Origin: Membranipora membranacea
Lineage: Eukaryota; Bryozoa; Gymnolaemata; Cheilostomatida; Membraniporidae
Reading direction: 5' to 3'
Length of the DNA stretch: 64,000 nt
Assembly: GCA_914767715.1 (NCBI GenBank)
Contig: OU612071.1
Span: 27,527,681-27,591,680, forward strand
The notes below the pieces were generated by a model that worked only from the letters and a program-made list of their open reading frames with translations, was not told the origin of the DNA and did not search any database. A program made the translations under genes and the position numbers. Of this stretch, positions 1 to 64,000 are shown piece by piece. Positions within the stretch are counted from its first letter, which is position 1. Each line of letters begins with the position of its first letter.

Positions 1-832
1 CACTGATGACCCTTATTCAACTGCCTGGTGCAAATCAAAGAAGGAATATTGAAAACTAAGCAATGCTGATTATCAATTTGAAATATTACTTTTTTACGCC
101 TTATACCATTTGTCAAAACAGAGTTTTTTCTTTTCAATATAAAAGCTTCTTCTACTATCTTTCCAACTCATCCAAAGAATAAAAAACTTAACATCAGTTC
201 CATGTGTTATTACTTATTAGTTGTAGTACATCTGGTATATGGTAATAATATTTTCTGAGTGACGTCATGATCACAATTAGAATTAGGATTCAGATTGTTT
301 CATTACACCAGTTTTAAATGGATGACACTCATTGTTTTCAGCATCGGATGGCCTAAATTTCTAGCTTACTAATCAGATTATGCTACGTTGGCTCCCCAAC
401 CTTATCATTGGTTTCTTCTCGGTAATCTTCTAGCTTGAAATAAAATTGTGTTCCATAAGGTGAAGGTGTTCCATTAAGTAAATGTGAGCATAATTTCTAT
501 TGGAATCTTGGTTCACAATGTCCTCTATCATAATAATCGTAATAAACAGAAGATAGCACAGTGAGTATCATATTTCTAAAATCAATCCAATTATCTCTTT
601 GTGTCTGTGGACTAAGGAGAATTAAGTTCATCACTTCAGCTGTATCCACAAAACCAAAAACCACAAAACCACAAAACAGTTTTTGTGTTTATGATAACCA
701 CATTGAAAATGATTAATACACATGGCCATGGATATCTGACTTAAATATTTAAAAGCATGCCTCAATTTTATGTTGTAGGAATAAGTTACAAATTATCAGC
801 AAGATACTATGGTTTCTTCTCAGTTTACCAAC
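1..832. other. AT-rich sequence, no supported gene
   Basis: I see no convincing coding exon here. The minus-strand gene whose exons lie at 833-2137 should continue into this stretch, because its last visible exon ends in a GT donor at 832-831 without a stop codon, but I could not recognise the following exon. A run rich in CCACAAAACC lies near 645-680. Confidence 0.4.
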
Positions 833-2137
833 CTGTGATTTTCTGTTTGACTGGCAGACACTGCATGTAAGCTGGTATTCTTGTATGGGAGATGAAAAAG
901 TGTGAAATAGGAATGAAGATGAAGTTGAATATTTCTCCATATCTAGATTCATCTGCTCTAGGTAGGGTTCCACATAATAATAATAATAATCCAGCACCAG
1001 TGGAAGGAGTTTTATCTAAAACAAAGAGACTAATATGACATTCGCAACTTTCTTGTACCATATACAGCATAGTCATGCAGCGTTTCAGCTGGATATGATT
1101 ATGACATGTTTTAATGTGAATGCATAGTACCTGCTCATCCACGGAACTGCGTGCATTCTGATGGGATTTGTAATCCGGATCATATGGTAGACAAGCAAGA
1201 TGAGAACCACGACTTCTTACATGACCCCATCTGCTATTACCCGGTCCTTGATCGTCTCTGCTACGCCAAAATCCTGTAACAATCAAAATCATTAAATTCA
1301 ACTATCCCACTGATTTGGAGAGCCCTTTGTCTTGATTATTGTTATGGCATGTTCTGTTTGACATGAACTTGCTGGGAATCTCAAGCAGACACTTGATTGC
1401 AACTATGTGAGCTTCAACCTGTTTATAGTTGTCAGATTAAGAAATAACAGTATCCATTAGCAAAGAGGTATGGCTTCTGAACTGGGCAAAGTGTTCCGGG
1501 CCTGAAAATCTGTAACAAAGGTTCACAAGGCTTCATCTCCTAGTATTTAAAACATCATTGCATATCCTACAAGAACCAGAAATTTGCTCTCCATATTATG
1601 AAGGTCACCCTGGTTCTGTCTAGGGGATCATCTGATCTCGTAATGAGTTGCAGGATACAATCTTGACACAAAACTTTGTGTGGTGGGAATGTGCTGCTGC
1701 TATGAACCAACTTCTAATTTCCTTGTTTTTGCCACATACCATCGATATTTCATTTTATAACAGAACCATTCGAGAACAAGGTCAGAAACAAAATGTGCAC
1801 ATCAGATTGTTAGTTTGTATATTTCTGCTTTTAAAACGACCTAAGAGAAAAATAAAATTTACTTAACAACCTACAAACTACCGCTGTAGACCAGTTGGGC
1901 TTCTGCGGGACATATATATTTACCCCATCTGTGTATGTAGCTCCACCTGAATCTGGCTATTAATGAGGTTGAAGTGTGTTGTTTCTCAGACAAGACTGGA
2001 GCCTGCATTGCTACCTCTTCTCTGTATTGTGGTATTTCCGACAGCACATCATTATGAAGGATCATCAGAGAGATCGTTACTCCAAGAGAAGCAGCGATAG
2101 CTAAGCTGCTAACAACGATTAAAATTGTCTCACTCAT
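833..2137 (-). CDS. Membrane-anchored protein, possibly short-chain collagen C4-like (partial, 3 exons)
   Basis: Three minus-strand exons join in phase: 2137-1882 (ATG at 2137, preceded by a 5'UTR acceptor at 2180), 1273-1131 and 1015-833; the 3' end is not found. The first exon starts with a strongly hydrophobic stretch (about residues 4-26, SETILIVVSSLAIAASLGV...), which reads as a signal anchor. It continues with a W-G-x-x-x-C-P motif and LVYSG; exon 2 has HLACLPYDPDY; exon 3 has LTCSVCQSNRKS. The order WG..CP - (L/V)VYSG - CLP.DP.Y - CxVC is what I remember of the C-terminal domain of sponge short-chain collagen C4-like proteins, which are extracellular matrix or surface proteins. No collagen Gly-X-Y stretch is present in these exons. 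Family assignment is from memory of motifs only. Confidence 0.5.
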
Positions 2138-2219
2138 TTCTTTCACCTTCAACTTTAATCCAATAGAAGACCGGAGCACCTGGAAAAAAGACCATGGAAC
2201 AGGTTTTATAGGCCTAGTC

Positions 2220-2423
2220 TCAGGGAGGTTTAAGTGTTATTCTTTGTGAAAGGCTGCAGACTCTTATTTGTAATTCAAAGATAGAGACAAGACAAACAAA
2301 GAACAAAATAAGAAAGGATACCATAATGACTGATATGTCTTGGTTCAGGTATTGACCAATAGGTGCTAAATCGCTGCCTAGTAAAAGTGATGATGTCCTG
2401 CCATTGGTCAATATAGGAAACAT
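2220..2423 (-). CDS. Short reading frame with one membrane segment, doubtful
   Basis: A 67-codon minus-strand frame with one strong hydrophobic segment (SVIMVSFLILFFVCLVSIFE) just upstream of the preceding gene. It has no recognisable family or clear splice sites. It could be a leftover first exon of a duplicate of the 833-2137 gene, which also starts with a hydrophobic segment, or chance. Confidence 0.15.
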   Translation of the reverse strand: MFPILTNGRTSSLLLGSDLAPIGQYLNQDISVIMVSFLILFFVCLVSIFELQIRVCSLSQRITLKPP

Positions 2424-2429
2424 GATGGT

Positions 2430-3520
2430 GATTTTACAACAGATTACTCTTCAACGAAACTGACTCGAACTAACCTTGATTTGCCTGTATAACTCAGTTC
2501 CCCTGTTGTAGCTGTTGAGCACAGAGATTCTTGCGACTGCTCGACTCTAGAATAAACAAAGAAGTGGTTCTAAATACCCTGTAAATACAACGATTGAGGT
2601 TTTGATTTGAAATAAAATTGTGATCATTGATGATGTCATTGCAAAAAGTTGTTTGCACATAATATGGGAAATTTATTATCATAGAAATGATTATATAATT
2701 ACTTTAATATGTTTCTTTCAAGTTAAGTGTGGCAAAAATAGAAATTTTTTGCCTGACAATAAAATGCATTGTCGTTCAAGTATCCCTATTTGATTTGACT
2801 CTCTAATTTTGACATCGCCAAAATAAAAGTCTCAGTTCATTTGTATCATATTCATTTGAGCCCCAACTGACCTGACAAGCAGGATTTGATTGAGAGGTAG
2901 ATGATTGTATCATATAAATAAGATGACCAGGATATCGGCACTGTGTGTATTACTTTTCAGGTGTACCCTCTGTATGTATTAGTTCTCAGTCCCGGCACGA
3001 TAATAAAAATGGAAAATATATACCCCCTGTATGTATTACTTTCCAGGTATACATTCTATAAGGAAGCTGAAATGACTATGATTGTTATAAAAAGCTAAGA
3101 AAGTTCATTGTTATCCCAATACTCATGATTTATACAACAACAATAAGAGGGGCTCTAGAGAGACGTATACAGCATCATAGACAAAACACACGACACTAGA
3201 CTGGACCCTGAGCATCAAAAAGTGTCCTCAATAAATACTGCGACGCAACGACATCTCACTGTGGTAGAAAAGGCAATGATGCATGTGTTTTTTCGAAGTA
3301 ATCTCCCTTTGATGCAGATAACTTTATAGATTTCATAGAATTTGATACAGAATAGCAGCAGCAATCTTCTGCAGCACAGGTAACAACTTTGCCTATATTC
3401 TGTCTAACTCATCACTTATTTTGATTAAGCGAAAATGGCATAGAAATAATAGTTAAACAGCATATCATACTTGCCAAGTAATCTAAATTCAAAAGTGGGA
3501 GTTTTCAATTTACAGCGATA
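2430..3520. other. Intergenic, nothing recognised
   Basis: AT-rich sequence without supported exons. A short phrase resembling TGTATGTATTACTTTCCAGGT occurs with variations around 2945, 2970 and 3030, a weak local tandem repeat. Confidence 0.4.
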
Positions 3521-3529
3521 CTGCACGTC

Positions 3530-3665
3530 ATCGTAATGCTCCGAGGGTGCGAACCTTCCGAGCGATCCCGCATGGGGGTTTGAGGGCATTGTGATCCCCC
3601 AACAGGGTCCGGGATAGGACCTGGCTGCTGATGCTCTGAGAGCGTTTCTAGCCACTAGGAAGGGC
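3530..3665 (-). repeat. Possible tRNA-derived SINE
   Basis: This island is much more GC-rich than its surroundings. On the minus strand it begins with CCTAGTGGCTAGAAACGC, which looks like a pol III A box, followed about 45 bases later by GGTCCTATCCC, a degenerate B box. It then runs into a GC-rich body. I infer a tRNA-like SINE head. It is not similar by eye to the two SINE families described elsewhere in the window. Confidence 0.3.
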
Positions 3666-4088
3666 TAAAAACAAATATTTGACAAAATCTTAAAGTAGAT
3701 CACAACACTGGAATCACTAAATATGAATCAACTTGCAATTTGCCTTCACAGGTAGGCAACATACTCACCATTGAATATTCAAGATATTAGCCTTGGTTGT
3801 GCACCCCAGGGCAGTCAGCAGCCCTCAAACCCCAAAGGCTGTAATAAACTGCACTAAGTTGAAAAGCTATGATTTGTTTACAATCTCACAAAATAAGGTG
3901 GAATTGTTTTTTTATTTTATGCATGTAAATTGTTTTGTGGCAATTATTTTTGTTACTTATTCAACTCTTAATGTATTAAAATAACAACAAATACAAGAAA
4001 TCTGGTGTTTCTATCCAAAAATATAAAAATTTTCATAAATATAGTTTTTTTAAGTACTCAATCACTTCCGGCTGCTATTTTTGCTACC

Positions 4089-4625
4089 ATGGCAGAGCCA
4101 TCAGCATATGCCTTTATGCCAAGAAGGAAAAGGGATATTGGTGATGTTGAGTACCCTGATCTCAGTGATACAGCTAGTGAGGAAGATGAAGAGGAAGTTG
4201 GTGTTACAGCTAGTTCTCCTTCTCTTCCTGTGGAATGTACAAGGGACATCAAACTTGTAGAACCTGCCTCACAGGAACAATGATATTTACAATGTGTTTT
4301 AAAACTGGCTTCTGTGGCTGAAGCCATTTCTGACACTGCAATTAAGCTTGCATGGAGACAGGCCCAGAAAAATGATGGGTACAGACAACCTGAGATGCTG
4401 TACTTTGCTCTCATGGAGAACAACCACTTTAGGTACCATGGATATAGAAATTATATCTCTTTCATTCATGGTCACCTAGGGAAGCATAGACGGTTGATAA
4501 TCCCTGTTTGTGTCACCAAACATCTTCGACACCGATTTCCAGATCCTAAAGGAGAGTACACAGGCTTCTTACCAGGAATGAATGGTGATGTGGATGAGAT
4601 CCTTTGTGCCCTTCATCAGCACTAA
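4089..4625 (+). CDS. P2X7 C-terminal (ballast)-domain-like protein of element A, one in-frame TGA
   Basis: Two stretches in the same frame, 4089-4280 and 4284-4625, are separated by a single TGA at 4281-4283. The N-terminal part is acidic and basic (MAEPSAYAF..RRKRDIGD, then a D/E-rich run). The C-terminal part matches the end of the cytoplasmic ballast domain of P2X7 and its many stand-alone invertebrate relatives: a QC at the start, YR near RYHGYRNY, IPVCVTKHLRHRFPDPKG and EYTGF. The zinc-binding Cys cluster (W-C-x-C-G) that should lie between the halves is missing, so this copy is degenerate. The ATG at 4089 follows a CACTTCCGG promoter-like stretch and has a good context. It lies 600 bases tail-to-tail from the transposase at 5224-9153. 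Confidence 0.65.
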
Positions 4626-4629
4626 CTCA

Positions 4630-5220
4630 CTGTATTTATCTATGTAACCCCACAACGGCCCTTTTCAGGGCCATCATCTCTTTACCCAAAGAGTTTGTTC
4701 AACCTCATACGCACTGGTGTTGTAGTGTACAGCGCATATATATATATGCAGTTGATGCCTTGATCAGCCATCAGCAGGCCTTCATATGACAGGACATCCT
4801 TACAGTAGCCTCTCTCACGATCTCTGATCTGTGTACTGGTTGTAATAACACTATACCCTGTTCACGGTAAGTTAATGATAAATACACTGCTAACAAGCTC
4901 AAATGTATCATTACTATTTCATAGCCGTTGAATTTCGAAAGCATCCATCAGTTTCACCAAGTAGCATTACTGTATCATTTTTCATAAGCTTTGATAACTA
5001 TTGCCAATTATATTGCTGACACTGCTCATAATGAATGAATGCTAATTGCTTACTCACAGAGGGCGGCACGTGAAGCCTGATGCTAAAGGCCCCCCTTCCG
5101 GTTTCAGTTTGCTCAGCGGTTTCCCTCCCTCCCCTACTCCCGGCTGGCTCCCCACCTCAGTGACAACGGGGGAGTCTAACCCCTCATGCACCCGTCGTCG
5201 CCACGTGAGGCCGCCTCTTT
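4630..5220. other. Gap between the convergent genes of element A
   Basis: No exon seen. A GC-rich block at 5050-5220 has imperfectly inverted ends (GAGGGCGGCACGTG near 5059 and CACGTGAGGCCGCCTC near 5201) and may be a small inserted repeat in the 3'UTR region. A short TATA dinucleotide run lies at 4738-4746. Confidence 0.35.
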
Positions 5221-5223
5221 TAC

Positions 5224-8200
5224 TTACTTCTTCATTCGGCTGATGAAGTCTTTCCTGAGCTGCTCATGAGTTGGTGGGATCACTCGAGTTGGCCTCACTG
5301 TTTGGGTAACCTGGACAAAATGGAAATCATAAGATGATCTAGCCTAATGTTGATATGGTTGATGTATTTTAAATTGGATGAAAGATGTTTACTTACCAGT
5401 ATCGATCAGATGCATTATTGTAATTCCATTGAATTTATCATTGAAGCAACACACTAGTAAATTGTTTTTTTTTTGCATATCGTATTACACTGCACAGGAT
5501 ATCATGCGATTTTCTGCTGAGTATGATTAATTTTAAGTTACTTACTGGACGCTTTCTCTGCGTTGGTTCTTGAGCTGCATCTAACACCTCAGCAGTCAGC
5601 AGTTTGACAAAGTTACGAGATTTCCTCTCGTACACTCTGGCACAGGGCCACTCCTTGGAGAACTTGTTCCAAGTTCTTTTAACTTTCATCTCTCCGTCAT
5701 CATCTGTTTAGCAAAACAAATGGACTTTAATATTTAAACATCGGTGGATGGAGGAAAAAACCATCTCACCAACTTATTAGACGATGGCATTTTAATTCCC
5801 CAATCTGATTTTGTGATCAATACTCGTCCAGCTGTGATTGGTATCTTTTCCATATGGTCAAGAGCATCTAAGTAGAACGGTAATTCCTATTTATTTTTTA
5901 GCACTTTCAAAATGATGAAGCGTAACTCACCGAGGAGCACCGGACGACCTGTGTTTTCGTTATGATCAATGACTGCTAGTCTGACACGAGCCTGGAACGA
6001 GGGCATATCAAAGTTCAGCCTCTTCGGAGCATACTTATTTGTCAAACTATTGATGTTCTCAATCGTCCCTGTAAGTATATAAGATTAGAAGTAGTATTAG
6101 GCTATCCAGATTCCTCTGGACCATTCATGATGTGTATAAAACTTGGACGATCTCAATTGAAATAAATGTGATGTCTATCCCGTAAGATTTGTCCGTATAG
6201 TGTGGTTGTTGGTTAGACCAATGCCCTGTCACACAATTAATTTTACCGTTATATTATAATTCAATTTTGACAATAGTTGTATGTATACGGAGAAGCTTGT
6301 GTGGTGAACTGACTGACCAGTGTGGATTGACTCTGACAATTTAGCCAGAGATTTACGGAAGTGAGGTTTCTCCAGCTCCGTAATTAGAAGATTGTGGGCA
6401 GGGCTGCCCTTCTCGAGCCACTTCCATTGACGAATTTCATCTCTACAAATTATATTGGTAGGTAAGTGAAACTTTTGTCACAAGTGGACAGAAATAGCAA
6501 TCTGAGAGCCAACAGATTACTTTAGTTCATGCTCCCTATAAATATTTGTATTCAGATGTTCACAAAGTTGCCCTCTCTCTGGGTAAGGAAAACACGAGAG
6601 GACAACTTTAAAATATATATCATGTCTGATATTTTTCCGGCGTTCAGTCCTGTCAATCATTTCTCTTACCTGGACATGGGGTCGTGTAGGCACCGTTTGA
6701 TAGTATCATACCCCTCAAACTCATGCTTGTTCACCACATGAAACCGGCAAGAGTCAAAAATCTGAACCAGCAGGTCCGGGTCTCATCCACAGTTTGAAGC
6801 GGCATACCACATGTGGTTGGTAATGTATTTGATCCAGGGGAGGAGTTTCTTCTTGTTCTACAAAACCAACAATATATATATCTGGAATAAATCTGTATTT
6901 ATCTCTATTCTCATGGCATGACACGACCTGAATTTTGATTCCACTTGGCATGAGCTTGCATCAAAATAATGCTATGACAGCTTCTATATAAGACCTTTCT
7001 CCCAGTAGGAAAATGCATGAAAGTTATTAATTTATATTGACCTAAGTTCTTACCTCATTTGTGGCACCAGCAATCAGTTTCTTTACGAAACCCTTGCATA
7101 CATGCCACACATCTAGTTGGTGGTTCTTCTCCGGATGGACCGTTCTCATGTAGGCACCTATTCCTATGAAGAACAAATAATAGCAAATTATTATCATCGT
7201 TATTATATGGGTCGCTTTGTGTTCGGTGTGGATCTACAAACCAATTTTTCATTGAAAATCCATAAAATTTCACAATTTACTACTCATAAGCTAACAATGT
7301 ATATATCCCTTTTCCATTGAATGAATCACATGTGTAGTGTATATTTTACCTGTGTGCCCATCAGTAGCAACACAGCCTACTTCGACACCTGCGGAGGTGA
7401 TCTCCTCCAAGCCCTCGATGAAACCGGCTTTCTCAGCGGCAGTTGCGCTTCCAACTATGATGCTCTGTGTTACTATACTTTTACACACTTTTCCTGTTTC
7501 CTGCGTATACAATTTAGATTGAATTATTAATAGTTTAAAATATAAATGTTTTGGTTGTTATTTCTTTTCTTAGGTGCAGTGAAGATGTTAGAGTATATCG
7601 ATAAGCCTGGTACAAACAAGCACTGCTGACTGTTGGTAATCGCCTTCATTCTTTGTTGGAATCAATGATCTCATGACCAGCAAAGGCTGCTCTACTTACA
7701 TAGTCTACGAACAGATAGTGGCAGTATCTGGCCGAATGTCCGGGTGAGTCGAATCGACCATCACCTGTCACAACTACACGTTCATCTAAGAAATAGTTAT
7801 TAGAAATTATGTAAATTATTAGAATCAATGAGTGAGTAAATAAGACATGGTTTCCATTGCAAGAGTGAAGAGCTTGCTTTGTTATAAGGAACTTTGTTCC
7901 AAATGAATCGACACTGTAGTATTCACTATATAGTATAAATATATATATATATATATGTACTGCAAATACGTCCAAGGGAGATTTATACTTCAAACAATAA
8001 TTTATTTTGTTACTGGTTAATGCCTTACCTCTCTCTTTCATATTTTTCAGTATCTCCTGCTCCTGCTCCTGCTCACTGTACATCCTGTCTACAGTTGGAA
8101 TCATAAACTGTGCCTGGGACCTGTAGAAAGTCTCTGACGATACAGATGCAACTCCAAACGAATCTAGGAAGCCTTGTACAACATTGTAGGTTGACCCACT

Positions 8201-9153
8201 GTAATTAAGAGATATTGATCGTCTTATGGTCTTATTATCCGCAAGACATCAATGTATAGGCAACATCGCCTCATATTTACACATCTCAATGTTTTATATG
8301 CATTTTTCAGGAATGAAATTCTGCTAAATTTAGATAATAAAATTTAATGTACTTGGATCAAACATTTATGGGAGCTAGGAATCACAAGAGATCATTAAAA
8401 ACAAGATTAACATGATGAGACCTGCCTCATGAAAGTTGATGTCACCGTAAGGACATTTCCCACAAACTTACCACCCACTCGAGGCTGGCTTTCCCACCGA
8501 TCAGAGCCACCGCATATGCAGCGATAGCTCACGACCAGTGCTGAGCCAACCTCTCGTGGAGTGGCAGACATGTGCTCTCCACATAAACTGCATTTCTTTA
8601 GCTTTATTAGCTCTTCCAGTTTTTCGTAAAAAACGACATGAGCTAAGCTCCCATTGAACTCGTCGAGCTGAGTCTGCTGTAGGGAGAATGATATATCATC
8701 CACCTCCTCATCCGTTGGCCGCCAAGCTAAAAAAATTATTAAACTGATAGATGGCATATAAAACCGCCAATAAAAATGCTAAATCTAATGATACAATTTT
8801 CCTGTTGTCAGTTGTGTTCTCTTTTTTGTCAGACAAGAACTCCAGGAACTTATTATTAAAATTTGGGCAACTCCTTGCTTCAAGATATGTATTGCTGACT
8901 GTCCTTGCAATTGTATCACTAAACACATCAATCTCATTCTTAAAAGTGTAATTTTGTCTATTTTTTCCAGAAATGACATACAGTAATCAGATGTTGTCCT
9001 GGAATCTGACAAGACAGAACTGATACAGGATTGTGCTGCTGGCGTAGATGTTGCTGGCTGCTCCTTAGGTGGTGGTGGGATGGCAGCAGGCGGTGGTACC
9101 TTAGCATAATCATGCTCACATCCAGCGATCTCACGACCTATTATGTCACACAT
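5224..9153 (-). CDS. THAP/TTAA-type (Kolobok-like) DDE transposase, 11 exons, one in-frame TGA
   Basis: Exons: 9153-8982, 8726-8426, 8198-8029, 7785-7700, 7500-7350, 7163-7054, 6857-6670, 6442-6318, 6068-5931, 5703-5546, 5310-5224. All join in phase, giving 561 codons plus stop. Recognisable blocks in order: a C-x2-C ... C-x-C zinc-like motif and WESQPRVGG (exon 2); SGSTYNVVQGFL; VTGDGRFDSPGHSARYCHY, carrying likely catalytic Asp; VGCVATDGHTGIGAYMRT with a second Asp; HQLDVWHVCKGFVKKL; KRCLHDPM; KWLEKGSPAHN; IHTGTIENINSL; KYAPKR; LAVIDHNENTGR. I know this block order from a large, mostly unnamed animal transposase family. THAP domains and TTAA duplications on sister copies here suggest Kolobok. 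Codon 355 (6785-6783) is TGA inside NCG-DPDLL, so this copy may be inactive. Intron 2 uses a GC donor. No THAP exon was found upstream. Confidence 0.8.
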
Positions 9154-9573
9154 GACTCCTTTTTCCTGTGTGAATGTATTTTGAATGAATACAGATATGG
9201 TTTGTGATTTATATTTCTTATACAGTTGCTTGAAAAAATACAACAGCAGGGTAGCTTCACTGCTAACTTTGAAAGGTGTAGCTGGTCTCATGATTGTTAG
9301 CATAAGAGTTCTACAGACTTTGATACTTTTGTCACTGATCACTATAACATTCACATCACTTGATTACCCAAATAAAAGCCAGTGAGTTGCCTTCTTTTAC
9401 ACTGTGGGAAGACAACTTTCTAAAAAATAAGCTAGTGAGACCAGGGAAGGGTAGGGTATACACATTGTATCCTTCAACAGTGATAGAGGCTAGACTGTCA
9501 AGGTCCCGAGCTGCTTATTGCTGATCACATACTCCTAGCAGCTCATGTGTAGGTTTACCACCTGATAACTTAC

Positions 9574-9644
9574 CGATAATACAGGGAGAGCAGTGTGAGC
9601 ATGAAAGAAAATAAAGTAAAATGAGAACTCGACTTTGCCACCAT
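9574..9644 (-). CDS. Possible isolated first exon with signal-peptide-like sequence
   Basis: On the minus strand an ATG in a strong context (ATCACCATGG, 9644-9642) opens 23 codons rich in hydrophobic residues (SFMLTLLSLYY) and ends in a good GTAAGT donor at 9573. Its phase does not match the first transposase exon at 9153, so it is either spliced to an unrecognised exon or belongs to another gene. A secretion signal would be unexpected for a transposase. Confidence 0.3.
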
Positions 9645-9649
9645 GGTGA

Positions 9650-10980
9650 TTTTTATTTCACCGCGAGTGAATAGAAGTGAGAAGTGCAAAAATAACTGTA
9701 ATGAATTCAAAACAAGTGTTAAACATTGCCATTAATAATAAAAAACGAAGTTTACTTACAACAGTCATAGGATGGTTATCAACAGTAGGCTAGAAAAAAG
9801 AACAACACTTATGCAATAGTACCTGCCAGAACCCCTCGGCTTTTCACCGAGCTAACGTCCCCACCTGATTGTATTTATCAGGCCATTCGCATGGCTATGT
9901 TACAAGCTGGCAGGCATGCCATGCGAATGAAAGACCGTCAAAGAATTGATTATGAGAAGTTTAGAGTGGTCCTGGGGACGATGGGTACATATACTGCCCA
10001 AACCTTCCACCTTCAATGACAACGATAAACGTTGCTGTTAAAAGGTTGACTAAGGTACTGCACACCCTAACATAGCCAGCTGCTCACAATCACACAGAGG
10101 TTTGCAGCAAAAATACCTTACCTTAGTCACAATCATTAGCAACCAAGGAGTAACATATACTCAATTACTAATGGAAGACTACTTCAGTTGCAGCACTCAG
10201 TCTTTTTGGAGGTTTGTCAAGATGGAAAAACATACTTTTTGGTGTGACTGAATAGGACCATTGCCAGACATAGCCGCCTGTCTTAGCATACTAGGTCAGA
10301 CCAACCAACCTTATGAAGGATAGTGTGATGAACATGGAACACTCTAGGAACTGCCTGTGGCCGGTTGTTCTGCTTGGACTGCTAAGAATCATTCATTCAT
10401 TTCAGCGCATGAGCTATAAGTTTTATGCCTCATAAAGTATGTTATGACTCACCTCTTTAGTCTGTATGGCCAGAGAAGGCACAGCATGAGCAAGCAGAGC
10501 ATACATGCTCTTACTCCCACACCTCACTCTTACAAAACACTCTCTCTCTCAAAATGTCTGCTGCATATGAGTGGTTTTAGGTTGGCACTCTGGGCAAGGG
10601 TGGGCAGTTTACTACACCATAGAACAAAATCATCACCTGAAGTAGGGCAGAGAAATACGGGGTCTCTATAGGTCCTTGCCTGCCCACAAACAAAACATTT
10701 AGGTGCCATTGTTATTTATTCAAAGATTACTTCTTTATTTGCTCAACAGTTAAAACCGGGGAAATTTAAATACCCACCAAACACTGTTTTGTGATTGGTT
10801 TGTGAATTTCAATTAAGCCAATCATCTTAGGTTTTTCTACTACGGAAACAAAATGGCGGATGAGAGTGTGCAACTGTAATATTTCAATATTTTTAATTTA
10901 ATATTTATTTATTACATATGAATTTAGAAAAAGGAAGTCATCATGCATCAAATATTAAAATATAACTTTTGTGGTTGTAA
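9650..10980. other. Non-coding stretch with small hairpins and an orphan start codon
   Basis: No exon supported. Near 9830-9990 there are several small inverted repeats (for example GCCATTCGCATGGC against GCCATGCGAATG). Around 10790-10880 the sequence looks like a promoter and start: GATTGG and CCAATC boxes, then AAACAAAATGGCGGATGAG, an ATG in good context that meets a TAA after 8 codons. Confidence 0.35.
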
Positions 10981-10984
10981 TCTG

Positions 10985-11833
10985 CTTTAAGTTTGTTGAC
11001 CTGACTCGATTATTTTTTTTTGGGACTTGGAGAACTCAAAAGACAAGATGGGCCGTTTTTTTGAAAAATTTGAAAACTTAAGTTTTTTCCTAAAAACTTA
11101 AGGCAAAAAACTTAAGTTATTTCCCTAAACTTAAGTTTGTTGACTTAACTTGTTTTTTAGAGGTTTTGGGACTTGGAAAACTGAATAATCATGCTGGGCC
11201 GTTTTTTTCGAAAAGTTTGAAAACTTAAGTTTTTTCTTAAAAATTTAATTTTTTTCCTTAACACTTAAATTTGTTGACTTAATTCTATTTTTAGAGGTTT
11301 TGGGACTTGGAGAACTCAATAATCATGCTGGGCCGTTTTGGGCCGCGGGCCGTTTTGGGCCTCTGGCCGTTTTGGGCCTCGGGCCGTTTTGGGACCGAAC
11401 CGTACCTTCTCATTCCAACTTTGAAAACTTGAGTTTTTTTCACAAAATCTTAAGTTTGTTGACTTAACTCGATTTTTAGAGGTTTTGGGACTTGGAGAAC
11501 TCAAAAATCATGCTGGGCCGTTTTTTCGAAAAGTTTGAAAACTTGAGTTTTTTCCCAAAAACTTAAGTTTTTTCCCTAAAACTTAAGTTTGTTGAGTTAA
11601 TTCGTTTTTTAGAGGTTTTGGGACCTAGAGAACACAAAAAACCAAAATGGGCCGTTTTTTTTTTAATTTGAAAACTTGAGTTTTTTTCACAAAAACTTAA
11701 GTTCGTTGACTTAACTCGTTCTTTAGAGGTATTGGGACTTGGAGAACTCATAAATCATACTGGGCCGTTTCGGGCCTCGGGCCGCTTTGGGCCGCGGGCC
11801 GTTTTGGGCCGCAGGCCGTTTTGGGACTGAACC
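10985..11833. repeat. Tandem array of ~115-180-bp units with nested GC-rich 18-mers
   Basis: About six copies of a unit built from GAGGTTTTGGGACTTGGAG, AACTCA, a GGGCCGTTTT box and repeated AAAACTTAAGTTTTTT palindromes. The GGGACTTGG phrase recurs near 11020, 11168, 11302, 11488, 11621 and 11744. Two units contain expanded GGGCCGTTTTGGGCCTCG subrepeats (11330-11400 and 11760-11830). Short open frames across it are by-products of the repeat. The array ends abruptly where the LINE-like fragment begins. Confidence 0.8.
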
Positions 11834-12790
11834 CTCCAGTGTTTGTGGTCTGCTTTGGTTTCCTGTAGAATGTGATGCAGGTAATGTTGATGTATTGCCT
11901 GGTGAAGGCAGATGTTGTGGCGTTGCAATATTTTTGGAGACTGCACTCCTATATGATTCTGGGCCGTTGGTGCTTCGGTTTATCAAAGATAGCTGTATCT
12001 TTAGATGTTGGTTTTCATCGGTCTTTTAGTTGACGAATTTCTCTTTCTATTTTTATTTGCTTGGTCTCCAATGACTTGAGATGGTGCGTTATTTCAGTTA
12101 TATCATATGGAGAAGATAACTTCAGGTCAGGGATTTGAATTTTGACGTTGAGCTGATCCTAGTTGATGAAATCGATTGTTGGGATTCCATTTCAATGTAT
12201 TTTGTATTGCATGATGGTCCGTACTACTAGCATTCTTTGGTGTAAGCCTTGGTAGTCCAGATGTTGAGGCTCCTTGTATGCATTCTGTATGCATATCATC
12301 AATACATTTTTGCAAGCTGATTTTATGAGAGAATTGCCTAGATCTACATCTTCCTGGTTTAAACCACTCAATACCTCTTCGTAGTCGACCAGGAAAATGG
12401 ATACATCACCTGTACCATTTACTTGGATATGACTGGTGGTGTTGAAGAAAACGATAACATAAAGCTTCTCATTTTTTCATTTACAGCTTTTGTGATTGAT
12501 TGAATGAACTACAAGACCAGAACTGTCCTCATTGTCTTTGAATGTTTAAATTGAGTTTTTTTCATCCACTTTTGAGTGTAACTGGGTTTTCAGAAATTCA
12601 AACACTGATGGGCAGCATGTTATTATTACCTGTGGGTTTGATGGTGTTCCTTTGACCTCTATGATAGTTTCAGATCTTGCAGTTTGGTCGATCTTGTATC
12701 CTCTTAAGGTCATAATTGAGGCATTTGATCTTTTTACTTTGCCGTTTAGGTCTGTCACCATCGGCACTTGAGCTAATCAATGATCCGTGT
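11834..12790 (-). pseudogene. LINE ORF1-like fragment, inverted copy of 38520-39490
   Basis: Reads on the minus strand as the same protein as the right-edge LINE relic. It includes a segment with EVKGTPSNPQVIITCCPS that stays in frame here, whereas the right copy has about 10 extra bases. A second segment has the phrase QKCIDDMHTECIQGAST. Stops and frameshifts are scattered. The fragment is cut at 11834 by the tandem array, while the right copy continues for another 950 bases. Confidence 0.6.
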
Positions 12791-12805
12791 AGTATTGAAA
12801 ACTGT

Positions 12806-12965
12806 CCCCCGCGCGAAAACAACCCCGGGACACTTTACAATATCGTAAAGTGTCCCGGGGACACTTTACAATAAAAACAGGCCTATTGTAAACTGTCCCC
12901 CCCCTATTGTAAACTGTCCCCCCCTATTGTAAACTGTCCCCCCCTATTGTAAACTGTCCCCCCCT
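12806..12965. repeat. Hairpin plus five 21-bp tandem repeats
   Basis: CCGGGACACTTTACAATA is followed at once by its inverse (CGTAAAGTGTCCCGG), giving a hairpin of about 16 bp stem at 12826-12861. The same core then repeats in tandem as CCTATTGTAAACTGTCCCCCC, five times to 12965. All copies carry the ACTTTACAAT / ATTGTAAACTGT core in one orientation or the other. Confidence 0.75.
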
Positions 12966-13304
12966 ATTTATGACTGTCCATTTCAAGGGCCCAGCTGTTT
13001 ATCATCATTCTAAATGGGTCAGATCATGTAACTGGAGCAAACCATGATGTTCTGGCTGCCACTATGATTGCCTAAGCTGTACCATGGGATGGTGGTGGTA
13101 TCTCACTGACATTATGAATGAGTTTATAAAGGCTCTTTTTCATATGGTACTTTGTAGATCTATTTTTCGCAAACCCTAGTTGTTATTTGAAGCTTCTATG
13201 ATTTAGAGATGTCTGGTTTGCGAAGAAAGGTGCACTAAGCCAACAGTGAATAGATGTGTAGTTGCCACATCACAGAACACACATACTTTCATTGCAGGTT
13301 AATG

Positions 13305-15755
13305 AGCCGCGCGAAAACAACCACCCAATTCATTCATCATAGACATAGGCGTATTTAACTATCTCGAACTCTCGAATGTTAGAGGCAAGGATGGTTAGAG
13401 TGTTGGGAAAATGTTTCACCCTCGAATCAAGTAATGAGGAATTGTCTTCTTTTTCTGTTATTATTATTAGTTGTCCTCTCTTTGTCACTGGACATAAAAG
13501 TAAATTTTTGATATGAAACCAGTAGACTTTTTGTTGTCTATTGACATTCCAAGGTCATCTTAATTAATACTTTTGGATGCAACGAAGTTACAGGAAAATA
13601 CAGATAGAGCAAATCTTTTCTCCCTAAAAACTTCCTCATGCTACCCTAATGCTACCCAAATCTCTGGAGTATTGCTCTGTATATATTGTTACCCAGAAAG
13701 TCCCTTGACTTTTATCCCTCCAATCCTCTCATCAATATGCATATTTAGCAACAAAGCAAAGCAAGCACACCTGTCTGTTTTTGTTTTTTTTTCATCATCA
13801 TCATCATGATCATCATTTCATTTTTGATGATGATGGTTGGTGGTTGATTGATTGCTTGTTGTTGATTCATTGATTTTATTGTTGTGTTGATTGATTGAGA
13901 CTGTCAACAGAACCCCACAGAACCACCACTTGGCCATCATAGTCATAGCTATCAATCATGGTCACAACACAGCCTCAGAGTCAGACCCACTGCAGTCATC
14001 ATGGGCACCTGCTGGATCAGACATAGTACACAACATATTGCAAAAGTCTACTATCAACCGGTATACGGACACTTCGAAAATGTTCATTTCAAAAATGGTG
14101 TTTGTGGTTTGATTTTTGAAATTGCATTTTCGAGTTGTCACAGATTCTTATCAACCACCCAACCAATGGGTTGATAATGGGCTTTTGAAATGTGTACTAT
14201 GTCTGATCTCCCAGATACCCATGACTGAATTCTGCAAAAGATTTGTGAGTGAACCTGAAGCTTGTTGGCAGCCTTAGGGCCTCAAGTCAAGTCAGACATT
14301 CTAAAGCGTAGCTGTGGCCGAGCCAGACCACCACCTCAACTCAAGCCAAAGATCCAATCACATGCTGAAATAGCTGAGGCCAAAACCACCACCACAAGCC
14401 TCCGATCCACTCACAAGCTTCGCTGAAAAATCCTTGAGTGGATCTGAGGCTTATGTTAATATTCTCTACTCTAACAATTTGTTAGAGTCTCTAACAGATG
14501 CTTGTCTCCTGAAAAAAATTTTTCCGCTGCGCGGGGCTTTTTTTGTTAGAGAGTTGACCAGACAGATTAAATACGCCTATGATCATAGAATCAACCTTCA
14601 TCAAGCATTTGTGTGTGAGTGATTACTGTAAGTCACAAGTGTGACACCGAGGCATGATAAATCTTAAGCTTACCATATTGTGAGCCCTGGTACTGTGAAT
14701 GATTGCTTAAGCCGCACAAAAACAACCATCCTCCACATTAGCTTATGTAAACTGTATGTTCAAAAATTGATTTCGGAACCTTATGTTATTTTACAGCAAC
14801 AGTATTAATGTCATAACGATGCTACTTGTTGATTTTCAGATGGATGAATTGCAATTTAATGAAAGTAACAGGTTATTTGCATGCATAGTAGCTCTATGAC
14901 CCGCGCAAAAGCAACCCCCCCCCCTATATCTATCTAGAAATATGCTGGTTTTCATTCGTTGTTAGTGAGAGTCCTGAAAAAAGTTTCTACTACATTACTT
15001 ACTGCACTAAACACTGTCACTTTGCATATTGAACCATTGCTCAAGCCGCGCGAAAACAACCACCCCCCAAGCTGTCTTATAAAGATTATCTATCAAATAG
15101 TCTTAAACAGAATGACCATGATTTTGCAGCCATAACGTGGTGGTCATGAGGTGACTGTGTACCCAATTTTGGATTACTAGGTTAGAACTTAATGACACAA
15201 CGGATGATATGTCATTCTTTGCAAGTTCATGAGCCGCGCGAAAACAACCACCCCATTCATTCGTCTTGAAATCTACCTCCATCAAGCATTTGCCTGTGAG
15301 TGACAGAAGTCAGTCACAAGTGTGAGCGGAAGAAATAATTACTTTGGAGCTTTTCATATTGTGCGGCCTGGTATTGAACTGTAGAATATGGCTTAAGCCG
15401 CGCGAAAACAACCATCCCCAAAGCTGTCTTATAAAGATTATCTGTCAAAAAGTCTCAAACGGAATGAACCATGACTTTACAGCCAAAATGTGATTGTCAT
15501 GAGGTGACTGTGTACCAAGCTGTCTTATAAAGAATGGATGGGGTGGTTGTTTTTGAGCGGCTCATGAACTTGCAAAGAACGACATATCACCTGTTGTGTC
15601 ATAAAGTTTTAACCTATTGATCCGAAATTTGCTACACAGTCACCTCATGACAATCACATTATGGCTGCGAAATCATGGTTCATTCTGTTTGATACTTTTT
15701 AACAGATAATCTTTATGTTACAGCTTTGGGGGTGGTTGTTTTCACGCGGCTTAAG
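13305..15755. repeat. Repeat units each ending in a conserved GCCGCGCGAAAACAACC box
   Basis: The box occurs in + orientation near 13305, 14709, 14899, 15043, 15231 and 15394, and inverted near 15539 and 15728; a partial one lies at 12809. Between boxes two kinds of spacer alternate, one of about 187 bp (begins AAGCTGTCTTATAAAG, ends CAAGTTCATGA) and one of about 140 bp (CATCAAGCATTTG ... CAGTCACAAGTGTGA). The last unit, 15538-15755, is an inverted copy of 15043-15255. Spacers have diverged more than the box. Confidence 0.7.
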
Positions 15756-16949
15756 CAATATTTTACAGTGCAATACCAGGCCGCACAATATGAAAAGCTC
15801 AATTCGTCCTGTTGTTTAGGTATATCTGCACTCTACCTGACACTCCCCTCATAAAGCTATGGTAACAAAGTGGGGGTTTTGTTAATTTCTCTTAATATAT
15901 AGCTTGAGGCTAAAAAGACAAGTTATTATTGCCTGAATAACGTATTAGTTTGTTTTGGGGTCCTTGAACCTTGTCAACAGTATTACTATCTATGTTTCAT
16001 CCTCTTTTCTTTTTCCAACGGACCATGTAAAATAAAATCAATTATGTGTCCTACCTATGACAATTGTAGATGACAGTGAGTTTGTACTCTGTTACAGCTG
16101 CTGCAATGATATTGATGTTATACACAAGTTTTAGTTAGACTTCTACTTAGTTACAGTTTTATATTCACAATCATCAGTCTAATGAACATCCTAAAAGATG
16201 TAAAAAAGCTTTATGTATATGGATTGAAATCTTGAAGCCGAGCAAAGCGTAGCCAATGGGTTGGCTCTAAATGGTGAGTCATATGGTACCTTCAGGAGCG
16301 TACTGTCAACCTTGACATCACTTAACTTTTAATAAATGTGGAATATTGCATAAGATGTTTTTGAACCCATATCTTTCGAAACTCAGGCAGGCGATCTACC
16401 GATTGATCATTAAAATTGAGTAGATTAAAGCAAGCTTAAAACATTCTTCCATTAAAAGTTAAGTAATGCCAAGGTCGAATGTCCATTCTGAAAGTGCTAT
16501 ATAAACTGGCACCCACCCACCAATCAGAGCCAACACATTGGCCAAGATTAACCTTGCGGCGCCATTTTGTCTACCAGTTATTACTCCCATGATATGGTGC
16601 AGAGACCCGAATTAAACTTGGATAAAGTGCTGACAAAAATATAATAACAGCCAGATGGGCAATGCTATTAATACACTGACACACATAAGCATAAGCATGG
16701 CCTCAGCACTGTTTGTAAAACTAAATACAAAAAAGTTATCATTTTAATCTCATAATCAATATAAAGAGTTTTGTTATACCATTTATTATATAATAGAAAT
16801 GAACATTCAAGAAAAGAGAAACTTGGGAAGACGACATGGACCTTGATTGATTTTTATGAGATTATTTTGGATTTTTAATTATTGATTTTATTTTAAAAAA
16901 CATGATTATTAACACTTTATTGGATGTGTTTTTCTCTATCGTTTCTCCA

Positions 16950-17027
16950 CGGTATATGGCCACCTATCAGCTACCTCCAGTAAGGCCATTGACAAGGTGA
17001 TCAGTCTAGCAGGCTACCTTGGTGACT
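16950..17027 (+). CDS. Possible conserved exon, left arm copy
   Basis: The frame reads YGHLSATSSKAIDKVISLAG..LGD and ends at a GTGAGT donor (17028). The right-arm copy (inverted, ending at 37209) reads almost the same and keeps the donor. That suggests a former exon rather than chance, but I found no partner exons and recognise no family. Confidence 0.3.
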
Positions 17028-17658
17028 GTGAGTTTTTTTCCTCTTTTAACAGCAACCAAGCCAGTTACTGATAATTTTTAATTTTTACAACAACTTTTAT
17101 TGCTCACACTAAACAACATATTACTCAGTAATGAGTCAGTAATAATAATAATACAATACAATAAAATATTGAGTTTTGAATATTTTAGGTTATGATGTTT
17201 TTATACTTCAAACTGAAAATACTTTTCGATTCAAAATATGTAGCATTTCAAACATGAGAATTGAAATGATTTTGTTTTATAGATATAATTAACCTTCTGA
17301 TATAATTTTAGATTTTCCTATTCTAGATGTTGGCTTTATGATAATCATATTTTTTATTTAAAGTTTTGATTATACCTTGATATTATCATGAAAATTCATG
17401 CAAAAAAGAACCACAAAATCAATGGTTGAAGGCCCGCTGTCTTGAAAAGATCCATCAATGCTACAAATTTGAGGAAATAAAAGTATCTTTGTGTTGAAAT
17501 GTAAGAGAACGCTTTGAAAAGATGACAATATGATGATGCAAAATAAAAAAATAGTACAAGAATGTGCGATTATTTGCAGAGAGGGTATTTCATTTTTTCT
17601 GAGATTATTTTTTCCAAATAAAGGTGGATTACACCCAAACATCTTGTGGGATTATTGA

Positions 17659-17740
17659 ATCACATAGGATCACAGAGGATCACATAGGATCACATAGGAT
17701 CACATAGGATCACATAGTATTACATAGGATCACATAAATC
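17659..17740. repeat. Short 10-bp satellite (8 units), left arm
   Basis: Eight units of CACATAGGAT, the reverse complement of the 10-mer that is expanded to about 109 units at the matching position of the right arm (35291-36380). Confidence 0.95.
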
Positions 17741-18686
17741 AGATTCCGGTCAATCATTAAACCATAGCTCTAAACAGGAGTTATTATACTCAAATAGGTT
17801 TTCTTAGGTGCTCTACATCACTATTTTATTTATTTAAATTAATTTTATTAATTCAGAATAGTAAATAATAATTATAATTTTTGGCCTTTGCTTATAAAGG
17901 AAATAGCTTGGACGCCATTAAAATTATGACATCATAATTATGTTTTGCTCAACTTCCTGTCCTTATTACTAACAAGTCAATCAGCCAATCAGATGCCTTC
18001 TTTCAAAGTCACATTGTGAGCTAAATGAAGCAAGCTGAATTATTCCTCTCCTAGATAATCTGCATAATCCTACAACATCCTACAGAACATACTAACAGCT
18101 TACTGTCTAACTAGAAGTTAGCTCTTATCTATCCAAGTATAACTATACTCAGTATCACTATTGAGGTAAGTAATACAAGGGATCAGGCTAATGAGAAAAG
18201 CCAAGTGGTGGTTATTTGTTATTATTATTCTTCTTTCCTTCCTTGATTTGTTGTGACTCAAAAAGTAGTATGTAAGCTGAATTGACTAGCTAGGTCAATT
18301 TACTGAACAACATATATATACAAAGTCAACTATCATTACATTAGGTAATAAGAGACCAGGAAGACTCAACAAGAACCAACTATACATACTATATAAATCT
18401 TATATGGGAGTGAGACTAGTTCTTTCATCTCAGTGATTCATCAGCAAACTAGGCCCTTGAAAACCAAGGAGTAAAAGTTCTTGGATGAATATGATCAGTC
18501 AGCAAACTCTCAGAGACAATATTAAGAATTACTCATCCGCGCTGTATTATAACTCAATTGCATGATGCATCAAAATGTTAACTTCTTCGATGTATTAGTT
18601 AGTATTGAAGTTCTTGAGCCAAAATGGCCTACAGGTACAACACTACAAGTATTTACCAATACTCATTTTTCATTTTATTGCAGATA

Positions 18687-19780
18687 ATGATGCCAATCGA
18701 TGATTTTGCTGTCTACATCCTAGTAGTTCAGGACTGGGGAGACGAGCCAATACTTCCAATGAATGAAGTTGATCCTGCTCAAAACGTAAGAAACATCACA
18801 GGTCATCACTTGCGCACCAATAATTGTTATGACAGTTAAAATCTGATATTACCTATATTATATATATCTCAAGATGGGCGAGCAACAAGAGATAAATTTA
18901 TATTATTGTTTTTCAAATACGCCGATTCTTCTTGCAGTAAAGAGTATTGCTTTGTTGTTACAGGAATATGTCCCCCCCCCCGCCAGTGGAACAATGGTGC
19001 GACTGCGGCAAGTGCCACGGGTGGCCTTGCGCTGAGATGAATGTGTGTTGCAGGCACCATCCAATATGGAAAACCAAGTCCAAAGACCTGGACTGCATCA
19101 CATCTTGTAAAAGCATACACCAGCTCCTGCTGCCGGCGCCTTTGAGGATGATGTATCACAACTATTGTGCATATCACAGTAAGTAGAAGCACCAGGGCAG
19201 CCAGGGTGGCGTAGTGGTCACTACCTATGCTGTCAAAGGAGGTGAGCTCTCCGGACAATAGCCTAGCTTTCCCACTCCTACCTTGTACAGGAGTGCGCTA
19301 AAGAGATGTGATAAATCTTATTCCACATACTGTATGCATATTAGCAAATAAATTTGAGATTATTATTATTATTATATTTACTCGACAAATAAGAGGTTGC
19401 CTACAGTTTTCACACATCCGTGAAAATAGCCAATAACTTTGATTTTTAGTATGATTTCAACTTGACACGGAAAATTGTTGATTGGAATGAAATTCTCTCC
19501 ATTTTTAGGACCTGTGTATGAGGATGCAGAGCAATTAATTGTTGGGAGATACTCAGAGCAGGAGATTCAGAGGCGTATTAACAACCAAAGGCGAATTACG
19601 GCCTACCGATCGTTGGTGTTTTGGGCCTACCCTGAATTGAGGAGAGGGGAAAGACGCCTACTTCCATCATGTGTCTATCTTTTTGTTAGAGCCAAGTTCA
19701 ATAGTATGGATGAGGATATGTGGGCTGACTACAACCATACAGTACTCGCTGAGCGAGTAGCTGGGGACAGTGATATATGA
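18687..19780 (+). CDS. P2X7 C-terminal (ballast)-domain-like protein of element D, 3 exons
   Basis: Exons 18687-18785, 18964-19178 and 19509-19780 join with matching phases except for one problem: exon 2 begins with a run of ten C that puts the rest out of frame; nine or twelve C would restore it. Exon 2 carries the cysteine cluster typical of the family: QWCDCGKCHGWPC, then CC, then DLDCIT. Exon 3 has TAYRSLVFWAYPEL and RRLLPSCVYLFVRAKF, matching the AYR and LPSC(C) blocks of the P2X7 cytoplasmic domain; the final YTGF is replaced by an acidic tail. Expected length is about 195 residues. In P2X7 this Cys-rich domain binds zinc in the cytosol; here there is no channel part, so it is stand-alone. 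A SINE sits in intron 2. Confidence 0.7.
19197..19318 (+). repeat. tRNA-derived SINE, internally deleted copy
   Basis: Matches the SINE at 56050-56213: GGTGGCGTAGTGGTCACTACC, then AAAGGAGGTGAGCTCTCCGGACAATAGCCTAGC, and the tail phrase CTTGTACAGGAGTG. About 45 bases containing the B box are missing between TAGTGGT and CACTACC. It lies inside intron 2 of the element D gene. Confidence 0.8.
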
Positions 19781-19982
19781 TCAGTTCATGACAAAATTAA
19801 ATATATTACATAGTTTGAGTAATGATTAAAATTGAGAAACTTAATGTAACATACAAAAATTAGATTACAGAGTCTGATACATAATTCAATGAGTTTTTAA
19901 ATTAATGTGTTGAGTTTTAAATTTTATCAGCATGTATGCATTCTATTTCTGTTTTTGAAATGTCAACGATACTACAAGCATG

Positions 19983-20204
19983 TTACAATAAAGTTGAGCT
20001 ATAGTCCTCTATACGCAGGTAGTGAGGCTTCAGTTTAAGACCTCTAGTCTGCCTCTTCTGGATCAGCTCCTTGATGGCTGATATTGACGCTGAGGTAGAT
20101 GGCGCTGAGATATCCATCGTTGAAGTTGATCGAGTTGATGTTGAGGGCTTTGGTGGTGTTGCACTCAAAGCTGTTACGAACGAGGTGGCATATGTATGAT
20201 CCAT
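19983..20204 (-). CDS. Short C-terminal exon facing the P2X7-C gene in element D
   Basis: The minus-strand frame is Ser/Thr/Pro-rich, then basic (IKELIQKRQTRGLKLK), and ends with TAA at 19983. An acceptor (TTCGTAACAG) lies near 20172, so the exon probably starts there. Its position, tail-to-tail 200 bases from the P2X7-C stop, is where elements A, B and C have the last transposase exon, so I infer a transposase remnant. The sequence itself is too short to prove it. Confidence 0.35.
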   Translation of the reverse strand: MDHTYATSFVTALSATPPKPSTSTRSTSTMDISAPSTSASISAIKELIQKRQTRGLKLKPHYLRIEDYSSTLL

Positions 20205-20209
20205 ATTTC

Positions 20210-21510
20210 ATACAACATCTTCAACAACATAAATTAATACGATGATAACTCTGGTAGTCATCATATCATTCATATTATACGTTGGATGAACTTCACAAAC
20301 ACATGATTCAGGATGTATAAAGGTAGCCTACTGTGTAATACTGACAATGACTACAGTCTATGGCCCTCTTTTGTATAGAAGCGATTCACAGCTAGGTGAT
20401 GCAAGATGCTTCCTACAGATTGGTCAGCTCAAGGTTTCAAGAACAACCATTGATATTAATTTGACACAGCTCAAGCTTTCAAATTGTAATTCAATCCATA
20501 AGAAATCCCAAGGAGTAACACCTGGCAATCCAATGACCAAGAAAAGTTAAGTTTGTTTGGCCCCTTCCATTCTCACTGGTTTGACAAGGGCATTGAGAAT
20601 GTCCAGCCAGTGTGTAACAGCGTGTAGTCATCATCAGAGTAATTCAAATGAGAGTGAGTTAATGTAACAGTTACATCTATTGACATGGGCCCTGGACTGG
20701 CATGAAAGTGAGTCCCAGGCAGGGCCTATGATAATGTCCATAGATAGGAGTAAGGGCTAACTTTACTTAAAACAATGATGTATGGGCCAGGTGTGCATAA
20801 GTCTGGATGCAGTTGTGGTCAGAAACTTTCAAGAGTATAATCAGCAGCAAGCCTATGATAATATAAAACCATAGGAAGAGTCCAAGTGTTGTTTTATGAT
20901 TAGATTTAGATTATTATTTTATTCCCAAGGATATTACTCATGTGATTCTAAAAGCACAGTTTAAGTTGGCTCAAATATTCTAAGCAGGTAACATAATTGA
21001 TAGAAACTATCACTCTATAGTTTGAAATGTTTTGATTAGGATTTTACAATTCTCAGGCCATGAATAAATTGGCCAATTAGAATTGAGCTTATAAAAGGAA
21101 CGAAAAAGCAACACAGTAAATAACACTCCTTTTTAGGGGTGATTGCAAGAGATTCATGGGGTGAAATGTTGGAATAGGTGTGTAAGGTACCACTTTGATG
21201 TGTTCTTACTCACTGGGAAGGCTGGGTGAAGGGTCCATCCCAAGGATCTAATCAAATTAGCTGAAGATATTAGGCAAGTTTTCCAGGTCACTCACATTGA
21301 ATCCTCCATTAAGACTATAATTATGACGTCATAATTCACGGGAATCTCAGGTGGGTGTGCCTCACTTCCTTTTCAAAGTGCTGGGTAATTAGCCCAACTT
21401 TTATTGATTAAATTATGTATACAAAGGGAACTAATTTATTAAATATTATTGAAATAGTGATGTAGAGCACCATAGAAAACCTATTAGATACATAAAAAGC
21501 CCTGTCTAGA
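20210..21510. other. Non-coding right part of element D
   Basis: No exon or transposase motif recognised. An inner palindrome TAATTATGACGTCATAATT sits near 21318-21336, close to the end, and a related ATTATGACATCATAATTATG sits near the other end (17925). Confidence 0.5.
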
Positions 21511-21834
21511 GCTATGGTTTAATTGAACAGGGAGTTTTAATGCAACAGTGAAAATTCTAATTTTAATTTTTGGCAGTATGCTAGTTTGAATTTCCTTGAA
21601 AATAACTACTACAGTTCCAGTGAAAGTCAAGAGTATTTTTTTGGTGTTATCAACTGATCAATGAAGATATTGTTGATTTTGTGTCTATGTCCCATTACTG
21701 ATTAGGATACAGATATCTGTTCACCTGTTTACAGGAATGTTTGGCCTGATTCAAGTTCTGAAGAGCAACTACTACTGAATTTGTTTAAACTAGGCCTGCA
21801 AAGGGTTTAAACATGCAGTAATTTCCTCCTCATA

Positions 21835-21990
21835 ACAGGACCCGGTCGGATCAGCTCAAATACCCGCTCACTCATTAATTGTGCATCTAATTACTAGGAC
21901 ACTGTACTGCTAATTGGCAAGGAATACCTTCGGCACCAAGGATCAAACCTGAGCCCTCGCGTTTAATAGTCCCAAATCATACCACTAGGC
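21835..21990 (-). repeat. tRNA-derived SINE (second family), left arm copy
   Basis: Minus strand reads GGCCTAGTGGTATGATTTGG (A box) and later AGGTTTGATCCTTGG (B box), then a body ending near the phrase GATCCGACCGGG. The right arm carries the same insertion at the corresponding place (34805-35000), so it predates the arm duplication. Confidence 0.75.
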
Positions 21991-22133
21991 CAACAAAGAG
22001 TAACCAACTCTAACAGCATTAATTATTATATTTTGCATCAGTCATGACAACATGTTTTAGATTATTTAATCTGTTTATTGGTTCTCCTCAATGAGAAGAT
22101 TTTTACAGAACAAGGATGATTCAGGATATAGAT

Positions 22134-22794
22134 TTATGAAAATTCATATGATTCTCGATATGCATACGCACGTTCACAGCGAGATACGCAAGATTTCTGT
22201 GATGCTGATGTCTTATAGTTAGTTGAGCATGCAACCGCACATTGCTGAAATATAGAAAGTGATTGAAACATTTAAACTTGAAGTGCTCAGAAAAAAAATA
22301 AAAATTAAATTTAGCATTTATGCTGAAATCTAAAACAAAGCTTTACACTGGGATTTTTTCTCTCCTATAAGATGAATGCTACAAAGATCCAGCACCATGT
22401 TATGCTGAGAACAAAACGGACTACTCAGGGTTGAGAGACTTGATGATATTGATGAAGAGCAGCCTTTGGCTAGAAATATGTGTGGTATAAAGTTATAAAG
22501 TTGTCTAATTGAATGATCGATTGAATTATAATTTTCAGCGATGTGATAGTGATATCTTGCTTCATTAAAGCATCGCTTATTCCAATTAGAATAAATCCCT
22601 GAGGGATAGAGTAAGGGTCCTGAACACTGAAGTTGCCATTTTTACTCCTAAAGTCAACAACTTTTGGTAATAAGTGATCAATAAATATTGAAGCAGTCAC
22701 ACTATAACTCACTACTTACCATATAATCACTTGCTTCTGCAGTTGCACCAAACATCAGCAAAACAGCGGCTATGGTAATTAGTAAAACTCTCAT
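22134..22794 (-). CDS. Small secreted cysteine-rich peptide, left arm copy (2 exons)
   Basis: Exon 1 22794-22720 encodes a 25-residue signal-peptide-like start (MRVLLITIAAVLLMFGATA...) and ends in a GTAAGT donor; exon 2 22244-22134 follows a TATATTTCAG acceptor in phase 0 and ends with TAA. The 61-residue product has the spacing C-x3-C-x12-C-x3-C, compatible with a disulphide-linked helical hairpin. Function unknown: such peptides can be antimicrobial, signalling or toxin-like, and nothing here decides between these. Exon 1 appears identical to the right-arm copy, while exon 2 has changed so that the last two cysteines of the other copy are lost. Confidence 0.7.
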
Positions 22795-22829
22795 TGTGTT
22801 TGCTATACACACTGTAGTAACTCTATAAA

Positions 22830-24803
22830 TATCAATGATGAAAGTCTACACTAAAATATTAGATCGTGTATAAGTAAATTATCAGATAGACCATTTTTGT
22901 TGGGTATTATTTTGACAGCTAGTTTGCTTAATAAAAATATGATGAATTTGTTCCACTCGAAAAATAAACAAAGGGATTGTGACTCAATTTTTTTAGTTTC
23001 AAATGAGTTTTCTGATACACTGGCAGGTTTGTTTGGAACTGCATCAAGAATCCTCCGGACTAAATACTAACCTTTCTTTTTGTTTGCCCCAATCATAACA
23101 AAATATTTGATGGTCAAATTTTGAGACAACGCTTTTAGTGATCAAAGGATTTATACTGTTTTCTTTTGAACCCCCTATTGCTTAATTTTATTCATCGTTA
23201 GATTCTGAATAACTGAAAATGATTTAACTCTACATGAACAACAAATTGTTCACCCATTAAGAAAATTGCCAAAGTGGAACCTAATACTGATGACTTACTG
23301 ATAATAATGTGTTGAGGTTTGTAGAGAACGCAGGAGAGTGATAGCTTGCTGTCTTTCAGCGGTCACTCTTATAGTCAGTTTGACTGGAAATTACCAATTA
23401 AAACGACTTCCATTTCATACTACATCCTTATGCCTTTTTTTCTGTCTTTGTTTTGTTTTATTAGCATTATCTGTCAAGGAAATGATATTGGGGTGTTAAT
23501 ACTTTTGATGGAGATCAATAGGCAGTGCCGTGATAAAATGGATACCGTGGCGGCCCAAAGCAACATTTTACTATCTGGCAAAACCAGGACATCAAGTAAG
23601 AACCTCTACTCAATTTTGGATATCAATTCATTGTAGACAATAAAAAGCAACTGTTTGATAATACAGACAAATCAAACACGCGAACTGAAATGTCCAATTG
23701 TAACATTATAACTCTTTCACCCGAACATTATCTTCAAATCTCTGATGACAGCAACAACTAGTGTTATATAAAGAGCTTGTAGTATGTTTAAACTACTCAT
23801 CCCAATGCCAGCAGAAACCAATTTTTCTGTTTCACCAATGACATATTTACATTTTATAATTCCAATCATATGGTTGTCTGCCTGAGTTGGATGCAGTTAA
23901 GAGAGGGTTTCATTCTGCATAGTTTACTAATGAGCCAAAAGATCTCTAGATTCATAGCCTGGCTAAATATAGCTGTATTAGGTTGTATTGATTGGTGCAT
24001 TATATCAGTTAATGAATCGGGATGTAACATTCCTGAACTTTATGAAAAATCTTTTATTGCCATTTCCTGAATCAATCATTGCAGACTATAATTGAACCGC
24101 TTCATCTTAATATGGGTTTTTTATTAGTGGAGAGTGACATTATTATCAGAACAGCTGTAAGATACTCCGACAATTTGTGTTGTTGGCAGTTTCCCGGTTT
24201 TATTCAGACACAATTTGCATGACCCTAGCAGCAAGCTGCCAGGCAAAATCCAAATTGCGACTACTCCATTCAAAATGCCGCTAGCAACTGATATTTACAA
24301 AAAATGCTACCAGTTTATACTAAATTTACGCAGTAAAACTTTACATTACAGAAAGATCTTGCAGGATTTAATTAAGGATGCTCATTCAAGGATGGTGCAT
24401 GACGGTAGACATAACACTGAAAACAAGAGATTGAGCTTCCTAATTAAGGGATGATAAATAACTCAATGATGATGGGCAGGAGGATAGAGTGTTTCATATG
24501 AATTACCTTTCTGCTCAAACTTTATTTGTTTATTGATTAAATTACTGGTGTGGTCAAAATCACACATTTTGATTTTTGTCTTCACAATTTATTTGTGATT
24601 TGAGTTGTGTTGTAATTAGCAATGCCGGTTGATTTGAGGCCACAAAAACCCTTTAATATTTTACTTTAATTTTTAATTCAAAGCCTCATTCAGAATATAT
24701 TTGAGCTATACAGAATTCAATGATCACCAACTTTCCTTAGTGGCAGCAGATATATTATAAGTTTTACCCTTGGGTCTCTGCGCTTGAATATTGTTGTCCG
24801 ATA
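22830..24803. other. Left arm inner part, no supported gene
   Basis: Frames at 23346-23636, 23870-24070 and 24215-24454 recur in the right arm (31829-32119, 27857-28057, about 27500-27720 inverted). Their differences change many residues, and stops differ between copies, so I read them as homologous non-coding or decayed DNA rather than selected genes. The unoccupied site of element E is at about 23697-23706. Confidence 0.5.
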
Positions 24804-26015
24804 GGCATCCGGATTCTTAGCGGAGCAGAAGTTATTATTAAATCTACATATAGAGGTATTAATAGATGTGATATTTGCGGTAAGCAGAAGATTGTTTAAC
24901 TTGTCATCCAGGATATCCAGGATATTAAATAGCCATCAGTAAGTCATCATATTAATCACTTGCCGGTTATGTTTATTGCCCTGTCACTTGTAGGATAGTT
25001 TTCTATTAAACAGTCATGAAACCCCTTTTATTTGAGAACATGAAATTAGTTATAATGTCAATAGGATTTCCATTCTTCCTCTGACAGTGCAGTTGTTACT
25101 AGATTCAACAATATTGGTGATAAGGAGAAATTATATAGACCTGATTGCTCATGATGGCCTTTTGAAACAGCCAATAGATCGTGACACCTATTAAACAACT
25201 TCTTTGATTTTGACAAAATACCAGGATATGTAAGCTTTGTTGTCCATTGCTTGATATACGATGGATCATTTTTAAGAAGCATTATCAAAATTTAAAGAAT
25301 AGTCTGTAGGCAACCCTCTCCTATTTTGTCACTTCCATTAACAATTTTTCGTGGATAGGGTTTGACAGCTGTTTCTGGTAGAGTTTTTCATTCTGATAGC
25401 AAATTGTAATACAAATTGAAACCAAAGAACATTTTCAATTTTTTGTCTTGAAAACAGGCTTCGGACGTTCTTTGAGATCTGATTTTTTTAATTTAGTTAT
25501 ATGCTTGTTTCTCATGTACCACATTTGTCCCCCCTCATCAGTAACCAAAATTTGCTGATTTCCCAGGCACCCAACAATTGAAATGGTGTTGAATCCTTGT
25601 TTCTGTTAACATCCAGCTTGCCATACAAACCCCCCTACCCAAACTGCTGTATGTATTATTGCAACAATTTTAAGAACCTATATGTATGTAAATTATAAAC
25701 ATATGTGAATAAGATATTTAGCAATATAATCACGACAGTTGGAAATTCTGATCATAACATTTCCTGTGATTTAGACATTCTGTCTTCTTTGCCAAGCTGG
25801 GTTTTCCAAACCGGATAGAAAGCTTAAAAGAAAAAAAGTATAGCCAGGTAAGGATTTTAGGTAGCTGTTGTAAACCTTGCTGAAACTGCTCATACTAAAT
25901 GCACTTGCCCCTTCAATTAAAAGTGAATATTTAATGAAAATCACTTTGGATTCATGAATTAGTGTTCTCTCATAAAACATTTCCATCAATAGGTATCCAA
26001 GACTTACAGCGATGG
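24804..26015. other. Spacer at the centre of the palindrome
   Basis: This 1.2-kb sequence has no inverted partner in the window. Minus-strand frames at 25058-25288 and at 25771-26097 (the latter extends into the right arm) look moderately protein-like (KSKKLFNRCHDLLAVSKGH; a hydrophobic frame starting MITNFPWWQQIYYKF) but match nothing I know. Confidence 0.5.
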
Positions 26016-26346
26016 TATCAGGACAATATTCAAGCGCAGAGACCAAAGGGTAAAACTTATAATATATCTGCTGCCACCAAGGAAAGTTGGTTATCATTGA
26101 ATTCTGTATAGCTCAAATATTATTCTGAATGAGGCTTTGAATTAAAAGTAAAATATTATAGGGTTATTCATGTGGCCTCAAATCAATCGGCATTGCTAAT
26201 TACAACACAACTCAAATCACAAGTAAATTGTGAAGACCAAAATCAAAATGTCTGATTTTGACCACGCCAGTAATATAATCAATTAACAAATAAAGTTTGA
26301 GCGGAAAGGTAATTCATATGAAACACTCTATCCTCTTGCCCGTGTC

Positions 26347-27470
26347 AGAAGGCTATGGATATTTGATGACAACAATTGACATAAGTCTATTTACCCCCTT
26401 GGTTGTGTCTCACATCAGTTGCCACTCATAAGACACAAAATTTAGATTTCGGTTCGGTAAATGTGATAAAGAATGAATGGTGATGAAACTTTTTAAAAGA
26501 GGGATGACATTGGTTGTTACTATATAATAGCTCGATAACATCCTTGTTCTACTCTCATATGAAAGCTCTTACAGCCTGATTCTATCATGTTGATTTGACA
26601 ATTACCATTAATAAATAATGCCTGTTGAAATGCTCACTTCCTCCTAACACTTCCCTTTCAAGGATGGGGTGACACAATATGTTGTATTTATTATAGCCCG
26701 GTAACATCTTTGTTTCACTGTAATATCATATGCCAAATTGTATCATGTTTTGACACTCTCCATTAATAAAAAATGCCTGTGGAAATGCTCACTTCCTCCT
26801 AACACTTCCCTTTCAAGGATGGGGTGACACAATATATTGTATTTATTATAGCCGGGTAACATCCTTGTTTCACTGTAATATTATATGTCAAATTGTGTCA
26901 TGTTTGACACTCTTCACTAATGAAAATTGCCTGTGGAAATTCTCAATTCCTAAATTATAAATTGTTTCTAACAACTCCCTTTCAATGATAGGGGTTGATA
27001 CGATATGCTGTATTTCTAATAGCCGGATGAGATGCTTTTTTAGTATCAAATGAAATCTAACACTCCCTGATGCTGTGTGACATACAGGTACCCCTGTACC
27101 TGTATGCCACATTATCCACAACTGGCGGTTAGTTGTTCAACGTTACTGTGCAGGGAACTTTAACTGAATTTCCGCTTGCTGTGCATTACAGATTAAGCTA
27201 CTTGATAACTTCCTAATTGACTGGTTATCATCGTCATTGGGTTATATATCATCCTGTGACTGCATTCTATATAGTGATTGAGGACAATCGCCTCAAGGGG
27301 GAGCATATGTGACATACAGGTACCCCTGTACCTGGATGTCACATTATCCACCACTGGCGGTTGGTTGTTCATTGTTGCTGTGTAGTGTCTATTGATTAAA
27401 TCTCCGATTTGCTATGTATGTTGGATTGTGCTACTTGATAGCTTCCTAATTGACTCTTATCATCGTCATT
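26347..27470. repeat. Right-arm-specific tandem repeats
   Basis: Three to four units of about 165 bp (phrases GGATGGGGTGACACAATATG, ATTATAGCC, TTCACTGTAATAT, CACTTCCTCCTAACACTTCCC) at 26490-27010. They are followed by a second repeat of about 230 bp, in two copies, each with the palindrome ACAGGTACCCCTGTACCTG (27085 and 27313). The left arm has none of this between its flanking homologies near 24465. Confidence 0.75.
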
Positions 27471-28478
27471 GGGTTATTTATCATCGCTTAATTGGGAAGC
27501 TCAATCTCCTGTTTTCAGTGTTATGTCTACCGTCATGGACCATCCTTGAATGAGCATCATTAATTAAATCCTGCAAGATCTTTCTGTAATGTGAAGTTGT
27601 ACTGTGTAAATTTTATAAGCTGGTAGCATTTTCTATAAAGATCAGTTGCTAGCAGCATTTTGAATGGAGTTGTCGCAATTTGGATTTTGCCCGGCAGCTT
27701 GCTGCTAGGGTCATGCATATTGTCACTAAATAAAACCAGGAAACTGCCAAAAACTGTCGGAGTATCTTACAGCTGTTCTGATAATAGTGTCACTCTTCAC
27801 TAATAAATAACCCATATGAAGAAGAAGCGGTTCAATTATAGTCTGCAATGATTGATTCAGGAAATGGCAATATAAGACTTTTCATAAAATTCAGGGATGT
27901 TACATCTCGATTCATTAACTGATATAATGCACCAATCAATACAACATAATACAGCTATATTTAGCCAGGCTATGAATCTAGAGATTGTTCGGTTAATTAG
28001 AAAACTATGCAGAATGAAACCCTCTCTCAACTGCATCCAACTCAGGCAGACAACCAAATGATTGGAATTAATAAATGTAAATATGTCATCGGTGAAACAG
28101 AAAAATTGGTTTCTGCTGGCATGGGGATGAGTAGTTTTAACATACTACAAGCTCTTAATATAATACTAGTTGTTGCTGTCATCAGAGTCTGTTTAGGAAA
28201 GATGCATTTCTTAAATCTCACAATTAGATCTTCATGATTGTCACTTATCAATTCTGATGGGAGATAAAGGTGTTTTGTAGGGTGAAATCTTTGATTTCTT
28301 TATTGGAAAAACAATTAAATAACCATTTTGATAGGAAGTCCATTTAAATCTTTCTTACTCTGCTAGCCAAGGCTTTTTTCGCCATGTCTTTCATGTTGAC
28401 TGCCAACTACATGGCACAGGGATTTGAAGGAGAAGATTTGAAGATAATGTTCAGGTGAAAGAGTGATAATGTTACAAC

Positions 28479-29215
28479 ATAGACTTAATATACTACCTAG
28501 ACAGGACAATGCTTATTGCTTCACTGATCATAATTTGTCCCACTTAAATAGCACGACATGACGTAATTAGTTTGTGCTGTGAGCCATAGTTTACTATATA
28601 CCATTCAATGAAATAATGTGAAAAATCAAGGGGCGCCGGGCCCCTAATTATTCAAACACAGAGAAAATTTGTGAGTTTATGTAAAAGACCTTTCCGCACG
28701 AGATGGTATAAAAAATTGGCTCCTTAGGCGAATCTAGAGCGAGAACAGACCTGATAAGTTACAATCATTAGCCAATAAATATTGAAACAAATACAGCCGT
28801 CTACCCTTAACACTTCTGCCACTACTATTCAAATGCACAGAATACCCACAACACAGTATCACAAATATTTTGTTGGATGAGCCAGATCAAAGCACCACCA
28901 CCATCATCATAGATTTTTGCATAAATATTCCTATTCATGACTGAGCACAACCTGCTCAGCTTGGATTCCTTGTTACAAGTTTTTACTGCAATTTTTTTTG
29001 TCGCTTCATGAGGAAGAATAGATCTGTGCTGTAAATTGAGTATGCCAACTCCAGGTATGTATGTATGTATCATGAAGCTAGGGTACGTGGCACATATATA
29101 TATATGAAGTCTATGGTCATCTCTCATCAATGAAATAATATAGTAAATCAAGGCACGCAGGGTATAATACCAGCCAAATTATATTAGATCTGTTTTAATT
29201 TATGAGATACAAATT
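28479..29215 (+). repeat. Left TIR of element E
   Basis: Inverted partner of 31030-31757. Contains a TATATATATA run near 29095 and ends near AGATCTGTTTTAATTTATGAGATAC. Confidence 0.8.
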
Positions 29216-29429
29216 ATCAAAACAAATACAGCCCTGTACTGAAACAGAAGATGAAAGATACTATGTAAACAAAGTGGTTACTGGTTTTAATATTCATACT
29301 TCGTTGAGATTATTTATTTATATAACGTGAACCTGCAGCCTGCTGTCTCATCTTCACAAGTGAGCCCAGCTGCAATTTCACTATCATCAGTTGCGAGATA
29401 CAAGGCACACATAACAAAACTATTTTTAG

Positions 29430-29561
29430 ATGAGCCTACAGCCTGCTACCTCGTCTTCACAAGATGATAATCTGGCTGCCTCATCTTCACAAGATGATAA
29501 TCTTGCTGCCTCATCTTCACAAGATGAAAATCCTGCTGCTACCACTTCACAAGATGATAAG
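29430..29561 (+). CDS. Repetitive Ser/Asp-rich exon inside element E
   Basis: 44 codons from ATG 29430 to a GTAAG donor at 29562. It holds three to four copies of a 10-residue unit (SSSQDDNLAA) encoded by 30-bp tandem repeats. The 3' phase (0) does not fit the THAP exon at 30098 directly, so an exon may be missing or the two belong to different transcripts. Confidence 0.4.
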
Positions 29562-30097
29562 GTAAGAAACAGCCCAGTGGTGGCTCTCATGTATGCATTG
29601 TCATATTTCGGTCTTTATTGGATTTAATTTTTTGGCATAATTTCTGCTTGTCCCATCCATCTAAGAGGACAGGCTTCCTTATTTTTTTAGATAGAAATCA
29701 ATTAAATATTGTCACATAATAATACCCACATCCTTCTATACTTGCACATAAATTTAAGGCTATAGACATAGTAAATAATAATCGATGGGTGTGATAAAAT
29801 TTGAATGTAAGAAAAAAAAGGTGGAACGATAGTAATGGGCGGGGGGGGGGGGGGCTGGAGGGACACTATTTGAGATGACAATTCTGATTTACGCCCGAAA
29901 TATCTAACTCAGAACTGGCACAGCAGTCAAAAAGTGTGAGTAGACTTAATCGGTGATCTCGCAAATCTGTCTTGGCCATGCTGACGCTGCTATGAAATTG
30001 ATTTTACAATTTCTGTTTATTATATCAAAAGCTGTAGTTTAATGATAATTACTTGTATATGTTATCATTTGTGATGCTTTTAAAAAAAATCATCTAG

Positions 30098-30410
30098 AAA
30101 CTGGTGTGCTGCCTACGGCTGTGGAAATAACCCGGCAGGAAATCCTAATTTAAGCTTCCACACCTTCCCCAGAAATAACGAGGAGAGACTAAAGGTATGG
30201 GTTTCGGCCGTTAAACGCAAGAACTGGATTCCATCAAAATATGCTGTTCTATGTAGCGAACATTTGAAACGAGATACATTTAGGCCTCCTGGTGTGGGTG
30301 GGAGAGCTTTGCTAAAAAAGGATGCTATCCCAACAATTTTCCAATCCTTCCCACACTATCTACAAACCCCTAATAGTGAAGAGATATACGCTGGTCAGAA
30401 TACACCATGA
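30098..30410 (+). CDS. THAP domain exon of element E
   Basis: After an ATCTAG acceptor the frame NWCAAYGCGN opens and runs to TGA at 30408-30410. It shows the C2CH zinc signature of THAP domains (C-A-A-Y-G-C ... LCSEH), the HTFPR block, W after LKV, and a C-terminal KKDAIPTIF equivalent to the AVPTIF block. THAP domains bind DNA and are common in P-element, Kolobok and related transposases. There is no upstream Met, so it depends on splicing. The stop follows soon after the domain, so the product would be a domain-only protein. Confidence 0.8.
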
Positions 30411-30469
30411 AACAACCAAACTCGCTGCAAACACTGACAATAAGCGCTCCAAACTGAGCAGGCTTATTG

Positions 30470-31000
30470 TGTTCAGTCATATCTAATTTTCAGCGATCGC
30501 TGATAGTGATAGTGTCTCATTTGGAAATTTTGCAGCAATCACCGATAGTGGTAGTTTTCTAGTCTTTGACCCATCCGCAAAATTCAGTATAATCCCACAG
30601 TAAATTTTTCTTTTGCTAAGTAGTGTGAGAAGTGGTTAGCTTACAATGCTCTACTAATTTGATTAATTTTAATTATACTGCAACCAGTCATATCTAACTT
30701 TGCAATGCTCACTGATAGTGGTAGTGTTTTTAATTTTTGTCGTGCCCACAACAATTAGTATAACTCAACAGTATATATTCATATTTTTTACAAAGTAGTG
30801 ATAAGAAGTGGCGAGCTTCATGGCTGTATTTGTGTCGATAAGCTTTAGCTTATGCTGTAATCAGTCTCATCGAATATGGCAGCAATCGCCGATAGTGGTA
30901 GCCGTTAGCCTTGGTCGTGCCCTCAGAAATTAGTGTAATCCCGCAGTAACAGCCCTCTTTTTTGTCATGTAGTGATAGAAGAGGTTAAGTACAGGGGCAG
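30470..31000. repeat. Subterminal ~190-bp repeats of element E
   Basis: The phrase CAGTCATATCTAA...GATAGTGGTAGTG recurs near 30474, 30686 and 30861, each followed by a diverged copy of the same spacer including AGTATAATCCCACAG. Such repeats are often transposase-binding arrays; that role is inference here. Confidence 0.65.
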
Positions 31001-31029
31001 GGCTGTATTTGTTTTGATTATTTGTATCT

Positions 31030-31757
31030 CATATATTAAAACAGATCTAATATAATTTGGCTGGTAATATACCCTGCGTGCCTTGATTTACTATATTATT
31101 TCATTGATGAGAGATGACCAAAGACTTTATATATATATGTGTTACGTACTCTAGCTTCATCATACATACATATCTGGAGTTGGCAAACTCAATTTACAGC
31201 ACAGATCTATGTTCCTCATGAAGCGACAATAAAATTTGCAGTAAAATCTTTTAACAAGGAATCCAAGCTGAGCAGGTTGTGCTCAGTCATGACTAGGAAT
31301 ATTTATGCAAACATCTATGATGATGGTGGTGGTGCTTTGATCTGGCTCACCCAACAAAATATTTGTGATACTGTGTTGTGGGTATTCTGTGCATTTGAAT
31401 AGTAGTGGTAGAAGTGTTAAGGGTAGACGGCTGTATTTGTTTCAATATTTATTGGCTAATGATTGTAACTTATCAGGTCTGTTCTCGCTTTGGATTCGCC
31501 TAAGGAGTCAATTTTTTATACCATCTCGTGCGGAAAGGTCTTTTACATAAACTCACAAATTTTCTCTGTGTTTAAATAATTAGGGGCCGGACAAGGGCTG
31601 ATATCATGCCCGGCTTCCCTTGATTTTTCACATTATTTCATTGAATGGTATATAGTAAACTATGGCTCACAGCACAAACTAATTACATCATGTCGTGCTA
31701 TTTAAGTGGGACAGTATTGAATGCTATTGGCCTGTCTAGGTAGTATATTAAGTCTAT
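31030..31757 (-). repeat. Right TIR of element E
   Basis: Inverted partner of 28479-29215, with only small differences by eye. Confidence 0.8.
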
Positions 31758-32623
31758 ATGTTACAATTGGACATTTCAGTTCGCGTGTTTGATTTGTCTG
31801 TATTATCAAACAGTTGCTTTTTTTTTGTCCACAATGAATTGATATCCAAAATTGAGTGGAGGTTCTTACTCGATGTTCTGGTTTTGCCGGATAGTAAAAT
31901 GTTGCTTTGGGCCGCCACGGTATCCATTTTATCATGGCACTGCCTATTGATCGCCATCCAAAGTATCAATACCCCAATATCATTTCCTCGACAAATAATG
32001 CTAATAAATGAAACCAATGACAGAAAAAAAGGCATAAGGATGTAGTGTGAAATGGAAGTCGTTTTAATTAATGATTTCCAGTCAAACTGACTATAAAAGT
32101 GACCGCTGAAAGACAGCAAGCTATCACTCTCCTGCGTTCTCTACAATCCTCAACACATTATTATCAGTAAGTCATCAGTATTAGGTTTTACTTTGGTAAT
32201 TTTCTTAATGGGTGAACAATTTGTTGTTCATGTAGAGTTAAATCATTTTCAGTTATTCAGAATCTTACTATGAATAAAATTAAGCAATAGGGGGTTCAAA
32301 ATAAAACAGAAAAAATCCTTTGATCACCAAAAGTGTTGTCTCAAAATTTGACCATCAAATATTAGTATATATAGTATTTAGTTGGGAGGATTTTTGTTGC
32401 AGTTCCAAACAAACCTGCCAGTGTATCAGAAAACTCATTTGAAACTAAAAACTTGAGTGACAATCCCTTTGTTTATTTTTCGAGTGGAACAAATCCATCA
32501 TATTTTTGTTAAGCAAACCAGCTGTCAAAATAATATTCAACACATTATACACAATCTAATATTTTAGTGTAGACTTTCATCATTGATATTTATAGAGTTA
32601 CTACAGTGTTTATAGCAAACACA

Positions 32624-33440
32624 ATGAGAGTTTTACTAATTACCATAGCCGCTGTTTTGCTGATGTTTGGTGCAACTGCAGAAGCAAGTGATTATATGGT
32701 AAGTAGTGAGTTATAGTATGACTGCTTCAATGTTTATTGATCAGTTATTCCAAAAAGTTGTTGGCTTTAGGATTAAAAAAGGCAACTTCAGTGTTCAGGA
32801 CCCTTACTCTACCCTCAGGGATTTATTCTAATTGGAATAAGCGATGCTTTAATGAAGCAAGATATCACTATCACATCGCTGAAAATTATAATTCAATCGG
32901 TCATTCAATTAGACAAAAGATCGCTCACTAAGAATTTGTATAGTAAATTTGAAAGTGAGAGCCTAGTAGGTATCTCTCACTCATTGATGATCGCTCACTC
33001 ACTCACTCACCCACTGAGTTTTTTATTGAAAGACTCCCCTAGATAGTAATAACTTTATACCACACACATTTCTAACCAAAGACTGCTGTTCATCAATATC
33101 ATCAAGTTTCTCAACCCTGAGTAGTCTGTTTTGTTCTCAGCATAACATGGTGCTGGATCTTTGTAGCATTCATCTCATAGGAGAGAAAACATTCCGGTGT
33201 ACAGTTTTGTTTCAGATTTCAGCATAAATGCTAAATTTAATTTTTTTTTCATTCTGAGCACTTCAAGTTTAAATGTTACCATCACTTTCTATATTTCAGC
33301 AATGTACGGTCGCATGCTCAAATAACTATAAGACATCAGCATCACAGAAAACTTGCGTGCCTCGCTGTGCACATGCGTGTGTGTCTCAAGAATCGTGTAG
33401 ATTTTTTATAAATCTATTTCTTGGGTCATCCTTGTTCTGA
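32624..33440 (+). CDS. Small secreted cysteine-rich peptide, right arm copy (2 exons)
   Basis: Exon 1 32624-32698 encodes the same 25-residue signal-like start as the left-arm copy and ends in GTAAGT; exon 2 33300-33440 follows TATATTTCAG in phase 0. The 71-residue product has six cysteines, C-x3-C-x12-C-x3-C-x3-C-x5-C, followed by a short hydrophobic tail. A TATAGAGTTAC stretch about 35 bases before the ATG is shared by both copies. The pair is divergent, each gene pointing away from the palindrome centre. Role unknown: secreted effector, signal or antimicrobial are all possible. Confidence 0.7.
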
Positions 33441-33547
33441 AAGAATCTTCTCATTGTGGAGGAACCAATTAACTGATTAAATATTCTAAAAAATTTTCTC
33501 ATGACTGATGCACAATATAATAATTAATACTGTAAGAGTTGGTTACT

Positions 33548-34803
33548 CTGTGATCACTAGACCTTTCCATTGTTTCTGTGATGAATCCATGTATTTGAGT
33601 ATTATCCATATATGGGCAAAGTTTTTAATCAGAGACTCCTCTCTCAGACTTGATATCAACGTCATATGGTTTCTTCTCTATATGGTGGTTGAAGGAGCTG
33701 AAGGGATAAGGTTACAAACTGATGCTGATTCATAAAGTCTAGTCAGCTCAACAAGTGACTTGACCAACAGGTTATGGGTTTGGTCTATCTTTCAAGACCT
33801 TTATGCCAAACTCTGGCAAAACCATCTACGACAAATACGAGTATTGCAGATCAGTTGAAGAGATATACCCAGTTCCGGTCATGACTATAAATTCAAAGCA
33901 TTAGACTTGACCATGAGAAGATAGTCAATGATGATATTTTCAATATAGTCAATACTGATGGCAACATTGCAACTTCTTTTCAACGGAGTTGTTTTCCCTG
34001 GAGAGCAAAGAAAAGACACTAGAAGCGGTCATACTATCATTAAAAATATTTGTATAATATATAACCGACCATATCAAAGTTTTAGGTCATGTTACATTAA
34101 ATTAGAATGCATAAGATTTTGCAAAGCCCCATATGCTGGTTTTGTTTGCTCAAGCTATATCAGAGTTTGAGGTCATGTGACTTCAAAGTTTATAATGTTT
34201 TAATATAGATGTTTCTCTCTTTAGCATATCACTACGTTCTACATCCCGAGATTGCTTATAGTTGTTTCTATTGCAGCTGCTTGTATGTGTTTATTTTAGT
34301 TATCGACCCCACAGTGAAATCTGTTGAGCCCGAGTCACTGTATGCCTTAGACCGCGTTACCTTCATTCATTTGATGTGAAGTTGGTCCAGGTAACTGCTG
34401 CATACTGATCTGTAGGCATGAAGAGGGTTACTTTTGTTGACACCATATATATCTTTCTCAGGCCATATCTCATCTCTTGGTTTTCTCAGGCCATATCTCA
34501 TAACCCTTACATCCTGAATCTGAACTGTATCACATGATAAAAGCTGTTACTGTTTACTGTTTATTTGTTCAGGGTATTGGATCTCAAAGATCTATAAGAT
34601 CGAACAAACTATGAAATCCCAAGTGTCAGATTATGATGTTCTCAAGAAATCACCACAAAAATCATCTTAAACCTGATTTGCAATGTTTCATCTAAACATA
34701 ATTATCAACAATGCTGAGGCCAATTTTCATTGAATACCACCAAGTTGCTTTTGATTGATAGTTCTGTGATTACCCATAAATTTGGTACTTCCTGAGAAAG
34801 TGC
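33548..34803. other. Right-arm-specific 1.25-kb block, nature unknown
   Basis: Between TTACTCT and TTTGTTGG the left arm has nothing, the right arm has this block. I see no terminal repeats, poly-A or coding region; an 18-base duplication (CAGGCCATATCTCAT) sits near 34461 and 34488. It could be an insertion here or a deletion in the other arm. Confidence 0.5.
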
Positions 34804-34804
34804 T

Positions 34805-35000
34805 TTGTTGGCCTAGTGGTATGATTTGGGACTAATGAACCTGAGGTCTCAGGTTTGATCCTTGGTGCCGGAAGTATTCCTTGACAAATAAGCAGTAATT
34901 GGATGCACGATTAATGAGTGAGCGGGTATTTGACCTGATCCGACCGGGACCTATTATGAGGAGGAAATTACTGTATGTTTAAACCCTTTGCAGGCCTAGT
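34805..35000 (+). repeat. tRNA-derived SINE (second family), right arm copy
   Basis: GGCCTAGTGGTATGATTTGG carries the A box and CAGGTTTGATCCTTGG the B box; body as in the inverted left-arm copy. Confidence 0.75.
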
Positions 35001-35290
35001 TCAAACAAATGCAGTAGTAGTTGCTCTTCAGAAATTGAATCAGGCCAAATATCCCTGTAAACAGGTGAACGGATATCTGTATCCTAATCGGTAATGGGAC
35101 ATAGATACAAAATCAACAATATCTTCAATGATCAGTTGATAACACCAAAAAATACTCTTGACTTTCACTGGAACTGTAGTAGTTATTTTGAAGGAAATTC
35201 AACCTAGCATACTGCCAAAAATTAAAATTAGAGTTTTCACTGTTGTGATAAAACTCCCTGTTCAATTAATGATTGACCGGAATTGGATTT

Positions 35291-36380
35291 ATGTGATCAT
35301 ATGTGATCCTATGTGATCCTATGTGATCCTATGTGATCCTATGTGATCCTATGTGATCCTATGTGATCCTATGTGATCCTATGTGATCCTATGTGATCCT
35401 CTGTGATCCTATGTGATCCTATGTGATCCTATGTGATCATATGTGATCATATGTGATCCTATGTGATCCTATGTGATCCTATGTGATCCTATGTGATCCT
35501 ATGTGATCTTATGTGATCTTATGTGATCCTCTGTGATCCTATGTGATCCTATGTGATCCTATGTGATCATATGTGATCATATGTGATCCTATGTGATCCT
35601 ATGTGATCCTATGTGATCCTATGTGATCCTATGTGATCCTATGTGATCCTATGTGATCCTATGTGATCCTATGTGATCCTATGTGATCCTATGTGATCCT
35701 ATGTGATCCTATGTGATCCTATGTGATCCTATGTGATCCTATGTGATCATATGTGATCCTATGTGATCCTATGTGATCTTATGTGATCCTCTGTGATCCT
35801 ATGTGATCCTATGTGATCCTATGTGATCATATGTGATCCTATGTGATCCTATGTGATCTTATGTGATCCTCTGTGATCCTATGTGATCCTATGTGATCCT
35901 ATGTGATCCTATGTGATCCTCTGTGATCCTATGTGATCCTATGTGATCTTATGTGATCCTATGTGATCCTATGCGATCCTATGCGATCCTATGCGATCCT
36001 ATGCGATCCTATGCGATCCTATGCGATCCTATGCGATCCTATGCGATCCTATGCGATCCTATGCGATCCTATGCGATCCTATGCGATCCTATGCGATCCT
36101 ATGCGATCCTATGCGATCCTATGCGATCCTATGCGATCCTATGCGATCCTATGCGATCCTATGCGATCCTATGCGATCCTATGCGATCCTATGCGATCCT
36201 ATGCGATCCTATGCGATCCTATGCGATCCTATGCGATCCTATGCGATCCTATGCGATCCTATGCGATCCTATGCGATCCTATGCGATCCTATGCGATCCT
36301 ATGCGATCCTATGCGATCCTATGCGATCCTATGTGATCCTATGGGATCCTATGTGATCCTATGTGATCCTATGTGATTCA
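35291..36380. repeat. 10-bp satellite, about 109 units
   Basis: Uninterrupted head-to-tail ATGTGATCCT units with occasional ATGTGATCAT, ATGTGATCTT and CTGTGATCCT variants. Positions 35971-36330 are 36 consecutive units of ATGCGATCCT. Every unit contains GATC. Because 30 bp is ten codons, all + frames stay open over the CG block; these are repeat artefacts. Confidence 0.98.
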
Positions 36381-36389
36381 ATAATCCCA

Positions 36390-38310
36390 CAAGATGGTTA
36401 GGTGTAATCCACCTTTATTTGGAAATAAAAATCTCAGAAACAATGAAATACTCTATCTGCAAATAATCGCACATTCTTGTACTATTTTATTATTTTGCAT
36501 CATCATTTTGTGATCTTTTCAAAGCGTTCTCTTACATTTCAACCCAAAGATTCTTTTTTTCCCTCAAATTTGAAGCATTGATGGGTCTTTTCAAGACAGT
36601 GGGTCTTCTACCATTAATTTTGTGTTGTTTGTTGCATGACTTTTCATGGTAATATTATGGTATAATAAAAACTTAAAATAAAATAATATTATGATTATCA
36701 TATAGCCCACATCTAGAAAAGGAAAATCTAAAATTATATCAGAAGGTTAATTATATCTATAAAACAAAACCATTTCAATTCTCATGTCTAAAATGCTACA
36801 TATCTTGAATCGAAAAGTATTTTCAGTTTGAAGTAAAAAAACATCAATTAATCTATAATATTCAATATTCAATATTTCATTGTGTTGTATTATTATTATT
36901 ACGTGAGCAATAAAAATTGTGGTAAAAATTAAAAATTGTCAGTAACTGGCTTGGTTGGTGTAAAAAGAGGAACAAATATAGATAAAACATGAAAAAATAT
37001 TACTAGTGGCTAAAATAACATACAATTCAGTTTCCTTGCACAGCATGCTCGAAAACAGTTTAACCTGAGAATGACACGGTGTTTGATAGTCTTATATCGA
37101 CCTGATGGTAGCTGGTCAATTGAAAACCGGTCTGACGCTAGAAGTCGCAGGCATCTGGTTTTCTGGTCGCAGGCATCTGGCATCCGGTATTGCTAGAGTC
37201 AAACTCACAGTCACCAAGGTAGCCTGCTAGACTGATCACTTTGTCCATGGCCTTCTTGGAAGTAGCTGATAGGTGACCATAGACACGATAGAGAAAAACA
37301 CATCCAATAAAGTGTTAATAATCATGTTTTTTAAAATAAAATCAAAAATTATAAATCCAAAATAATCTCATAAAAGTCAATCAAGGTCCATGTCGTCTTC
37401 CCGAGTTTCTCTTTTCTTGAATGTACATTTCTATTATATAATAAATGGTATAACAAAACTCTTTATATTGATTATGAGATTAAAATGATAACTTTTTTCT
37501 ATTTAGTTTTACAAACAGTGCTGAGGCCATGCTTATGCTTATGTGTGTCAGTGTATTAATAGCATTGCCAATCTGGCTGTTATTATATTTTTTTAGCACT
37601 TTATCCAAGTTGAGATCGGGTATGTGCACCATTTCATGGGTGTAATAACTGGTAGACAAAACGGCGCTGCAAGGTTAATCTTGGCCAATGTGTTGGCTCT
37701 GATTGGTGGGTGGGTGCCAGTTTATATAGCACTTTCAGAACGGACATTCGACCTTGGCATTTCTTAACTTTTAATGGAAGAATATTTTAAGCTTGCTTTA
37801 ATCTACTCAATTTAAATGACCAATCAGTAGATCGCCATTCAGAGCCAACCCATTGGCTAAGCTTTGCTCGGCTTCAAGATTTCAATTCTTATACATAAAG
37901 CTTTCTTACATATTTTAGGATGTTCATAAGACTGATGATTGCGAATATAAAACTGTAACTAACTAAAATTCTAACTAAAACTTGTGTATAACATCAACAT
38001 AATAGCAGCAGCTGTAACAGAGTACAAACTCACTGTCATCTACCATTGTCATAGGTAGGACACATAATTGATTTTATTTTATATGGTCCGTTGGTAAAAG
38101 AAAATAGGATGAAACATAGATAGTAATACTGTTGACAAGATTCAAGGACCCCAAAAAAAACTAATACTCTATTCGGGAAATAATAACTTGTCCTTTTAGC
38201 CTCAAGCTATGTATAAAGAGAAATTAACAAAACCCCCACTTTTTTACCTAAGCTTCATGAGGGGAGTGTCAGGTAGAGTGCAGATATACCTAAACAACAG
38301 GGACGAATGC
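36390..38310. other. Right arm, inverted match of 15803-17640
   Basis: Non-coding apart from the possible conserved exon ending at 37209 on the minus strand. The homology to the left arm is continuous here. Confidence 0.6.
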
Positions 38311-38500
38311 TGGTGAGGAGTGCTCAAAATCAATGGGGCTGGTCATTCATGACTGTCAAACCTATTGGCTTTGACATGAGGCCCAAGATTTATTGTTGTG
38401 AGCTCATTGTTGTGAGCTGCAAGCAACAAGCACCTAAAAAATCAAGCTCTCACTTTCTCTATTATATTATTTGAATTTCTTGTGATAATCATCGATTAAA

Positions 38501-40440
38501 ATGCCAAAAACAAAGCGCAAACGGACTAGGATCACTGATAGCGCCGATGGTGACAGACGTAAACGGCAAAGTAAAAAGATCAAATGCCTCAATAATGACC
38601 TTAAGAGCATACAGGCGTTGCAGAAAAGATCGACCAAACTGCAAGATCTGAACCTATCATAGAGGTCAAAGGAACACCATCAAACCCGCAGGTAATAATA
38701 ACATGCTGCCCATCAGCGTTTGAATTTCTGAAAACCCAGTTACACTCAAAATTGGATGAAAAAATCTCAATTTAAACATTCAAAGACAATGAGGACAGTT
38801 CTGGTCTGGTAGTTCATTCAATCACAAAAGCTGTAAATCAGGAAAATGAGAAGCTTTATGTTATCAATTTCTACAACACCACCAGTCGTATCCAAGTAAA
38901 TGGTACAAGTGATGTATCCATTTTCCTGGCCAACTACGAGAGGTATTGAGTGATTTAAACCAGGAAGATGTAGATCTAGGCAATTCTCTCATAAAATCAG
39001 CTTGCAAAAATGTCATTGATGATATGCATACAGAATGCAACCAAGGAGCCTCAACATCTGGACTACAAAGGCTTACATCAAAGAATGCTAGTAGTACGTC
39101 CATCATGCCACTACTTGCAATACAATAAACATTGAAATGGAATCCCAACAATCGATTTCATCAACTAGTATCAGCTCAACGTCGAAAATTCAAATCCCTG
39201 ACCTGAAGTTATCTTCTCCATATGATATAACTGAAATAACACACTGTCTCAAGTCATTGGAAACCAAGTAAATAAAAATGGAAAGAGAAATTCGTCAACT
39301 AAAAGATGAAAACCAGCATCTAAAGATACAGCTATCTTTGAAAAACCAAAGCACCAACGGCCCAGAATCATATAGGAGTGAAGTCTCCAAAAATATTGCA
39401 ACGCCACAATATCTGCCTTCACCAGGTAATACATCAACATTACCTGCATCACATTCTACAGGAAACCAAAGCAGACCACAAACACTGGAGTTTCAGACTT
39501 ACCACAAAGAGGAAAAGAGAATCCCAAGTAATGATTTTAAACCACACCAGTCTGTTGTAGTCTCGATCACAAAAGCGTCGTCAAAGTACACCAATTTCCA
39601 CAAGATAAAATACGACATACTATCATCAGGAAGTTTGGTTCAACCGTGATCCAAAAGGTCACAAGATACAACTTCCACTCTGAAAAACCAAAATTCATGA
39701 TCCAGCTTCAAAGTGAAGCAGCAGCAAAAGACCTTGTCTCTAAATGGGAAAACAACCTATTTGGGGGCTTAGCAGCGCGAACCACGATGCAACCCATAGA
39801 GACTTCCACCACTACTATCATAAAAGGTGTACCTTTAGATGTCGATGATAAGGAAGTTCTGGACGACATCCAACATCAATTTCCTGATACAGAACTAGAA
39901 CGGCTATATAAGCAAGAAAAAAAAAAGCTCTGCGCACTTCTGGTTAAATTCAAGACTAAAGAGATGTATCAGGAAGCGCTTAACCTTCACGATGGCTTTC
40001 TACTAAAATCTCAGCTTGTTACCGTCAATTTTGAAGCCATTATAAATGGCTAAGAACATTGATCCGCAAGAAATTCATCAGCAAAGATGTAGAGAATAGA
40101 TTTCCTAAACGGGATGATAAACTTATAAAAGTACCTTTTGACAACCTAATTCATGTAGTTGCAAGCAAATTCAATGGCTTACCTTACCATATCAGATCAG
40201 TTGACAAGTTTAAACACTTTAAAACAATGCTCATCAAAGAAATATACCAATCTATATACATTTTTATACACTTATTTTTTTTTCTTTTTTTGTATGTCAC
40301 ATCATGTAAAACATCTTTTCAAGATGATGTTGATGACAATAAAGTGATAAAAACGTTATCTTTTATGACGTGTTCTCCTTTCGAAGAAAAGGGCCCAACT
40401 CATGTTCTGACCCGGCACTCTTCAGGCAGTTGTTTCCTTT
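38501..40440 (+). pseudogene. Internally deleted LINE (ORF1-like plus ORF2 tail)
   Basis: The 5' part encodes a basic start (MPKTKRKRTRITD) and then LYVINFYNTTSRIQVNG, a pattern seen in ORF1 proteins of some LINEs, followed by a coiled-coil-like stretch (39278-39350). A further frame (39646-40053) contains KSQLVTVNFEAIING at its end. Directly after it, 40059-40260 encodes NGLPYHIRSVDKFKHFKTML, which resembles the C-terminus of LINE reverse transcriptases. The endonuclease and RT core are missing between them. Frameshifts separate the pieces. AATAAA is present at 40339. Confidence 0.55.
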
Positions 40441-40713
40441 GATACTCTCTACCACCTACCATGTGTATAACAGCTGAAATATTTTTTATTATCAATCTAT
40501 GACGGCTTAAGGAACGGCACAAACAAATTGTGTTGTTCAATATATCATCACCGGCATACCAACAATCTTACTTTTAATTGTGTCTGTCATATGACGTGAT
40601 GACACGGCCTTCACAAATGCAACTGCAATCTAGTTTTTTTATAATTAATTTTTAACTGTTACAATTTTTTCTCAGAATCCACAACTATATGTTGGGTAGA
40701 ACATATTTAAATT

Positions 40714-41181
40714 AGGGCTGTGAAAAAAATCGCGTTATTTAGAAGATTAACATGATTAATCAAAATTAAGATTAATCTGATTAATAGATGAATTTTAATC
40801 TTTAAAAAAACTTCTTTTTCTATCTTTTTTTCTCACTTTATTGGCTGTTGAGGACAATATGAACATGCAATATAGAGATAAAAGTATAGGACTATGCTGA
40901 TTGCAAGAAAAAGGTTCAAAAGTTTGGGCATGTTTTAAGAAAAACTAAAAACTAAAGGTGATTATATTTACATGTAGCTATGAAATAATGACTAAATCAC
41001 TCAACAAAAGTTTCATATTTTGAGAGAAAAGCTCATCAATAGGCCATATCTATAAAAAGATAATGTTGTTGCTTGATTTCTTCTTTGGTGATCAACCAGA
41101 TGAAGATTAAAAGTAAGAGTAATCGCAGATTAACTGAACATGTGAAGATTAAGATCAATTTTCTTTAATCTTGCACAGCCC
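40714..41181. mobile_element. MITE-like element with GGGCTGTG ends
   Basis: Begins AGGGCTGTGAAAAAAATC and ends CTTTAATCTTGCACAGCCCC, inverted ends of about 9-18 bp, with ATTAATC/GATTAA repeats inside next to both ends. Flanks are AAATTA and AATTTA. Looks like a non-autonomous hAT-like MITE; no coding capacity. Confidence 0.6.
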
Positions 41182-41184
41182 CAA

Positions 41185-42860
41185 TTTAATTGCAATTTTC
41201 AAGATCTAGGGTTTGGATGTATTGAAAATTGGTTACCCCACTATGCCAAGGTGTTACCGGCTAAGATTTTGCTCCTGTCAAACCGCCTTGGATACTATGT
41301 GGGACATGTCTATTGTTAGACAAAACATGGTAGTCCTGCTCATCAATTAGTAAGAATACTAACGCCCAGACTTGGTCAAGCGCATCTTGTGAAAGCGTCC
41401 CAAATTGCTCCTCAAACAAATTTTTCAAACAGTTATTATTTTTCAAAAATATGCTATTAGTGAACACCTCTCCAGGAAGATCAGAGACTGTGTGTGGTAT
41501 GAAATTCGAAGTTAAATCGATTCTAGGAAATTATTGAAAGCAATAACAGAAAAAATTTGATCCTACCTTCATTTATGTTCAAGCTTTCCCAAGAACAGTC
41601 CAATTATATGTGAAGTGATGACATTATGTCATGTGACATGACGCTGTTGTATACACCCAGAAGAACTCAAGTATTTTTCCCGGTACCTTTAGGATCTGGT
41701 TAGGAGGAATGGTGTGCCAGTGATAAATCCGGAAGAAGTGCTGGCACCGTTTACTGTTAGACCAAGTCAAACTCCTATGTTGCCTCATTAGTGGGTGATT
41801 ATCAATTATCAATATATAGCAGACACTAGATGATAGTCTCATCTATTTATCAGCTCAGTGGTTTTTCAAAGTGTCTCACTACAATACCAGGAGTTATCTC
41901 ACTGTTCTACAGAAACAAGCATGTGAGATTATTATCTCTTTCTTCACATCCCACTCAAGATATAAATAGGTAACAGTTAACATTAATGCCTATGCGCATA
42001 TTATATGAATAGGATATGCATCTGGTTGAAATTAAAGTCTCCAGAACACCCTGAAGCCGGATTTCAAATTTGAATCGATTAAATTTGTCGAATTCACAAC
42101 AATCATCATCTTGAAACTTGAACATTTGAAAGAAATACAAAAGTTGGCTAAGATGAAGATCATGAATTTCTCAACATTTCAAAACCAGCTGAACATTAAA
42201 TATTGACTCAAAATACCAGTAAGAGTTCAATAAGAAGCTTGAAGACTTATATCACGAAGGTAATCCTTATATTCTTTATACACTTCATAATTGACCCCCA
42301 TATTCATTGCAAATGTTCTTTTCCCATTAGGAGTCAAAAAAGAAACAAACAGCAAAAAAAGTCATGGACATAATTAATCTAACATAAACCAAAATAAATA
42401 AATCGTGTATATCAGTGATATACTTATCTGTTTGCTCCAGTTGTTTTATATCTTTGCTCTGGTTGTGTTATAGGTTTGCTCCGGTGGCATTTTATGTGTA
42501 TATATTCTGTTCAATCATACTGTCTGTAACTGTTACGTAGAGGTGGGTAAGATAAAATTTTGATAAGCAAACCTGGTGATATAGCCTCGAATGACCTCAT
42601 ATGACCAGTTAGATTTTATAATGTTCTCAAATGGAACATTTTAAGCCTTGTGTATCTCGACAATCGCATTTTATTTAAAAAAATCGCTTATATTACCTAT
42701 TCTGACGCGTAACATTTCATGAATTTTTTTATCTTCTATTCAAGAACAAGCTAGAGTGTGCAATGTTTTTATTGTTACATACAGTAATGGTCCATATAAT
42801 TGACCAACAGATTTTTATTCAGTATCATAGGGGTTTGTTCGTCCTAGGATCGATGAACAA
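41185..42860. other. Intergenic, two doubtful exons
   Basis: Minus-strand frames near 41261-41467 (LFEEQFGTLSQDALDQVW) and 41624-41842 (HPLMRQHRSLTWSNSK) look mildly protein-like but I recognise no family and cannot define splice sites. The rest is AT-rich. Confidence 0.3.
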
Positions 42861-43902
42861 TTTAAAGGGATCGTTGCGTCAGAAATTCCCTGTACCAAGG
42901 GATGGGCAGTAGATAGTTATTGCCCATGGCTTTCTATTTAACCCAAGTGATGTGTCTGGTTAATGACCCTGTGACATAGGAAGGTCCTCATAATATTGCT
43001 CATGACTCAAGGCAGTAATAACAAAGGCTATTCATGAATTATAGTGATGTTATTGAATTCATACAAATTGTCATATCTCGCAAACTGAATGGGATTTATC
43101 CAATGATTTTCTGTGTCCACTAATTGAAACAATGTCTGTCATCTAGAAGTAAAACTGTTTGCTAAATTCCATTTTTTATGAGTGACTCAATGGAACATTG
43201 TTTTGGTATTGCTCATGGATATACTAGGTAATTCGGTTGCTTTTCTCAGCATGGTCTTTGGATTAGCCAATGACATGTTAGTATTTTGTGTTTGTCTATT
43301 GATGCGCAGCTTTGTAGTCTGTTTAGGTAATGAAAGGTATCAGATAGTAAATTGGACACTATATTTATCGATGAGCAGGCAAATCTCTCAAGTACATTTT
43401 CAAAGGCTATAGGTAAACAACAAATAGTCAGCCAGCAATGATGCACTACTTTCGATCCGATAATTGACCACATAAATGAAACGGCTCATTCAAGCCCAGG
43501 TACGATAAAACTAAAAGCTGTCAACATTCATAGAAGGATATTATACGCATGATAATTAGGCTTCATTCTGGACCTGTAATACACTCTTATTTCTCCATAA
43601 GGATAAATACATTGACAGAGCAGAAACCACCCTATACTCTAAGTAAGTATTGCAAATAATATTTGATACGGTGTAGATTAAATTATTTTTGTCTAGTCGA
43701 GAAGTATTGCCCATTGGTATCGTGTTCATGATACAATGGGTGCTGCACTGCACCAGTAAAAAATGCCAATATGACCAGTAAAAGAAGCTGTTTAGTTTTG
43801 GATCGGTGGAACAACAAATAATGGTAAAGCAAACAACATCCTTGAGTCAAAAAGTTGGTCCTTAATTATCTTTCATCCATCATTGTGTCTTGTTTTACAG
43901 GT

Positions 43903-44159
43903 ATGCCAAACAGATGCATTGCAGCAGGTTGTGACAACACCCCTGTTAGTTCATCAGATTGGGAGAAAGCTGTCACACTTTTTTCCTTCCCAAAGGACTG
44001 TGCTATGCTCAACAAGTGGATAGCAAATGTAACGCTGACAAGGCCGTCGAACAAGCTCACATCAAAGTCGAAGCTATGTTCAAAACACTTTGATGATAAC
44101 GCTTTTGAAAACAAGGACGCCTATATAAACTCTCAACACTTCGGATTAACGCCGCCTAC
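43903..44159 (+). CDS. THAP domain exon of element B transposase
   Basis: After a TGTTTTACAG acceptor, ATG 43903 opens MPNRCIAAGCDNT, a classical THAP start. It is followed by FSFPKD, W in NKWI, LCSKHFDDNAF and LTPP, ending at a GTAAGT donor (44160). The C2CH zinc residues and the FP and W positions are all present. THAP domains place transposases on element ends. The continuation of the domain (LKKDAVPR) is in the next exon at about 44297, although the phase of the junction does not fit the obvious AG, so an alternative site or a small lesion is likely. Confidence 0.85.
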
Positions 44160-44296
44160 GTAAGTGTTAATCACAAATTAAAATACTTGTATCACATCAG
44201 GCTTGTCAGTGTGTTATGCGCTTTCGAAGAGACAAGACAGTATGATTGAACTTATCACATTTTCTGAATTCTGGTTTATTTTTTATCGGAATAAAG

Positions 44297-44451
44297 CTAA
44301 AAAAAGATGCTGTTCCTCGAGCTGGTAAACTCTTCAAAACCCCCGAGCCAGCGGTGCCTGAGGAAGGCAGCGGCAGTACTAGGGCCTTAAGACGGATTGT
44401 AATAGATATTCTCTCGCCATCTACAAGTGACAATGCGGAGGCATCTTTTAC
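44297..44451 (+). CDS. Second exon of element B transposase
   Basis: Encodes LKKDAVPRAGKLFKTPEP, the end of the THAP domain, then a Pro/Ser-rich linker to a GTACG donor at about 44452. Acceptor AATAAAG at 44296 is the nearest AG. Confidence 0.6.
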
Positions 44452-45199
44452 AGGTACGAATATTTTTTTTGTTCCTATCCATGCTTATTCTCTTACTCTG
44501 CTTAGATCTGATTGATTTGCAAGGAAAATCTGGTAGCATGAATGTAAATGTCACAAATTCTTCTGATGATTAATGGATAAATCAGGGTCAATGATAAGTA
44601 ATACGAGGTCATGATTAATCAAAGCAGTAAATGGCAATACCACATCATGATACACCTGTCTTATTTTAGCAAACACTTCATGTTTTGATAACAATTAGTG
44701 GTCATCAATCAATCCGCTGTTGGCCTCGTTTGCTCTTTCGTGGACGTTGACTTTGATCTGCAGCACAGTTGTGGTTGGATGAGTACTGTGGCGTGCCTTA
44801 CTTTTGATGGTTTTGCCCATATCAATAAAGAAGCAGTTAGCCTTCAAACTTGTGTTGTGCTGCGTCTGAAAACAGTCCTAAAATACGGGTCAGCTACAAT
44901 GAATCACAATTTCCGACTGTCATGTTTTGACATGGTATCATCTTGACGGGTCTTCATCTTGAGCTAACATTATCAATTAGTATATTTGACGCGATTATCC
45001 ATGATAGTGAATTTTATCTGCCACAAGAAAATAATGCCGTTTTGTTTGTTTGAGCCTTTGTAGAGTGCACTAGTCATGGGTGTGTATTTGTGATTCATTT
45101 CTATACAGCGAGGCAAAGTAAGATGATTGTGCGATGGAACGAATTGAAAGCAACAATGGGAATATTACAGCGTCTTTGAAACTGTTATGAATATTTTGA

Positions 45200-45592
45200 T
45201 ATGATGATAGGAATAAATTATAACGAGGATGGGTGTTCTGAACCAGATTCTGATACAGATGATACAGTCTCTGATATTCTCGACGATGACCCAGAATGGT
45301 TTCCAGAAGAGATGCAAGATCGGGATATACAATCTGGGTCAGCATCTCAGCTTCCAGATGAGTTCTTTGCAAAATATAGTCATCCTGAAGTTTGCTCCAA
45401 AAAATTTCTCCTTCGGTCACTATGCAATGGTCTCAAGGTAAACAATTTTTTCAAAATAATGTTGTTTTACCTGTTATACATCATATCGTAATCTTTGATA
45501 TCAATGTTTGTAACGAATTCACCTGATACATTACGATATTTGTTTCACGCATAGTCTTTTGTGTCAATTATGACTTGATCAGCAACTAAAGT

Positions 45593-45648
<56 letters not shown>

Positions 45649-46239
45649 AGTGATGATATTACAAGCTAGGCCGTCCCATAATAATATCTGCAAAATATGT
45701 TGAGTATGATGCATTTATTCACAATTTTAGAAACTTATTAGCTGGGCTGCATTATAATGAAAATGCCGATCGCGGGCTAATGTTGGATAGACAGGGGAAC
45801 CCTAAAATCGAAGTGAGATACATCAAGTGGCAAGGGGGCAAGCCAAAAATTCGTAAAGTCTACGAACTATCTACATCAAGTGAGTTCAGATTTTATATTA
45901 GGTACTTCACCAGCAAAAAACGCACAGAATTTGTTTACAATCATCAATTGGACATCCAAATTTGAGTTATTATTTATCTTTACCACATTCACAACATAGA
46001 GGCAATAATAATCATCATGGATGTACACTCATATTTTTCATGGACATATCCAATTTTTTTCTACAGACTGTGTATCACGTCTTCAACTTCAGCTACATCA
46101 AGTGATGACGACTAAAGATTTTTCACAGTTACCGACACTACCTGATGCACCTAATACAATGACTGACACACTGGACAAGGGAAATGCTTCCACTGCTCTT
46201 GCAACGTACCATGAAAGGAGCAGATTCCTTGTCATGTAA
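45200..46239 (+). pseudogene. C-terminal exons of element B transposase, catalytic region missing
   Basis: Three pieces: about 45210-45436 (acidic linker DSDTDDTVSDILDDDPEWF, then FFAKYSHPEVCSKKF), about 45731-45885 (LLAGLHYNENADRG ... KPKIRKVYEL) and about 46068-46239 (ending TAA). The middle piece matches element A LAVIDHNENTGR ... and element C LLLAAIHYNHNS ..., the conserved C-terminal block of the family. The blocks carrying GDGRxDSPGHS and TDGH are absent. The junction phases are not all consistent. A long TA run lies in the intron at 45595-45645. Confidence 0.6.
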
Positions 46240-46319
46240 ATGTTGCTAAGGCGCATATAATTCATTACTCAGGTTGGTGGCCCTGGAATGTGCAATTTTA
46301 GTCATTGTTCCATGTTTGA

Positions 46320-46994
46320 TTACAGTTGATCATCATTATCTGCCTCTTGTTGTGATTCGTTGCTATCAGCAGCTTCCTCAAATCCAATGTAGTTTCCTGA
46401 CTGAAAAACAGTTCTAATCTTTTTGGTGACACACTGAGGGATATGTCTCACATTTCCGTATATCCATACTGTAAACTGCCTGTATGCAATATACCTTCTT
46501 TTGGCATCGGTAAGTCTTTGGTTCCTTATACCAGGATGTCCAGCTTTTTGATACAAGTAGGCAACTCTAGCAAGCATTGTTGTATACAGGCATTGATGGA
46601 AAAATGATGGACGCAAAGTTATGCATTGATATCGCCCTGTATCTGCAAATAAAACGTTCTCAGCACACATTGCCTTTATTTCTTCAGACTCCTGGCAGCA
46701 GCTGACATCGAAGGAACTTTTGGCAAACTTTACTGGCACACAGCAACCATTACAGAGACACCAGTCTACAGCTGGGATACGCTGCTCATACAATCTCTGT
46801 CTTGCCTCCTTTCTCGCCTGCGCAGCGGCTAACTCTCCAGGTTGCGCTGGTTGTTCGTCACTCCATCCAGGAGAAACATTGCCTTTGTTTCGCCGATCAT
46901 TATTTGTTTGAAGCCGCTGTAGCCGCCCCAGAGCATAACCATCACCCTCACTGTCACTTGAACTTGAATCAGCGATGTTGAAACCCCTAGCCAT
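46320..46994 (-). CDS. P2X7 C-terminal (ballast)-domain-like protein of element B, single exon
   Basis: Uninterrupted frame of 224 residues from MARGFNIADSSSSD (ATG 46994; an upstream in-frame Met at 47033 is possible) to TAA. An acidic Ser/Asp-rich start and a basic helical linker lead into DWCLCNGCCVP, SCCQE, a further Cys and YQCIT, the zinc-binding cluster of the P2X7 cytoplasmic domain. Then follow YIAYRQFTVWIYGNVR, HIPQCVTKKIR and NYIGF, and an acidic tail. This is the best preserved copy in the window and has no channel domain. It lies 80 bases tail-to-tail from the element B transposase and inside the same TTAA boundaries. Role in the element is unknown; zinc- or DNA-binding, or a structural partner of the transposase, are guesses. 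Confidence 0.8.
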   Translation of the reverse strand: MARGFNIADSSSSDSEGDGYALGRLQRLQTNNDRRNKGNVSPGWSDEQPAQPGELAAAQARKEARQRLYEQRIPAVDWCLCNGCCVPVKFAKSSFDVSCCQESEEIKAMCAENVLFADTGRYQCITLRPSFFHQCLYTTMLARVAYLYQKAGHPGIRNQRLTDAKRRYIAYRQFTVWIYGNVRHIPQCVTKKIRTVFQSGNYIGFEEAADSNESQQEADNDDQL

Positions 46995-47039
46995 AATCAG
47001 CTTATGAATAAGAATGCCTTGGCATCTTTGCAATCAACC

Positions 47040-48125
47040 ACAAATATATCTGTATTCAATACAATTTTACACTATAATGCTAAATAAATAAACGATTGTT
47101 GTTGGGGGGCTAATTTTATTTTGACCACAATGCAATCTTGCCTGACAGAATAGGTTAAACATGTTCCATTTCACCTTGCATGTTATTTATCAGTGATCCA
47201 TAATGGATAACAACTCTTTTCACAAGCCCTAGAATTAGATGTTGGCAAAATAAGAACAACATGGTATCTTTGAGTCATCCGACCATCTAATTAATTGTTT
47301 GTGTTCCACAAAGATCAAAGTCAGATCATAGTTTTGTAACTGTATGGTATTATAATCATTTATTATTATTATGAACTGGTTATTCCAGTTATACAAAAAC
47401 ATATCTTGCCAAGGATGGTTGTCAGAGCTTTCAAACTATGAATAAAGACACTCTATTCATCAATTTATCATCACTGAAAGATGTCTGTTAAATATATGTT
47501 GATGTAAATAATCTATGGATATTAGTAACTATAACACTGCGTATGACATATTAGCCTTTTGGGACTACTATATCAGAGCCCTATGTAAACACTATTGGCC
47601 TGCTCTGCAGCAAACATTGTGTCACATGAAGATGCCAGCATTGTAGCAGAATCATTCGGGTGTTACCATAGCAATGTAAAAACAACAACAAAAGCTTTGG
47701 GAAATCCAGTTCAGACCTGCCTGGCAAAGTGTCAGACCTGCCATATAATTTTTTTTCAAACAGACTAATTAAATTTTTAATTGCAACTAAATTTCAAATT
47801 TTTCTTTTCTTATTGGTAACAAGTAGTGCATTTCTTTATTATTGCTGCCTCTTTTAGTGATTTTTTGGAATAATGACGTATTCTGATCCCTTTAAAACTA
47901 GGCTTATCATAACTTGCCCCATTTCATTCGGAATCCAAGCATTAATTCCAATATACCCGGTCAGCATCAGCTCATCCAATACAAGGAGGAAAATCAGATC
48001 TGTGCCGGTCTTCTGAAAATGTGATATTCATCAAATAAAGCTGAGCTCAAAAATTCCTAGTGTTAGATCACTCTGCGCATGTGCGAACTGTTGAGGCATA
48101 CGTTTGTCTCTGCAGCATAGGGCTG
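47040..48125. other. Element B right end and flank, no gene
   Basis: The non-coding tail of element B runs to 47891; 47896-48125 shows nothing recognisable. Confidence 0.5.
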
Positions 48126-48129
48126 GAAC

Positions 48130-48650
48130 TAATAGAAAGTTTTCTGAGCTCTGATTTAGGCCTCAACTTTGAGTTGTCCTCTCCCCAGTTTGGTACTTAT
48201 AACCCACGCCGCATAGGAAAAACATGCTGAAAAGAGGGTTATCTTGAAAACCGCTTATAATAGGATAAAAATTATTTTTGATTCAGAATCTGCAATATTG
48301 AAAACTCACATGGACATAGTTTGGGAAATAGTTTTAGTATTTGGTTAGTCAATTATAGCATTTTCCGCAGGTTTTGCGGACAATTTGGCAGAATCTTTCA
48401 TGAGTTTCATCACTTAAATTAAGATCTATCAACATTCAAGCCTCCAATGATTTGGAAACCCTGTCTCACAGGGTTTTCAATGGTGCAGACTCTGAATCAA
48501 AAATCATTTTTATCCTAACATTAGCGGTTTTCAATATAACCCTCTTTCAGCAGGTTTTTCCTATGCGGCGTGGGTTAAAAGTACCAAACTGGAGAGAGGA
48601 CAACTCTGAATTGAGACATAAATGAGAGCTCAGAAAACTGTCTATTCACC
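48130..48650. mobile_element. Foldback (long inverted repeat) element
   Basis: Two arms of about 180 bp (48130-48325 and 48465-48650) are reverse complements: AATAGAAAGTTTTCTGAGCTC at the left end against GAGCTCAGAAAACTGTCTATT at the right. CTTATAACCCACGCCGCATAGG and its inverse are inside. A loop of about 140 bp separates them. No coding capacity; a MITE or foldback element. Confidence 0.8.
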
Positions 48651-48989
48651 TAGTCTGAGTACCAAAATTGGGAAAACAATGGAAACCCATAATTTAGAAA
48701 TATTTGGGCCTAAATGGAACACTGGTTTTGATATATCATAACGTTGAACCCTGGGAGTTGCCTTTCTTGATGGAAGGCAGCACCACCACTGCTGTGCTGC
48801 AGAGATAGACTATGTCACAAGGCTATCCTGCAAGCAGAGTGGTGCTAGATAGAGGCATGTAGGTGTATACATTGGTGACAGAGGAAATGACTTTGAGATG
48901 GTCCACAAGTACTTATAAGTGTGTTGTGACCTGTAAGTGTTGGAATAATGGATTTTGAAACAGCAGTTATATGGATTGTGATAAATGAG

Positions 48990-49120
48990 ATCAGGATAGT
49001 TTGGTAAGTTAAACTCTGATAGTCTGATAAATATAACTAAGATAGTCTGATAAATAAAGCTAAGATAGTCTGATAAATAGGACAGGGATAGTCTGATAAA
49101 TAGCCTGATAAATAGGACTT
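48990..49120. repeat. Short tandem repeat GATAGTCTGATAAATA
   Basis: About six copies of an 18-20-bp phrase, directly after the exon at 49123-49197 and probably derived from it (the exon flank contains TATTTATCAGGCTATTTATCAG). Confidence 0.8.
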
Positions 49121-49122
49121 AC

Positions 49123-50963
49123 ACATCCAAAGATTATCATGCAGCCCATACACATCCAGGTTCCAGTTGTTGAAATCAATAAAAAAGTCACAAGGATCTG
49201 TATTGAGAAGGAATAAATGTAATAGACAGAAGACAAATTAGGTACAAAAGGCATGTTTGAACAGTTTAGGAAGTAATTGTTGGCACAAGAAATCTCTATC
49301 TAGGAAGCTCTTTGTTTGTTGCAATTGAACCTTCAACTCCCGAGTTACCAAGTTACTGAAGTTACCAAGTTATCCGGGTGACCAAGTTGCCTTGTCAACA
49401 AGTTACCTTTGCTAGTCAACTAGTTACCTAGTCAACTAGTTACCAAGTGTCCAGCAGTAAATAGCAAGCAAATGCCCACAATCAGCTGCGTCACCTTCTT
49501 CTCCTAAAGGAAGTACAGGTTAAGACAAAAATTTTTTCTGTTTTTTAGTAATTATACTGATAGCATGGCTCATCTTCTTGTTATTTTACTTTAGTTATTG
49601 TTTTATTGAAGTAAAGTATGGGTGAGCGTCATTTTGGGTAGAGAAAATAAGCCATCACACACTTTGTAAAATTCTGGAAATCAACTGTCAGCAGTGAGGC
49701 ACTGTGGAATAAAGTGCCCCGTATTTACTATGACCAGCTTGTGCCTTAGCCAGAGCTATCATATACTCAATAGAGGACAGGGCATATACCAATAGCATCA
49801 GTCGTTGTCTCATCTGATTCTAATTATGAAAGGACCTCAAAAAAAAACTAATATTCTATTTGGACAATAACATAGGTATAGACACTGTGAACAAAGTCAA
49901 CCCCAATAATGATTATCTGGCCTCCACATAAAGAGACACTGATCTTCATTTTTTTTCCAAGCTTCACAGTTTATTTATATATCATCATTCATAGAGTCAT
50001 CAATACTTGTGGAAAATCCTCTACAGCATTGTTCTCAAATACAATACAGCATTGTTATACAGCCTAAATCCACTGTTCTTGAGCCCTGTAAGACATGTTT
50101 CACAACATGTCTTACAACACCCGTGTGTTGGATCAGACTAAGTAACTGAACTATGTCTTAGCATACAACATCTGCTGCATCAACTAACCCTCTACTATGA
50201 TTGTTTCATAAAACTGGCTATTGTCCAACAGGACTGGACTTTTTCTGTAATGGACACTGATGTTCGTCTTTTATCCAAGAGTAATCAATACAAGCGGAAA
50301 ATCCTTCATCATTGAAACATCGCAATAATGCTGCTGGACACCTTCACAAAGAACCGGAATACAAGCATATGTTTTTATTCGTGATCACATGAGGAAAGAA
50401 ATGTATAACAACTCACTTATCATCCCAAGCGTCAATCCTTGTTTGTACAGTGATGGCTTCTTCTTCTTCTCACACTTACAGCCTCCAATTTCCCTACTAG
50501 TCAGGTCTCTACCACCATTTCTACTAGTCAGGTCTCTACCACCATTTCTACTAGTCAGGGCTCTACCACCATCTCTACTAGTCAGGGCTCTACCACCATC
50601 TCTACTAGTCAGGGCTCTACCACCATCTCTACTAGTCAGGTCTCTACCACCATTTCTACTAGTCAGGGCTCTACCACCATCTCTACTAGTCAGGGCTCTA
50701 CCACCATCTCTACTAGTCAGGGCTCTACCAGAATCTCTACTAGTCAGGGCTCTACCACCATCTTTACTAGTCAGGGCTCTACCACCATCTCTACTAGTCA
50801 GGGCTCTACCACCATCTCTAATAGTCAGGGCTCTACCACAATCTCTACTAGTCAGGGCTCTACCACCATCTCTACTAGTCAGGGCTCTACCACCATCTCT
50901 ACTACTCTGGTTACTACTTCCATATCTGTTAGCCATGGCTATTCCATCGCCTCTGCTATTCAT
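49123..50963 (-). CDS. Small multi-span membrane protein with repeat N-terminus (MS4A-like?), partial
   Basis: Three minus-strand pieces. An N-terminal exon, 50963-50480, encodes MNSRGDGIAMANRYGSS and then about 15 copies of a 9-residue unit (RDGGRALTS) and ends at a GTAAGT donor. An exon starting near 49506 encodes KKVTQLIVGICLLFTAG. Exon 49197-49123 encodes ILVTFLLISTTGTWMCMGC, with clean AG and GTAAGT borders. A hydrophilic N-terminus followed by hydrophobic exons of this size is reminiscent of MS4A-type tetraspan proteins, but the junction phases between the first two pieces do not fit, so an exon is probably missing. Other exons were not found. Confidence 0.4.
49340..49450. repeat. Tandem GTTACCAAGT / CAACTAGTTACC repeats
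   Basis: Irregular copies of AGTTACCAAGTTA-like 10-16-mers, mirrored in weak form (CTTGGTAA, CAACTTGG) at 52050-52090 beside the inverted exon copy. Confidence 0.6.
50494..50898. repeat. 27-bp minisatellite, 15 units, in a coding exon
   Basis: CTACTAGTCAGGGCTCTACCACCATCT-type units, 15 copies, length divisible by three. The minus strand reads RDGGRALTS units. Because a GTAAGT donor closes that frame at 50479 and hydrophobic exons follow downstream on the same strand, the minus strand is the likelier coding one. Confidence 0.9.
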
Positions 50964-51039
50964 GGCTCTAGGATCATCTCAGCTATTCATAGCTCTCGGC
51001 ATCGTTATGATGCTGATTTTAAATCCGTATGATTGAAAT

Positions 51040-52050
51040 CTAAAGTGTAAAATACATTAATAACCCTAATGTGAAATTTTGGCATATAATAGATGAGTAA
51101 GATTTAGGTTAAAAATCCCTCAAGAGCCAATGTGATTGAGAAACATTATACACATGCAGAGGGTTGAGTATATTGAATTTATAATGCATCTTAATGATGG
51201 ATGGTGCTAGTTATTATTCAAAAAGCAGTGCCAAATAATTTGAGGCAAATTTTGGATCATATTGACGGTAGATTACGATTTTTTAATAGGACAGTTCATA
51301 TTTGCATTGGGTTTTCACACACCGATATTACTGACATCTCAAATCAGGTGACCATTCCATTGCAAAGGCTTCGATCTGTCAGAATCTGCAATCAGCATAA
51401 AGTTGTGTGCTCAATTGGTCTGAAAGGGCAATGGCAAAGTATGAATTTTTGATGTATTTTTAGCCTTTCGTTATTGATTTATCGCTCTTATATGGAATTA
51501 CCCTCTCCTTCCCTATCTGCCTCTTTCCTCACTACACAATCGATGTCATGGTGTCAGTTCTATTAGAGGTCTATTTGTTACATCATCCCCAAACCAAATG
51601 TCATTGAGCATGTGCTAACCAGTTATTCATGATTGATTAACTTTTTCATGTTAACAAAATCTTTCGCAGCCGGTAATGGTCAAAATCTTATTCGTAAAAT
51701 TCAATTGATGAGCTAACATACACTAGGTGATTTACGATAACACTATGGCTGAGGCATAAGCTGGTCATAGTAAATACAGTGCGCTGTAGATGACAGTGGC
51801 TACAGTGGCTGCCTGCTAATGGATGCCATCCATAGTTATACAAAGTGTATGTATGCGTGTTTTGTCTATCCGAAATATCTCCCATAAAATGTTGCACACA
51901 CCCAAACCTTACCACCAATAAAGCAGTAACCGAAGTAAAATAACTCACAGAGGGGCTATGTTATTAAAAGAATAACACGAAATCAGTCATAGTTTGTGTC
52001 TTTACCTTCACTTCCCATAGTAGAGGAGGTGTATGAATGTTAGTCACTAC
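51040..52050. other. Non-coding stretch, nothing recognised
   Basis: No supported exon on either strand; open frames at 51201-51452 and 51688-51948 have no protein-like features. Confidence 0.4.
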
Positions 52051-52252
52051 AAGGCACTTGGTAATTTGGCAGCTTGGGCAACTTGGTAAGGAGTGGGAGG
52101 TTCAATTCAACCACACAAGAAGCTTCCTAGATTAATTTTTCTAGAACAAAAAATGAGCATCTGATATAAGTATACACTGCCTCAACGATTCAAATATGCA
52201 TTTTGTTCCTCACTTCTCTGCTGTCTTTCAAACTCATTCCTTCTCAATACAG

Positions 52253-52327
52253 ATATTGGTGACTTTTTTATCGGTCACAACAACTGGAACCTGGGCTTGT
52301 TTGAGCTGGAGAGTGCTCTGTAGATGT
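52253..52327 (+). CDS. Inverted second copy of the membrane exon
   Basis: A 75-base exon with AG and GTGTAAG borders, encoding ILVTFLSVTTTGTWACLSW, clearly the same exon as 49123-49197 on the opposite strand. The preceding 190 bases are also similar (CATTCCTTCTCAATACAG, AGCTTCCTAGAT, GGTTCAATT). Other exons of this copy were not found. Confidence 0.5.
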
Positions 52328-52767
52328 GTAAGCTCTAATAACCTGCCTATTTATCAGACTAGCCAAGTCACAACAATCGTCTTGCGGACTATTTTAAAGG
52401 TATGCACTTTTGTCATCAATCTATAAGCCTACAAACCACTATAGATGGCCTACACGCCCCCTTCTATGGCCAACAAAAAGGAAAACATAATCAATATATA
52501 AGCTGTGCCTATATGTATCATATATATGACTAGTTATTTGATTACAAGGTTTCACGGTACAAATCAGTATAGTTAGTCTTATATGGTAAATGGGTCTGTT
52601 TATTTCATTTGCAAAACACAGTAAATTGAGGTGAAAGTGCATACTTCACCTTATAAATCTCAAGTAAACCGGAATATCTCAGTCATTTTTGTGTTTTCTA
52701 GGAGAGTAAGGTTCAATCTTTCTCAAAATGTAAAATTATTTCCATCACAAGTCATAAATACATCAAA

Positions 52768-53056
52768 AATCATGACTGAACACAACCTGCTCAGCTTGGA
52801 TTCCTTGTTATAAGTTTTTACTGCAAATTTTATTGTCACTTCATGAGGAAGAATAGATCTGTGCTGTTAATTGAGTTTGCCAACTCCAGATATGCATGTA
52901 TGTATGATGAAGCTAGGGTACGTGACACACATATATATATATATATATATATTAAGTCTATGGTAATCTCTCATCAATGAAATTATGTAGTAAATCAAGG
53001 CACACAGGGTATAATACCAGCAAAAGTACATTAGATCTGTTTTAATCCCTGAGATA
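52768..53056 (+). repeat. Fragment of an element E terminal repeat
   Basis: Matches 28935-29215 from CATGACTGA...ACAACCTGCTCAGC to CTGAGATAC, with a longer TA run. It is a solo piece abutting the BEL/Pao fragment. Confidence 0.85.
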
Positions 53057-53094
53057 CTGCCATCAATGCACAAACCAAACAGACCCTTAGATCA

Positions 53095-53860
53095 TGTCAA
53101 ATGTTCACCTGCCAATGCAACAGTCTTATCCGGATGCAGACCAAGCAACTCTCCACCAATCAGATTGTCCACATTAGAGCCATGAGCCAGCTGAGAGACA
53201 TTGGTGTCAAAAAATAATCTGCTAATAAATTCCATTTCTAATGGAGGCACTTTACCAGTGATCTCATCCATCCTATATGCAAAGAGCTTGACAACCGAGC
53301 CTGATGGGTCTAATAGAGATACCTCGTATGGGTGAGTAACTATTCTTTGTTGCTTATTTCCAGTAGTTGTGACACCTAAATTGAGACGCTTCGCCGCTGC
53401 CTTAGTGATAAGCGAAGCGTTTGATCCACCATCAAAAATACTGTAGCTGTCACTACTCTACTATTTGATCTAGCCTTGACATCTTGGATGGGTAACAAAG
53501 CATTACGGGGACCTGGTGTAGAGTCACACATATAACTACTGGTAAAAGTTAGTTCTAGAGCAGAAGCCTGAGCAGGTTCTGCATCAACGCCACGGGACTC
53601 GGCCTGATTCGAGGATTTATGACACAATAAAGAATGGTGTGTGAGTTTACCGCATTTTGAGCACTTGGTTTTGAATTCATTACATTGGTTTCGAGGGTGT
53701 TTGCCTAGACACTTAAAACATGCATGTTTACTTTTTAGAAGGTCATATTCCTCATTGACAGGCAGAGCAGTGAAAGCTTTGCACTCATTAGTCGAGTGTA
53801 TAGAGTCAATTTCATCACGGTACAAGCATCTGGATTTTTGAGTTGTTTCCCCATGATTGC
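53095..53860 (-). pseudogene. BEL/Pao retrotransposon gag-protease fragment
   Basis: On the minus strand two zinc knuckles, HACFKCLGKHPRNQC and CSKCGKLTHHSLLC, are followed by ALLPIQDVKARSN. After a one-base frameshift at the T run near 53447 comes DGGSNASLITKAAAKRLNL, the aspartic protease of BEL/Pao elements (usually DSGSN). It continues to NLIGGELLGLHP and is cut off by the element E fragment near 53057-53095. Neither LTR nor RT is present. Confidence 0.8.
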
Positions 53861-53864
53861 CTGG

Positions 53865-54350
53865 GCTGCTGTTACCGATAACACAAATATATAGATGCCT
53901 GTATCACTTATAAAGCTAGTAGCCTATATTATTATCATGACAGAGGTCAGGGTAAATATTTTATTACTCAACTCAAAACTAACAGTTAAATTCCCTGACA
54001 ATAATATTGTTAATACCCCCTCCTATAGCATGATAGTGGAATGTAATATGCCTTGCTAATTGTATGACACTGTGGCTTCTTGCCCAATAGAACTACCACT
54101 GCTAACCGTATTTATATGCAATAGCTGTAGAAGTATGACGCATCGATAATTATAAAATGACTGACTCAAAATAAATTGTGATTACATACATCTATGAAGT
54201 CAGCTTGTCAAAGATATTACATCTACCAGCTACTCAGTTTTTTTACGAAACACATGAGGGTTCTTTGCCGCTCCGTCAGCAGGTATAATTTTGACAACAA
54301 ATAAATATCAAAAAGCTACGATGCAATTTTAGAACATAACTATTTTTTCT
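53865..54350. other. Intergenic, nothing recognised
   Basis: AT-rich, no supported exon. Confidence 0.4.
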
Positions 54351-54354
54351 TTCA

Positions 54355-55080
54355 CCTGCCGAATGAAAGTGATGTTGGGCCAGCATCCTTAAATTTTAGG
54401 TCCACTTTAGATAAGTACTCGACAGCATCCGCCACTGATGATGATAACATTTCTGCCGCGAGCTTTACCCTCATCTTCATGTTGGTTCAATTCATGTTGG
54501 TCCAATTCATGTGGCGCTTAGTTAGCTTGTTTGCCAATCGGAGACCCATTTCTTGTTGTAGATCATTGAGCTGCTCAATAAACTTACAGTCTATGAAGCC
54601 ATCTTTAGTCTTCAATCTTCTCATTGTCCCAAAGGCATTTCTTGCCAGTTTTAACATTTGTACTGCATCCAGCGTGAAATAGACCTTGTGTGGCAGCATC
54701 AGGTATGGGAAGTGAGGTTTATCGGGAACACTTGCTCCTAGCATACGCAGTGTAGCAATATTTGACTTAGCTCCATCACAGGTGATGTTGACGACACGCA
54801 GGCCATGCTCAGCAGTGATTTTTTAGGCAATCATCTACCAGCTTGTGCTGGACAGCACTGTCAATTTTATCAACGTAAAAGTATCCTATAGGATGGCGGA
54901 TTCCACCAACAACTGGCACCAGTAAAAACACCAAATATTCAGATGCTGTTTTAGATTTGTCTCCTATAGTGACACCCCTTCACCTCATGGCCACTTTTTT
55001 CCAAGATAAGTCGCTTACTTATTGACATACCGTCGATCACCAGACTGTAAGCATTATCATGTGTTTTTGTTGACACAAGT
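54355..55080 (-). pseudogene. P-element (THAP9-like) transposase pseudogene fragment
   Basis: The minus strand reads, across frameshifts, SLVIDGMSISKRLILEKSG (first catalytic Asp region), TASEYLVFLLVPVVGG, PIGYFYVDKIDSAVQ, LRVVNITCDGAKSNIATL (second Asp), HKVYFTLDAVQMLKLARNAF, FIEQLNDLQQEMGLRLANKL and LAAEMLSSSVADAVEYL. These are the order and spacing of P-element/THAP9 transposases (RNase-H-like fold with GTP-binding insertion). At least two frameshifts and a TGA, the latter next to a 15-bp duplication (ATTGGACCAACATGA), show it is dead. N-terminal THAP and C-terminal parts are absent; a LINE is inserted on its upstream side. Confidence 0.85.
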
Positions 55081-55082
55081 TT

Positions 55083-55690
55083 GATGATTGATTGATTGAT
55101 TTGATTGATTTATTAGCTATCACAAACATCAAATGTTGCAAAAAATGGATGCATATACTTTGTCATAATAAGAGCTTGCTACCAGTGTATGGAACTATGG
55201 ACTTTTTTAAAAAAGAATCTCATTAAGTGTGATGCACATTTGCCTCAGAAAACAGTCTTTGCCCCATGAGCTGCGATATTTAATATGTCTAACACGACCA
55301 GAAGGGCAATGTTCGAGAAAATCGTGTATAAAGTGGTCTTCATCAGAAAAACAGCACATGATAACGGATTTAGTTCTCTGTTTAACAATGGCATCGAGAT
55401 CGCCTACGTCAAGCCCTAAATTCTTGGCATCGTTGAAAACTTTTCTTAGTAATTTCTTGTCCTTAGCATATATGCTAGTGTGCAAAACAGGTAGACAATA
55501 CAATAAGAGTGAAACTACAAAACTTTTGAACAGCATGGAGGCTAATGGCTTCGAACTCAGATACATAAAATTTTTAACAACATACATCCTTTGACGTCCG
55601 TTAAAAAGCCAGGCTCGCAGTCAACAGTATGTGCATTAGGAAGAGTGATGTTAGACCTCAAGTATGCAAATGCCTTTGTGGAGTAATAGA
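55083..55690 (-). mobile_element. 5'-truncated LINE with TGAT-repeat tail
   Basis: The minus-strand frame 55587-55207 encodes the end of a LINE reverse transcriptase: LASMLFKSFVVSLLLYCLPV, then FIHDFLEHCPSGRVRHIKY and the terminal FLRQMCITLNEIL. The matching upstream part YLRSNITLPNAHTV lies out of frame near 55610-55660. The 3' end is a (TGATTGAT) run at 55083-55111, a typical LINE tail, joined directly to the P-element relic. Confidence 0.75.
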
Positions 55691-55699
55691 GCATTGTGA

Positions 55700-56045
55700 T
55701 GGCAAACGCTTTTATTGCCTTACTGTACACGCGTTTCGTCCTGTTTAGTTTGGGTCACAGTTATATATGATTTTATAATTCTTTTTACCATGATTTGACT
55801 GAGAATGATGAGATGTTTAGCTGGATTGTTTGCAGACTGAAATATGTATTTTATTTCCTCATTATAACTGAGTTATGTGATAATGCACATTTATGCCTGA
55901 CTGTTTTTGATACTGAAATTATGTAATGTAATTTCAGTGCTAAGTATGGATGCTATTCACTAATGGATATAGTTATGTAAATGTAAATCACTTTTTATTT
56001 AGCTGCTCTCCAGCAATCTTTACATGAATATAAGATAGAGACATA
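55700..56045. other. AT-rich intergenic stretch
   Basis: Nothing recognised apart from AT-rich sequence. Confidence 0.4.
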
Positions 56046-56049
56046 TACA

Positions 56050-56213
56050 TATTCAATTTAGCACACTCCTGTACAAGGTAGGAGTGGGCAAGCTAGGCTA
56101 TTGTCCAGAGAGCTCACCTCCTTTAGCAGCATGGGTAGTGACCTGGATTCGAACCTGCAACTCTCAGATTGAGATGCTCGAATCCTAACCACTACGCAAC
56201 CCTGCCTGCCAGT
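56050..56213 (-). repeat. tRNA-derived SINE, full-length copy
   Basis: On the minus strand: GCAGGGTTGCGTAGTGGTTAGG (A box), GCAGGTTCGAATCC (perfect B box, 56144-56157), then GTCACTACCCATGCTGCTAAAGG and a body shared with 19197-19318. The tRNA-like head is about 75 bases long. Confidence 0.88.
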
Positions 56214-56549
56214 TAGAAACAAAGTTCTCACTCTAAAATTGGTGCAGGTTGGTAAAACATAAATTTACAAGTTTTAAATACACAAACTATGAATATAACC
56301 ACAATATAATACAAGGGCTGAGGGGCTGAGTGGCTGAGAGAAATTATTGATATAGATGAAATGTCTTCCAATCTTAGCTCTATATCTAAGATCATGATTC
56401 AGCAAACAAGCGTTGTCAACATATAATATATGCTGACAAAGCTTGCTGGATGAGAGAGCATTATTGTATTACATAAGTGTTGTTATTTCAACTTATGTTG
56501 CGGACAATGGGTAATTCCAATGCAATGGAAATGATAGGCTTCAACAATG

Positions 56550-57591
56550 TTTAGGGCAGGTATTTGGATGGAAGCTGAAGGTTGATGCATTTGTAAGTGA
56601 CCGGCACATGCCGATTCGGGCCTTTATGAGGGACACATATGGCCCTAATAGGAAGTCGGAATTCTCCGACAATCCAGAGATTATTCATTATTTGGATACA
56701 TGCGAAGTCTATTCAGACGTTTTTTTTAATTTGGGACAAAAGTAACTTTCCAAAATTAAATTCAGGTTCAATAAAAATTAGTTTTGTAAATGAATGAGTG
56801 TACGATATGATTGCTGAAGCCCTGCCTTATTCAGACCTTCTTTTTTATTTATAGATACTCCAGAGCATGAGTCACAAACGAAAGAAGGATAAAGGATGTT
56901 CGCCAACTAAGTCCTCATGGGCAGACATCTAGTCTTGAGGCATTCCATTCAGTTGTAGTTCACTTTGCCCCCAAATTGCTTCACTTTCCCTATGAGGGAA
57001 TGGAAACAAGGTGATTTGTTGGCTTTTAACCTCTTTGATGGATAAGGACAGGCACCAATGAATTTTTTTATGCCGCTAATACAGGCTTAAGCGAACGAAA
57101 CAGTTTTTGTAAGATTAATACATATTGAATTGTTGTGGTTGAAGACCTGACGCTGTTTTATTTTTCATTCAGCTTCTGTTAGCAGCTATCCATTATAATC
57201 ACAATTCAGATTTTCATCAGGCAGAGGGAGAGGCCCAAAACTTACTTACTTACCCAAAGTTCAAGAAGGGAGAACCCACAGTTAGGAAAGTCAGTAAAAA
57301 AGCTGATTTTGGTGAGTAAATAATTCTATGTTCATCAGCTATTAAAGGCATTCAATCCTTGAAAATAATTAATCCAAAATACGATGGAAAAATAAAGTGT
57401 ATTATTTTATTATCATGGCAGGTTATGCTGATACTTTGCTTAAAGCGGCATTCAAACTGGAAGTAGACACTCCAACAAAAAGGCATCAGCCAATGATCAG
57501 CCTGCATAAGAAAGCGGAGGACCCGTCAATGTATTTCAAAAATTACAAAACACGCTACCCAGGTCAATACAAAGAGCCAACAAAGGAATAA
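56550..57591 (+). pseudogene. Element C: transposase remnant (middle and C-terminal exons)
   Basis: Pieces in order: about 56566-56744 contains DAFVSDRHMPIRAFMRDTYG, equivalent to CVATDGHTGIGAYMRTVH of element A (second catalytic Asp region). About 57175-57311 has LLLAAIHYNHNSDF and KGEPTVRKVSKKADF, the conserved C-terminal block, closed by GGTGAGTA. About 57419-57591 has the final basic exon ending in TAA. The first catalytic block and the THAP domain are missing. Its stop is 82 bases from the stop of the opposing P2X7-C remnant. Confidence 0.65.
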
Positions 57592-57672
57592 CAGGTATAT
57601 AAATCTGCCAAACAACTTAAGACGTATAACGAATCGTCCCTACTGCAATTCATGGATTTAATATGCTGACTT

Positions 57673-57942
57673 TTATTCGTCTGATAGTAAAAACCCTGTA
57701 TACGTATTGTTTAAGTCTGGAAATGTTCCTCCAGTAATTGTAACACAACAGGAAGGCAAGCAGAAGAGGTTGTCTTTGCCTACCACTCCAAACAGGAATC
57801 TTGCGAGTTGCCGATATGCAATGTGGTGATAGCGACGATTTGCATTCCCATTATCGTTGTATGCATTAGGACCATACTGCTGTCTGAATGATAACCATGC
57901 ATTATCTAATACCTCAGGATGCTGCTCATGAGGAATATCCAT
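57673..57942 (-). pseudogene. Element C: P2X7-C-domain remnant
   Basis: The minus-strand frame contains YHHIAYRQLARFLFG, LFCLPSCCVTITGGTFPD and NNTYTGF, the second half of the P2X7 cytoplasmic domain. The cysteine cluster of the first half was not found upstream. It lies tail-to-tail with the element C transposase remnant. Confidence 0.65.
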
Positions 57943-57949
57943 ATTTTCA

Positions 57950-59930
57950 TATTTTTAGTATCTTCTCATTCCAACTTTGAGGGCAAATAAGTCTCAACTG
58001 GGCCACAGGCTGCTTTTGAACATATAATAATGTTCTAAGCTAGACTGAGATCTCTAGAATGATAAATGAATGAATGAATAATAGAAAGAAACCTGATCCT
58101 TTACAAACACTTTAAGCTGGGATGATGGACTTTTCAGCTATCATAAGCTCTTTTACTACCATAATAGTTAGTTAGTTTTATTCCCAAAATATAGGAAAAA
58201 AGTTCTTATTCTTCACTGTTTCAATTGATCACTGATACCCAGCTTGACGGTTGAATTTCCTGTGGTTAATCCACAAGGGTCCGATACTGGAATTATCTAA
58301 GTGATCGATCATGAGCGGCTAATACAGAACTGAGCCTAAACTGTATGAGATCTCAGTCTATCAATGATTGTGGACAGGCAAAGTGCCAGAGTGATGCTCT
58401 TCAACACGGTTGTCTTGGTTGTAATTAAAAAGTCATTTTTCTGACGAATACAGTATGAGATGATTGGCGTATATAAGCACAGGTACTGCCTGCTGAAGCA
58501 ATCATTCTGCTTGGAAGAGTCAAATCCTATCAACATTGAAATCGTTGTTGGAAGATATTCACATAAGTGCATTTGAAATGTCAGCTGGTTGAAAATGATA
58601 TATAAATTGTGTTAGCAGTGTGAAGGAGTTGTCAATGGAGATCCTCACAGCATTGACAGTTTTGCAATAATACTGATTTTTCCTTTTTATAGTTGACATC
58701 AAATATGGATAGCTGACAGAATCTCTACAATTGGCAACATTTTGCTAAAATTTCACACAAGTATTGATTTGATTCAGCTCCCACATTTTGGAAATATACT
58801 GTTCAATGAAAAACAATATCAGCAAAAGATGCAGGAACATCATAATAGGACCTGCAAACGCATTATATACCCATTTCTGATGCTACTCCCTCCTCCTCCT
58901 CCAGCTGTTGACCAAAATGAGTGGTGATGTCATAATGAACAGACCTTTATTATCACAAATGCTAAGAAGTCCTGGGTACCAGCTAACGGATTTGACGGAA
59001 GACGGTTTGAAAGCCAGGGATTAAGTCCCGTGTACCAGCAACGAAAAGGGCCAGCATGAAAATGTAGATAACTTGGTGGTCGGGCATTGATGTATTTTAA
59101 GATAAGAGGCTTAGAGACCAGATTCATAGTGCATGAAGGCAAATCATGGACACAAGTGTAGGGATCTACAGGGTCTGTGGGTGGAGAAAGAAAATGATGC
59201 ACAGACAAAGCTGTTAGAATGCTGCTTGTTAGTGATTTGGGATCTACATGTTGTCTGGATGCTAGTCTCAAAGCAAACATGGTATGTGGTATGCCTTGGC
59301 AAAAAAAATACCCCTGCAGTCTCTATTATGAATATCCGTGTTTAGTTTCATTACATTAGCATCGTTTTTTGGGATAACTTTTGTTTTAAAGGTGTGTTGG
59401 TGTTTCTTTTTTATCTTTTGGGAATAATGATAGTATGGTCTTTATCTCTGTTGATAAATTAGTAACATTTAATTTACCACCCGGAGTAGCTTTCATTGAA
59501 GTGCGGTTAGGATTTTTTTCAGGATAAAACCATAGTTTGGCAAGATCCAGGACATCTTGAAGATTCTTCATTACAACCACAATCGGCTAATTTGTCTGCC
59601 TTACCCGGTGGCTGATAATACATGAACACACTAGACTTATATTCATCATTTTCTCAAGCTTCCAATTTATTGTCACCACCAAAAGTGGATGCTTTGCTGC
59701 TGCTTTCCAGTTTTATTTCAGCTCAATTGACTGCCCGTTGACTTGGTGTGAGTCAACCAGGACGACGCAAGAGTTTGACAGCACTGGTATATGGTGATGG
59801 AGGCTATGATAATTGTATGACAGGACGTAATTCTATAGGCAATTGGGGCTGCAAACAAGGCCGCAAACAGACGATTGAGGAAATATATGAACATTTACAA
59901 AGGAACACCACATTGCTAAGTTAAATATCA
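57950..59930. other. Intergenic, no supported gene
   Basis: Frames at 58930-59280 and 59386-59580 on the minus strand lack recognisable motifs. Nothing else seen. I could not find a TTAA boundary for element C in this flank. Confidence 0.4.
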
Positions 59931-59944
59931 TGTATTGCTACTTT

Positions 59945-60610
59945 TTACAGCCATGTTTAAGTGATCCTCCCAACAAAGTTTAGATCATTTGGAAGATTTG
60001 TCCAATTGTTGCATACATTGGCCTGAACTTGAATGTTTGTAGCTGAGCTTTCAAGCAAGACCTATATAGCTTGCTTAATTGAGTTGAAAGGCTTTCGGTG
60101 TGAAGATAGAACTACTTGAGCTTGTTAAACAACTTGTGTAAGCTATGAATTTGGCTCAAAGATCCCTGTAGCATAAGTGCTTTCTATCCTCTGTACAAGC
60201 AAACCTAGTGTGATAGCATGCACACCAAATGAACTGTGGGATTGCACATTCCCCCCTTTTTCCGCTGGTTACAAAATATCTAGGGGCCAGCTCATAAATT
60301 CTCGATAGCAAAAGCATAAGTGCTGTTTATTCTCTTTACAAGCGAACATAGTGTTATTGCATGCAGAGTTCCATAGTTTTACTTTATAGGTGATCTTGCA
60401 AACAAAGTTTAGATCATTGTCCAATTGTTGCATTCATTGGCCCGCCTTTAATTTGGATTTTGGTTGCTAAGCTGTTAAGCGAGACCTGTGTAGCTTGCTA
60501 AACACTAAAATGAATTGAGTTGGAAGGCTTTCGGTTTAAAGGTATAGAATTACCTAAGCCTTACAAAACAGCTCATGAAAGCTATGAGGCTGGCGTAAAG
60601 AGCCATACTT
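59945..60610. repeat. Diverged direct duplication (~430-bp offset)
   Basis: The phrase ACAAAGTTTAGATCAT, TCCAATTGTTGCAT, CATTGGCC and AAGGCTTTCGGT recurs in order at 59960-60100 and 60395-60535; a shorter phrase (GCATAAGTGCT ... ACAAGC) recurs at 60170 and 60316. Non-coding. Confidence 0.65.
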
Positions 60611-60614
60611 AAAA

Positions 60615-61610
60615 ACAAAAACAAAATTTGATAGGATGTGAAAAAAACTGGCCAATTTGAAGTTAAGTCACCACCATTGCAAACAATTGGATGTATAATA
60701 GAAGAGAATCTGTGGAGCAGGTGTCATTTACAAATTTTAGCATCAGCAAGCCGTTGGAGTTTTGATCAAAGCTGATAAGTTTGAAAGCTTGCCAGGTACA
60801 ATAGCTTGCCAAGTACGATAGCCTTCCCGGTGCAAAAAAGGAGCGAAAGTTTGCCATATCCTACACAAATGAATGTGTACCTTGCAATTGCTACGAACAA
60901 TGTACGTATAAAGGGATTTTGTAGCAATTTTTTATCGTTATTGGCCAGCTCTCATAGGTGGCTGACTTTGACTTCTTTTTATGGCGACATTTTCCAATGT
61001 TTATGGAATTTAAGGCTTATTGCCTGATGTTTGGATTCCTTGCAGAAGTACATCATTAAGATGGTAAATTAACAATTAACATTAAGGTGGTCATTAACAA
61101 TGGTACATGAAATAAATTTTTGCATGGAATGGCGTCTGCGAAACTAATTCTGGGCAAAAATGGCAGTGATAGTGAACAATTTTCGCCGTTGAGGCAAACT
61201 GTGGCGTTTAGCCTAAGTTTTTCAAGCGGAAGTATATATTTGCTTTGCCAAGATGGGTCATCATCACAAAACCAGTCCAAAGGCTGAAAAACCAGATACA
61301 TCTTTTGAGTCAGGTTGATTGCTGATAGCATTGGACCCCAGATCCAAAGTTTTTGCTGACTGCATTAAGTGTCGAAATGTAATGAAAGACCCAATTGCAG
61401 GATGCTTTTCATCACAGGTACTGCGAAAATCTTAATTTTTACCTGTCAAGTCTTTGGATTGTACTCCATATGTTAGTATAAATTGTTTAAGACTTTGACA
61501 GCTGGTGATTTGAATAATTTCCTTTTTTGGATCAGTACAGATTCCAGGTAAAGTGCCTATCAGCATAAAATATCGGGTCCTTTCCTGGTAACGTGATTTT
61601 AATCAAGGAA
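60615..61610. other. Intergenic, nothing recognised
   Basis: No supported exon. Flanks the LTR element. Confidence 0.4.
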
Positions 61611-61847
61611 TGTTGTGTCCTCATATGCAGTGACCACTAATTAAGTCACGTGCTCATTTAGTATGCTGCCGATAGTATAAATAAGGCATGCCATCACAAT
61701 TATAATCAGTTGATATATAGTTGATGTACAGTTGATATACAGTCATTTATAAGTCATTGACACAATGGTCACATAATAAATGTACACGCTCCAACAACAA
61801 ATCAAACAGCTTGATTTATATACAACCAACAAAACACAAAATAAACA
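61611..61847 (+). mobile_element. 5' LTR of a Ty3/gypsy retrotransposon
   Basis: A 237-bp LTR beginning TGTTGTGTCC and ending ATAAACA. It contains a TATA box (AGTATAAATAAGG, about 61673-61685) and an AATAAA signal near 61776. The next bases, TTGGCGACGAGGATAAAA, are the primer binding site type seen in mag-like gypsy elements. The 3' LTR lies beyond the window, so the LTR is inferred from termini and position. Confidence 0.75.
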
Positions 61848-62104
61848 TTGGCGACGAGGATAAAACTCAAAAAGATTGAGGTGGAGAAGGAGACTATGCC
61901 AAAGAGGGTGATAGATCCATAAACAGACGGTACGCAGCCAAACACAGACACAGACTAAGCGAAGAACAGAAGCCCATGACAGTGACGGAGACAGAAAAGA
62001 CTATCAGAATAAGATAAGTTGATTTCCGATTACTTGTAGTACTAAATGTAAACCTTTACCCATTAGAAAATTTTCACTGAATAGCGCATATCAGATCATA
62101 AAAG
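61848..62104 (+). promoter_or_regulatory. Primer binding site and 5' leader of the gypsy element
   Basis: TGGCGACGAGGAT directly after the LTR is the probable tRNA primer site; the 257-base leader runs to the gag ATG at 62105. Confidence 0.65.
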
Positions 62105-64000
62105 ATGAGTCTAGATATAGGACGCCCAGGTAATTTTGAGGTAGAAGGTGAGGCAAGTGTAGTAGCTACAGGTTGGTTGGCATGGATCGAGGAGTTCGAT
62201 TGCTATGCTGATTGTAAGGGTTTGTTCAACCCCAGTGGAACTTCCGCTAAGGAAACATCGCTTAGGAGACAACGCCAGGCATTGTTGTTGTTCTGTGGTG
62301 GACCACGTGTTCGGGAGATGCTTAAGAATCATAACGATTCAATCGAGGAGGTTACTGAAAAATGTCAGCCCGGTGATTATGATGGCACAATTCAAGTCTT
62401 GAACGCGCATTTTTTGGTAAAACCAAATAAAAGGTTCATGCGTCATGTGTTTAGGCAAATGCGTCAGACTGCAGGTGAGACGATAGCCCAATATGTAGGC
62501 AGACTTAGAAAAGGATCTGTAGGCTGTGAGTACGTTGATGTTAATGACTCGATAGTTGATCAGATTGTTTCAGGCTGCTATTACGATGCTCTTAGAAAAA
62601 AGTTCTTAGAAGCAGGGGCATCTCTTGACCTAGCAAAGCTAATGAGTATTTCAGCATCACATGAAGCGGTGGAAATGCAAAATAGGGAAATGAGAAATGG
62701 TCAAAACCCTGGTGCTAGCGCTCATGCTAAAAGTAATGCTCATGAATTTCCCAATGCAACAGGTGGTGTCAACCGATTAGGCTCATTTGTTAGGCATGGA
62801 AATAGTGGCGGCAAGCCAAAACCCAGATATGAAGACTCCAATGGTGGTAAACCCTACAGAGGTACATCAAATCGTAAGTCAGCTGAATCATGCTATAGGT
62901 GTGGTTCTTCCAAGCATAGCGGTAGTGATACTAACTGCCCAGCTAAAGATAAGCAATGTAATAAATGCTCAAAAATAGGTCATTTTGCTATTGCGTGTAG
63001 GAGTGTTGAACCTAAGAAAAAGGTGCATTCTATATTGTCAGCTGGTAGTCAAAATGCTGATCAAGGTCAGGCAGCATTTCAGTGCAAAGCTATCAGGCCG
63101 AAGTTTAATCTAGACAAGCTTGAAGTCAGAGTAGGAAACATTCCGCTTGATGTGCTTGTAGATTCTGGCTCACAGAGCAATGTGATTAGTAAAGACACAT
63201 TTGATTTACTTGTGTCAAGAGGTCTTAGAGCCAAAGTAGAGCCAACAGACCTGGAACTGTTTCCATATACTGCTGATAATCCCTTAGACTTGTTCGGATG
63301 CTTCAATGCGGAACTAGAAGCAGGAAATCAGCGGGCAACAGCTGAAATCATAATTATTAATGATAGGGATCAGACGTCGTTGTTGAGTAATGATACATCT
63401 CACGCACTAAAACTAATCAAAAAAGGCTACAACGTAGGAGTAAATAGCTTAGATTCTAATACCAGTAATGTCAGTAACTACGGTAGTCTGCTAGAAAACT
63501 ATAAGAATTTATTTTCAGGCGTAGGTAAATTCAAAGGCCCAGATATAAAAATAGGAATAGATCCTAATGTAGCTCCAGTGTGTCAACCATATAATCGCGT
63601 TCCATTCGCACTGAGGAGTAAAGTAGAGGCTAAACTAGAACAGCTAGTTAAATCAGATATCATAGAGGTAGTAGCAAAGCCTACACAGTGGATTTCACCT
63701 TTGATTTCTGTACCTAAGGCTAATCGTGATATTAGGCTATGTGTTGATATGCGTAGGGCAAACCAGGCAATTATTAGGGAAAGACATCCCATGCCGACTG
63801 TTGATGATTTATTACAGGATATGAATGGCAGCAAGGTTTTCAGCAATTTAGACATGAAGGAAGGTTTCACGCAATTTGCGCTGCATCCCGATTCAAGGGA
63901 TATCACAACATTCAGTTGTCACATTGGCTTATACCGATATAAGAGGTTATTTTATGGTTGCTCTATGGCTCCAGAGAAATTTTATGCAGAGATTCATAGA
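62105..64000 (+). CDS. Ty3/gypsy gag-pol (gag, protease, start of RT), open to the window end
   Basis: One uninterrupted frame of 632 codons from ATG 62105 to the last base. The gag part includes RKGSVGCEYVDVNDSIVDQI. It has two zinc knuckles: C263-x2-C-x4-H-x6-C and CNKCSKIGHFAIAC at about 286. The aspartic protease centre is VLVDSGSQSNVI with Asp353. RT starts around residue 500 (PYNRVPFALRSKVEAKLEQL), with RLCVDMRRANQAI, motif A NLDMKEGFTQFALHP (Asp583) and FYGCSMAPEKFYAEIH. Gag and pol are fused in one frame without a stop or shift. The absence of lesions suggests a recent, possibly active copy. RNase H, integrase and the 3' LTR are off the end. Confidence 0.9.
   Translation, partial: MSLDIGRPGNFEVEGEASVVATGWLAWIEEFDCYADCKGLFNPSGTSAKETSLRRQRQALLLFCGGPRVREMLKNHNDSIEEVTEKCQPGDYDGTIQVLNAHFLVKPNKRFMRHVFRQMRQTAGETIAQYVGRLRKGSVGCEYVDVNDSIVDQIVSGCYYDALRKKFLEAGASLDLAKLMSISASHEAVEMQNREMRNGQNPGASAHAKSNAHEFPNATGGVNRLGSFVRHGNSGGKPKPRYEDSNGGKPYRGTSNRKSAESCYRCGSSKHSGSDTNCPAKDKQCNKCSKIGHFAIACRSVEPKKKVHSILSAGSQNADQGQAAFQCKAIRPKFNLDKLEVRVGNIPLDVLVDSGSQSNVISKDTFDLLVSRGLRAKVEPTDLELFPYTADNPLDLFGCFNAELEAGNQRATAEIIIINDRDQTSLLSNDTSHALKLIKKGYNVGVNSLDSNTSNVSNYGSLLENYKNLFSGVGKFKGPDIKIGIDPNVAPVCQPYNRVPFALRSKVEAKLEQLVKSDIIEVVAKPTQWISPLISVPKANRDIRLCVDMRRANQAIIRERHPMPTVDDLLQDMNGSKVFSNLDMKEGFTQFALHPDSRDITTFSCHIGLYRYKRLFYGCSMAPEKFYAEIHR

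Follow-up and report, generated by a model that had tools for sequence, protein, structure and literature searches.

Genes encoding a P2X7-C (ballast) domain recur in the window analyzed here, a stretch of 64,000 nucleotides, and a first-pass annotation had placed four of them tail-to-tail with THAP/Kolobok-like transposase genes. This arrangement raises the question of whether the ballast-domain protein is a second gene of a transposon lineage or a host gene that mobile elements have joined by chance. According to Kojima & Bao (2022; PMC9587614), Kol0 Kolobok transposons encode a DDE transposase together with KolX, a ballast-fold protein that is spread over diverse animals and was captured by P2X7; nanor is probably also KolX-derived. 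In what follows, the P2X7-C genes of the window are referred to as KolX and the four loci as A, B, C, and D. We consider it very probable that the loci represent four old, mutually unrelated insertions, either of Kolobok-type (Kol0) transposons or of their derivatives, the full element having two genes with KolX as the accessory one. This reading is based on the observed domain content and gene orientation, on the evidence that the loci are independent, and on the Kolobok signature of A.

Four independent KolX loci

A profile built from B-type ballast proteins was searched against all 2823 stop-to-stop stretches of at least 15 aa in the window. This search identified four loci (B, 2e-116, the profile being of its own family; A, 4.3e-10; D, 1.5e-6; C, 2.8e-6), with no further match below E = 0.3 (the next one being at 0.37). 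The Pfam domain P2RX7_C (PF20478) was found above its cut-off in A, B, and C and just under it in D (21.7 versus 23.5 bits), and the proposed presence of a P2X7-C domain gene at four loci is thus borne out. The genes in the window are split, which gives the DNA a eukaryotic look.

The KolX gene of A (4089–4625, plus strand; Pfam E = 4.1e-9 for 4314–4625) is decayed, with one in-frame stop at 4281–4283, and lacks the zinc-cysteine motif (CxCxxC...CC). Protein P0015, which is 90% identical to A KolX over 154 aa, is open across the site of this stop and also lacks the motif, as does the 213-aa protein P0016 (49% identical over 181 aa). A closer relative, P0014 (97% over 110 aa), starts downstream of the stop and is therefore uninformative at that site. 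Because P0015 and P0016 lack the motif too, A probably represents a true lineage without zinc cysteines, rather than an ordinary KolX that has lost them by damage.

In B, KolX is one open exon of 224 codons that carries the zinc-cysteine motif (46320–46994, minus strand; Pfam E = 2.6e-7). Its product is 48 to 64% identical to P0001–P0005 and 83% identical over 90 aa to P0013, and it lacks five loop residues. Since this loop is filled in the other 14 of the 15 rows of the KolX alignment, P0013 included, the gene appears to be a decayed copy from a family with members elsewhere. Locus C retains the last KolX exon (57673–57942, minus strand; Pfam E = 1.2e-8). Two KolX exons were found in D, both on the plus strand: an exon that carries the cysteine motif (WCDCGKC ... 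CC ... CITS; 18944–19183; partial Pfam match, profile positions 76–121, 18.1 bits) and the last exon (19475–19780; Pfam E = 2.1e-4), which by itself gives the score under the cut-off. With the same-frame cysteine exon added, the score rises to 24.5 bits over two stretches and passes 23.5. The last exon of D is 78% identical over 90 aa to P0017; this relative and P0018 show no cysteine motif, but they may not cover that exon.

Between loci, the KolX sequences are 22 to 41% identical over 40 to 58 aa. Below E = 0.001, blastn yields a single match from one locus to another, a repeat of 87 bases shared by C and D (93%, 1.7e-32), and three other short matches span 19 to 34 bases (E values of 0.004 to 0.52). 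Such low protein identity, together with almost no DNA matches, implies that the pairing arose repeatedly and was not copied once; segmental duplication of a single locus, the alternative that the first-pass annotation had itself raised, is ruled out on this evidence.

Transposase remains at A, B, and C

The transposase gene that faces A KolX was traced by profile and alignment to about ten exon pieces with approximate borders (5227–8778, minus strand), with one internal stop. Nine minus-strand stretches matched the transposase profile at E ≤ 1e-9 and one at 0.0012, values that are circular because A is part of the profile. A search with the joined pieces gave at least six proteins, with E values of 7e-58 to 1e-25, among the best 8000 candidates scored. 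Three of these six relatives match the Pfam family “Mutator-like transposase” (PF20700) above cut-off; A itself gives nothing above cut-off in Pfam and only a subthreshold MULE match (0.029). In an alignment with P0006–P0011, of which P0011 is a protein of the bryozoan Watersipora subatra that is 34 to 35% identical to the A transposase, the first catalytic D falls in GDGRFDSPGHS and the second in ATDGH. The sequence also contains DVWH (a DxxH motif), a final E after HTG (HTG..E), and, between DxxH and this E, an H2CH finger (HVVNKHEF...RCLH) that was found in A only. Published Kolobok features are a DDE triad, THAP, and H2CH (PMC6004289), and C/DxxH with a zinc finger between DxxH and E (PMC9587614). 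As judged from these motifs, the A transposase carries the Kolobok signature, that is, DDE, DxxH, and H2CH. When the transposase profile was run over the stretches of the window, the set GDGRFD/ATDGH/DVWH/HTG..E was present in A, partial in C, and not found in B or D.

Locus B has a THAP exon (43903–44163, plus strand; Pfam THAP PF05485, 5.4e-14, found again in a six-frame scan) and probable C-terminal transposase exons on the same strand (45657–46239), which were recognized by reading frames and by a profile match at 45657–45962 (E = 0.044). Between the THAP exon and this tail, no match to the transposase profile below E = 1 was found for the catalytic core; the stretch 45209–45438 is, by eye, a candidate for a further transposase exon. 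The THAP exon and the weak tail match together make B a probable transposase locus. In C, the transposase remains (56515–57591, plus strand) comprise the regions of the second catalytic D and of the final E and C-terminal exon pieces. Profile matches cover 56871–57011 (5.3e-8) and 56515–56742 (0.021), both on the plus strand, and the former leads by blastp to P0006 and P0007 (9e-8).

For D, the short and uncertain exon that had been proposed as the transposase partner (19986–20207, minus strand) is not supported, as it had no match to the proteins found, to Pfam, or to the profile up to E = 20. Six-frame Pfam scans of the regions of A (1001–10000), B (42700–47200), C (55000–59500), and D (17757–21522) revealed no domain other than P2RX7_C in D, THAP in B and not in A, C, or D, and neither a piggyBac transposase domain nor a P2X channel domain in any of the four. 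Since the same scans also miss the transposases of A and C, they are a weak negative as regards the absence of a transposase, in D as elsewhere. The description of the partner as a THAP/Kolobok-like transposase hence holds for A by the Kolobok signature, for B by THAP, and for C by core fragments, and does not hold for D.

Tail-to-tail arrangement

The KolX stop faces the stop of the transposase remnant in A, B, and C, with gaps of approximately 600, 80, and 81 bases, respectively. In a simulation of 400,000 trials, 3 trials put all three randomly placed transposase ends within 620 bases of, and convergent to, a KolX end of any of the four loci; the 620-base limit was picked after the gaps were known and B was counted as a transposase locus, so the result is to be read as an order of magnitude. 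The earlier judgment that the pairing is hard to explain by chance agrees with this outcome. Both the arrangement and the stop distances that had been proposed for four elements are confirmed by profile matches and orientation for A, B, and C; in D no transposase was detected, and the distance of about 200 bases disappears with the unsupported exon. The idea that the P2X7-C protein is a second gene of a transposon lineage is supported, as it fits three of the four loci and matches the report of Kojima & Bao (2022).

Element boundaries

Locus D is bounded by TTAA duplications at 17757–17760 and 21519–21522, next to terminal inverted repeats of approximately 90 bases that are 80 to 88% complementary (17757–17845, with the left repeat starting ACCATAGCTCT, and 21433–21522). 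Its termini, AC...GT, depart from the 5'-RR...YY-3' pattern published for Kolobok, for which reason the element was filed as a KolX-bearing TTAA element and not as a Kolobok. No convincing TTAA/inverted-repeat boundary was seen at the other loci. The single TTAA pair with 10 of 12 matching ends at A reaches only 16 of 30 upon extension, and in the flanks of C no TTAA pair reaches 9 matching positions out of 12 at its ends. For B, which like D had been thought to be enclosed by TTAA and terminal inverted repeats, the flanks contain no TTAA pair with at least 9 of 12 matching ends. A 9-bp inverted pair, CCTATTCTG, at 42696 and 47146 lacks TTAA on its left side, and the best 14-mer partner beside the right-hand TTAA matches at 12 of 14 positions, where 12 shuffles give 11 or 12. 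The enclosure of B was rejected as not above chance; that of D stands.

Fold and conserved residues of KolX

A profile of 15 KolX proteins matched four distinct sequences in the PDB at E ≤ 0.1, all of them P2X7 (9e-9 to 3e-8), and a six-sequence profile reached P2X7 with an E value of only 0.005; B KolX alone found no PDB chain. On the basis of homology, the ballast fold is predicted for KolX at all four loci. AlphaFold models of B KolX had mean pLDDT values of 43.1 (6 sequences) and 45.9 (15 sequences). In viral contigs, a scan with the KolX alignment gave 79 pattern matches, with no relative among them.

Conservation was read from the 15-row alignment, from which P0005 was left out, with rat P2X7 numbering taken from an alignment. 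The rows lack independence, as two of them lie close to A, one to B, and two to D. The equivalents of R546, Y550, P570, and C572 do not vary in any of the 15 rows; R551 and F581 each have their equivalent in 14. At the position of R578, 12 rows have R, two have K, and one, the decayed copy of C, has G; H547 and R574 are kept in none. Rump et al. (2020; PMC7016195) list R546, H547, R574, R578, and K583 as the GDP contacts of rat P2X7, among which invertebrates retain only R546 and R578. In KolX, likewise, two of these five positions are still occupied as in the rat, and two or more are lost (K583 being outside the count). The residues kept in the 15 aligned proteins fall in the GDP-binding half of P2X7.

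Origin of the loci and role of KolX

The inserted Kol0 elements would be cut-and-paste DNA transposons, or derivatives of them, in an animal genome; a complete element would carry two convergent genes, one for a THAP-bearing DDE transposase and one for KolX, a small protein with the P2X7 ballast fold and a basic core. Of these parts, A has its transposase core and a KolX in decay; B has a THAP exon, what is probably the tail of the transposase, and a KolX that is still open, the catalytic core not having been found; C has fragments of both genes; and D is a TTAA-flanked element in which KolX alone was found. At A, B, and C, where the ends were not found, the two genes would have moved as a unit. 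What speaks against this explanation is the combination of AC...GT termini and no detected transposase in D, along with the lack of a convincing boundary for the other three. Further points against it are that the B transposase is recognized from THAP and a weak tail match, that Pfam gives the A transposase nothing above cut-off, and that B KolX by itself reached no PDB chain and the six-sequence profile P2X7 only at 0.005.

A literature search on the pairing returned Kojima & Bao (2022) and one review with a single mention of each term, and the pairing of a transposase with KolX is real but mostly already published in 2022. The loci resemble Kol0 Kolobok in the DDE triad, DxxH, and H2CH finger of A, the THAP of B, and the ballast-fold second gene of all four; they differ in the ends and in D, as just described, and in that A KolX lacks the zinc-cysteine motif. 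The available text of PMC9587614 contains no statement that we could find on the orientation of KolX relative to the transposase. For KolobokP, it describes a nuclease gene downstream of the transposase on the complementary strand; the placement of the accessory gene is similar here, whereas the KolobokP gene encodes a His-Me nuclease and KolobokP has long terminal direct repeats. What is new, modestly, is the cysteine-less KolX lineage of A, also seen in P0015 and P0016, adjoining a Kolobok-type transposase, with the ends of A not found; to this variant the window adds the KolX-only TTAA element D.

It is improbable, though less so than the other possible origin discussed below, that A, D, or both are of piggyBac type instead, piggyBac being a group that also duplicates TTAA and has a few families with a gene for a KolX-like protein devoid of most cysteines (PMC9587614). 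D begins with AC and not RR, and A KolX is cysteine-poor like the piggyBac-borne proteins, while the transposase that faces it has DDE, DxxH, and H2CH and is of Kolobok type. The six-frame Pfam scan of 1001–10000 showed no piggyBac domain, and that of D no transposase of any kind (weak negatives, both), and D does have the cysteines. We find it highly improbable that the ballast-domain genes are nanor-like host genes near which transposons inserted by chance. The loci share with P2X7 and nanor the homologous PF20478 domain and, in B and D, the cysteine pattern, and the open reading frame of B KolX adjoins a transposase for which no core was detected, as a host gene might. Against a host origin, the genes lack a channel part, transposase remains adjoin three of the four as convergent pairs at 80 to 600 bases, with the rarity in random placements given above, D KolX sits within a TTAA/inverted-repeat unit, and Kol0 Kolobok is published as a KolX carrier (PMC9587614).

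As to function, KolX would serve the transposition complex as an accessory subunit, and its most likely mode of action would be to bind nucleotide, or the DNA ends, beside the transposase. The plainer version would be an accessory DNA- or transposase-binding protein, in keeping with the pI of 9.0 of the B KolX core. The function of KolX is not known to us to have been tested. A role as passenger or regulator (repressor), and not as a subunit that helps transposition, seems unlikely to us, if the most serious of the alternatives: KolX occurs without a detected catalytic core in two of the four loci (B and D), and other Kolobok lineages have no accessory gene or a different one (PMC9587614, section 10), whereas the published spread over diverse animals (PMC9587614) and the conservation of core residues favor a contribution to transposition. 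More speculatively, and in our view a long shot, KolX could be a guanine-nucleotide-binding subunit used in trans by the Kolobok transposase, with the zinc site as a dispensable stabilizer that was lost in the A type. The P-element transposase, which belongs to the same DxxH group as Kolobok (PMC9587614), requires GTP, held by an inserted domain (PMC7776569), and this built-in domain would be the parallel for KolX in trans; that PMC7776569 calls this use of GTP unique to P elements counts against the parallel. If the GTP reading were true, the GDP-binding half of today's P2X7 would be a relic of transposase chemistry.

The accessory-gene reading of the four loci provides independent support, from one raw window, for the published transposon origin of the P2X7 ballast domain. 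In a literature search, the term “domesticated transposon” was not found in any of the 17 P2X7 papers covered. Rump et al. (2020) described a linkage of ballast genes to two markers throughout Metazoa, as well as a protein of Ixodes scapularis that combines THAP and ballast domains (PMC7016195). We infer that this “ancestral synteny” may partly reflect transposon neighbors.

Other features of the window

The HTH domain of P-element transposases (PF12017) has a match (4.3e-10) at 55623–55745 on the minus strand, less than 1 kb from the C transposase remains and on the opposite strand. A repeat labeled SINE-like by eye occurs at 19216–19302, between the two KolX exons of D, and at 56057–56143, in the left flank of C (93% over 87 bases). 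Units of 10 and 27 bases form long tandem arrays, at 35140–36519 and 50383–51084, that are open in several frames. A direct repeat (28935–29210 and 52770–53057), 91 to 93% identical, is made up of two adjoining pieces of 171 and 117 bases. Finally, nested inverted repeats with arms of up to 545 bases, 80 to 99% complementary, fill 21994–33552 in a three-way palindromic layout of 11.5 kb.
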